Shown: positions 1 through 48,727 of the stretch, one piece after another
Numbering within the stretch: position 1 is the stretch's first letter
How the letters are laid out: every line of letters starts with the position of its first letter
Source: a virus
DNA: 48,727 nt
Strand: one strand, 5' to 3'
Virus record (IMG/VR): IMGVR_UViG_3300042691_021544
Coordinates: 1-48,727 of that record
Notes under the pieces: generated by a model
What the model was told of the DNA's origin: nothing
The model's input: only the letters and a program-made list of their open reading frames with translations
Database searches by the model: none
Program-made: the position numbers and the translations under genes

Positions 1-203
1 GATAAGGCTCAACCCATGATTGTAGAGCTTTTTCAAGTTCTACAGCTGAATAGTTATTATAGTTAGCTGTCAGTCCGTTCGTGAATTGCAGCTACTTCTA
101 TAATCAAACCATGCTTAGAATTAAATGCCTCAGAAAAATCATAATTTGAATCTGCAAAATTGGGCAGCTGAACAGTAAAGTTCTCTACAAAATCAAAAGA
201 CAT
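1..203 (-). CDS. Probable prohead (capsid maturation) protease, N-terminal part, +1 recoded, runs off the left edge
   Basis: The ATG at 203 opens a frame that reads 42 codons and meets CGG at 75-77; the zero frame then stops four codons later (TAA at 63-65). Skipping the C gives GGA and an open frame to the window edge, containing HEGLTANYNNYS and LEKALQSWVEPY. That string resembles the 'G-x-T-x-N-[FY]-x-x-Y ... W-x-x-PY' stretch I associate with actinophage prohead proteases, and the position downstream of terL and portal fits. The family call is inferred from memory of the motif and only about 67 residues are visible. The frame join is well supported because six other genes break in exactly the same way. 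Confidence 0.5.
75..77 (-). other. +1 recoding site 1 (CGG-A)
   Basis: Minus-strand context is GAA CGG ACT GAC AGC TAA. Reading GAA then (C)GGA CTG ACA GCT leaves the stop and continues to the window edge. There is no homopolymer slip and no Shine-Dalgarno-like stimulator just upstream. Confidence 0.75.
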
Positions 204-281
204 CTGTTTTCCTTTTTATATCTTATTCTTAGACTATAGTAAATTTGTTTTTATAACATTGAACAATTTTATATAAATATA

Positions 282-1061
282 TCAGACTTTATTATAGTTT
301 TCAACTACAGTCTTAATTCTTTCATCGCCATTTTTTAAATAGAGATCTAACATTGTAGTTCCCATTATGTGAGGGGCATAAATATAGGATGCAGAGTATA
401 AATTATAGCCTTTTTTTGTGGCATTTCGTGACCACCCTAGATCTTCACCTTGAGCATGAAATTCATAATCTACATTATTATAGACATCTTTTGACATCAT
501 TTTTGCTGCCATTATAATATCTGATTTAAAATATGTTCCCAATGGATAGGATTGCTGTCTATAAGCTTTATCGTACGTATTGTCTCTCCAAGTCATTACA
601 CTTGGAAAGTTTGTTCCCACTGGAGTCATGAACATTAGAGGGCTAACAGCATCTGCTCCAGAATTGATATGTGCTATCAATAGTTCAATGGTATTTGGAT
701 TTTCCAACAAAATATCAGAGTCAAGGCTAAAATAATAATCTGGCTGATATTCCCTAACTGTTTCAAGTATTGAATTTCTTAGAGAAACCATATTGTGATA
801 TTTAGAAATTGTCCACTGTCTTCCATTGTCCTCATGGGCGAAGTGTGGAATATCTGTTCTTTCCTTTATGAGGAAGAGGGGAATTCTTTTATCAAGATTC
901 TTCCACGTAACCAAAGAATGAACAGTGGACATATCGTCTGGAGATGTTTCAAATACAAATCCAACCTGTGATAAATCAATTGACTGTTTGATAATACTTT
1001 TGATCCAATAATGTATTATCCAATCTCTTTTATATATTGGACAGCCGATTATTAGTTTCAT
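282..1061 (-). CDS. Glycosyltransferase, GT-A fold (GT2-like)
   Basis: The 259-aa protein probably transfers a sugar from a nucleotide-sugar donor. It opens with MKLIIGCPIYKRD, the usual first strand of a GT-A fold. LDSDILLENP near residue 113 is a DxD metal/nucleotide-binding motif, and QGEDLGWSRNA near residue 205 resembles the ED-type acceptor-side motif. It has no signal peptide or membrane segment. It is the second-last gene of the virion operon, 1 nt after the 122-aa gene, so glycosylation of a virion protein, phage DNA or host surface sugars is possible; the target cannot be told. It has no in-frame CGG. Confidence 0.75.
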   Translation of the reverse strand: MKLIIGCPIYKRDWIIHYWIKSIIKQSIDLSQVGFVFETSPDDMSTVHSLVTWKNLDKRIPLFLIKERTDIPHFAHEDNGRQWTISKYHNMVSLRNSILETVREYQPDYYFSLDSDILLENPNTIELLIAHINSGADAVSPLMFMTPVGTNFPSVMTWRDNTYDKAYRQQSYPLGTYFKSDIIMAAKMMSKDVYNNVDYEFHAQGEDLGWSRNATKKGYNLYSASYIYAPHIMGTTMLDLYLKNGDERIKTVVENYNKV

Positions 1062-1062
1062 T

Positions 1063-1431
1063 TTATTCTTTTTGTTCAGTCTCTTCTTTTTTAACTTTTT
1101 GCTTTGATGCGGCCTGTTCTTGCTTGACTGGCTCTTCTTTTTCTAGTTGCTTTTCTTCAACTATTACTTCTTTTTGTTCAACGGTTTTTGTTTGTTCCTG
1201 CTGTTTTTCTTCAGTAGATTCTTGTTCAGAATCATCTGATAAGAAAGAAACTATTTCCTTAACAATTTCATCAAGCTCATTGATTTTATCAATAGCGACT
1301 GCCATTATATCAACTAAAACTTCTAGCGCAAGGCGAGTCTGTCCATTTTGAACAACTGTCTGAAAAATTTCAAAAGCGTCCTCTGTATCGACGTAAGGAA
1401 TATTTACGTCAGTCTTTAGCTCCATCGTCAT
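1063..1431 (-). CDS. Glu/Lys/Gln-rich protein, probably coiled coil
   Basis: I do not recognise this 122-aa protein. The N-terminal half (residues 1-70) is mixed helix with hydrophobic spacing; the C-terminal half is a highly charged tail of Glu, Lys and Gln. The start overlaps the end of the portal gene by 23 nt, which suggests translational coupling. Between portal and protease genes, small acidic or low-complexity proteins are often scaffold or assembly factors, but nothing in the sequence proves that. Confidence 0.6.
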   Translation of the reverse strand: MTMELKTDVNIPYVDTEDAFEIFQTVVQNGQTRLALEVLVDIMAVAIDKINELDEIVKEIVSFLSDDSEQESTEEKQQEQTKTVEQKEVIVEEKQLEKEEPVKQEQAASKQKVKKEETEQKE

Positions 1432-3070
1432 TCGTGCTTTCTTTCTGCTCGTCTGTATACACTACAGTATAGTCTGACTCTAGCAGATTTTCAATTACAC
1501 TTAACCATGATAAATCAGATCTTCTAATATCTGGAGAAGATTTTCTTCCCTGTTGATTTGCTGGACGAATTGTATTTCCAACGCCTCTTCTATTATTCGA
1601 TAGATTTCTTGATCCAGCGGTTGCTGACTTTTGCTTATCTGATGCATCTGCCTTTGGTTCAGGTGCATTTTTTGCCGCTAAGTCAGATTGAGCTTTTGCC
1701 ATATCAATTTGAAGCTTTGATTGAATAGAAGAGAATAAGTCGCCTTCATCTGCTTGAGGATCAACACCTAAGGCAGTTCTTGCCTCTGTTAATGTTATTA
1801 CAGAGTTAGTAAACTTTTGAATAATATGAGTTTCTTTTTTAACTTGAGTATCAACATCTATTTCATTAAATTTAAAATAACATCTGTCCGATATTCCATC
1901 GGATACAGGGTTTGCAATTGGATCAAATCCACCTTCAAATAAAAGCTCATTAAATATATGAACTCTTACCATCTCCGCAAAAAGCTTTTGATACTGCTTT
2001 ATCTTGTCATATAGTGCAGTATCTAGTCTGTCTGTCATTGATCTATTTCCACCATTCATGCTCATACCAAGATGGTGAGGAGCTAGACCAAGTCCTACAG
2101 CTACTCTTTCTTTAAAGTGTTCCAAATATGATGAGGCGTCTAGGGCATTATTTGCTGCGCCTATGACTTCGATATCATGACGGAATGGAAGAATCAATCC
2201 ACCTTCTGCTCTAAGGTTTTCAATTTCTACGGCAGCGTTGTCTATCTCATCTGGTTCAGCTGGTTGTTCTGCTGTTCCAATTCTATATTTGTATAGAGGA
2301 AATAGTTCTCTGTGAATTAGATTTTGAACATCTTCTTCTATTTGGCGTAATGCTATGATGTCATCTAATACATTGCCAAGAAATGGTGTACCAAAAGCTC
2401 TACCAGTTTTCTTATCGAAGAACATATGTATAACGCGGTCTGCAGCCCAAACTGGATCTCTATCTGTAGGAGAATATGTTAACGGATCTGTAGCCTGCTG
2501 GTATGACTTAGGTCTATTATATTTATCTCTTAATATTCTTACTTGCTCAGTTGGAATTAGATAATAACCAATAACTGGCTGAGTTGAAGATATTGGCGTG
2601 AGTGTATCTGGAAAGTACTCTGATATATCTCCTCTAGCTTTAACTATAAAAGCGTTACAGAATTTAAACATTTGATCAGAAACTTCAATCAAAAAATCAA
2701 GAAATGGTCTTTTCATTGCCATTTCCATAAAATCAATTCTTTGATACAAGTAGGCGACTGCGTCTGGATTTTCACCTACTATTTCCCAACCTTCTTTCCA
2801 AAATAATTCTTTATACTTAGAAATAGCCTGCTTTACGTAAGAATCTGTATCTACAGCTTGTATTATTCGGTCAAAGTCATATGGAGCTGGCTCAAAGTTA
2901 CTTCTACCAGTGTAAAAATAATTGGTGCCCTGATAACCTAAAGCTAGTGCAGCGACTTTCATCGCTTTTGACACATTTTTTACTTCATCTCCACTAATAG
3001 TTTTTGCTATGGCATTATTTTGTGGAATATTATCAATAGACCTAAAAGGTATATAATCAGCTAAAGGCAT
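1409..3070 (-). CDS. Phage portal protein
   Basis: This 553-aa protein would form the dodecameric portal at the capsid vertex through which DNA is packaged by TerL. It has the usual portal layout: an N-terminal arm, a helical/stem region rich in W and Y (ELFWKEGWEIVG near 90), a segment with RVIHMFFDKKTG near 213, long helices with HFKERVAVGLGLAPHHLGM near 310-330, and a disordered Asn/Ser/Lys-rich C-terminus. Length fits portals. It lies in the minus-strand operon with terL upstream and the probable protease downstream. All CGG triplets in it are out of frame. Confidence 0.8.
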   Translation of the reverse strand: MPLADYIPFRSIDNIPQNNAIAKTISGDEVKNVSKAMKVAALALGYQGTNYFYTGRSNFEPAPYDFDRIIQAVDTDSYVKQAISKYKELFWKEGWEIVGENPDAVAYLYQRIDFMEMAMKRPFLDFLIEVSDQMFKFCNAFIVKARGDISEYFPDTLTPISSTQPVIGYYLIPTEQVRILRDKYNRPKSYQQATDPLTYSPTDRDPVWAADRVIHMFFDKKTGRAFGTPFLGNVLDDIIALRQIEEDVQNLIHRELFPLYKYRIGTAEQPAEPDEIDNAAVEIENLRAEGGLILPFRHDIEVIGAANNALDASSYLEHFKERVAVGLGLAPHHLGMSMNGGNRSMTDRLDTALYDKIKQYQKLFAEMVRVHIFNELLFEGGFDPIANPVSDGISDRCYFKFNEIDVDTQVKKETHIIQKFTNSVITLTEARTALGVDPQADEGDLFSSIQSKLQIDMAKAQSDLAAKNAPEPKADASDKQKSATAGSRNLSNNRRGVGNTIRPANQQGRKSSPDIRRSDLSWLSVIENLLESDYTVVYTDEQKESTNDDGAKD

Positions 3071-3132
3071 ACCAGAGCTCCGTGTGTATAAATATATTAA
3101 AAATAGTACTTCTTTAGTACTTTTTTTATAAG

Positions 3133-3327
3133 TTACTGCTCTTCCATTCCAGCTCTGGAAAAGGTATTCTTTATAATAAGATCCTTAACTGCCTCTAGCC
3201 AAAAAATAGTTTCTGCTTCAGTAAAGTCACTTCTATATGAAAGGTTTTTATCACTTATCTTAATTTCTACAATAAGATCTTTCTTTGCATTTTGATCTAC
3301 TTCTGTTACGTCGATTACTTCACTCAT
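3133..3327 (-). CDS. Small acidic protein, unknown
   Basis: The product has 64 aa and no family I recognise. It is acidic with an amphipathic C-terminal half (TIFWLEAVKDLIIKNTF). Its ATG at 3327 overlaps the end of the 58-aa upstream gene by 8 nt, so the two are probably translated together. It lies between the tail-fibre genes and portal. Confidence 0.6.
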   Translation of the reverse strand: MSEVIDVTEVDQNAKKDLIVEIKISDKNLSYRSDFTEAETIFWLEAVKDLIIKNTFSRAGMEEQ

Positions 3328-3496
3328 TATCTTTTTTCTCTTCCTTTTTTGAAATTGATGAATTTTCTAGCTCTTCTATTCTAGAAGTAAGTTGCTTAAT
3401 TGTCGCGTCTTTGACGACGCCCTCCATGCTAAGTTGAGTCACTCTTTCTTGAAATGATTGAATAACTAGATTAATATCTAAATTTTGATCTTGCAT
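3320..3496 (-). CDS. 58-aa coiled-coil protein
   Basis: A complete short frame from the ATG at 3496 to the TGA at 3320. Residues 10-45 show heptad-like spacing (VIQSFQERVTQLSM, then IKQLTSRIEELEN), so it is likely a short dimeric coiled coil, followed by a Lys/Glu tail. It overlaps the next gene by 8 nt. Function is unknown; a tail or portal assembly accessory role is only a guess from position. Confidence 0.6.
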   Translation of the reverse strand: MQDQNLDINLVIQSFQERVTQLSMEGVVKDATIKQLTSRIEELENSSISKKEEKKDNE

Positions 3497-3530
3497 TTAA
3501 AATCCTTTTCTAACCTAAATAATGATTATA

Positions 3531-3782
3531 TCACAATATTTCTATAGAAATAACATCAGATTCTCTATAAACTTTCCATATATCATTAGAAGGATATTCA
3601 TCAGATAATACAGCATTTTCTGTTAATTGTATTCTAATAATTGAATATTCTTCTGGATAGTTTTCTTGCGCTAACTCTAGAGTTGCATATCCTGCGCTTG
3701 GCATTGGTGCCTTTTGAATGGAAGTCATGAATATTATAAATTCAGCTGATTCTATACTTTGATATCCACAATATATAAACAT
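3531..3782 (-). CDS. Small protein next to the tail fibre, unknown
   Basis: An 83-aa frame starting 3 nt after the tail-fibre stop. It has no recognised domain. The content of beta-type residues (YSIIRIQLTENAVL, ESDVISIEIL) suggests a small beta-rich fold. Position directly behind an S74 fibre would suit a fibre-associated or fibre-folding accessory protein, but this is inference from context alone. Confidence 0.55.
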   Translation of the reverse strand: MFIYCGYQSIESAEFIIFMTSIQKAPMPSAGYATLELAQENYPEEYSIIRIQLTENAVLSDEYPSNDIWKVYRESDVISIEIL

Positions 3783-3785
3783 ATA

Positions 3786-6054
3786 TTAAATCCTATTTTC
3801 TAATTCATCGATTCGCCTTGAAAGCTTTTGAACCAACCCTAGTAACGGTGGAATCATAAGTTGATAATTGATGCTTTGTGGTTCCCACGTTTGTGGGTCT
3901 AAACGAACAATTGTTGGATAAATATTAAAGACATCTTCGGCAATAAGGCCACAAATTGCAGTATTTTCAATTGGGTCATTTTCCGCCAAATAACCTTCTT
4001 TATACTTGAATTGCACAACTTCTATGTCAAGTAATTTATTTGGGTCTAGGGTTACACCAACTGGAGAAATATCTGTTTTAACTTTTCTGGTAGACCAAGG
4101 GTTTTGTGCAAGTCGATAATAACCAGTGCCAGTGTTGTACCAAGTACCGTCAAAATTGGTTGAACTTGGTATAATCCCACTATAAATATCAAATCCAGAT
4201 GTTGATACAGATGCTGCCAAATAATTTCCACTACCAATTTTAAATCTTACAGCAGTACTGCCAATTAAAGATAGTGGCGATCCAGAAGCATATACACCAG
4301 ATTCTGAATAAAATTCTCCAATACCTATTTGTAAGCCAGAATAATTATTGGGATTTATTATAAATCTAAATGCATCACTCGTCATCGTATGTGATCCAAG
4401 TGTTATTGACGAACCAACTACAAGATCGCCGTTACTTAGGTACATTCTGCGTGTTCCACCACCAGGGTCTAGAGCATTATCGTTATGTGAACCACCTGTA
4501 TACCATGCAAAGTTTTGGCCAGATCTAAAATATTGGGTACTACTCTGAACACCAATTCCATAAGATGTTGACCAAAGATTTATCATCTGGCGAACCTGGC
4601 TACCAAATCCAATATACCCATTAGTTGCTACATCTAGATACCTTGTATATGTAGTTCCCGAAGTAGAAAAGGCTGCACCATATACAGTTCCTGTTGCAAC
4701 AACTTCTCCAGTATTTCCAGTTAATTGGACATATTGACCAGAAGTATAAGGAGTGGTCTGATTAACTACTACAACTGGATTGATGGTTGCTGGAGCGTTA
4801 TAAAAACCAAAAAATGCTCCTGGAGAATTAGCTAAAGTCGTACCAGAAGAATTTGTTTTTGCAATTTGAAGTAGTTCGCCAAAAATATATCCTATATAAT
4901 AATCAGATCCTCTGGTAGCAAACTTCCAAAAGTTTCCATTTGTATCTAATCTAATATAATCAGTTGAGTCAAAATAATAACTTGTAAGACCGCTTGAATC
5001 TAACTGTAGTGGTCCTACAGTAGCTACTGCTGCACTCATGACGCCAGAAGAATTTACAGCAAATGGAGCAGCAAAACCGGAACTTAAGTTTGCTCCAACA
5101 GATATAACTAATTCATCTGGATTTGTTGAAGCGTTGTAAACTCCAGTTGATAAAGTTATTTGATTACTACCAGATCCAGCTAATAACTTATCTGAAGATA
5201 TGGTGAATCCGCCGATTGTTCCACTTATAGAGGATACGGCACCAGCACTACTGACTTTAAATGGCGCAGCAGCGTAAGTTCCTGCTCCTAACCACATATT
5301 TCCTGATATATCTACGTGAAAAGAACCTGAATCAAATCCACCAATATCAATACTACCAACTATGGTTGCGTCGTAAAAATATGATTTTCCAGTGCCATTA
5401 ATTAGCCAGCCTGCGGTTGCTCCAGTATAACTTCCATCTCCTACTGCTGTTCCATTGAATGTAGAAGATTTGATAATTGAGTTTGCGCCAGACATTATTA
5501 TCTCAGCTGAACTTATTGTTCCAGCTGTGATTTTTGATGCCGTAAGAGTATTTATATATTGACTATCAATTAATGGTGTAGACTGATCTGTCTGAACAAT
5601 TGGTGACCAATCGCTAATATTCCCAGATGTATCTATTGATCTTATTCTTCCCTTATAGGTTGTAGATGTTACTGTTCCAGAATCATTTTTGGTTGTATTG
5701 GCAACAGAAACGGTAAATACATTTGACCCAGAATATCCTTCAACAACTGGAGTTTGGGAAAATGTATAATTTGGATACGTTCCAGAAACTGCAGAAGAAT
5801 TATATAGCTCATATTCATATCTAGCTAAATCAATCTCTTGACCAGCATCAAAAACAAACATAACCTTTTCAAAGCTTGCGTAAAGTGCAAGGTTTGTAGG
5901 GTAGTCAGGAATTGTAGAGTCTTTTGGAATTGAAACTAAAATAGATTCAGTTATATCAGAGTAGGTATTTAGGTCAGAGTTTTTTGCTCTGACTGTTACC
6001 AGATAATCTCTTCCGTGGTTTTAAGTTTTCTATTTTCTTTTTAATTATTGCCAT
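3786..6054 (-). CDS. Tail fibre/spike with Fn3-like N-terminus and C-terminal S74 intramolecular chaperone, +1 recoded
   Basis: The full protein is about 755 aa. It starts at the ATG at 6054, 2 nt after the upstream stop, reads 13 codons (ending ENLKP) and meets CGG at 6013-6015. The +1 frame gives LKPGRDYLVTVRAKN, the 'PG-x-x-Y-x-V-x-V-x-A' pattern of a fibronectin III strand, then a long Gly/Ser/Thr-rich fibre body. The C-terminus carries STRKVKTDI, CGLIAEDV and INYQLMIPPLLGLV, the peptidase S74 self-cleaving chaperone domain with its Ser/Lys pair. An internal ATG at 5861 lies mid-domain and is not the real start. The fibre would bind the host surface. Without the shift only a 25-aa peptide is made. 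Confidence 0.85.
6013..6015 (-). other. +1 recoding site 2 (CGG-A), tail fibre
   Basis: Minus-strand context is AAA CCA CGG AAG AGA. The +1 reading CCA (C)GGA AGA GAT TAT restores K-P-G-R-D-Y. Zero-frame reading stops 12 codons later at TGA. Fn3 domains nearly always have Gly here, which favours Gly (skipped C) over Arg. Confidence 0.88.
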
Positions 6055-6056
6055 AA

Positions 6057-7007
6057 TTATCCAATCACAGTGACCACTCTAGTAAAAAGAAATGGACTTA
6101 ACTCTTCTTTACCTAATGTTAAATCTTGATCTAATAAATAGGAATATTTGTTAATTTTTATTTTACCATCTGATGAAAGAATATTCTTTTCAAAATCTGA
6201 TTTTATTTCAAAAACATAATTTCTATATGATAAGCCTGTATTAGTATAAACTTCATTATTGTCAGAATATTCTGAATCATAAAGATCAATTTCTTGCCAA
6301 TCAACAACAACCTCAGATGTAGGAGTTGCTTCAGAAGAAAGTCCTATTATTCTTAATTTCATGATTCCATACTCTGGACCTTTAGAACAATATATTTTTA
6401 AGCTAGGACCAGTAAAGCTTCCTACTGCAATTGCCCCTGATTTCTGAGACACATAGTCTTTCCAATCAATATTATTATTTAAAAATGAAAGACTGTATTT
6501 TTTTATATCTGTTGTTTGTACTTCATTATAGTAATCATCATATGCTACTGAAAAAAATATAAACTCTGAATTTATTTCATCAACAGATTGATATTCTTCT
6601 ATGTCTCCGTTGTCAACTTTAGATAAATTCTTTATATTTTTTGTTTTATAATAAAGAGAATATTGTTTATCAATTTCAGTATCCTTATAGTGTTTTTCTG
6701 CGGTTTGAAAAAACAATCTATTTTGATATATATTTGTATTTACTGGCTGAAATGTGTAGTCATTATTTGATCTACTTTCATAAACAACTATATATGATCT
6801 TTCTTGTGATTCTTCTGATAAAGATGTGTTGATAAACTTGTCAATTCCTAAATTACTTATATCAACGAATACCCAAGTATTAGCTTCTATATCCTGAGAA
6901 GGTGCAGGAAAATCAATGACTCTTCTTAGGTTAGGGTATTGATAATTGCTAGAACTAACTGAAGATGAAGTTACTTCACCATATTTTATATATCTAAACC
7001 AAGCCAT
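6057..7007 (-). CDS. Structural protein, unknown (probable tail/baseplate)
   Basis: A 316-aa, Tyr/Ser/Asn-rich, beta-strand-rich protein with no named domain that I recognise. Its ATG overlaps the stop of the 568-aa gene by one base, and its stop lies 2 nt before the tail-fibre ATG. The repeated aromatic strands (LYYKTKNIKNLS, YRNYVFEIKSDFEKN) suit a tail or baseplate component. No in-frame CGG. Confidence 0.6.
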   Translation of the reverse strand: MAWFRYIKYGEVTSSSVSSSNYQYPNLRRVIDFPAPSQDIEANTWVFVDISNLGIDKFINTSLSEESQERSYIVVYESRSNNDYTFQPVNTNIYQNRLFFQTAEKHYKDTEIDKQYSLYYKTKNIKNLSKVDNGDIEEYQSVDEINSEFIFFSVAYDDYYNEVQTTDIKKYSLSFLNNNIDWKDYVSQKSGAIAVGSFTGPSLKIYCSKGPEYGIMKLRIIGLSSEATPTSEVVVDWQEIDLYDSEYSDNNEVYTNTGLSYRNYVFEIKSDFEKNILSSDGKIKINKYSYLLDQDLTLGKEELSPFLFTRVVTVIG

Positions 7008-8713
7008 TATTCTACCTCTGCGACTATTATCTCATAGTCAAGCAATAGAGAGTCATCATTAGTATTTATTGATACGACTACATCTACTACTGGAATTCCA
7101 CCATCTATTATATCATTAATTAATGAATCTATTGATATAGACAATGGGGCTGGAACTATATTTACTGAAGAAAGCCTAGCTGACTCATAGTCTATGTCTG
7201 TAGATCTAATTCTTTGGGAACCATCAGATCCATTATGAGCGTGAGTAGATAAATGAACTCCATCTATTTTTGCTGAATTTTCAACAGATATATCTCCTAT
7301 AATTGATCCGCCATCCCTTAATAAATACTGTGGATGATGATCTTCAGTTAGATTGTCTAGACTGGCATGATTTGATATTAAATCACTTTCTATATTAAGA
7401 GTGTTTGTGGCAGATTTGAAAAGTATTCCATATGTATCATTTGATACTTGTTTTATTATTTGTTTTTTTGGATTACCTTTTATTGATAACTGAAAAATAT
7501 AGTTTGAGTATTTTCTTTTCTCATGTATTACAGAAAGTAACTCATCAATCTTTGAATTTATCATAGAATGTCTTTGCATCATATCTGTTAGGATCATGCC
7601 AAAGTTAGCATTCATTACATTTGTAGCTATCAATAACTCTTCAGTTAGATGCGGAGCTGCAGACGAAAAACTTGTAGTATGATAATCCATTTCCATTGAA
7701 TTAACAATCTTATTCTTGAATCTTATAGACTGCTCCAAATACCTTGAATAAAATATCTCTGAGTTATCTACTAGATCTCTTTTTATGGATTGAATAATAC
7801 TGTCAATCTCATCATTAATAGCGTCTAATCTAATCGCAAAAAATGCTTGGAATTCAACGGCTTGCTTTTCAGAGATTTTATCCACTTCGGAAGTTGGGAT
7901 TCCCTTTGGCGCTGAAACGATTGTGTCTGCAATGCGTTGCGCGTAGTGTATTGACATTTTTGTCCACGAGTCGAGTTGTACACCAATTTGTTTTTGCGAG
8001 TCGTCTTCATAATCCTCCAGAAATGAATCCTTCAAAGTTTGTCTTATAAAATAAATTTCATTTAAAATATAATTTATTAATTCTCTCAAATCAATAAGAT
8101 AAGAGAAAACAGAATGAGAACTTAATCTTTTATACTCTTTTATTAATCTTTGTGATGTAATTGACTTTGATCTATCCGCATATAAATATTCCTCAAAGGA
8201 AATATAATCAGGATACAATATATTAGGGTCTTTATATTTCCCTGTGGTTTCATCAAAAAATTTAGATCCACCAACATAAGAACCATCATTCTTATCTATT
8301 GAAGAGAGATATTCAGTTGTTATGTTATTGAACTTAACTATTTCTCTCCACAACATTTTGTGAGACTCTTCAAGATTTGAATCTTTACTATAATCAATAT
8401 TTACTTTTGCCATTATAGAATCAATGTTCTGTAGAATTTTTTTGTAAACAAAAATAGATTGTTCAACCTGTTCCCTAATATGATTTAAGGGTACAAAATA
8501 TTCCTCTTTTAGTGCATAGTCCGATTTTGATGGTATTAAAGTTGATAATTTTTCTTTTATCATTGATTCAGTATTTAAACTTGAATCTTCAAATGAAGAT
8601 ACGCTACTGTCGCCACCTTTATAGGTTCCAGTTTTCTCATCAAAAAATTTAGATCCACCTGCAAACATTGATGAATTATCTTCGAAGTTTTTTTCTATGT
8701 TATTGATACTCAT
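7007..8713 (-). CDS. Tail-fibre-related structural protein with a repeated GGSKFFDE motif
   Basis: A 568-aa protein. Near the C-terminus it has HHPQYLLRDGGS followed by STHAHNGSDGS, a pattern common in phage tail fibres and appendages. Two copies of a short motif, GGSKFFDEKTGTYK (near 19) and GGSKFFDETTGKYK (near 153), punctuate an otherwise helical N-terminal two-thirds. The two copies may be docking or trimerisation segments. It sits between terL and the fibre genes. All CGG triplets are out of frame. Confidence 0.65.
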   Translation of the reverse strand: MSINNIEKNFEDNSSMFAGGSKFFDEKTGTYKGGDSSVSSFEDSSLNTESMIKEKLSTLIPSKSDYALKEEYFVPLNHIREQVEQSIFVYKKILQNIDSIMAKVNIDYSKDSNLEESHKMLWREIVKFNNITTEYLSSIDKNDGSYVGGSKFFDETTGKYKDPNILYPDYISFEEYLYADRSKSITSQRLIKEYKRLSSHSVFSYLIDLRELINYILNEIYFIRQTLKDSFLEDYEDDSQKQIGVQLDSWTKMSIHYAQRIADTIVSAPKGIPTSEVDKISEKQAVEFQAFFAIRLDAINDEIDSIIQSIKRDLVDNSEIFYSRYLEQSIRFKNKIVNSMEMDYHTTSFSSAAPHLTEELLIATNVMNANFGMILTDMMQRHSMINSKIDELLSVIHEKRKYSNYIFQLSIKGNPKKQIIKQVSNDTYGILFKSATNTLNIESDLISNHASLDNLTEDHHPQYLLRDGGSIIGDISVENSAKIDGVHLSTHAHNGSDGSQRIRSTDIDYESARLSSVNIVPAPLSISIDSLINDIIDGGIPVVDVVVSINTNDDSLLLDYEIIVAEVE

Positions 8714-8718
8714 TTTAT

Positions 8719-19261: not shown

Positions 19262-19403
19262 CTTTTTGTTCTTTGCCTTTATTTTTAGATTGCATATATA
19301 CTTATATAGAATAATATTATTATATATTATATATAACTAGTATATATTAACATATATGTATATAGTAATGGGGGTAGGGGGTAGGGGGTCACGTTCAAGC
19401 TTA
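19262..19403. other. AT-rich spacer with three G5 runs
   Basis: No gene is visible. About 70 nt of alternating A/T (19300-19365) is followed by three runs of five G at 19370-19374, 19377-19381 and 19384-19388, each separated by TA, on the plus strand (C-rich in the minus-strand transcript). It separates the 64-aa recoded gene from the Clp gene on the same strand. Confidence 0.6.
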
Positions 19404-19599
19404 CTAGATTACATCTTTCCAGTCAAATGGTTTTTCACAAGAAGATCTGTAATCTTCAATGTATGGATGTGGCTCCAAACATGGTCCGACTAAAATTCCA
19501 GTATCTCAACAAATCTGCTGGTGTATTAAATCTTCTTTCAAGTAAAAATAAAGCTCGATAAAAATCTTCATTTAGTTCGCTTCTGTGTTGCATTGTCAT
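19404..19599 (-). CDS. ~64-aa recoded protein, unknown
   Basis: A gene visible only once CGG recoding is allowed. From the ATG at 19599 (or 19593, which has a better-spaced GAAAGG) the frame reads RYWNFS, meets CGG at 19486-19488, and in zero frame stops nine codons later. In +1 it continues GPCLEPHPYIEDYRSSC and ends FDWKDVI at TAG 19404. It is natural-looking protein sequence with aromatic and charged spacing, but no recognised family. A perfect TATAAT lies 28 nt upstream on this strand. Confidence 0.7.
19486..19488 (-). other. +1 recoding site 6 (CGG-A), 64-aa gene
   Basis: Minus-strand context is TTT AGT CGG ACC ATG. The +1 reading AGT (C)GGA CCA TGT TTG extends the frame by 27 residues to a stop at 19404. 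Zero frame ends at TGA after eight further codons. Confidence 0.75.
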
Positions 19600-19626
19600 G
19601 CCTTTCGTGTATACTCGTACACAATC

Positions 19627-19632
19627 ATTATA
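19627..19632 (-). promoter_or_regulatory. Minus-strand -10 box (TATAAT)
   Basis: A perfect TATAAT on the minus strand, in the divergent gap between the recoded 64-aa gene and the plus-strand recA operon. The -35 region is weak (TTCTTT at 17 bp). It could start the leftward virion operon or only the small gene. Confidence 0.45.
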
Positions 19633-19654
19633 CCACTAATGGAAGGATTAAAGA

Positions 19655-19846
19655 ATGACTAAGCAGATCAAACCATCGATGAAGTACCTGACGCAGTTAA
19701 CAGAATTGCGTGAAAAGACGCGCCAAGCAATGCTTGGACTTGATCCAGAATCACAATCAGAACTTCGTTATGTTGAAGAGCAGATTATGAAAAAGATGCA
19801 AGAAGTACAGCAAGCACTTGGTTTCAAGCAAACTGTGGTAAAATAG
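19655..19846 (+). CDS. Small helical protein upstream of recA
   Basis: A 63-aa charged helical protein (YLTQLTELREKTRQAML and YVEEQIMKKMQEVQQAL). GGAAGGA is placed about 8 nt before the ATG. It ends 4 nt before the recA ATG and is therefore the first gene of a short operon. The family is not recognised; coiled-coil dimerisation is likely. Confidence 0.65.
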   Translation: MTKQIKPSMKYLTQLTELREKTRQAMLGLDPESQSELRYVEEQIMKKMQEVQQALGFKQTVVK

Positions 19847-19850
19847 TTTC

Positions 19851-20870
19851 ATGCAGGACGAAAATCTACAAGAAGAAAATTACTCGCAAGATAAACCAAA
19901 ACAAAAAGACGAAGACACAAAAGCATTAGAAATTGCAATGGCACAACTTGAAAGACAGTTTGGTGCTGGATCAGTTATGAAGCTTGGATCTTCAGAGGTG
20001 CAACCATGGCCTGCTGTTCCAACTGGAGCATTAACTCTTGATAATATTCTTGGAATTGGCGGATTACCAAGAGGCCGAATTGTTGAGATCTATGGACCAG
20101 AATCCTCAGGTAAATCAACCATTGCACTAACTGTTGTTAGGGAAGCACAGAAGATGGGACTCAAGTGTGCCTACATCGATGCCGAACACGCACTTGATCC
20201 AGTTTACATGCAAGCACTTGGCGTTAATCTTGATGATCTTATTTTCTCTCAACCAGACTACGGTGAACAAGCATTAGAGATCGTTGATCGACTTGTTAGA
20301 ACTGGTGGCCTTGGTGTTGTTGTCATCGACTCAGTTGCTGCTCTTATTCCTAAAGCAGAGCTAGAAGGAGAAATGGAAGCAGCACAGATGGGCTTACAGG
20401 CTCGTCTGATGGCCAAGGCTATGCGCAAGCTAACAGGACTAGCATCAGAGAATAAATGCTTGTTGCTATTCATCAATCAGTTGCGTAACAAGATTGGTGT
20501 CATGTTTGGTAACCCAGAGACAACTCCTGGTGGAATGGCGCTTAAATATGCAGCATCAGTACGTGTTGATCTGCGCAAGAAAGAAGATCTTAAATCCAAA
20601 GACGGAGAAGTCACTGGAGTAAAGGTCAAAGCTAAAATTATAAAGAATAAGATGTCACCTCCGCTAAAGATTGCAGAGTTCGATATCATGTATGGAAAAG
20701 GAATAGATCAGTATGGATGTCTCTTTGATGTGGGTTTGGCTAAAGGCATATTTACGCAGAAAGGGGCTTGGGTTTATTGTGAAGGAGAATCGTTCTCCCA
20801 AGGACGCGACAACGCAATCGACAAGCTCCGAGACCTCCCAGAGTTAGTAGACAAAATCAAAAAGTCATGA
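19851..20870 (+). CDS. recA: RecA recombinase
   Basis: A 339-aa bacterial-type RecA. It carries GPESSGKST (Walker A, near 80), IDAEHALDP (near 110), VVIDSVAALIP (Walker B, near 158), LLFINQLRNKIGVMFGNPETTPGG (L2 loop region) and a normal core length with a shortened acidic C-terminus. It catalyses strand exchange in phage recombination and repair. Its stop overlaps the ATG of the next small gene. The gene has no in-frame CGG, and its codon use resembles the left half rather than the GC island. Confidence 0.97.
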   Translation: MQDENLQEENYSQDKPKQKDEDTKALEIAMAQLERQFGAGSVMKLGSSEVQPWPAVPTGALTLDNILGIGGLPRGRIVEIYGPESSGKSTIALTVVREAQKMGLKCAYIDAEHALDPVYMQALGVNLDDLIFSQPDYGEQALEIVDRLVRTGGLGVVVIDSVAALIPKAELEGEMEAAQMGLQARLMAKAMRKLTGLASENKCLLLFINQLRNKIGVMFGNPETTPGGMALKYAASVRVDLRKKEDLKSKDGEVTGVKVKAKIIKNKMSPPLKIAEFDIMYGKGIDQYGCLFDVGLAKGIFTQKGAWVYCEGESFSQGRDNAIDKLRDLPELVDKIKKS

Positions 20871-21025
20871 AGAAGTTTGTTTCTACTCCATGTGAGGACT
20901 GTTCAATTCCCCCCAATCACATGCTAACAGACATTACAACCAAAGAATCTCAACACATGAGATTCTCAATCAAATGTAGAGATTGTGGCGATTACTGGGA
21001 ACAAGACCACTTAGAAGTGGAATAG
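20867..21025 (+). CDS. 52-aa zinc-ribbon protein after recA
   Basis: The ATG at 20867 overlaps the recA stop by 4 nt. The protein has CEDC near residue 9 and CRDC near residue 37, a compact zinc ribbon. It is probably made with RecA through translational coupling. No specific family is recognised. Confidence 0.65.
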   Translation: MKKFVSTPCEDCSIPPNHMLTDITTKESQHMRFSIKCRDCGDYWEQDHLEVE

Positions 21026-21102
21026 CTAACGCTGGCCAACCGCCGCAAATTTTTCGCGCACATAATATTTTTTTTAATTTCTGATACTATAGATTTATAG
21101 CT

Positions 21103-21379
21103 ATGGACTTTATACGTAGAATATTACAGATGTTTGCTCAAGCCGATGGACAAGATACATACGGCTACGCTGACTTTGGTGAAGGTGAAGAAATCGTGGT
21201 AACCATACATCCAAGTCAAGATCGGTATGTTAGTCTTCAATATCTTTGATAAAGAAGAATGGGCTATGGTTTTGGACATCTGTCAGATTACAGAGAAACA
21301 TCCTTCAGAAGTTGTTATGGATCTAGACCTTGACGCCAACACAAGAACTATCATTATAGATCCTAGAGAATTTGAATAA
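21103..21379 (+). CDS. 91-aa recoded protein, unknown
   Basis: From the ATG at 21103, 40 codons end at PSQD before CGG at 21223-21225; zero frame stops at TGA 21247. In +1 it reads DGMLVFNIFDKEEWAMVLD and continues to TAA 21377-21379, ending DANTRTIIIDPREFE. The fold looks like a small alpha/beta domain. No family is recognised. It is the only plus-strand recoding site and the only CGGT site. It is followed by a strong bidirectional terminator. Confidence 0.78.
21223..21225 (+). other. +1 recoding site 7 (CGG-T)
   Basis: Context is CAA GAT CGG TAT GTT. The +1 reading GAT (C)GGT ATG TTA GTC joins the two halves of the 91-aa protein. Zero-frame stop is at 21247-21249. This site shows the effect is not limited to the minus-strand operon or to CGGA. 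Confidence 0.82.
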
Positions 21380-21395
21380 AAACCGCCGGCAAATT

Positions 21396-21440
21396 ATATA
21401 ATAAATAACCCCCCAAGGCATCGATCCTTAGGGGGTTATT
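21396..21440. terminator. Bidirectional terminator
   Basis: The arms AATAACCCCC and GGGGGTTATT flank a ~20-nt spacer and are followed by TTT on the plus strand and preceded by A/T on the minus strand. It lies between the converging 21103 and 21464 genes and can stop both. Confidence 0.75.
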
Positions 21441-21463
21441 TTAGTTATGATAAAGGTTTGTTA

Positions 21464-21658
21464 TCAGTAATCATAGGCATAGTTGTCAGAGTCATAATCA
21501 TCATAGTATGAATCATTGTTCTTTCCATAGAAAGACTTAGCATACAGATGTTCATCTGATTCTAGCCATTGTAGGCAATCTGGGCATCTACGTACTGCGG
21601 CGATTTCATTATCATTGACGATGAATTCTGATCCACATTTATGGCAGTCTATAAACAT
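21464..21658 (-). CDS. 64-aa zinc-ribbon protein with acidic Tyr/Asp tail
   Basis: Residues 5-8 are CHKC and residues 25-28 are CPDC, a four-Cys zinc ribbon. The C-terminus is an unusual run of Asp and Tyr (SYYDDYDSDNYAYDY). It converges with the recA operon at the 21.4-kb terminator. Acidic tails of this kind can mimic DNA or bind basic partners; this is speculation. Confidence 0.65.
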   Translation of the reverse strand: MFIDCHKCGSEFIVNDNEIAAVRRCPDCLQWLESDEHLYAKSFYGKNNDSYYDDYDSDNYAYDY

Positions 21659-22010
21659 TTTTGTGTATGTCCTTTGTTTTTTCTCGGCATTAACTTAGGG
21701 ATAGTCACTATATCCATCGATAGAGTATACGTCAACTCATAGAGGAAAATTTTTGATCTTTTTTAGCGGCGGATGTATATAATCCTATCTATACATATAT
21801 ATAGTTATAAAAATTCTTATAGAGAGAAAATGTAGGGAAAAATTTTTGGAGAGTAAAGATATATCAACTTATATAAGCCTATATAAAATCATATATCTTA
21901 TAATAATAGGGGAAAAAATTTTTTAAGTGGGTAATAGTGAGTACTGTTGTGGTTCTCAGACTTTTAACGTGCCCAGGGGGGTATGGGGTCTTTAACGAAG
22001 GGAAAGAAAG
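21659..22010. promoter_or_regulatory. AT-rich divergent control region
   Basis: No gene is visible in this 350-nt stretch between the leftward 21464 gene and the rightward GC island. It is rich in TATATA steps and poly-A/T, has a variant of the recurrent AGGGGA motif at 21904-21913 (AATAATAGGGGA) and a CCCAGGGGGG run near 21972. GAAGGGAAAGAAAG precedes the 22011 ATG as ribosome-binding site. It probably holds early promoters. Confidence 0.5.
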
Positions 22011-22445
22011 ATGAATAAGAAAGCTGTATTGGTTGACATTGATGGGACTCTTGTGACAGTTACTGGTAACTGGAGCATGGAAAGGAATGCTCAGTGGGAG
22101 ATGGACACTGTCAATGCAAGTGTATTGGATGGTGGTATTGAATTGTTGAAGAAGTTTAAGAATGAGGGATATACACTAGTGTTCCTGACTGCACGGGGAC
22201 AAACGTGTAAGAAGTACACAGAAAAGAAGTTGAAGGAAATTGGTGTATGGGAGATGGTAGATTCCATTTGGCATCGGCCTTTGCGGTGGGAAGGCAAGAA
22301 GTCCTCTCTGTACAAAGAGGCTATGATTAGGACCCTTATTAAGAAGGGTTATGAGTTTGAGTGGGCCATGGATGATGAGGATGCAAATCTTCAAATGATG
22401 GCTTCATTTGGAATGAAGGTTCTGGATGCAAAGACGTGGTGGTAG
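22011..22445 (+). CDS. HAD-superfamily phosphatase, polynucleotide 3'-phosphatase-like
   Basis: A 144-aa protein with the HAD signature VDIDGTLV (nucleophile Asp near 9), FLTARG (motif II region, near 60), a Lys-containing EGKKSSLYKE (near 94) and WAMDDEDANLQMM (acidic motif IV, near 118). The order and spacing resemble the phosphatase domain of T4 polynucleotide kinase. It probably removes 3'-phosphates from RNA or DNA ends; a general nucleotide phosphatase is the alternative. It contains at least three in-frame CGG codons, including the Arg of LTARG, so here CGG must be read as Arg. Confidence 0.7.
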   Translation: MNKKAVLVDIDGTLVTVTGNWSMERNAQWEMDTVNASVLDGGIELLKKFKNEGYTLVFLTARGQTCKKYTEKKLKEIGVWEMVDSIWHRPLRWEGKKSSLYKEAMIRTLIKKGYEFEWAMDDEDANLQMMASFGMKVLDAKTWW

Positions 22446-22460
22446 TAATTAAAAAAGAAT

Positions 22461-22495
22461 TAGGGTCTTACGGCCCTTTTTCTTTTATGGGTAGT
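22461..22495 (+). terminator. Terminator/GGGTAG cassette A
   Basis: Hairpin AGGGtcttacgGCCCT with T-tract, running into CTTTTATGGGTAGT. A second pair of hairpins follows (AGTCgaaaGACT and AGTCC...GGGACT) before the 22603 gene. Confidence 0.65.
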
Positions 22496-22602
22496 CGAAA
22501 GACTACTAGTCCTGGTCATTGGGACTGTAAATAAGAATGACAAGAACCATGCTCTCTACGCGGCATGTAAAACTTAGCGTATTAACAATAAAGGAAACAA
22601 CA

Positions 22603-23067
22603 ATGAAGAATGATATGATTGCAGCACGAATCAACCAGCTCGAGAACGAGATCCTTCAGCAGAAGGGCCATGTTACAGGGGATGACCTGGCTATGCTGGG
22701 TACCATTCAGCGTAACCTGCGGGCTTCAGAAGCTCGTCGTTTCAATGAGCAGAACAAGGTGAACATTCAGCGGATGAAGAATATCCGTTGGGGTATTGAC
22801 CTCAACAACAACATCATCCGCAATGCCAAGCTGGATCTGCAGGTCTTGGCAATCACACCCCTGTTGATTGCACTGGCTTGGGTGATCAACGCCCTGGACA
22901 ATCAGTCAGCTACGATTGCATTCGGTACATTCGGCGCACTGGTTGCGGTGTTCATGGTTTCCTTCGCTGCAAAGGCAGCAGTCAAGGGGATCAAGGCAGT
23001 TCGGTCAAACAACAACCTGAAGAAGGAACTCCAGGAACTGGACAGCCAGCTTCCCCGTTTCTTCTGA
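22603..23067 (+). CDS. Membrane protein with N-terminal helices, unknown
   Basis: A 154-aa protein starting at MKNDMIAARIN, chosen because AAGGAAACAACA precedes that ATG; longer frames upstream run through the intergenic cassette. Residues 1-65 are charged helix; two hydrophobic segments follow (AITPLLIALAWVINAL and FGTFGALVAVFMVSFAA), then a basic helix. It is probably a small integral membrane protein. It has several in-frame CGG codons read as Arg. Family unknown. Confidence 0.65.
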   Translation: MKNDMIAARINQLENEILQQKGHVTGDDLAMLGTIQRNLRASEARRFNEQNKVNIQRMKNIRWGIDLNNNIIRNAKLDLQVLAITPLLIALAWVINALDNQSATIAFGTFGALVAVFMVSFAAKAAVKGIKAVRSNNNLKKELQELDSQLPRFF

Positions 23068-23091
23068 GAAGTAAATAAAAAGGAAGAGATT

Positions 23092-23128
23092 ACCCTCGGG
23101 AAACCGGGGGTTTTCTCTTTATGGGTAG
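23092..23128 (+). terminator. Terminator/GGGTAG cassette B
   Basis: Hairpin CCCTCGG-gaaa-CCGGGGG, then TTTTCTCTTTATGGGTAGC. It shares the hairpin sequence closely with cassettes C, G and H. Confidence 0.7.
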
Positions 23129-23159
23129 CTTTAGGGTTACCAAGTCCTGCACCAATCGG

Positions 23160-23435
23160 GTGTGGGCAATACATGAGATTGGAGATCTCGTGAATTGCAA
23201 TACACAAAAGATTGCACCTGAAGAGGTGCTTTCTCAGGATACGTACTACTGGATTGTGAACCTTGTTCACGGTTCAGATGGTCACGGGATTGTGCAGGAC
23301 ACAAGGCTCGTTACCAAGAAGTACGAGCGTGTCGAAGCTCTCATTGAAGAATGGGAGAGCCTCATTGAGACGGGTGAATACTACGTCAATGTCGCAGCCG
23401 TCGCCATTACGGAGACCGACACCTACACTGCCTGA
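23160..23435 (+). CDS. ~91-aa protein, unknown
   Basis: The frame is open from the ATG inside the cassette (23121), but that ATG is part of the repeated GGGTAG element and is out of frame in most other copies, so the GTG at 23160 (VWAIHEIGDLV) is the likelier start. The protein is acidic with aromatic strands (YYWIVNLVHGSDGHG) and a helix (ALIEEWESLIETGEYY). No recognised domain. It stands alone between cassettes B and C. Confidence 0.55.
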   Translation: MWAIHEIGDLVNCNTQKIAPEEVLSQDTYYWIVNLVHGSDGHGIVQDTRLVTKKYERVEALIEEWESLIETGEYYVNVAAVAITETDTYTA

Positions 23436-23460
23436 TCTTAACTGATCAGAAGAAAGAGAG

Positions 23461-23498
23461 ACCCTCGGGAAACCGGGGGTCTTTTCTTTATGGGTAGT
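23461..23498 (+). terminator. Terminator/GGGTAG cassette C
   Basis: Hairpin CCCTCGG-gaaa-CCGGGGG, then TCTTTTCTTTATGGGTAGT. It is followed by a GATCCC...GGGGTC inverted repeat (about 23509-23522). Confidence 0.7.
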
Positions 23499-23574
23499 TT
23501 GCAGATCCCATACCTTGGGGTCGCTATCCAAAAAGGAGTTTCCCATAACTTCTCTTCTTGAAAGGAGGTGAATC

Positions 23575-23742
23575 ATGGAAAACTTCGGCAAGGCGTTTTG
23601 CAACGCCTTCAACCAGACCTTCGTCTATGCACGGACGGAGGTCGCCAGCGCTCCTGTGGAGCAGGGCGAGTTGCTCGACTCGCTCGCGTTCTGCGAGGCG
23701 TTGGCGGGTGAGCTGGACAAGCTCGCCAACAGGATCGCATGA
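23575..23742 (+). CDS. 55-aa helical protein, unknown
   Basis: The ATG is preceded by a perfect AAAGGAGGTG ribosome-binding site. The peptide is helical and acidic (VEQGELLDSLAFCEALAGELDKL). It contains an in-frame CGG (YAR-T) that must be Arg, since the +1 frame is nonsense. Single-gene unit between cassettes C and D. GC content is much higher than in the left half. Confidence 0.6.
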   Translation: MENFGKAFCNAFNQTFVYARTEVASAPVEQGELLDSLAFCEALAGELDKLANRIA

Positions 23743-23746
23743 TCCA

Positions 23747-23786
23747 GAGAGGGGCCTCCTTCGGGAGGTCTCTCTTTTATGGGTAG
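23747..23786 (+). terminator. Terminator/GGGTAG cassette D
   Basis: Hairpin GAGAG..CCTCC-ttcg-GGAGG..TCTCTC with a TTCG tetraloop, then TTTTATGGGTAG. A second inverted repeat ATCCC...GGGA follows. Confidence 0.7.
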
Positions 23787-23829
23787 AACAAAGATCCCTA
23801 TCCAGGGACACCCAAAGAAAGGAAATAAG

Positions 23830-24060
23830 ATGCTGTACGAAATTGCAGTATTTGTGTTCCTCTGCATGGGAATTGCAGGGGTTATTGCGGCGGTCATCGT
23901 CGCATTCGAGGACAACGGTGTCCTCTACAATGACGAGGACGAAAGCCTCGTTGAGTGCCACCGCTGCGGTGAGTGGTATCTGACAGAAGAGTTCGGCGGT
24001 TCGGGTACATGCCCCTACTGCCCCAAAAGCAAAGGAAAGTATCACCACAATCATAAGTAA
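23830..24060 (+). CDS. Membrane-anchored zinc-ribbon protein
   Basis: A 76-aa protein from MLYEIAVFVFLCMG, with AAAGGA before the ATG. One transmembrane helix (residues 3-26) is followed by an acidic linker and a CHRC...CPYC zinc ribbon, then a His/Lys tail. It is likely an inner-membrane protein with a cytoplasmic zinc domain. A longer in-frame start inside the cassette (23779) is possible but less likely. Confidence 0.65.
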   Translation: MLYEIAVFVFLCMGIAGVIAAVIVAFEDNGVLYNDEDESLVECHRCGEWYLTEEFGGSGTCPYCPKSKGKYHHNHK

Positions 24061-24073
24061 TTAAGTAATAAAA

Positions 24074-24118
24074 GAAGAGACCCACCTGCCCTCCGGTGGG
24101 TTTCTTCTTTATGGGTAG
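24074..24118 (+). terminator. Terminator/GGGTAG cassette E
   Basis: Hairpin AAGAAGAGACCCACC...GGTGGGTTTCTTCTT, then TATGGGTAGC. It is the longest stem in the series. Confidence 0.7.
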
Positions 24119-24165
24119 CACTCAGGCTCCCACTTAGCTGGCATTGCCAGAGAAAGGACACTAAC

Positions 24166-24867
24166 GTGTCTACAGAAAAGGGAAAGAAGAAGAAGGGGGT
24201 GCTTTCGCAGATTCTGCGGAAGTTCTTCACCACCCGGGATTCCATCCTGGAGATCATGCAGCAGGAGGGCATCGACACCCGTGAGGGCGATACCGACGGT
24301 GCTGGCGTCCGAATCAGCTGGAAGCGTGGCGAGAACACCGCCTCATTCATGAAGGCGGACAAGAAGGGCCGTTTCTTCGTGGGGCAGAAGTTCGCCAGCG
24401 AGACCACCTGGGGCATGAACTACAAGAAGTCCCGCACCGGCAAGTGGTCGGTCAACACCAAGATCACGGTGACTCCTGCAGTCATCCAGGTCAACGTCCG
24501 TCCTGCGCAGGGCAAGCGTGGTGGTTGGCTCATCAACGTGCACAACCAGACGCCGTACTTCAAGGAGAACAAGTTTGTTTTCCGCTGCCGTTGGGCGAAC
24601 TACTGGGCAAGCGATGCCATGATTGTCGCTGGTCTGGTGACCAAGTTCCAGGGCGGAAAGTCCGGCAAGTCGATGTTCCTCAGCGAAGTGCTGGATGACC
24701 ACGCTCGTGCAGCGATGGTGATCGACAACGTCCAGGCTTTCCTGTTCTGGAACAACATGGACAGGCTGCCTTCGCACGATGAGCGCATGGAGCAGAAGAG
24801 GGCAGAAGAGTGGGAGCGCCACGTGTTCTTCCGCAACTGGAAGAAGGACATTCTCGTCACCTGCTGA
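24166..24867 (+). CDS. 233-aa basic protein, unknown
   Basis: Starts at GTG 24166, preceded by AGAAAGGA at good spacing. The N-terminus is Lys-rich (EKGKKKKG); the middle is beta-rich (NTKITVTPAVIQVNVRPAQGKRGG); the C-terminus is helical. GC content is high and codon use differs clearly from the left half. No domain is recognised. It stands alone between cassettes E and F. Confidence 0.6.
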   Translation: MSTEKGKKKKGVLSQILRKFFTTRDSILEIMQQEGIDTREGDTDGAGVRISWKRGENTASFMKADKKGRFFVGQKFASETTWGMNYKKSRTGKWSVNTKITVTPAVIQVNVRPAQGKRGGWLINVHNQTPYFKENKFVFRCRWANYWASDAMIVAGLVTKFQGGKSGKSMFLSEVLDDHARAAMVIDNVQAFLFWNNMDRLPSHDERMEQKRAEEWERHVFFRNWKKDILVTC

Positions 24868-24918
24868 CGAATCCTCGGACCTAGGTTGACCACCTACACA
24901 TATCTTTACAACGGTCTA

Positions 24919-24960
24919 GGAGAAGCCTCCCTTCGGGGAGGTCTTCTCTTTATGGGTAGT
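24919..24960 (+). terminator. Terminator/GGGTAG cassette F
   Basis: Hairpin AGAAGCCTCC-cttcg-GGGAGGTCTTCT, then CTTTATGGGTAGT. A GATCCC...GGGGTC inverted repeat follows directly. Confidence 0.72.
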
Positions 24961-25025
24961 TCCTAGATCCCAAATCCCTGGGGTCTTTGATAATAACTGC
25001 CCAAGCCGATGGAGGTCGGCAAGCA

Positions 25026-25286
25026 ATGGAAGAGTTAGACGAAAGTTTCCTGGACAATCCGGACTACTACACTGTGGTTCACGTTCAGACTGCAGTCAAC
25101 AGGGTTCAAGCAATCCTCAACGAGATGGATTCATTCTGTGAGTACATCATCGAAAAGCTGAAGGATGGTCAACAGCCCGACTCGGTCTCCTTCATGGAGG
25201 TCGAACACGAGGATCTCAAGAAAGAGTTCCAGGAGCTGGAAGAACTTCTGCAGCAATTCAAGAACATCAAGGTCAGCTTGAACTAA
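25026..25286 (+). CDS. 86-aa acidic coiled-coil protein, unknown
   Basis: ATG 25026 is preceded by GGAGGT at 11 nt. A TTG at 24987 in the same frame is possible but has no ribosome-binding site. The protein is acidic and helical (IEKLKDGQQ, LKKEFQELEELLQQFKNI), likely a coiled coil. Family unknown. Confidence 0.55.
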   Translation: MEELDESFLDNPDYYTVVHVQTAVNRVQAILNEMDSFCEYIIEKLKDGQQPDSVSFMEVEHEDLKKEFQELEELLQQFKNIKVSLN

Positions 25287-25307
25287 ACCTGAACGGGGCA
25301 GACCATT

Positions 25308-25352
25308 GAGATAGACCCTCGGGCAACCGGGGGTCTTCTCTTTGTGGGTAGT
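25308..25352 (+). terminator. Terminator/GGGTAG cassette G
   Basis: Hairpin GACCCTCGG-gcaa-CCGGGGGTC, then TTCTCTTTGTGGGTAGT (one change, A to G). A GGTCA...TTGACC inverted repeat follows, with a different sequence but the same pairing as in other cassettes. Confidence 0.72.
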
Positions 25353-25434
25353 TACAAGGTCACAAGCCTTTGACCCCAAACCGCCGATGGACGGACTCCA
25401 TCATCAATGTGGAAAACCACAGAAAGGGTAGGTC

Positions 25435-27918
25435 ATGAACATCATGACTTTCTTGCTGGGTGCCTTCCGCATCGTCACCAACCACTTCCTCTCCGATCAG
25501 GAGAAGGCTGCGTACGAGGCGTCTGTTCAGACAAATCGCCCGCAGAAGGTGGAGGGTCGCGTTGTGGAACTCTACGCATTCACTCAGGGGCAGTGGTGGC
25601 ACTCGCTGCTCCTCAACAAGCTGCACAAGCGCGGGAAGAAATTCCGCCTTGCCAGCATCGACAACAAGACGCTCAAGGCACTGTGTGCTAAGAAGCGTCT
25701 TAACCTGCAGGAATTGGTGGATGAGTCCACCTTTGCTTGGGCAAATGCAACGACAACCTTCTTCCTCATGGTTGAAGGTGAGGCTGACTTTGGTCTCCGT
25801 TGCCTTGGGGTGTACGCCAAATACTCCAAGAAAACGCCAAAGCGTCTGCAGGAGATCAGTCGTCTCACTGAGATGGCTACGTCTGGTAAGATGCGCGATC
25901 TGGATTACACAATGTGTGATACAGTTGGCGTTGGTGAGCTGGCCTACGATGGCCCTATCTTCATCCGTAAGTCATTTGCTTTGCAGATGGCTAACCGCAT
26001 CAAGGACGATCACAAGCGTCGTCACATGCGGTACCTGATCCACAACGGTTCTTCTGGACCAATGTTGTTCAGGCTTCTGATGAAGTCGGGCAAGGTCAAG
26101 GGACTGGCGCATATCGTGGATGATGGCAATCTGGATTCAGATGTTGTCTTCCACAAGACTGCGCTCAAGACTGAAATCAACATGAACGATGGATTCTTTC
26201 ATGCGGTTGCATTCCGTATGAAGCATCTGTACAAGTCCGTGTGGAACATCCAGACTGCGGTTAACAACCACAGTTGGCTGTACACTGAGGATAAGTTCAT
26301 GTCCGATCTTGGGACGATTGTTCCGGAGCTCGTCAAAGCAATGGAGAAGGGTGAGATTCCAGAATGGATTCTGCACCAGGAGCAAGACGATCATGGAGAC
26401 GAGGATTCTCGTATTCAAGAGCACGTCACTGCATACTGGGAGCACCAGGCAAGGAAAATCGCCAGTCTTCGTTGGCAGATGAATCAATTCTCTGTCGATG
26501 CTTCGGCAAGCATCTTGCGCATGGCCTACGGCAGCGTGTACAATCAGATGAAAGCGTCTCTTGCTAATGGACGTATGTGGCTCCCAGTAACAAATGCCTT
26601 CTCGGCAACTGTTATCACGGTGGAGGCACTGCGTGACATGGGCGGATACGACATGGACACCTACATCAGTGAAAATGATCTTGAGAACAAGGTCTTCTTC
26701 ATGCCAAATGTTGGTGTTGTGTTCCCGGCAAAGCGGTTCATCGAGACTCAGGAGTTGCATGACACCTGGGACTCTGACGGTGATACCGTTAGCTTGGAGC
26801 GCATTCGTCTGTGGTCCAGCGATCCTTCGGTTACCGAAGCACGCAGGGAATACTGCATCATCCCCGAAGACATGGATGTACCATCCACGCCTGAGGAGGC
26901 AATTGATGCATGTGTGGCAATCCGTTCACCAAACAGCCCTGGCGGTTACAGCATCGAGCAATACGACGCTGCATCAATGCCATGGATGAGGGAGACGGAA
27001 AGCATCATCGTCATCGACTTGGCTAATACGCCACCATCATTGATGGAAATGCTCGATGAAACGGATGCTCAGCCACTCCATTCCACGAAGCGTTACAGCA
27101 ACGCACCAATGACTCGCGAAGATGCCCTTGAGGCAATCCAAGCGCAGTGGAGCAATCCAGGCATTGGTTCGTACGCAAACGCCATCATGGTGTGGGCAAG
27201 CGTGCACGGTCCAAGCATGCCAGACTTCCTGCCGTTTCAGGGCAATGATCTCATTGACTTGACGGCACAGACGTCTGACCTTGCTGCTTTCCAGGAAGCC
27301 AAAGAGGGTGTCGACTGCATGTGGGAATTCATGTCTCGCATGCACATGGATGTAGACAAGTACATCTACGACAACCGTGTTCCTGAGAAAGTAAAGAAGG
27401 AGCACAACTGGACAATTGTCGACGGACCATGGACTCGCATGCATGAGGCCTATGTTCAGACGGCAATCAAAGTCCAGCGTCTTGTGAACGAGCAGACATT
27501 TCAGATCAGGCAGAATTCGAACTTTGTGAAGTTCATGCGAAGCGAAATTCCTACCCTTTCACCAGGTGTACAGGAATGGGCTAAGCAGTTCTTCAACAAG
27601 TACGAAAAGATGCTTGCAGAAGTTGCTGCAATGTTTGCCGAAGACGAAGAAACTGGTAAGAAGAACCGCTTTCAGGTGCTCAATGAGTCATCTGACAGGG
27701 CGCAACTCACCAGCGACGTCGTTGCCGAGATGGTCAAAGAGCTTCAGGAAACTGCCTACCCAGGCAAGTATGCCATGGCTCTCTACCGTTGGATCACCGA
27801 TCCTCGCATGACTGCCTCCAAGTACGGTGTCTCGGACCGCATCATCTTCCAGGGTGGCAAGCCCGGACAGAAGACGGTCATGGACATCCTCATCGAGGGA
27901 TTGCTGGCACAGAGCTAG
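25435..27918 (+). CDS. 827-aa protein with D-x-D-G-D and RSPN motifs, paralogue of the 860-aa protein; possible polymerase-like
   Basis: I recognise no certain family. Near residue 445 it has WDSDGDTVSLE, and about 55 residues on, CVAIRSPNSPGGYS. DxDGD is the metal-binding motif of double-psi beta-barrel RNA polymerases (beta-prime, cellular RdRP, YonO-like). The order here, with RSP after DxDGD, is unlike the cellular order, so this is only a lead. The stretch from LPVTNAF through GGYDMD to WDSDGD aligns with IPIPCSV through AGYDIEV to HDEDDF in the 860-aa protein at 38269, indicating paralogy. It is the largest gene of the GC island. AGAAAGGGTAGGTC precedes the ATG. Confidence 0.6.
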   Translation: MNIMTFLLGAFRIVTNHFLSDQEKAAYEASVQTNRPQKVEGRVVELYAFTQGQWWHSLLLNKLHKRGKKFRLASIDNKTLKALCAKKRLNLQELVDESTFAWANATTTFFLMVEGEADFGLRCLGVYAKYSKKTPKRLQEISRLTEMATSGKMRDLDYTMCDTVGVGELAYDGPIFIRKSFALQMANRIKDDHKRRHMRYLIHNGSSGPMLFRLLMKSGKVKGLAHIVDDGNLDSDVVFHKTALKTEINMNDGFFHAVAFRMKHLYKSVWNIQTAVNNHSWLYTEDKFMSDLGTIVPELVKAMEKGEIPEWILHQEQDDHGDEDSRIQEHVTAYWEHQARKIASLRWQMNQFSVDASASILRMAYGSVYNQMKASLANGRMWLPVTNAFSATVITVEALRDMGGYDMDTYISENDLENKVFFMPNVGVVFPAKRFIETQELHDTWDSDGDTVSLERIRLWSSDPSVTEARREYCIIPEDMDVPSTPEEAIDACVAIRSPNSPGGYSIEQYDAASMPWMRETESIIVIDLANTPPSLMEMLDETDAQPLHSTKRYSNAPMTREDALEAIQAQWSNPGIGSYANAIMVWASVHGPSMPDFLPFQGNDLIDLTAQTSDLAAFQEAKEGVDCMWEFMSRMHMDVDKYIYDNRVPEKVKKEHNWTIVDGPWTRMHEAYVQTAIKVQRLVNEQTFQIRQNSNFVKFMRSEIPTLSPGVQEWAKQFFNKYEKMLAEVAAMFAEDEETGKKNRFQVLNESSDRAQLTSDVVAEMVKELQETAYPGKYAMALYRWITDPRMTASKYGVSDRIIFQGGKPGQKTVMDILIEGLLAQS

Positions 27919-27934
27919 TAAGAACCTCAAGTAA

Positions 27935-27980
27935 AGAGTGGCCCCTCGGGAAACCGGGGGGTCATCTCTTTATGGGTAGT
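27935..27980 (+). terminator. Terminator/GGGTAG cassette H
   Basis: Hairpin GCCCCTCGG-gaaa-CCGGGGGG, then TCATCTCTTTATGGGTAGT. A GGCCT...GAGGCC inverted repeat follows. Confidence 0.7.
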
Positions 27981-28024
27981 ACTCAGGCCTTAGAACTGAG
28001 GCCCACAAGTAAAGGAAAAATAAA

Positions 28025-28201
28025 ATGAGACAATGGAAGAATTATGCCAGATATGCACGAGACGGTGAGAAATTTGTCTGGTGCAATAAGAAAGAATGCC
28101 AAGAGCCAAAAGTAAGGATTGACGAAGCCTCCATTTCGTTCAAGCCTAGCAAGCTTGTCTGGTGTCATAAGTGCAAGGCTACATACTACGCTCAGAGCTA
28201 A
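28025..28201 (+). CDS. 58-aa zinc-ribbon protein
   Basis: The protein MRQWKNYARYARD... has CNKKEC near residue 20 and CHKC near residue 47, consistent with a treble-clef or ribbon zinc site. AAAGGAAAAATAAA precedes the ATG. It is a single-gene unit between cassettes H and I. Function unknown. Confidence 0.6.
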   Translation: MRQWKNYARYARDGEKFVWCNKKECQEPKVRIDEASISFKPSKLVWCHKCKATYYAQS

Positions 28202-28221
28202 CCTGCCTGTCCATCTGGACA

Positions 28222-28266
28222 GAAGAAGAGTTGACCCCGCAAGGGGTCTTCTCTTTATTATTAGTT
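28222..28266 (+). terminator. Terminator cassette I (diverged)
   Basis: Hairpin GACCCC-gcaa-GGGGTC inside an AGAAGAAGAG...CTTCTCTTT outer stem; the GGGTAGT element is changed to ATTATTAGT. It ends the series at the right edge of the GC island. Confidence 0.65.
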
Positions 28267-28405
28267 CCTAGGCCCTAGTCTCTAGATTTAGGCTTTAGAA
28301 CATCATCTCATTCTAAAATCCACTGCGGACTTCTCGTAGGTCTCTGGCTCTGTAAAACGCCGTGCCGGACTTTGTTGAGATGATTCAATAAGGATACAGT
28401 AGACT
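28267..28405 (+). other. Leader region upstream of the tandem motif
   Basis: No gene is visible. It contains the CTAGGCCCTAG/CTCTAGATTTAGG paired region and a CCACTGCGGAC...GTGCCGGAC direct-repeat-like stretch. Together with the following tandem motif it makes a ~300-nt leader before the 28567 gene. Confidence 0.4.
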
Positions 28406-28504
28406 CTCCCCTGCGTTGGACCGTTGTTACGGGCTAAACGAAAATAGGGGAGTTTTGCTTCCCCGCGATTGGGCCCCTGCTACGGGCTCAACGAAAATAG
28501 GGGA
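28406..28504 (+). ncRNA. Tandem structured RNA motif (two copies)
   Basis: Copy 1 (28406-28452) and copy 2 (28460-28504) share the layout: CTCCCC (or TCCCC), GCG, TTGG-type spacer, a small hairpin ending TACGGGCT, AACGAAAATA, and GGGGA(G). The outer stem pairs TCCCC with GGGGA. Inner hairpins differ (ACCGTtgttACGG versus GCCCCtgctACGGGC) but keep pairing. Two adjacent similar folds upstream of one gene recall tandem aptamers or protein-binding leaders. No known riboswitch class is recognised. Confidence 0.5.
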
Positions 28505-28566
28505 GCAATCCCAAGACCGCCCGTGGACGGACTCCACGAACCCGCGACTCAAGACAAGGAGAAAAC

Positions 28567-29034
28567 ATGCAGTCGCTTCGTAACACCAACCCGGCGCAGA
28601 CCATTGAGGTCTTCGTCAACGCCGCCGACAAGGGCGTCGTGTTCAACCGGACCGACGGAGAGGACTTTGCTCTTCCGCTGTTCGTCAACGTCCCGGTGGG
28701 CGTCCGCGAGTTCATCGTGGACCTCCTCGCCAAGGACGCTTCGGGCAAGGCTTCCAACGTCATCCGCTGGAGCCTCCCCGAATCCTCGCTGGTGAACCAC
28801 ACCATCAAGGACGGCGAGAACAAGGGCAAGCCGTGCCTGACGTTCAAGGTCACCCCGGAGCAGACCGACGAGTGGCTCGACGCTCTCGTTGAGGGCTGTG
28901 TCCCGCGTGGCACTCCGGCTCCCATCGTGGTCTCGGCCATCGAACGGGCCCGGGCCAAGGCTGCGGCCAAGTTCGCGGACTTCGCGTCTGCACCCCGTTC
29001 CACGGTGAACACCTCGGTCAGCCCCTTCGGCTGA
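28567..29034 (+). CDS. 155-aa protein, GC-rich gene, unknown
   Basis: The gene has AAGGAGAAAAC before the ATG and an obviously higher GC content than any gene to its right. The product has beta strands at the start (QTIEVFVNAADKGVVF) and an Ala-rich C-terminal helix (IERARAKAAAKFADFA). No recognised domain. It is preceded by the tandem structured leader and followed by a clear terminator, so it is a monocistronic, probably regulated and well-expressed gene. Confidence 0.6.
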   Translation: MQSLRNTNPAQTIEVFVNAADKGVVFNRTDGEDFALPLFVNVPVGVREFIVDLLAKDASGKASNVIRWSLPESSLVNHTIKDGENKGKPCLTFKVTPEQTDEWLDALVEGCVPRGTPAPIVVSAIERARAKAAAKFADFASAPRSTVNTSVSPFG

Positions 29035-29051
29035 TCCATCCCACACACCAG

Positions 29052-29098
29052 AGTCCCCAGTGTCAGGCATTGTGCTTGGCACTGGGGATTCTAAATTT
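29052..29098 (+). terminator. Intrinsic terminator
   Basis: Arms TCCCCAGTG and CACTGGGGA around a ~17-nt loop, followed by TTCTAAATTTTCT. It ends the 28567 unit and the GC island. Confidence 0.8.
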
Positions 29099-29147
29099 TC
29101 TAGTAGACACTTAGTCTTCTAGTTAATTTTTCACGTAGACCTTTAGG

Positions 29148-29158
29148 AAAATAGGGGA
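29148..29158 (+). promoter_or_regulatory. AAAATAGGGGA motif
   Basis: It lies 11 nt before the ATG of the 29170 gene and merges with its AAGGAG ribosome-binding site. A TAGACC box (possible -10) is about 12 nt upstream. Confidence 0.55.
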
Positions 29159-29169
29159 AGGAGACCCTA

Positions 29170-29427
29170 ATGATGAGCGATAATGAATACATTCCAATGC
29201 ATGAAGTTGATTTGTCCAATGGTGCAGAAGATACATGTTTCACCAATACAGTTTGTTATCACTGTGGGGAACGTAATCTTTTGAAGGTTGCGCGGATTCC
29301 ATTTCTGCGTTGGTACCAGCAGGAACTTCTTATTCAAGAAGCATTTCCTCGGCTGACTGCAGATCAGCGTGAACTGATTCAATCTGGCACTCATTCTAAA
29401 TGCTGGAACGAAATGTTTGGAGAATAA
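29170..29427 (+). CDS. 85-aa zinc-finger protein, unknown
   Basis: Begins MMSDNEYIPM with AAGGAG at good spacing. It has a CYHCGERN knuckle near residue 34 and a single late Cys (KCWNEM), so a complete zinc site is uncertain. In-frame CGG codons in VARIP and FPRL must be read as Arg because the +1 frames collapse. Confidence 0.6.
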   Translation: MMSDNEYIPMHEVDLSNGAEDTCFTNTVCYHCGERNLLKVARIPFLRWYQQELLIQEAFPRLTADQRELIQSGTHSKCWNEMFGE

Positions 29428-29428
29428 A

Positions 29429-29638
29429 ATGACTTTCCAACAATTTCATGCTCGTGTGCTTTCAATATACCAAATGCAACCAGTTCCCGGAGAACTTCGC
29501 TTAGGCCAAGTATTCTTTAACGAATTGGTTAAAATTCGTCCAGATATCGCAGAAGAACTGCGTGGTAGCATGATTGATCCATTCTTTAAAGAGCGGATCA
29601 CCAATGCTCTCGGTCAGTTCTGTCGTGAACGCTGGTAA
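29429..29638 (+). CDS. 69-aa protein, unknown
   Basis: ATG at 29429 with GGAG 7 nt before it; the start lies 1 nt after the previous stop. The protein is helical (QFHARVLSIYQM, RITNALGQFCRERW). An in-frame CGG (KERIT) is read as Arg. Family not recognised. Confidence 0.6.
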   Translation: MTFQQFHARVLSIYQMQPVPGELRLGQVFFNELVKIRPDIAEELRGSMIDPFFKERITNALGQFCRERW

Positions 29639-29664
29639 TTAAGTCTGCATGACACCTCCCGGTC

Positions 29665-29708
29665 ATGTGGGGTGGTCGGTCTTACCCTTTCTGCCGGCCA
29701 TCCCACAT
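29665..29708 (+). terminator. Long GC-rich hairpin between genes
   Basis: ATGTGGG..GGTCGG pairs with CCGGCC..CCCACAT. It has no T-tract, so it may be a processing or attenuating hairpin rather than a simple terminator. AAAATAGGGGA follows at 29724. Confidence 0.5.
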
Positions 29709-29723
29709 AGACTGGATTAAAGG

Positions 29724-29734
29724 AAAATAGGGGA
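29724..29734 (+). promoter_or_regulatory. AAAATAGGGGA motif
   Basis: Followed by AGGAG and the ATG at 29746, the same arrangement as at 29148. TAGACT is about 15 nt upstream. Confidence 0.55.
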
Positions 29735-29745
29735 AGGAGCCCAAA

Positions 29746-30048
29746 ATGTCTGACAAATATAATGATCCAGATTGGATTGCGGAAAAAATGTTTGGAGAGG
29801 AACATAACATGCCTGAAATAAAATTCACTTGGCAACAGACCGAGGAAACAACCGACGATCTTGCCTACTTCACCACCTGGAAAGCCATTAATGCTTTGCT
29901 TGCAGAGTTTGAAAAGCAGTATCTTGCTGGCGACCTCGGCAAAATGGCTTGGCAACGCGTCAACCACTACATCAAGACACTTCATGCAGTGAATCTTGCT
30001 GTAAAATTCACCCGTCTCTACGGAAAGGACAAAGAAAATGGACAATAA
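29746..30048 (+). CDS. 100-aa protein, unknown
   Basis: Acidic N-terminus (SDKYNDPDWIAEKMFG), then mainly helical. GGAAGGAGCCC precedes the ATG. It overlaps the next gene by 11 nt. No domain recognised. Confidence 0.6.
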   Translation: MSDKYNDPDWIAEKMFGEEHNMPEIKFTWQQTEETTDDLAYFTTWKAINALLAEFEKQYLAGDLGKMAWQRVNHYIKTLHAVNLAVKFTRLYGKDKENGQ

Positions 30049-30478
30049 TTCATCTTTCTCTGTCACAGTAAATGACCAACCTCCGAAGATGGAGTGCACA
30101 AACTGTGGCAAAATGTTCCCTACCACTCAACAATGGGGAAATTACATTGATGATGGTATTTCTATCAATGTCAACCAACTCGGTCACTACGGTGGCTTTA
30201 CTGACAACTTTCCACCTAAAGAAAAAGACTACGTAGCACACTTGTGCCACGACTGTGCTCTTATTCTTTTTGAAGCACTTCCAGGCTTTGCAGAATTTGC
30301 AGAGGTTCGTGGCGGCCATCCCAACAGAAACTGGCTTTCTGACCAAGAAGATGGCACAAACTTTAAACCTTGCTGCCAATTCGCATGGTGCTGGAACAAA
30401 ATCAGCGCAAATGAATACCACACATACCAAGCAAACAAGGACCTGGAATGGGTTCTAATGAGGAAGGACGTATCATGA
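30038..30478 (+). CDS. 146-aa zinc-binding protein, unknown
   Basis: CTNC near residue 21 and CHDC near residue 69 form a plausible zinc site; later CCQFAWCWN adds further cysteines. AAAGGACAAAGAAA precedes the ATG. It overlaps genes on both sides (11 and 4 nt), so it is part of a coupled early operon. No family recognised. Confidence 0.6.
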   Translation: MDNNSSFSVTVNDQPPKMECTNCGKMFPTTQQWGNYIDDGISINVNQLGHYGGFTDNFPPKEKDYVAHLCHDCALILFEALPGFAEFAEVRGGHPNRNWLSDQEDGTNFKPCCQFAWCWNKISANEYHTYQANKDLEWVLMRKDVS

Positions 30479-30768
30479 ATAACATTCAAGCATTCATTGA
30501 TGCAGGTGACGTATTCGACATCGCAGTCGAAGAAGGTCGTCTGCTTCATTACAACGGAGCACAGGCTTACATTCGTATGTGGCCTAAGCGTAATACTGTA
30601 ATGATTATTGATTTCTCGGCGGCCACAGAACCAGACATTAAAGTTTGGCTAAGTGAACAGTACGTGAACAACAATTGTCATTCAGGTAAACACTACCAAG
30701 AAAGCCTTAAGGACTTCTCCTTGAAGGAATTTCTCTACAGCCACTACAAGGAGAATGTAAATGCGTAA
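30475..30768 (+). CDS. 97-aa protein, unknown
   Basis: The start at 30475 is chosen because AGGAAGGACG precedes it and it overlaps the previous stop by 4 nt. It reads MNNIQAFIDAGDVFDIAVEEG, then alternating strands and helices (NTVMIIDFSAA, LKEFLYSHYKE). Family unknown. Confidence 0.6.
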   Translation: MNNIQAFIDAGDVFDIAVEEGRLLHYNGAQAYIRMWPKRNTVMIIDFSAATEPDIKVWLSEQYVNNNCHSGKHYQESLKDFSLKEFLYSHYKENVNA

Positions 30769-30856
30769 GCACATCACGGTATCAATTACCACCGTGTGCT
30801 TTGTCATCGGATTGTACGGTGGCAATGCACTTCGCAAACTTGTAAGGAGCAAGTAG
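30761..30856 (+). CDS. 31-aa single-pass membrane peptide
   Basis: Reads MRKHITVSITTVCFVIGLYGG followed by a basic tail. It overlaps the previous stop by 8 nt and abuts the next ATG; AAGGAG lies 7 nt before the start. One transmembrane helix. Small enough that function is unknown. Confidence 0.5.
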   Translation: MRKHITVSITTVCFVIGLYGGNALRKLVRSK

Positions 30857-31054
30857 ATGACTGATTACAACTTGCTCTGGTTTGTTTGCATTCTGATGAC
30901 AGCAAATCTCATTGCGGCAATCGGACTAATCGTTCAAGAACACCGTCGTAAATACGCTCCCAAAAAGTTTATTTATGAACAGAACGGCTACCCCTACGAC
31001 TGGAAATATCAAGAAGCAGTCGACATTCTAAACGACCAGAATAGAGCAGCGTAG
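30857..31054 (+). CDS. 65-aa single-pass membrane protein
   Basis: Hydrophobic segment LLWFVCILMTANLIAAIGLI (residues 6-25), then a basic and aromatic tail. GTAAGGAGCAAGTAG supplies its ribosome-binding site. It follows the 31-aa membrane peptide directly, so the two may act together in the envelope. Confidence 0.6.
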   Translation: MTDYNLLWFVCILMTANLIAAIGLIVQEHRRKYAPKKFIYEQNGYPYDWKYQEAVDILNDQNRAA

Positions 31055-31075
31055 AAATTACAATGTTCTAATTCG

Positions 31076-31086
31076 AAAATAGGGGA
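31076..31086 (+). promoter_or_regulatory. AAAATAGGGGA motif
   Basis: Followed by AAGGAGACCAA and a TTG start at 31098. TACAAT, a good -10 box, lies 16 nt upstream. Confidence 0.55.
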
Positions 31087-31097
31087 AAGGAGACCAA

Positions 31098-31160
31098 TTG
31101 TTCGAATGGTTATTTGATTTAATCTCAGAACTAATTGACACATTATTTGGCGGAAAATAA
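31098..31160 (+). CDS. 20-aa amphipathic peptide (TTG start)
   Basis: Reads FEWLFDLISELIDTLFGGK after the start, an amphipathic helix rich in Leu, Ile, Phe and acidic residues. AAAGGAG sits 6 nt before the TTG and the recurrent motif is directly upstream. It may be a real peptide gene or a leader peptide for the 31181 gene. Confidence 0.4.
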   Translation: MFEWLFDLISELIDTLFGGK

Positions 31161-31180
31161 ACTAAAGGAGAAAATTCAAA

Positions 31181-31384
31181 ATGAAGCCAAAGAATATTGC
31201 AGGGTCTGTGGGAAAAATCACAGGAAAAACTCTCAGGGTTTTGAAGGATACACCTTCAAAAACAGGAAACAAACTGACAACCGCAAAGAGCGAGTTCATC
31301 AGTGGATTCCGTAATGAAATTCCTACCAAGGAAATCAAGAAAATAGGGGAAGTGGAAACACTGACCCCGGAAGTAATCAACTAA
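31181..31384 (+). CDS. 67-aa basic protein, unknown
   Basis: Lys/Thr/Ser-rich (MKPKNIAGSVGKITGKTLRV). TAAAGGAG precedes the ATG. A copy of AAAATAGGGGA lies inside its 3' end (31340-31350), encoding KIGE, so that copy is probably chance or a promoter for the 31410 gene. Confidence 0.55.
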   Translation: MKPKNIAGSVGKITGKTLRVLKDTPSKTGNKLTTAKSEFISGFRNEIPTKEIKKIGEVETLTPEVIN

Positions 31385-31409
31385 AATATCACACAATAAG
31401 GAAAAAAAC

Positions 31410-32468
31410 ATGACATCACTACTTCAGAAAATCACAAACACCAGCAACTTGGCCAAAGTATCTGCAGATGAAGCAGAGAACTTTGGTCGCAAGAGCACCA
31501 ACCCAGCACTCGTGCTGAACAAGCGTGTTAAGGTTCCCGGCTCACTCAATGGAATTCAGATTCCTACTTGGGCAACGCTTCGGAATGCTGAATGGCACCG
31601 TATCACCGTGCGTGATCACAACGTTGCCACCACGCCTAGCCGTGAAGGTTATGTGAGCCAGGTCGTTGGACTTGCCATGCGCAATGTTCACATCGACATT
31701 GAACTCGAACTTGACGGCCAGATCATGACCATGGATCAGTTCATTCAGGAATTCGTCAAGAGCCTGATTGCCCGCAAGGAAAACCAGACTGACGCAGAGT
31801 TTGATGCAGTTGTCCGTGAAAAGATGTACAACTGTGGCGTTCGTCTCGATGGCGGAATGAGCATGTTCCTTCAGCACATGGGTGCCAAGCAGGAAGCATA
31901 CCAGCATGCCGTTGAATTGTTCAAGGCAGCAGGTGCGCAAGATGACATTCAGTCTGTCAAGAACTCCCCGGCATTCCACATTGCCTATGACTTCAACAAG
32001 ATGGAGGGCCTCAAGGTCGTCTCTCTTGAGATGGTGTCTGCAGATCGCAGCCAGTCGGTCATGGGCAAGAAGTATGGACATGGATTCATTGACCTTCCGG
32101 ATGCAATCTTCGAGAACTTCAAGCGTGTTTGGAGTCACAACACCATGATTATGGGTCTCGAAGGAGAACTTCAGAAGGAAGGCCTGAGCCAAGAGCGTAC
32201 AAAGGAAATCGCCAGTGCCATCAAAGATGAGCGCACCATGGCAAACACCTTCTTCAACTCCATCTCTGGTGCAACCCGTCGTCGTGATGCGTCGACCGGT
32301 GCAGAGCTGGTGAAGATTGACGCTCAGAACATCGGTTGTGGTCGTTGGTCCGCTGTGATCAACGATGCTTCTGTGGACTTTGACGTCTGGTCAAACTCGG
32401 ACAAGAAGCCCAGCGAGTCGTTCACCAAGAATACCATCTCGGTGGACACCAGCCAGAAGCCGTTCTGA
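31410..32468 (+). CDS. 352-aa protein, unknown, well-expressed codon use
   Basis: I do not recognise the family. The protein is mixed alpha/beta with GIQIPTWATLRNAEWHRITVRD near 48 and a Lys-rich linker before the C-terminus. It includes a central helical region (QAYQHAVELFKAAGAQDD). AATAAGGAAAAAAAC precedes the ATG. GC content is higher than in flanking genes. One in-frame CGG (TLRNAEW) is read as Arg. The gene is followed directly by a highly structured non-coding segment. Confidence 0.6.
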   Translation: MTSLLQKITNTSNLAKVSADEAENFGRKSTNPALVLNKRVKVPGSLNGIQIPTWATLRNAEWHRITVRDHNVATTPSREGYVSQVVGLAMRNVHIDIELELDGQIMTMDQFIQEFVKSLIARKENQTDAEFDAVVREKMYNCGVRLDGGMSMFLQHMGAKQEAYQHAVELFKAAGAQDDIQSVKNSPAFHIAYDFNKMEGLKVVSLEMVSADRSQSVMGKKYGHGFIDLPDAIFENFKRVWSHNTMIMGLEGELQKEGLSQERTKEIASAIKDERTMANTFFNSISGATRRRDASTGAELVKIDAQNIGCGRWSAVINDASVDFDVWSNSDKKPSESFTKNTISVDTSQKPF

Positions 32469-32860
32469 TTGATTGTGGGGGACTGCGTGTATAACGCGTC
32501 TTAAACGACACTGTGGTGTGCCCCACTACAATCCGCATGGTTGGCGGATAAAACCCTCTCACTAGCATACTGAGAATGTTCCAACCAAGTATGCCTACGG
32601 GAATGTATCGGAGTATTGAACTCAAACAGATTCTGCACACTACAAATAGTGTGAACTGGTTGTCATCCTAATCCGTACAGTTCAATAGCAGGTTCAAGTC
32701 CTGCCATTCCCACCGAGTACCTTGGATAAGGCTTATCTATAGCATAAAGTTATAGATTGATATGCGAAGCAGGACCTTCTGATAAGCGCCGAATGATTAA
32801 TGCTACTTCACTAGTATTAGTCTACCTGTGAAGAGGTAGTCCAAGGGAAAGTCTAACTAT
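32469..32860 (+). ncRNA. Candidate large structured RNA with tRNA-like domain
   Basis: No gene is visible, but pairing is dense. GATTG-TGGGG pairs CCCCA-CTA-CAATC (32469-32533) enclosing a GACTGCG...CGCGTC hairpin. GGTTGG pairs CCAACC (32539-32587). At 32599-32712, GGGAATG pairs CATTCCC around a T-arm-like GCAGG-TTCAAGT-CCTGC, ending A-CC, as in a tRNA, but the middle (114 nt total) has no proper D-arm or anticodon arm; it has CACACTA-CAAA-TAGTGTG. At 32718-32846, CCTTGGA pairs TCCAAGG enclosing GCTTATC/GATAAGC and CTTCAC/GTGAAG stems. No known class is certain; GOLLD-like phage RNAs, some of which hold a tRNA, are one comparison. Confidence 0.55.
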
Positions 32861-32890
32861 TTTTATTTTTACTAATTCAAAAGGAGAAAA

Positions 32891-33091
32891 ATGAAAAACT
32901 TCTGTGGAGAAATCACCTACGAAACCAGCGAAGGGAACGTTCATTCAGACATCTGTAAGCACAACTATGATGTCCTGCCGGAAAACTACCGTAAGTTCTT
33001 GCACGAGTGCTTGGATGAATGGCTCGACAAGGCAAACAACACAGGTGCTTTCTGGATCGGTGATCCCAAGTACTTTCAACAGCAGAATTAA
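32891..33091 (+). CDS. 66-aa protein, unknown
   Basis: AAAAGGAGAAAA precedes the ATG. The product MKNFCGEITYETSEG... is acidic with a helix (YRKFLHECLDEWLDKA). It is immediately downstream of the structured RNA candidate, which could be its leader. A terminator follows. Confidence 0.6.
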   Translation: MKNFCGEITYETSEGNVHSDICKHNYDVLPENYRKFLHECLDEWLDKANNTGAFWIGDPKYFQQQN

Positions 33092-33098
33092 TACAAGG

Positions 33099-33145
33099 CT
33101 TATATGTGTTCTCTCTATATAGGGAATACATATAAGTTTTTTATT
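33099..33145 (+). terminator. Intrinsic terminator
   Basis: CTTATATGT pairs ACATATAAG around a 20-nt loop, then TTTTTTATTTT. Confidence 0.75.
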
Positions 33146-33228
33146 TTAGTCCTTTGATCACCGAAAATTTTCGAGTAAGATTGGACGTTTAAAATATTTT
33201 ATTTTTAGTCCTCAGATTACCGAAAATT
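33141..33228. repeat. Imperfect direct repeat, ~29 bp
   Basis: TTATTTTAGTCC-TTTGATCACCGAAAATT at 33141-33169 recurs with small changes as TTATTTTTAGTCC-TCAGATTACCGAAAATT at 33199-33228. The downstream GTGATC matches part of the first copy. It may be a regulator-binding site for the 33381 gene. Confidence 0.55.
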
Positions 33229-33380
33229 AGGTGATCCCGGCAAGAAGCTCTCTGATTCTGAAAGCCGGCCACAAAAAAGATCATTGATTTATCATGCTGA
33301 GTTGCTAACGAATCCCATCCTATGTTATACTCTATACCTGTAAGGATATAAGACAAAGTCTATATAAGGAGGAAACAAAG

Positions 33381-33596
33381 ATGCCTCGGCAGCATCAATC
33401 CAAATCTATGAAAAGAGTATTGACAGAATTGTCAAGACTAGGTTTTGTAGTGGATAAACGTAAATCGGGAACCTATCGGATTATCCCTCCCTCAACTATA
33501 GGTGGACCAATTTACACGACTCATGGCACGGAATCAGCTTTGCATCCCATGCGCCGTGACTTTAAAAAATATTATAATATAGAGATCCATATATAG
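33381..33596 (+). CDS. HicA-like small protein (double-stranded RNA-binding fold)
   Basis: A 71-aa basic protein, with VLTELSRLGFVVDKRKSGTYRIIPPS and HPMRRDFKKYYN. The 'helix, G-[FW]-x-V, K-x-G-[TH]-x-x-[IV]-x-P' layout matches HicA/YcfA-like proteins common in actinophages. The usual catalytic His after Gly is replaced by Thr (SGTYRI), so RNase activity is doubtful. No HicB partner is adjacent. AGGAGGAAAC precedes the ATG. In-frame CGGs (PRQ, YRI) are read as Arg. Confidence 0.5.
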   Translation: MPRQHQSKSMKRVLTELSRLGFVVDKRKSGTYRIIPPSTIGGPIYTTHGTESALHPMRRDFKKYYNIEIHI

Positions 33597-34090
33597 ATCT
33601 TGTATCCCCAGTGGGGGTATCTGTAACCTAGTTAGGTGGTGGCTAGGCCAGCAGGTACTCCCACTTCTCTATTACAGAGAATACATTAATCTATTCATTC
33701 CTCTATATATAGATATATAACACTCTCAGTATAATAATAGGTACACTACAGTACACAATAAGGGTACATCTGTGTACACACTATAACTAATAATGTTAAT
33801 AAAAATAAAAATATAATACTTTATAGGGGGGCACCCATATGGAATGGATATGGAATGGATATGGAATGGATATAAAACTATAATATATAACTATAAAATA
33901 ATATAAACTAATATAAACCACTAAGCACTAAAAACACAAAGGAGAGAAGTGGGGAGAAATGGGGAGTATTCCCTCTATTATATTCTCCTATATAATCTTC
34001 TCTCTATATACTTCTATATACTTATACTTAATATCAAAAAATTCATTTGCGGCGAAATTCAAATAATAAAAAACCAAAATACAGACACAA
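33597..34090. other. 494-nt non-coding AT-rich region with repeats
   Basis: No gene is visible. It holds a TATCCCC-ag-TGGGGGTA hairpin near 33605, several GTACAC/TGTACA elements (33730-33782), three exact tandem copies of an 11-mer GGAATGGATAT at 33841-33873, and long A/T tracts. Iteron-like repeats next to AT-rich DNA suit a replication origin or a regulator-binding region. Confidence 0.5.
33841..33873. repeat. Three tandem 11-bp repeats (GGAATGGATAT)
   Basis: Three exact head-to-tail copies, preceded by CCCATAT and followed by AAAACTATAATATATAACTATAAAATAA. They could be iterons. Confidence 0.85.
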
Positions 34091-34163
34091 GCCCTGGTAG
34101 CTCAGAGGATAGAGCAACGGACTTCTAATCCGCAGGTCGTAGGTTCGATTCCTACTCAGGGCA
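34091..34163 (+). tRNA. tRNA-Arg (anticodon TCT)
   Basis: Acceptor GCCCTGG pairs TCAGGGC (one G-U), D-arm GCTC...GAGC, seven-nt anticodon loop CTTCTAA (TCT), T-arm GTAGG-TTCGATT-CCTAC. CCA is not encoded. It reads AGA, the favoured Arg codon of the AT-rich late genes. It does not read CGG. Confidence 0.95.
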
Positions 34164-34176
34164 CTTATGATAATTA

Positions 34177-34187
34177 AAAATAGGGGA
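34177..34187 (+). promoter_or_regulatory. AAAATAGGGGA motif
   Basis: It forms ATAGGG...CCCTAT (34181-34205) with downstream sequence, 50 nt before the 34237 ATG. TATGAT lies 10 nt upstream and could be a -10 box. Confidence 0.5.
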
Positions 34188-34236
34188 ACTTATAGTTAAT
34201 CCCTATATTTCTCTATAACTAAGGAGTTAAAATAAC

Positions 34237-34608
34237 ATGTCAATTCCGGCGGACTGGAAAGATTGCTACTTCATTCTCTTTAAACGGAATGAAGATGGCA
34301 CTGTGGATTCTACGTACGTAAAGCCTATCATTCAAGCACAGCGTAAGACAGGAGAACTTCTGGACTTCTATGGTGTGCGTGCATCCAAGTATGGAATTAA
34401 GATTCCTCCGTTTAGCACTGGATGGGCTGTTATTCATGTCAATGATGATGATACAAAAACAGTGATTTCCGGCGAAATCATTGAGCCGAAATCCAAGAGA
34501 ATTTGGGAGCTTTCTGATGGACGCATTGTCATGATGCGTCGAGGAACTACCAACATCTCTATCAACATCTCTGCTCATCCCAAGGTTTTCAAATCTCTCA
34601 AGGTTTGA
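34237..34608 (+). CDS. 123-aa protein, unknown
   Basis: Starts at ATG 34237 with AAGGAGTTAAAATAAC before it. The protein is beta-rich (WKDCYFILFKRNEDG, GWAVIHVNDDDTKTVISG). An in-frame CGG in FKRNE is read as Arg. Family unknown. Confidence 0.6.
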   Translation: MSIPADWKDCYFILFKRNEDGTVDSTYVKPIIQAQRKTGELLDFYGVRASKYGIKIPPFSTGWAVIHVNDDDTKTVISGEIIEPKSKRIWELSDGRIVMMRRGTTNISINISAHPKVFKSLKV

Positions 34609-34694
34609 TAAAACGGCAGGTAAATTCAAAATACTGCCTATAACATCAAAATATTTTAAAATATTATTGATACTCTTAAAGTTAAGGACAACCA

Positions 34695-35228
34695 ATGAAA
34701 CTGTCATTTAGCCTTAATGGCACAAGCTATATTGCTGAGGGAACCTCAGAAGAAATTGGCTTCATTATCGGTGCTTTGCGGCAAACCGAAGCCTCGAACA
34801 TCAGAGTCACCAAGGCTCTGAACGAGAGTGCTCCGGTAGTAAAGACCAGTAAGTTTAACAAGCCTGTTACTTCTGATCTGACCAAGCAGCAGAAGGACTA
34901 CGTCTCTTCTCTGTTTGTCTACCCACCCAGCAATCGTACCCCTGTAGGTAAGCCTGCTTACCTCATGTCGATCATTGTAGATGGCAAGCCCCGTACAGTG
35001 AAAGAGCTTCTCAAGCTCGGCAACTGCACAACTGCATGCCTTCGCAATGTCATCACCAGAATGCGTGAATCTGGCTCAATCGTTGAGGTGAGCTCTGCTA
35101 ATCTCAATGCTGATACCATCGTTCAGATGACTCTGATGACCACCAAAAAGCTCAAGCCAGCTAAGCGTAAGAAGGCTACTCCAGCCCAAAAGCTTAACGT
35201 ATCACAATTCAAAAATCTGACAATTTAA
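34695..35228 (+). CDS. 177-aa protein with a winged-helix-like segment
   Basis: The N-terminal ~60 residues are of unknown fold. Residues 95-130 (KPRTVKELLKLGNC..., RNVITRMRESGSIVEV) look like a helix-turn-helix/winged-helix unit, and the C-terminus is Lys-rich. It probably binds DNA. In-frame CGG (ALRQTE) is read as Arg. It has a weak ribosome-binding site (AAGGACAACCA). Confidence 0.5.
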   Translation: MKLSFSLNGTSYIAEGTSEEIGFIIGALRQTEASNIRVTKALNESAPVVKTSKFNKPVTSDLTKQQKDYVSSLFVYPPSNRTPVGKPAYLMSIIVDGKPRTVKELLKLGNCTTACLRNVITRMRESGSIVEVSSANLNADTIVQMTLMTTKKLKPAKRKKATPAQKLNVSQFKNLTI

Positions 35229-35382
35229 TTGTCGGATCCTTGTAAGATCTGGGTACAGAATTACTCCTTTAATTCTGTATGAGTCACTCCCTTCTTTTCC
35301 GCTAAGAAGTTTAGACTCCGCTAGGCGCACATCCCCCATGCAGCGACCCTAGCGTCCAGACTTACATGGACTTTTTTTTAAA
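35229..35382 (+). ncRNA. Structured leader or small RNA ending in an intrinsic terminator
   Basis: TACAGAATT pairs AATTCTGTA (35251-35276). CGCTAGG pairs CCTAGCG (35319-35354) around a C-rich loop. GTCCA pairs TGGAC (35354-35373) and is followed by eight T. It could be the terminator region of the 34695 unit, an attenuator for the 35403 gene, or a separate small RNA. Confidence 0.5.
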
Positions 35383-35402
35383 AAGGCAGGAGTCTATACT
35401 AC

Positions 35403-35879
35403 ATGATGATCAAAGTAGAGAATGCTGAATATCCTCATGACTTTATGGAGGCCCCAGCCCCCACAATTCCAAGCCATGTTTATCCAATTTTGGATGTACA
35501 TCATGGTCTTTGGAATCGTGACAAATCTGTCACTTACAAGTCTAAAGAATATCAGACATATACACCCACACATGATGGGTATTCCTCAGTAATTTTACCA
35601 AATGAAAATGGCTACAATTTTCTTTGGATCACTCAAAATTTAAACAAGTCTTCTGGTGCATCTTTGGAGATCATTCGGTCGCGTTCTCAAGGAGACGACA
35701 CTCGTGTCACTTGGATAGTCGACAACTCTAATAATAAATTTACTTACGTCGGATTAGTCAAAACAACTGACTATTTCGACGGGAAGAAATCAATTATTAT
35801 TGAACGCTATGATAGCCAAGGCACTCAGATTATCTACTCTACCGATCCAGCAAAAACCACCAGACGCTCTTCGATCTAA
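35403..35879 (+). CDS. 158-aa protein, unknown
   Basis: Starts ATG ATG ATC after GGCAGGAGTC. The product is beta-rich, with NGYNFLWITQNLNKSSG near 71 and TYVGLVKTTDYFDGKKS near 118. No domain recognised. In-frame CGG in EIIRSRS is read as Arg. Confidence 0.6.
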   Translation: MMIKVENAEYPHDFMEAPAPTIPSHVYPILDVHHGLWNRDKSVTYKSKEYQTYTPTHDGYSSVILPNENGYNFLWITQNLNKSSGASLEIIRSRSQGDDTRVTWIVDNSNNKFTYVGLVKTTDYFDGKKSIIIERYDSQGTQIIYSTDPAKTTRRSSI

Positions 35880-35885
35880 TTCAAA

Positions 35886-36010
35886 ATTGTTGACACTCAG
35901 ATATTATATATCTTGTACACTAACTTGTACATATATAATATATGATTTGTAATGCGTTCTGCACAAAAGTTAATTATATGATATAATTAATCTTTGTAAA
36001 GATATAATAT
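35886..36010 (+). promoter_or_regulatory. Promoter region with palindromes
   Basis: TTGACA at about 35891 is a consensus -35; TATA-rich sequence follows. TTGTACA-ctaac-TTGTACA and the perfect inverted repeat TTAATTATAT-g-ATATAATTAA (35970s) are likely operator-type elements. They precede the helix-turn-helix gene at 36057, which may bind them. Confidence 0.5.
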
Positions 36011-36056
36011 TTATATACCTTTATACAACAAAACAACTACTAAAAAAGGATATAAA

Positions 36057-36308
36057 ATGCCAAAGCCAAGCAAGACACCAGCAATTGAGTCGTTCCTTTC
36101 ATCCAATGTAGGAAAGTCATTTGCCACCAAAGATATGTGCGATGAGATTGGATGCTCGCTTCCAACTCTTCTCAATTATATCAAGGCAAATCCTGCCAAG
36201 TTTACTCAGGTTTCCTATGGAACTTACCTTATCAATTCTGATGTCACCTCAATTACAACAATCAATTCTGCGTCATCTGTCACAGATGAAGAGTGGGAAA
36301 ACAATTAA
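36057..36308 (+). CDS. 83-aa helix-turn-helix protein
   Basis: FATKDMCDEIGCSLPTLLNYI (residues 22-42) fits a helix-turn-helix, followed by a wing-like strand pair (KFTQVSYGTYLIN). AAAAAGGATATAAA precedes the ATG. It is probably a transcriptional regulator of nearby early genes; palindromes upstream suggest autoregulation. Confidence 0.6.
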   Translation: MPKPSKTPAIESFLSSNVGKSFATKDMCDEIGCSLPTLLNYIKANPAKFTQVSYGTYLINSDVTSITTINSASSVTDEEWENN

Positions 36309-36335
36309 ATAATTAAATATTAACGGTACTATTTT

Positions 36336-36362
36336 GCTTATCGTCTATCGTGGACGATAAGC
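36336..36362 (+). terminator. Strong hairpin after the helix-turn-helix gene
   Basis: GCTTATCGTC and GACGATAAGC form a perfect 10-bp stem with a 7-nt loop. There is no T-tract directly after it, so it may act as a processing signal or a Rho-independent terminator of weak type. Confidence 0.5.
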
Positions 36363-36439
36363 GCAGAGCTGTTTATTCAAAGATAACTCTTCTTTGAATT
36401 AACAATTAAATATAATAGTTTGTGCGAAAGGATACTCAG

Positions 36440-36607
36440 ATGCCAAAAAAGAAATCTTTGGAATCTACATCTGATGTTGATGTGAACAGCCTTCATTTGA
36501 AGGCTCTTGTTCTCATATCCAATCGACTCGCAGAAGTTGCAGATGAAATTAAACTTTTGCGAGAGCATCTTGCTACAAACTCGATCAAGGAGAAATCCGC
36601 TGAATAA
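36440..36607 (+). CDS. 55-aa helical protein, unknown
   Basis: Starts MPKKKSLEST with AAAGGATACTCAG before it. Residues 20-45 form a helix of coiled-coil type (LKALVLISNRLAEVADEIKLL). Function unknown. Confidence 0.55.
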   Translation: MPKKKSLESTSDVDVNSLHLKALVLISNRLAEVADEIKLLREHLATNSIKEKSAE

Positions 36608-36648
36608 ACACTTGTTACACCACCTAAAAAATGATAGAATAATCACCA

Positions 36649-36745
36649 TGCCCGGAACACCTGGGCAGGGGGTAGAATCCCCTACGTAACAGTAATACTG
36701 TGAAGTCGGAGAGGCAACCAACTGCCAACTTGTGACGGGCATCTC
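36649..36745 (+). promoter_or_regulatory. Riboswitch-like structured leader of the Rpf/lysozyme gene
   Basis: ATGCCCG (about 36649) pairs CGGGCAT (about 36736), closing a domain with GGGGGTAGAATCCCC, ACAGT-aat-ACTGT and GGCA-accaac-TGCC hairpins. Actinobacterial rpf genes are often preceded by c-di-AMP (ydaO) riboswitches, and some strings (GGGTAGAATCC, ACTGTGAAGTCGGAG) also recall cobalamin riboswitches; neither consensus fits fully. The class is undecided. Confidence 0.45.
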
Positions 36746-36840
36746 GTATGTGTCCGTACATCTTCGGTTTCGCAACCTGCGCGATGCTAATGTCAGCCGT
36801 AATACTGGTTGACAGAAAACAGACGAAAGGAGCGAACACG

Positions 36841-37647
36841 ATGCGCAAAATAGGACAGGCACTGATAGCAACTATCTGTGCACTAACATTAATACAATTC
36901 CCAACACCCGTTAAAGCTCAGAGCTGGAAGCTTGTCAGCTTTAAAATGGGTGCTACAGTCAAGTACTGGGATCAAGTAGCTGCCTGCGAGTCAGGTCAGC
37001 CACAATCCCAAGTTAATTGGCGTAGGGAAGGTATGTTAGCTGGTGGTCTAAGAATAATGACCAATGGCAAATATGGAGATGCTGACCAAGGAACTTGGGA
37101 GATGTTTGGTGGAGAGCAATTTGCTTCTTCACCTGACAAAGCTACCAAGTTCGAGCAGATCATAGTAGCTAATCGTATTGCTGTTTTAGGCTGGAAGCCT
37201 GAAACTAGCAAGCGTGTTAACCCATTAGGTTATAAAAATTGGTCATGTATTCGAACGTCCAAATTAGAATCATACTGGAAGACAACATATACTGTAAATC
37301 TGCCAACAGATGAATCACAGTATTGTCCAAAGTTTTCAAAGTTATTTGCAAAATATGGACTTCCAGTTCAAGTATTTTCCTACATTGCATACCGCGAATC
37401 AAGATGTAATCCTGGTGCGGTTAATGCTAAATGGAGCAATGGAAAAATAGTTTGGACGCTCAACAAGAATGGTACCTATGACTCTGGTCTATTGCAGATC
37501 AATTCGTCATGGTTCGGTACTCTCAACAGAGAGACTGGACATACATCTAAGGATCTTATGAATCCTAAGATAAATGCCTACTTTGCTAGTTGGATACTTC
37601 ATAACACAACTTCTAGGTTGGGCAACTGGAGTATCAGAACTTACTAG
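36841..37647 (+). CDS. Secreted Rpf-like plus lysozyme-like cell-wall hydrolase
   Basis: A 268-aa protein from MRKIGQALIATICAL, with CGAAAGGAGCG before the ATG. Residues 1-26 are a Sec signal peptide ending at KAQ. The first domain (WDQVAACESGQPQSQVNWR, then QGTWEMFGGEQFASSPDKATKFEQ) matches resuscitation-promoting-factor-like transglycosylases: catalytic Glu in ACESG. A second domain has YRESRCNPGAVN and DSGLLQINSSW, a transglycosylase SLT/lysozyme signature with its own Glu. It therefore probably cuts peptidoglycan outside the membrane. It may assist lysis, superinfection, or host growth. Confidence 0.75.
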   Translation: MRKIGQALIATICALTLIQFPTPVKAQSWKLVSFKMGATVKYWDQVAACESGQPQSQVNWRREGMLAGGLRIMTNGKYGDADQGTWEMFGGEQFASSPDKATKFEQIIVANRIAVLGWKPETSKRVNPLGYKNWSCIRTSKLESYWKTTYTVNLPTDESQYCPKFSKLFAKYGLPVQVFSYIAYRESRCNPGAVNAKWSNGKIVWTLNKNGTYDSGLLQINSSWFGTLNRETGHTSKDLMNPKINAYFASWILHNTTSRLGNWSIRTY

Positions 37648-37682
37648 CAGTAATATAATAAAATATAATACAAATTTATTAG

Positions 37683-37716
37683 AAAACAGGGGTTCCAATG
37701 GGATCCCTGTTTTTTA
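37683..37716 (+). terminator. Intrinsic terminator
   Basis: AAAACAGGG pairs CCCTGTTTT around a 15-nt loop, followed by T residues. It ends the hydrolase unit. Confidence 0.8.
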
Positions 37717-37744
37717 ATTCTAAAACAAATATAATGCTAATCCA

Positions 37745-37755
37745 AAAATAGGGGA
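37745..37755 (+). promoter_or_regulatory. AAAATAGGGGA motif
   Basis: TATAAT lies 14 nt upstream. The downstream gene starts at 37807. Confidence 0.55.
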
Positions 37756-37806
37756 TCTAACGGTCCATCTTGCTAATTATAAAATATCTTAAAAGAAAGG
37801 AACTTT

Positions 37807-38241
37807 ATGTTGCTCTCCATGATGCTGATTCTTGCAGGTACTTCAACTATTCTCGAGTTGTTGATTGCCGCAAGAATACCAGCATGGCGTCAGCTTTCAG
37901 CAAAAAGCCCATTATTTAACCTATTGAACTCATTGTTCATTTCGTTTCTAATGGGCCTTGCCTTTGGTGCTGGCGGACTTATTGCAATGGGTGCGGGCGT
38001 TATCTCAACTGTTCTTTCTGTTCCAGGCTACAAGTTCTTGTACTGGAACTATGACAGTTCTATCGCCCAAAAACATGGTGGCAATATGATGCGCCATATT
38101 AAAAATAAATGGATTCAAGCGTTTAAAGATCTTGCCAAGGTTATCTACTCCATTATCAGAGTGATTACCTTTCCCATTTGGGGAACTCGTTTGGCAATTC
38201 AAAAGTATCAATCTTTTAAACTTAAACTCTCTCGTTCTTAA
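37807..38241 (+). CDS. 144-aa membrane protein, unknown
   Basis: Two or three hydrophobic segments: LLSMMLILAGTSTILELLIA (1-20), LFISFLMGLAFGAGGLIAMGAGVI (46-70), then amphipathic basic helices. AAAGAAAGGAACTTT precedes the ATG. It stands before the 860-aa gene in the same unit. Family unknown. Confidence 0.65.
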   Translation: MLLSMMLILAGTSTILELLIAARIPAWRQLSAKSPLFNLLNSLFISFLMGLAFGAGGLIAMGAGVISTVLSVPGYKFLYWNYDSSIAQKHGGNMMRHIKNKWIQAFKDLAKVIYSIIRVITFPIWGTRLAIQKYQSFKLKLSRS

Positions 38242-38268
38242 TTCAATAGCATATTTTAAAGGAGAAAT

Positions 38269-40851
38269 ATGTCAGCCAACTACAAGCCCACTGTTCGACT
38301 TCACTCTCAACACAACGGACCACTTCGGTCCATGAATGATTATCAGTTTGGATTCTATGACTGTGGTATTCTGCGCACTGCTCTTCAGAGCATTGCTTCT
38401 GCAGATCCCAGTTCAGATCCATCGTTTCGCATGGCTACCATGCCAATTCCACAAACTCCTAATGAGGCAATGATTGCAGAACAAGTTATCCGTCACCCGG
38501 ATGTTTGTTATGCTGTTGTTGACAAGGACAAGATTGCTCTTGTTATTGTTGAAGGAGAGCCCGGTTGGCTCAACATCTTTACCAAAATGGGCTATGAAGT
38601 CCGTGCAGGCGATAAGACCTCAAAGCGACTTAAGACCTTCCATCGTGCAGCATTGCTCAATGCTCACTTTGATAAAGATGAGATTGGTATTCAAATCGTT
38701 GAGCCTGATGCTTATTCTCGTTATGACTTTAACGAAGAAGTAGCACCTTGGCTTTCTGATAAAGAAACCGTCAAAAGACTTCTTGATGGCGGTTTCGTCA
38801 TTTCTCATCGTCTCATTCAAAAGGCTGTTAAGAACATTCCTGTTTATCAGCCACAAAATACTACTGATAATAAAGAGTATTATTACGATTGGCGCATTCG
38901 CAACAAGATGGTTAACAACTTGTTGAACCATCGTATCTATAATGCTCGTATTATCTTTGAAGGTGGATTCATCAAGGGCAATGCAATTGTTCGAGATGAT
39001 CTTCCTGAGGGTATTGATATCATCACTTCTCGTGATAACATTAAGAATGAGATCGCTTATCATAATGGCTTTCAGTTTCTTGCAGAACCGCAAGGTTCTC
39101 ATGAACGAGTCGTAACCGACGATCAGACTGTAATCAATCTTCGTAAACTCTTCCGTAAAGCTGACATGCAGATGTGGCTTGAGGAAGAATACAAGAAGAT
39201 GTTCAATGCAGCTGTTAATTCTCAACTTCTAAGCAACTGGCGTGAAATCTACAAACGAGATTTCCGCAATGCTCACTCTTCTGAAGATGAGGAAAGCAGT
39301 TCTCGCATGAGCTACGTTGGTTATCGTTGGGTAGCAAGTGGAATGAAAATTACTCATTCACCTTGGCTATTTGAAACTCTTGCAGTTTCTCATGCCAAGC
39401 CACTTATTCCGACTCCCAAGCGTTCTGCCCATATTCCCATTCCATGTTCTGTCTATGAGCAAGTGATTCCTGAATCTCTTGCTCGTATGGCAGGCTATGA
39501 TATTGAGGTTGAAGAGGACGAAATCAAGCGTATTCCTGAGCTTGGCGTTCATGTTGTTAACGATCTTGACTGGCTGGAAATGTATGCTAGTCATGGCGGA
39601 CATGATGAGGACGATTTCTTCAAGCTCTTCTATCGGGAAATGGAAGGTGGAAAATATGACGGAGAGAAAGTTGTCATTGTAGCTCGTTCTCCAAATGGCT
39701 ATGGTGAACTATCAATCTTTCGTTATGTTGAAGGACAATGGCATCCTAAATGGCACAAGGCTGACGGCACAGAAGTAACATTCCCGAAGGTGAATGGACG
39801 CAACTGGCCTAAGCGATTGAGTGAAGCAGTTCGTGCAGGCACAGTTCAGTATGGAAAGTTTCCATCTGAGCTTCGCCCTAAGAATAAAATGACAGGATTG
39901 TACACTGCTGACAATGTAATCCATGACATGCGTGTAGCAATGTCTGGAGGAAATGTCGGCGGTTATGTCAATGCTGCCATGGCTCACTCGCTTGTGCTTC
40001 ATCGCCATCGTCCATACCAACTTTGTTCTCTCGAGAAGGCTATCGACAAGTGCATTAATCCAGACGACATCGATGATGTTCGTGCGATTGACCAGGAAGC
40101 AAAAGAAATTGCCAGAGAGATTATCGAATCTGGCAAGCCTATTGATTTTGATTTCTGGGAGCGTCGTGGATTTTCTCGCTATGTTGCTGAAGATGATGAG
40201 ATTACCTTCTATGAAGGCAAGATCACTCAGATGAACAAGCTGTCCATTGATCTTTACACTAAGTATTGTGCTAAAGTTCGTCAATGGGCACAAGAAAATG
40301 CTAGACCAGATGACATCGTCATGAAGCTTGGTGAGCGTTATTTCCCAACAGCACTTCGTGTTGTAAAAGATTTCCGATCAAAGATCCATCGTGTCAATAG
40401 TTCTGAAGCAACTATTTCCACTGGACCTATTGTTCGTGATTCTTGGGAATCACTCTACAAGATGATTGTCGACTCTATTCTTTGGCATGAACGTCCTGAA
40501 GATCAGCATGACTTTGTTCTTGCTCTTTATGCAGTCTCACTGCAGATTCCAACTGGAGGAGGCAAGATTACGGATCAAATCGTTATGAATCGATTTGTTT
40601 ATCCTTATCTTGAATCTGCTCTTCATTTCTACGGAATTACACGTACACCTGTGTGCGTTGCAACTCCTGACGGTGATGTACAAGTCACCTATGTAAAGAA
40701 GATCAGTTGGGTATGGCAGGACAAGTATGGCAATATAATTAAGTACAATGATCCTCTTAAATTCCAAGAGGCTCATAGTCTTGATTCTCCTACCTATCAG
40801 TCTATTCCCGTTACTCAAACACATAACCCTAGAACCACTTCTTCTATCTAG
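38269..40851 (+). CDS. 860-aa protein with D-x-D-D/RSPN signature, paralogue of the 827-aa protein
   Basis: No certain family. GGFIKGNAIVRDD lies near residue 228; AGYDIEVEEDEI, HGGHDEDDFFKL (near 443) and VVIVARSPNGYGELS (near 473) match in order and spacing the GGYDMD, WDSDGD and AIRSPNSPGG blocks of the 827-aa protein, so the two are paralogues. A D-x-D-x-D site and an upstream conserved Lys are features of double-psi beta-barrel polymerases, but the RSP block follows rather than precedes the Asp site. A phage RNA polymerase-like role is a hypothesis. Several in-frame CGGs (PLRSM, YREME) are read as Arg. AAAGGAGAAAT precedes the ATG. Confidence 0.6.
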   Translation: MSANYKPTVRLHSQHNGPLRSMNDYQFGFYDCGILRTALQSIASADPSSDPSFRMATMPIPQTPNEAMIAEQVIRHPDVCYAVVDKDKIALVIVEGEPGWLNIFTKMGYEVRAGDKTSKRLKTFHRAALLNAHFDKDEIGIQIVEPDAYSRYDFNEEVAPWLSDKETVKRLLDGGFVISHRLIQKAVKNIPVYQPQNTTDNKEYYYDWRIRNKMVNNLLNHRIYNARIIFEGGFIKGNAIVRDDLPEGIDIITSRDNIKNEIAYHNGFQFLAEPQGSHERVVTDDQTVINLRKLFRKADMQMWLEEEYKKMFNAAVNSQLLSNWREIYKRDFRNAHSSEDEESSSRMSYVGYRWVASGMKITHSPWLFETLAVSHAKPLIPTPKRSAHIPIPCSVYEQVIPESLARMAGYDIEVEEDEIKRIPELGVHVVNDLDWLEMYASHGGHDEDDFFKLFYREMEGGKYDGEKVVIVARSPNGYGELSIFRYVEGQWHPKWHKADGTEVTFPKVNGRNWPKRLSEAVRAGTVQYGKFPSELRPKNKMTGLYTADNVIHDMRVAMSGGNVGGYVNAAMAHSLVLHRHRPYQLCSLEKAIDKCINPDDIDDVRAIDQEAKEIAREIIESGKPIDFDFWERRGFSRYVAEDDEITFYEGKITQMNKLSIDLYTKYCAKVRQWAQENARPDDIVMKLGERYFPTALRVVKDFRSKIHRVNSSEATISTGPIVRDSWESLYKMIVDSILWHERPEDQHDFVLALYAVSLQIPTGGGKITDQIVMNRFVYPYLESALHFYGITRTPVCVATPDGDVQVTYVKKISWVWQDKYGNIIKYNDPLKFQEAHSLDSPTYQSIPVTQTHNPRTTSSI

Positions 40852-40865
40852 ATCCTAGGACAGGT

Positions 40866-40954
40866 TTAGTCATATACCTGAAAGGGGACCAGCGCCAGCC
40901 TGGTTCCGCAAATATGACAGCTGGCATTTACATTTCTCTTATTAAAAATAGGGG
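40866..40954 (+). promoter_or_regulatory. Hairpins followed by an AAAATAGGGG motif
   Basis: CAGGT...ACCTG, GGACCAG...CTGGTTCC and GCCAGC...GCTGGC pairings compete in 40860-40926, probably ending the 38269 transcript. AAAATAGGGG at 40945-40954 (last base T instead of A) then precedes the WhiB gene by 12 nt. Confidence 0.5.
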
Positions 40955-40966
40955 TCATTTTTAATT

Positions 40967-41242
40967 ATGAATAATAAATCTTTCATGCTCTTTGCAAAGT
41001 GCAGAACCCAAGATTCAGAAAATATAAATTTCTTTTCTGATGACTACAGTGGTTCTTATTCTGCTGTTAAGTTTTGTCAGGATTGTCCTGTAAAAAAGGC
41101 TTGCCTCCAATACGCTATTGAAAATGAAATTTATCATGGCGTATGGGGCGGCGTTTCGCAGAACAACAGGAAGAAAATGATTAGGCAATATTTAAAAACT
41201 AATCATTCTTCCAATAGAGCTAAGTGGCAACGCATTTCCTAA
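40967..41242 (+). CDS. WhiB-family iron-sulphur regulator
   Basis: A 91-aa protein with the four cysteines of the WhiB cluster: one near residue 12 (AKCRTQD), then CQDCPVKKAC (C-x2-C-x5-C, near 37-46). GVWGGVS (near 58) is the conserved turn, with a basic C-terminus (RKKMIRQYLK). WhiB proteins bind an Fe-S cluster and act with sigma factors; phage copies can block host septation or redirect transcription. The family is essentially restricted to actinobacteria and their phages, which fixes the host group. Confidence 0.9.
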   Translation: MNNKSFMLFAKCRTQDSENINFFSDDYSGSYSAVKFCQDCPVKKACLQYAIENEIYHGVWGGVSQNNRKKMIRQYLKTNHSSNRAKWQRIS

Positions 41243-41297
41243 TGATGAAAATAAAAAATTTTGAGTAGTTTTCTAGTCTCTCTGTGAGGAAATAATT

Positions 41298-41657
41298 ATG
41301 TCTAATCAAATTCGTTCTTTTGCTGATTATTATCAACTTGATTCTTCAACAATACATCCAAAAGTACTTGATCAATTTAATGATCTAGTTAACGAAATAT
41401 TTAATTATAATCCTCCTAAGAAGTCTTTCTTTTATAAGACTGGAAACTATACTTCAAAACTTTTTAGATTTCTCAAAAGATCAGAAACTAAATCTTCTGT
41501 CCTTCTTGGACACTGGGCAGCAGAGACAATTGTCGTACTAGGTGCCGCGACAGCATTTTATGTTTCTGGCAACTATGCTACTATGATGCTTCTTATCACT
41601 CTTGCTGCCTATGGCACCTATGCTTTATTCTCTTTAATATCAAATCAAAAGGTATGA
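41298..41657 (+). CDS. 119-aa membrane protein, unknown
   Basis: The N-terminal 75 residues are soluble; two hydrophobic segments follow (WAAETIVVLGAATAFYVSG and TMMLLITLAAYGTYALFSLI). GTGAGGAAATAATT precedes the ATG. It ends 1 nt before the next gene. Confidence 0.6.
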   Translation: MSNQIRSFADYYQLDSSTIHPKVLDQFNDLVNEIFNYNPPKKSFFYKTGNYTSKLFRFLKRSETKSSVLLGHWAAETIVVLGAATAFYVSGNYATMMLLITLAAYGTYALFSLISNQKV

Positions 41658-41658
41658 T

Positions 41659-42258
41659 ATGTCTTCTCAATTTGACAAACTTACCCATTACTGCTCTGAC
41701 CCTAAAAAAGAGATTGATGATCTAAAAGATTCTTTTTCACAGATCATCAGTCTTTCTGGTCCGTCGTCTTATCGTCCAAGACTGGCCTTGTTTGATAAAT
41801 CTCTTAGTAGGGTTTTTGCAGTTGCTGCAAGACCCTACGTAGATGCATCTGACTTTAAGGCTACTGTAGCAGAGATGCTTTATTCTTATTCTGCTTTCCA
41901 TGCTGAGTCTTGTATTCTTGTCTTAGATAGCAATATCGTTACTGATTCTTCAACTAAAGATTGTCTTAATCTTTACTTTATGTCTAATGAATATTGTCAT
42001 GTTGTACAATTAATTTATCAGATTGAAGATAATAATGTTCTATGGGACGATTCTGATATTAGAATTGATTCCATAGATCTTAAGGAACATGATTATGTTT
42101 CTCAAGAAATGGTAGAGACTATGTATATTTATACACATCTCGATGACTCTCCATTTCTTCCTAAAGAATTACTCTCTTACTATAGTTTTGCTAACTATCA
42201 GTTCAGAACATTCAAAGAATTGAATATTTCCTATGTTGATTTCTCAACATTTAATTAA
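41659..42258 (+). CDS. 199-aa protein, unknown
   Basis: Acidic alpha/beta protein (SCILVLDSNIVTDSS, EYCHVVQLIYQIED). It starts 1 nt after the membrane-protein stop, with AAAAGGTATGAT as weak ribosome-binding site. No domain recognised. Confidence 0.6.
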   Translation: MSSQFDKLTHYCSDPKKEIDDLKDSFSQIISLSGPSSYRPRLALFDKSLSRVFAVAARPYVDASDFKATVAEMLYSYSAFHAESCILVLDSNIVTDSSTKDCLNLYFMSNEYCHVVQLIYQIEDNNVLWDDSDIRIDSIDLKEHDYVSQEMVETMYIYTHLDDSPFLPKELLSYYSFANYQFRTFKELNISYVDFSTFN

Positions 42259-42271
42259 TATGTGGTAAAAT

Positions 42272-42427
42272 ATGAAAACCCCCCCAAAAAATAATAATCA
42301 AAAATTTTTCTTTATCTCTTCTGATCCCAGTGGGATCCATCAAGAATGTGAATACATTAATGATGAAGATATAGAAGAATTAATGATCAAAGAATCTTTT
42401 TACGTAGCATCTGAATCTTACGCTTAG
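42272..42427 (+). CDS. 51-aa acidic protein, unknown
   Basis: MKTPPKNNNQKFFFISSDPSG followed by an acidic helix (INDEDIEELMIKESF). It has no clear Shine-Dalgarno. It ends 8 nt before the helicase ATG and contains that gene's ribosome-binding site, so coupling is likely. Confidence 0.5.
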   Translation: MKTPPKNNNQKFFFISSDPSGIHQECEYINDEDIEELMIKESFYVASESYA

Positions 42428-42435
42428 GAGTAACT

Positions 42436-44121
42436 ATGGCTTTTGCATTAAGACCTTATCAACAGGAAGCTTTGGATTCTGTCGTTGATAACCGTGCAAA
42501 AGGCATCACTAAGCAGCTAGTAGTTCTTCCTACTGGTGCAGGAAAGACTGTTATCTTTAGCCATTTGCCTAAGATAGCAGACGACATACTTCCTATGTTG
42601 GTTCTTGCACATAGAGGAGAACTACTTGTTCAGGCCCAAGAAAAAATACTTTGGTCTAATCCTCAACTTGATGTTCAGATTGAAAAAGCAGAACAACATG
42701 CTGATCATTGTGATGTTGTTGTTGCATCTGTTCCCACCTTGGGAAGAGCTGAATCAGAGCGTATTTTAAAATATCCTAAAAAATATTTTAATTCAATAGT
42801 GATCGATGAAGCACATCATGCAGCTGCACAATCATATAGAAGGATTCTTGATTATTTTGATGCACCATTTATTTTAGGCGTAACTGCCACACCTCAACGC
42901 TCAGATTCTGTTAGACTTACAGATGTATTTCAAGAGATTGTATACTATAAGACTATACAAGATCTTATACAGGACGGATACCTATCTCGTCTTGTAGGAT
43001 ACAGAGTAAAGACAGATACTGACATCTCAGGGGTGGAGACAAATAATGGTGACTATATTGCTTCGCAATTGGAAGAAACTATCAATAATCCTGCTCGTAA
43101 TGCTGCTGTTGTTGCAGCATATGAGCAAATTGTTCCTGGAAAAAAGGCTATCGTTTTCGCCAGCGGAATTGCTCACGCCGAAGCGTTGGCCATATCCTTT
43201 AAACACAAAGTACCAACAGAAGTACTACTAGGTTCTACTTCAGAAGAAGATAGAAAGTCTATTCTTTCTAGATTTAAAACTGGTGAAACCAAAGTACTGA
43301 TCAACGTTGGTGTTCTTACCGAAGGCTTTGATGAGCCTTCTGTTGAATCAATCATACTTGCTAGGCCAACTAGATCTTCTTTGCTTTATACTCAAATTGT
43401 AGGTAGAGGCACTCGCCTATATGAAGGTAAAGAGCATTGTGTTGTTATTGATATAGCTGATATGACAAAGGGCAAAAAGCCTCTTGGTCTTCCAACCTTA
43501 CTTGGTCTTCCCGCAGACTTTGATCTTCAAGGTCAAGATCTTATTGATGTTGCTGAAGAGTATAAAAAGTTAGAACAGTATTGTCCCGGAGAGGCTGTAA
43601 GAGTTCTTAATCCACAGGACATTGAACTTTCTTACAAGCGCATAGATCTATTTATGCCTCCTCCACCAAATGAAATTGTTCTTCAATATTCCTCATTTGT
43701 TTGGGCAGAAGTAGGCGACAATGACTTTCATCTCGGTATTAATAATGGTGAGTCTCTTAGGATATATGTTGATGCACTAGGCAGATGGACTGTTGATCTT
43801 ATACAAAGAAATGCTTCTCAATCGAGAACTACTTTGTTGGGTCACACAGAAGATATGCGTGAAGCATTTGTCAGATCCGACAGATGGGTATCTAATAATC
43901 GTTCAAATTCTTTGAACCTTATCGATAACAATGCCCACTGGAGAGCTGATGCACCAACAGATAAACAAGTTAAATTCCTCAAGAGAATTGGTATTGCAGT
44001 AACTGCAGACATGACTAAGGGTACTGCAAGTCAAATTATCACCAAATATTATGAGAACAATCCAAGACCTAAGTGGCTTGAAAATAAAATACAGAATAAA
44101 AAGTACAATAACTGGACATAG
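42436..44121 (+). CDS. SF2 DEAH helicase
   Basis: A 561-aa protein with VLPTGAGKTVIF (Walker A, near 31), VIDEAHHAA (DEAH, near 123), GVTATPQR (motif III, near 151), and VGRGTRLYEG (motif VI, near 317). The N-terminal 370 residues form the two RecA-like domains of UvsW/RadD-like enzymes; the C-terminal ~180 residues end in a segment (DKQVKFLKRIGI) typical of small nucleic-acid-binding tails. It likely remodels replication or recombination forks. TTAGGAGTAACT precedes the ATG. Confidence 0.9.
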   Translation: MAFALRPYQQEALDSVVDNRAKGITKQLVVLPTGAGKTVIFSHLPKIADDILPMLVLAHRGELLVQAQEKILWSNPQLDVQIEKAEQHADHCDVVVASVPTLGRAESERILKYPKKYFNSIVIDEAHHAAAQSYRRILDYFDAPFILGVTATPQRSDSVRLTDVFQEIVYYKTIQDLIQDGYLSRLVGYRVKTDTDISGVETNNGDYIASQLEETINNPARNAAVVAAYEQIVPGKKAIVFASGIAHAEALAISFKHKVPTEVLLGSTSEEDRKSILSRFKTGETKVLINVGVLTEGFDEPSVESIILARPTRSSLLYTQIVGRGTRLYEGKEHCVVIDIADMTKGKKPLGLPTLLGLPADFDLQGQDLIDVAEEYKKLEQYCPGEAVRVLNPQDIELSYKRIDLFMPPPPNEIVLQYSSFVWAEVGDNDFHLGINNGESLRIYVDALGRWTVDLIQRNASQSRTTLLGHTEDMREAFVRSDRWVSNNRSNSLNLIDNNAHWRADAPTDKQVKFLKRIGIAVTADMTKGTASQIITKYYENNPRPKWLENKIQNKKYNNWT

Positions 44122-44135
44122 TGTATAATGGTCTA

Positions 44136-44603
44136 ATGCTTATGAACTATTATTCACGTCCTGTTGTTGAGCCTTATGAAGATTATGATTTTGTTGATTG
44201 CCCTGTATCTAAAAAGGATTCCTCATTTCTTTCTGCTGCAGCAAAAATAGCTGCTACTTCACCCAATAGATTTCGCATGGGCGCTATGGTTGTTAAATCT
44301 GGAAGAGTGCTTGGTGGCGCAGTTAATATAACTAAGATATCACCCAGTACTCCTCCTAATAGATTTTCTACTCATGCAGAGATAGCAGCCATGAACACTG
44401 CATCAGAAACTAACGGTGCAACTCTGTATATTGCTCGTTTAGATAAGTTTGATAACACTGTTATGGCCAAGCCTTGTGGTTGGTGTATTCAAAAAATTAT
44501 TGAAAATGGAATATACAGAGTAGTCTTTACTACTGGTTCAGATCCTCTTAGTTTTTATTCTGATATGGTGAATTGGATCGATGACAATCAAGACTATCTC
44601 TAA
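44136..44603 (+). CDS. Cytidine/deoxycytidylate deaminase-like protein
   Basis: A ~155-aa protein with the zinc-deaminase motifs THAEIAAMN (H-A-E) and KPCGWCIQKI (P-C-x2-C), giving deamination of cytosine nucleosides, nucleotides or modified bases. TATAAT ends 5 nt before the ATG at 44136, so it is probably transcribed from its own promoter as a leaderless message; a GTG at 44121 overlaps the helicase stop and is an alternative start. The end overlaps the next gene by 23 nt. Confidence 0.78.
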   Translation: MLMNYYSRPVVEPYEDYDFVDCPVSKKDSSFLSAAAKIAATSPNRFRMGAMVVKSGRVLGGAVNITKISPSTPPNRFSTHAEIAAMNTASETNGATLYIARLDKFDNTVMAKPCGWCIQKIIENGIYRVVFTTGSDPLSFYSDMVNWIDDNQDYL

Positions 44604-45069
44604 ATACTCTGTTTGTCATCCACTAATAACTCCAGAGTTTTTCAACTCTCTTTATGATCCTTATCAGCAAAATGTTATTCCAAAAGTTAAATCTTTAGCT
44701 GTATATCCAGATAAAGATAAGTATCCTGATCTTATCTTTGATTCTCCCTTTGAATCATTAAAACATGTGTTTGGCTCTGATGCTTTGCTAGCAGAGCCCA
44801 TTAAAATACATTCTAATTTTCACATGTATATTAATTTAACTTCACTTCCCTTTGAATCAAATGAGAACGTTCTTGCTACAAGATTTTATAGATTATGCGC
44901 AGCTTCCATTTCTGGTAAGTTATCTAGCTTAGTCATCAAAGGACCTATACTTATTTTCTCATCAGTGTCATCTTTGACTCAGAAAGTTGATGGAAATGAC
45001 TATTCTGTTCCCTATGAAGTATTAGAACAAATAATAAGGTTGAGTAACAACTATGTCAGGTTCAACTAG
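44581..45069 (+). CDS. 162-aa protein, unknown
   Basis: Mixed alpha/beta, Ser/Pro-rich protein (DLIFDSPFESLKHVFGSD, KIHSNFHMYINLTSLPFES). Start and end overlap the neighbours. No domain recognised. Confidence 0.6.
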   Translation: MTIKTISKYSVCHPLITPEFFNSLYDPYQQNVIPKVKSLAVYPDKDKYPDLIFDSPFESLKHVFGSDALLAEPIKIHSNFHMYINLTSLPFESNENVLATRFYRLCAASISGKLSSLVIKGPILIFSSVSSLTQKVDGNDYSVPYEVLEQIIRLSNNYVRFN

Positions 45070-45193
45070 TATCAATCCACTTATCTGCAAAGATTGTGGA
45101 TTGCGTTCCCTTGCTGTAAGAAAATCTTCTCAATATAATGTTAATTTGTGTGTCCCTTGTTTGATAGAAAGAAAGATTCAAAATAAGGGGTAA
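45053..45193 (+). CDS. 46-aa zinc-ribbon protein
   Basis: MSGSTSINPLICKDCGLRS with CKDC and CVPC knuckles 21 residues apart. It overlaps the preceding gene by 17 nt. Probably a nucleic-acid- or protein-binding zinc ribbon. Confidence 0.6.
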   Translation: MSGSTSINPLICKDCGLRSLAVRKSSQYNVNLCVPCLIERKIQNKG

Positions 45194-45222
45194 CAGTAAC
45201 ATCCCTAATAGAAAGTAATAAT

Positions 45223-45426
45223 ATGTCTATTAATATTGTCGTCGGATCTGATCCGTCTGACTTTGATAATCTTAGAGAAACTATTAGTATTTTAAAGTTT
45301 CTTTCAAATACAGATAATTTAGAAGACTTTGGTATTGACCACAATAGGCTTGAAGTCCTTATTGACTGGTATAATAGTATGTATTCTATATTAACAGATC
45401 CAAATATCTTTGCAGAAAGTAATTAA
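45223..45426 (+). CDS. 67-aa acidic protein, unknown
   Basis: MSINIVVGSDPSDFDNLRETI... is acidic and helical at the C-terminus. It ends 4 nt before the 57-aa membrane protein gene. No domain recognised. Confidence 0.55.
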   Translation: MSINIVVGSDPSDFDNLRETISILKFLSNTDNLEDFGIDHNRLEVLIDWYNSMYSILTDPNIFAESN

Positions 45427-45430
45427 ATAA

Positions 45431-45604
45431 ATGAATGAAACAGATTCTATCACTTCTAGACTTTGTTTCAGAATTTCTATAATTACTGCACTAATTGGTT
45501 TATCACTTGGTTTGTTTTTAGCAACTCAATTGCGAGAACATTTCTCTAGTGATTCGCCATCTAGTGGTCAATGCAAAAATATACCAACGACTATTTCTCC
45601 GTAG
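45431..45604 (+). CDS. 57-aa single-pass membrane protein
   Basis: Cytosolic N-terminus MNETDSITSRLCF, one transmembrane helix (ISIITALIGLSLGLFLATQL), then a Ser/Pro-rich outer tail. It ends 4 nt before tRNA-Leu. Confidence 0.55.
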   Translation: MNETDSITSRLCFRISIITALIGLSLGLFLATQLREHFSSDSPSSGQCKNIPTTISP

Positions 45605-45608
45605 TCTA

Positions 45609-45692
45609 GCCCGAGTGGCGGAATAGGCAGACGCAAGAGACTTAAACTCTCTCGCCCGCAAGGGCGTACCGGTTCAAGTCCGGTCTCGGGTA
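45609..45692 (+). tRNA. tRNA-Leu (anticodon TAA)
   Basis: Acceptor GCCCGAG pairs CTCGGGT (terminal G-U), long variable arm CTCGCCC-gcaa-GGGCG, anticodon stem AGAGA-CTTAAAC-TCTCT with TAA, T-arm CCGG-TTCAAGT-CCGG. CCA is not encoded. It reads UUA, frequent in the AT-rich genes. Confidence 0.95.
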
Positions 45693-45724
45693 CAATTAAA
45701 TAAACAATTAAAATAAAGGAAAAT

Positions 45725-46153
45725 ATGAAGAACAAAATTATTATTTCAACTGCTATTGCAGCAGTATTGTTTACTGCTTGTAGTTCAAGTAACGACAGTT
45801 CTGATACTGTTGTTGAGACAACTGTTGATACTACCGTTGTTGAAACTACTGTTCCAGAAACTACAACTACTGAAGCACAAGCTGATCCAGAAACTCAATT
45901 TATTGATGACATCATGTATGAATATTCATGGGTTGTCAATAACATGGGTCGTGTGACTCTTGTTGAACTTGGCAAGACTGTTTGTGCAGCTATTGATGAA
46001 GGCATGTCTTTCAATGGTTACCTTGATATGATGCTTAATGCTGACGTTGATCTTGGAGCAGGAGGAGCCATTCTTCGTTCGTCTATTGTCAACTTCTGCC
46101 CACAAGAACAATGGTTCTTGGATGCAGCAATTGATGAACTAAGCAGAGGCTAG
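45725..46153 (+). CDS. Lipoprotein, DUF732-like
   Basis: A 142-aa protein. The N-terminus MKNKIIISTAIAAVLFTAC is a lipoprotein signal with lipobox LFTAC; a Thr/Val/Glu-rich spacer follows (residues 27-60). The C-terminal domain (RVTLVELGKTVCAAIDEGMS ... VNFCPQEQ) has two cysteines and the 'vCaaiDeG' core of DUF732, a family of small exported actinobacterial proteins. It is probably exported and lipid-anchored; it could exclude superinfecting phages, but that is speculative. AAAGGAAAAT precedes the ATG. Confidence 0.7.
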   Translation: MKNKIIISTAIAAVLFTACSSSNDSSDTVVETTVDTTVVETTVPETTTTEAQADPETQFIDDIMYEYSWVVNNMGRVTLVELGKTVCAAIDEGMSFNGYLDMMLNADVDLGAGGAILRSSIVNFCPQEQWFLDAAIDELSRG

Positions 46154-46159
46154 TTCAAT

Positions 46160-46232
46160 TCCCAGATAGCTCAGTTGGCAGAGCAGCGGACTGTTAATCC
46201 GTCGGTCGTAGGTTCGAGCCCTACTCTGGGAG
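46160..46232 (+). tRNA. tRNA-Asn (anticodon GTT)
   Basis: Acceptor TCCCAGA pairs TCTGGGA, anticodon stem GCGGA-CTGTTAA-TCCGT with GTT, T-arm GTAGG-TTCGAGC-CCTAC, discriminator G. Seven-nt anticodon loop. CCA is not encoded. Confidence 0.95.
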
Positions 46233-46234
46233 CT

Positions 46235-46468
46235 ATGATGATAGATATAGAATCAAGAATTAAAGCACAGCGTCTTCATTGTGAGCGGTATGACCTTTTG
46301 GGTAAAAGAGTTAAACTAGTCTCTACAACTGATCAGTACACTAAGTTAGTACCTGGAGACGAAGGAATCATAAATTTTATTGATGACTACGGCACTATTC
46401 ACATTTGTTGGGATAATGGCAGTAGACTTGGCCTTATTCCTGGTGAAGATAAATGGGAGCTTATTTAG
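46235..46468 (+). CDS. DUF4314-like protein
   Basis: A 77-aa protein, MMIDIESRIKAQRLH..., with GKRVKLVSTTDQYTKLVPGDEG, FIDDYGTIHICWDNGSRLGLI and GEDKWELI. The 'G-x-V-x-L ... G-x-x-G-x-[IV] ... DD-x-G-x-[IL]-x-[VC]-x-WDNG' pattern matches DUF4314, small beta-barrel phage proteins of unknown role. Its ATG lies 2 nt after tRNA-Asn. In-frame CGG (CERYD) is read as Arg. Confidence 0.65.
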   Translation: MMIDIESRIKAQRLHCERYDLLGKRVKLVSTTDQYTKLVPGDEGIINFIDDYGTIHICWDNGSRLGLIPGEDKWELI

Positions 46469-46469
46469 T

Positions 46470-46625
46470 ATGGCTACTCTTCATCAGAATAAAAAATGTG
46501 ATGTTATAGCGCATACTCTTACTTCTTGTGGAATTCCTATTTGGAGTGGTATTCCCGAAAAAATTATTCAAGATTTGCGGGCAAACGGATACAAAATAAA
46601 GAAGATAAAGAACAAGGGTCTTTAG
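46470..46625 (+). CDS. 51-aa basic protein overlapping tRNA-Lys
   Basis: MATLHQNKKCDVIAHTLTSC... with a basic C-terminus. It starts 1 nt after the DUF4314 stop, and its last ten bases overlap the 5' end of tRNA-Lys. The stop TAG is inside the tRNA D-arm approach. No domain recognised. Confidence 0.5.
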   Translation: MATLHQNKKCDVIAHTLTSCGIPIWSGIPEKIIQDLRANGYKIKKIKNKGL

Positions 46626-46688
46626 CTCAGCTGGTAGAGCAGCGGACTTTTAATCCGTTGGTCCCGGGTTCGAACCCCGGAGGACCCA
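46616..46688 (+). tRNA. tRNA-Lys (anticodon TTT)
   Basis: Acceptor GGGTCTT pairs AGGACCC (one G-U), anticodon stem GCGGA-CTTTTAA-TCCGT with TTT, T-arm CCGGG-TTCGAAC-CCCGG. Seven-nt loop. CCA is not encoded. Confidence 0.95.
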
Positions 46689-46690
46689 CT

Positions 46691-46966
46691 ATGGAAGCAT
46701 TGATTAATGAAGACTCTGAATTAATGACTGGACATTATGTCGGAGATACAAAGCGCATGGTCATCCTATGCCATAAGATTCACGACAGAGTTCCAGGTAG
46801 TACATATGCAACATGGGTTGCTGTATGCCACGATCCAAAAGAGTTTCACCCTTATGTTGTGTGGAGTGTACACGCAACACCAAAGGGTTTTTCAGCCGAG
46901 TCTGGTACGTATTGTTCCACAATTAGAGAGGCTATTAAAGCCTACGAAGCAAGAGGCGGAAAGTGA
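46691..46966 (+). CDS. 91-aa protein, unknown
   Basis: MEALINEDSELMTGHYVGDTK..., beta-rich (MVILCHKIHDRVPGST, YATWVAVCHDPKEFHPYVVW). Its ATG is 2 nt after tRNA-Lys, so expression may follow tRNA processing. The end overlaps the next GTG. No domain recognised. Confidence 0.6.
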   Translation: MEALINEDSELMTGHYVGDTKRMVILCHKIHDRVPGSTYATWVAVCHDPKEFHPYVVWSVHATPKGFSAESGTYCSTIREAIKAYEARGGK

Positions 46967-47118
46967 ATCAATCTGATCCAGCTATTGAGCTATTAGATCA
47001 AGCTATTAAAAATATCTCTGGTAGAGATCTTGTCTCTACTGCAGAGATGACAGATTTACTGCTTGATATTAGGCTTTATCTCATGACCAATGAAACAGTT
47101 ACTGCTGATGAAAGCTAA
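46963..47118 (+). CDS. 51-aa protein, unknown (GTG start)
   Basis: Starts at GTG 46963 inside GTGA of the previous stop, with AGAGGCGGA as ribosome-binding site. MNQSDPAIELLDQAIKNIS... is an acidic helical peptide. It overlaps the next gene. Confidence 0.5.
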   Translation: MNQSDPAIELLDQAIKNISGRDLVSTAEMTDLLLDIRLYLMTNETVTADES

Positions 47119-47335
47119 GGTTAGACTTGAGCTTCAAGTAGATCTTCCTAATTCTCTTCTAAATATGTCTGACCACGAAGTGGTAGATATTGTAGACCAA
47201 GAATTAAGAGATCTTCTTTATGTTGCTGTAGAACGTGACTCTTCTAATGAGTTTATTCTAAATATTGACTCTTTAAAAGTTAGTCAATATTTTAATATCT
47301 CTCGTTCTTTTGAACAGATATATCACGATTTATAG
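47108..47335 (+). CDS. 75-aa protein, unknown
   Basis: Starts MKAKVRLELQVDLPNSLL at 47108 (an ATG at 47090 is in the same frame). Acidic alpha/beta protein (EVVDIVDQELRDLLYVAVERD). No clear Shine-Dalgarno, so it depends on coupling with the overlapping upstream gene. Confidence 0.55.
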   Translation: MKAKVRLELQVDLPNSLLNMSDHEVVDIVDQELRDLLYVAVERDSSNEFILNIDSLKVSQYFNISRSFEQIYHDL

Positions 47336-47453
47336 TTTAGCGATAATGTATACAGAGATATACATCGCTATATGTGGGAGCTAACAGTCCCCCTATAAGC
47401 CATACCAACCTAAGGAACGCTTGAGCACGGGCCTTAGTGGCAACTGTTAATTT
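47336..47453. other. Structured non-coding spacer
   Basis: AGCGATaatgtata...tataCATCGCT (47338-47371) forms a long hairpin, followed by GGGAGC...CCCCCTAT and AGGAACGC/GGGCC-rich stretches. It lies between converging genes (47108 plus, 47454 minus) and may be a terminator or small RNA. Confidence 0.4.
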
Positions 47454-47594
47454 TTATTTGAAGTAAAAGGAATCTTTGTTGTTGTTTTCGAATTCGTCTA
47501 TGGCGCTCATGCCATAGTCATATTCGTTAACCATCTTGTTTGCCATTGCAAACAATCCACCAACAATTCCTATAAGTATAATAAATGAAATCAT
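47454..47594 (-). CDS. 46-aa single-pass membrane protein on the opposite strand
   Basis: MISFIILIGIVGGLFAMANK is a transmembrane helix; the rest is an acidic/aromatic tail. TATAAC lies a few nt before the ATG on the minus strand, suggesting its own promoter and a near-leaderless start. It is the only minus-strand gene I can support right of 22 kb. Confidence 0.45.
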   Translation of the reverse strand: MISFIILIGIVGGLFAMANKMVNEYDYGMSAIDEFENNNKDSFYFK

Positions 47595-47670
47595 GCTGTT
47601 ATAGTATCTTATCTAAACATCTAATGTATTTCATTTAGCACTAAACATGTGTCACAATGGCACATGTCAC

Positions 47671-47743
47671 GGGCTGGTAGCTCAGTGGTTAGAGCAGCGG
47701 ACTCATAATCCGTCGGTCGTGGGTTCAATCCCCACCCGGCCCA
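47671..47743 (+). tRNA. tRNA-Met (anticodon CAT), elongator type
   Basis: Acceptor GGGCTGG pairs CCGGCCC (one G-U), D-arm GCTC...GAGC, anticodon stem GCGGA-CTCATAA-TCCGT with CAT, T-arm GTGGG-TTCAATC-CCCAC. The G1-C72 pair argues against an initiator. CAT could also be a lysidine-modified Ile tRNA. CCA is not encoded. Confidence 0.93.
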
Positions 47744-47745
47744 CC

Positions 47746-47877
47746 ATGTTTCAATATTTATATTTATTTTATATTGCAATTATAGAATCTACTGCAATGA
47801 AGTTATGGCTATTGTTTGTTGCAATTGTTGTATTTGCTATGATTAAATATCCTAGAAAAGATTGGTATGATGACTAA
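47746..47877 (+). CDS. 43-aa membrane peptide
   Basis: MFQYLYLFYIAIIEST, then LWLLFVAIVVFAMIKY: one or two hydrophobic helices and a basic tail. The ATG is 2 nt after tRNA-Met; the stop overlaps the next ATG. Confidence 0.5.
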   Translation: MFQYLYLFYIAIIESTAMKLWLLFVAIVVFAMIKYPRKDWYDD

Positions 47878-48080
47878 TGCCAAGATATAATCTCAATCAG
47901 GATGATATACAAATCATTGTTGACTCTTTAACATCCACTATGTCTAGTTGTTCTTCTACCAAACAGTGGGAAAGAATGAATCGTTTAAAATCTAGACTTG
48001 TATCTAAGGTTGATCCTGTTGAACACCCTATTATTCATGATGATCCGGTTTGGAATTTTTACAACAAGAAGGATTCGTAA
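47877..48080 (+). CDS. 67-aa protein, unknown
   Basis: [21 protein letters not shown]..., helical with a Ser-rich middle. It shares single bases with the genes on both sides, so it is translationally coupled. Function unknown. Confidence 0.55.
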
Positions 48081-48343
48081 TGCCGTATATCAAACAGAAA
48101 GATCGTGACGATCTAGATGACAAGATCAGCTATGCTGGTCGTCATATTCAGGATCCCGGCGAACTTAATTATATGATCACAAGATTTGTTAATCAGTATA
48201 TTCTTGATCATGGTAAGAGTTATGCTGTTATCAATGAGATCATTGGTGCTTTAGAATGTGCAAAACTCGAGCTTTATCGAAGAGTAGCCGCACCTTATGA
48301 AGATATAAAGATCCGCGATAACGGCGACGTTTATACTGTTTAG
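48080..48343 (+). CDS. DUF6899-like protein
   Basis: An 87-aa protein, [17 protein letters not shown]..., with [15 protein letters not shown] and [19 protein letters not shown], then NGDVY. The 'MPYIKQ-x-R ... LNY-x-IT ... E-x-YRR-x-x-x-PYE-x-x-K' pattern matches a family of small phage proteins of unknown function (DUF6899 by my recollection). The start overlaps the previous stop by one base. Confidence 0.65.
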
Positions 48344-48355
48344 TTTAGTTAACCA

Positions 48356-48366
48356 AAAATAGGGGA
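48356..48366 (+). promoter_or_regulatory. AAAATAGGGGA motif
   Basis: It lies 8 nt before the ATG at 48374, with AGGGGA at ribosome-binding-site distance. TATACT is about 23 nt upstream. Confidence 0.55.
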
Positions 48367-48373
48367 GACTATT

Positions 48374-48727: not shown

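Follow-up and report, generated by a model that had tools for sequence, protein, structure and literature searches.

Two genes of an uncultured virus very probably encode paralogous single-chain two-barrel RNA polymerases, in which the order of the motifs suggests that the R-x-P strand is relocated and which would form a probable two-polymerase cascade. To the further reading that they represent a new and deep family of phage RNA polymerases, with R-x-P after the Asp loop unlike the two-barrel polymerases compared and with a shifted DxDD motif in one member, we give about an even chance. The window, i.e., the whole stretch of DNA analysed, corresponds to a complete IMG/VR virus record (48,727 bases); since contigs of the relatives reach 268 kb, the record probably covers only part of a larger genome. 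The phage is known only from metagenome DNA, and the two proteins were previously unannotated. The two genes are as follows.

25435..27918, plus strand: gene A (827 aa), predicted to encode a two-barrel RNA polymerase in a single chain, with DSDGD
38269..40851, plus strand: gene B (860 aa), the paralogue of gene A, predicted to encode a two-barrel RNA polymerase whose Asp site is non-canonical

Both open reading frames lie where the original prediction had placed them, although the word 'giant' used there overstates proteins of this size. The difference in base composition between the two genes was confirmed, GC being 51.7% in A and 42.7% in B (GC3, 62.9% and 35.5%), and it fits the rise of GC at about 22-30 kb of the window, where the region of gene A and the element 2 zone described below shows 48-53% against 30-40% in the left arm. 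Elsewhere in the record, the large terminase is apparently split into two minus-strand open reading frames, 9902-10576 (ATPase-like, 224 aa) and 8719-9867 (nuclease-like, 382 aa), both matching phrog_2 but in different parts. The minus-strand frame at 12479-15400 encodes a 973-aa protein, perhaps a divergent replicative DNA polymerase, whose only match, to DNA polymerase exonuclease subunits, is weak (E 0.008). Shortly upstream of gene B, the plus-strand frame at 36748-37647 encodes a protein with two lysozyme-like domains (Transglycosylas, SLT), and lysozyme-like frames seem to be similarly placed in loci L009, L012 and L013, as judged by eye from the translations.

The resemblance to double-psi beta-barrel RNA polymerases, originally proposed from a DxDGD motif, was examined on AlphaFold models of A (pLDDT 82.1, pTM 0.81; 16 sequences) and B (pLDDT 81.5, pTM 0.78; 23 sequences). 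In Foldseek searches of the PDB, two-barrel RNA polymerases made up all 14 matches of A and all six matches of B at E <= 0.001, those of A including maize RDR2 (7w82, E 5.1e-8), QDE-1 and P74 gp62. The Foldseek TM-scores were low, the best rows reaching 0.36-0.41 with rmsd above 11 A, which indicates either that the domain arrangement differs or that the models are imprecise. With VIA-align, model A matched 7w82 at Z 13.5 (591 aligned, 6.5 A), 8f72 (gp64) at Z 10.1 (396 aligned, 5.1 A) and the crAss enzyme 6vr4 at Z 6.2, against Z 4.4 for the best unrelated row, while model B matched 7w82 at Z 13.9 (565 aligned, 8.2 A), 8f72 at Z 10.4, 8h2n (gp96) at Z 8.1 and 6vr4 at Z 5.4, against Z 4.7 for the best unrelated row and only Z 3.5 for PolD. 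The matches to two-barrel enzymes extend over nearly the full length of both chains and stand above unrelated folds. As the models confidently match two-barrel RNA polymerases and nothing else, the polymerase idea is well supported at the level of fold. Isolated double-psi barrel (DPBB) domains matched the Lys-carrying barrel (about 147-260 in model A, 131-273 in model B) and not the Asp region, in weak agreement with an unusual Asp barrel.

The paralogy of A and B and their colinear arrangement, both claimed from the start, were borne out by a profile-profile comparison built from four sequences of each family (probability 98.7, E 3.8e-16, 540 columns). The claimed blocks are present and aligned in order, PVTNA, GGYD and IRSPN in A corresponding to PIPCS, AGYD and ARSPN in B. 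A two-sequence BLASTP gave only E 0.002 over 42 residues, and a profile made only from the B family picked up A-family genes in other contigs (E 4e-6 to 3e-3).

Relatives of A were found at 17 loci in IMG/VR, and an independent DNA pattern for RSPNxPGGYSI detected 17 stretches in the identical set of 17 contigs. Relatives of B occupy 18 loci in 18 records, all uncultured phage contigs. The A gene is present in eight of the 18 B-bearing records (G001-G005, G009, G012 and G016), and a search with the A profile added a divergent A-slot gene, with motifs DLDD[ST] and RNPND, in three more (G019, G020 and G025); with the same profile none was found in the other seven, where the records may be incomplete and detection is limited. 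Record G022, which may also be incomplete, carries two B-type genes and no A that we could find. In all 11 records in which both were found, the A-slot gene precedes B in the same orientation, the two starts being separated by about 10-17 kb, but these are not independent cases because several of the records carry identical proteins. In the alignments, identical proteins were counted once (L025, L028, L031, L034, L037 and L038, and also L079, L080 and L086); L094 is a partial sequence, and the remaining rows are not independent of one another, L029, L032, L035 and L036, for example, being close.

Beyond these contigs, two uncharacterised proteins of uncultured Caudovirales phages in BFVD strongly matched the A model (E 2.1e-35, TM 0.76; E 1.2e-31, TM 0.66). 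Neither A nor B matched Pfam or PHROGs, nor did their distant relatives match PHROGs; tblastn detected no relative of either protein among GenBank phages and none of A, the only one of the two searched there, among plasmids, and GTDB species genomes contained no relative of either family. A search of the record with the Pfam RdRP family (PF05183) gave no match at E <= 10; B. subtilis responded to it below cut-off. Sequence comparison linked A and B to no known RNA polymerase family. A single tblastn match of the divergent relative L096 (E 4) was rejected as chance-level, and matches to a repressor and to p300 in profile searches of the PDB were likewise rejected as chance. Among relatives of A, L027 (1119 aa) and L030 (1068 aa) carry long and differing N-terminal extensions, a sequence feature that suggests fusion with other genes or a wrong start. 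Locus L013 encodes small proteins (1311-1652 and 12314-12643) with a Cys pattern that we take to be that of WhiB regulators, which hints at actinobacterial hosts.

The residues most likely to form the active site were located from the alignment of both families.

25948..25953, plus strand: A Asp-Gly, residues 172-173, start of the Lys-carrying barrel (DPBB-B), invariant in A and B
26098..26103, plus strand: A Lys-Gly, residues 222-223, candidate catalytic Lys in DPBB-B, invariant in A and B
26770..26784, plus strand: A DSDGD, residues 446-450, predicted metal-binding Asp triad
26923..26934, plus strand: A RSPN, residues 497-500, R-x-P motif, after the Asp motif
27166..27180, plus strand: A GxxxN, residues 578-582, candidate start of the bridge helix
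38785..38790, plus strand: B Asp-Gly, residues 173-174
38974..38979, plus strand: B Lys-Gly, residues 236-237
39604..39615, plus strand: B DEDD, residues 446-449, followed by F/Y at position 450 and so without the third Asp of DxDxD
39685..39696, plus strand: B RSPN, residues 473-476, after the Asp motif
39958..39972, plus strand: B GxxxN, residues 564-568, candidate start of the bridge helix

In an alignment of 23 A and B sequences, DG, R, KG, D, K, E, H, DxD and RSPN are among the invariant residues (in A numbering, 172-173, 213, 222-223, 236, 245, 247, 442, 446/448 and 497-500), the KG block and another Lys being in the expected order in both families. The roles of these residues are assigned by analogy. 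The Arg of R-x-P, a hallmark of RNA polymerases, contacts the incoming NTP. In the proposed active site, DPBB-B (DG...R...KG) would face DPBB-A with its DxDGD motif, the Asp residues of A would hold Mg2+, the Lys of the KG block would help phosphotransfer, the Arg of RSPN would contact the incoming NTP, and the GxxxN segment would start the bridge helix. The blocks of A and B correspond one for one to those invariant in three YonO-like proteins (D196 G197, R225, K230 G231, D237, R452-x-P454, D499-x-D501-G-D503, G553 and N557), except that R-x-P and DxD are swapped.

That the block order differs from known enzymes had been noted originally, and the observation is correct. R[SN]PN follows DxD by 26-57 residues in all 30 A and B rows, a count from which the divergent L097, although read, was left out. 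In each of seven reference phage RNA polymerases (YonO of phi3T, PMBT24, TR-TP1, gp64 of P23-45, gp64 of TSP4, gp96 and phi14:2 gp77), R-x-P stands before the Asp motif by about 37-47 residues, for instance 43 in YonO of phi3T and 37 in gp64; MT835481, whose open frame is truncated at the Asp motif, was not counted. In RDR2, K-N-P lies about 47 residues before DLDGD. The motif order is thus seen directly in the sequences, and from it and the models we infer the topology of the barrel. We rate as evenly balanced the proposal that the R-x-P strand has moved to a position after the Asp loop, so that the catalytic barrel would consist of the same pieces in another order. A simple circular permutation was also weighed; relocation of the R-x-P hairpin appears to agree better with the strand pattern of the models than rotation alone does.

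The main alternative, to which we attach an appreciable probability though one well short of even, is that A and B are two-barrel RNA polymerases of canonical strand order, with RSPN as an unrelated loop behind the catalytic barrel and with loss of the usual R-x-P. A possible parallel for such a loop exists in cellular beta', where a conserved SP-x-x-G stretch follows DFDGD. A 20-residue profile of the RSPN segment ranked R-x-P first in only one of the seven references and second in the two gp64 proteins, while a profile of the DxD segment ranked its site first in six of seven; the attempt to prove statistically by segment profiles that RSPN is R-x-P thus largely failed, and the full profiles likewise gave no significant alignment with the YonO-like profile (probability 0.5 for A and 0.3 for B), direct homology to YonO being undetectable by profiles. 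The equation of RSPN with R-x-P therefore rests on a short core, on its invariance and on the lack of a rival strictly invariant Arg or Lys. A basic position ahead of the Asp motif, R346 of A and R353 of B, is nearly invariant and could be counted for the canonical order, but it is sometimes Lys, lies in a helix and is followed by Trp, not by x-Pro. No strictly invariant Arg or Lys was found between the Lys barrel and the Asp motif in the alignment of both families, and RSPN, invariant in both, is accordingly the best candidate for the NTP-contacting Arg. Against the canonical order, the RSPN core and its flanks also resemble ILRSPH of YonO, FRNP of gp96 and YRIPNQG of the crAss enzyme, the divergent relative L096 reads LLRNPNDFGEW, and the top local match of B to the YonO-like profile, itself non-significant, pairs RSPN with RSP. 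In both models the Asp loop is flanked by three strands on either side, unlike in PolD, where it joins strands five and six according to PMC4996933.

The D-x-D-[GD]-D block originally assigned to both proteins was not borne out in B. The Asp triad stands in A, which reads DSDGD, and DxDGD is found in 12 of 13 A-slot rows, the remaining one reading DLDDS. B reads DEDDF, and DxDD[FY] is present in all 17 distinct B rows, indicating that the third Asp is missing and that the position before it is an Asp. In YonO, replacement of all three Asp by Asn inactivated the enzyme, as reported in PMC5467207, and PolD works with only two of the three Asp conserved, as described in PMC4996933. Judged from the sequence, B may either use a shifted Asp site or be inactive. 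An arrangement in which only A is active and B is a catalytically dead paralogue, serving as a partner or regulator and perhaps as a heterodimer with A, appears rather unlikely to us. It would agree with the absence of the third Asp from every B row and with the joint, fixed-order occurrence of an A-slot gene and B in 11 of the 18 B-bearing records, but the Lys, the Arg, two Asp and the extra neighbouring Asp are strongly conserved in B, and the possibly incomplete record G022 has two B-type genes in the apparent absence of A.

Short repeated elements surround the two genes, and the original prediction had suggested that polymerases of this kind could transcribe from them.

28441..37755, plus strand: zone holding the 8 copies of element 1, AAAATAGGGGA, that lie between genes A and B
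28441, 28494, 29148, 29724, 31076, 31340, 34177 and 37745, plus strand: starts of these element 1 copies
48356..48366, plus strand: ninth copy of element 1
22484..27979, plus strand: zone of element 2, TTTATGGGTAG, 7 exact copies
22484, 23118, 23487, 23776, 24108, 24949 and 27969, plus strand: starts of the element 2 copies
25341..25351, plus strand: TTTGTGGGTAG, an element 2 variant about 85 bp before gene A that immediately follows a terminator-like hairpin

The first of the two elements proposed is real, with nine copies on the plus strand and none on the minus strand. GGGTAG, the second, is present but proved to be part of the longer element 2, with seven copies on the plus strand and none on the minus strand; six precede gene A and the seventh follows it closely. 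A third-order Markov model predicts 0.03 copies of each element over the two strands together. All seven exact copies of element 2 follow hairpins with T-rich tails, and after those at 23487, 24949 and 27969 the presumed transcripts begin, as seen by eye, with a second small hairpin, which would make each early unit a series of terminator, element, 5' hairpin and gene. Between 21 and 40 kb, terminator-like hairpins number 44 against 15.2 in shuffled sequences (sd 3.5), and sigma-70-like promoters show no excess in the same region (38 against 31.8, sd 6.0).

The same zones recur in near relatives. Record G001 shows the same two zones, with element 2 present nine times and the 10-base core of element 1 five times, and G006 has six copies of element 2 upstream of A and four of its five element 1 copies just beyond A. 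Among 10 records searched, the core of element 1 was found in eight and element 2 in six, several of them having stray copies only, and a reversed-pattern control also gave single matches. In loci of more remote relatives, element 2 takes the form TTTATGACTAG or TTTATGCCTAG, and some of these loci have a weak element 1 or none; promoters that co-evolve with their polymerases would be expected to vary in this way. Around gene B, repeats of the AATGAATCA type number 21 on a single strand across 7 kb of L088 and 14 in L086, and possibly represent a different promoter or a coding repeat.

Being strand-specific, zoned and conserved in near relatives, the elements behave like phage promoters and are probably the promoters of a two-polymerase cascade. 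We consider it fairly improbable that they are instead host promoters, translation signals or processing sites without relation to the A and B polymerases. Some copies of element 1 stop 7 or 11 nt short of a start codon, and their GGGGA could bind the ribosome, but other copies lie tens of bases from any start, element 2 regularly follows a hairpin and T-run, and element 2 varies as a set in the relatives. For the promoter reading, the zoning of the elements is observed, and by analogy their use by the polymerases would be as follows. Element 2 promoters would drive the early block including gene A, element 1 promoters would drive the following block up to gene B, and the two enzymes would form a temporal cascade as in Thermus phage P23-45. 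Our guess is that B, carried in the virion, reads element 2, and that A, made early, reads element 1.

Finally, it is very improbable that A and B are PolD-like two-barrel DNA polymerases or primases, which share the two barrels and in PolD function with two of three Asp as B would need, since the best structural matches are RNA-synthesising enzymes (PolD, Z 3.5 for B), promoter-like elements surround both genes, and R-x-P, for which RSPN is the candidate here, is typical of RNA polymerases.

Two-barrel polymerases transcribe all cellular genomes, and the topology of their catalytic core is treated as fixed. If the arrangement proposed here is true, it is a natural rearrangement of the active site within the universal RNA polymerase core, which would mean that this core tolerates strand rearrangement, bear on the origin of the barrels and help to explain why profile searches miss such polymerases in metagenomes. 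In the open-access literature searched, outside which most subscription papers fall, no paper on such a family or motif order was found. The system is compact, consisting of two polymerases and two simple promoter-like elements, and the cascade is directly testable.

Among known systems, the best structural matches to A and B over nearly the whole chain are the eukaryotic RNA-dependent RNA polymerases RDR2 and QDE-1, which likewise combine a single chain, two barrels and a DxDGD motif. RDR2 has [RK]-x-P before DxDGD, unlike A and B, and these enzymes show no sequence similarity to A and B, which are phage genes. YonO of Bacillus phage SPbeta and YonO-like proteins, single-chain phage RNA polymerases of similar size, share the same set of conserved blocks, but the order of the blocks differs and the profile match is non-significant. 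Phage P23-45 has two divergent two-barrel RNA polymerases, each with its own promoter class, as PMC10770324 describes. The window encodes two paralogues whose models match its gp96 (virion) and gp64 (non-virion), along with two zoned elements, but gp96 and gp64 keep the canonical order and triad, and gp96 is fused to the tape measure whereas A and B are free genes. The crAss-like phi14:2 virion RNA polymerase (6vr4) also has two barrels in one chain and an R-I-P-N-x-G core very like RSPNG; the structural match is weak, and this enzyme, of 2180 aa, has RIPN before DFDID, unlike A and B. Archaeal PolD DP2 resembles B in having two barrels with only two of three Asp conserved (PMC4996933), but it is a DNA polymerase of canonical topology and matches model B only at Z 3.5.
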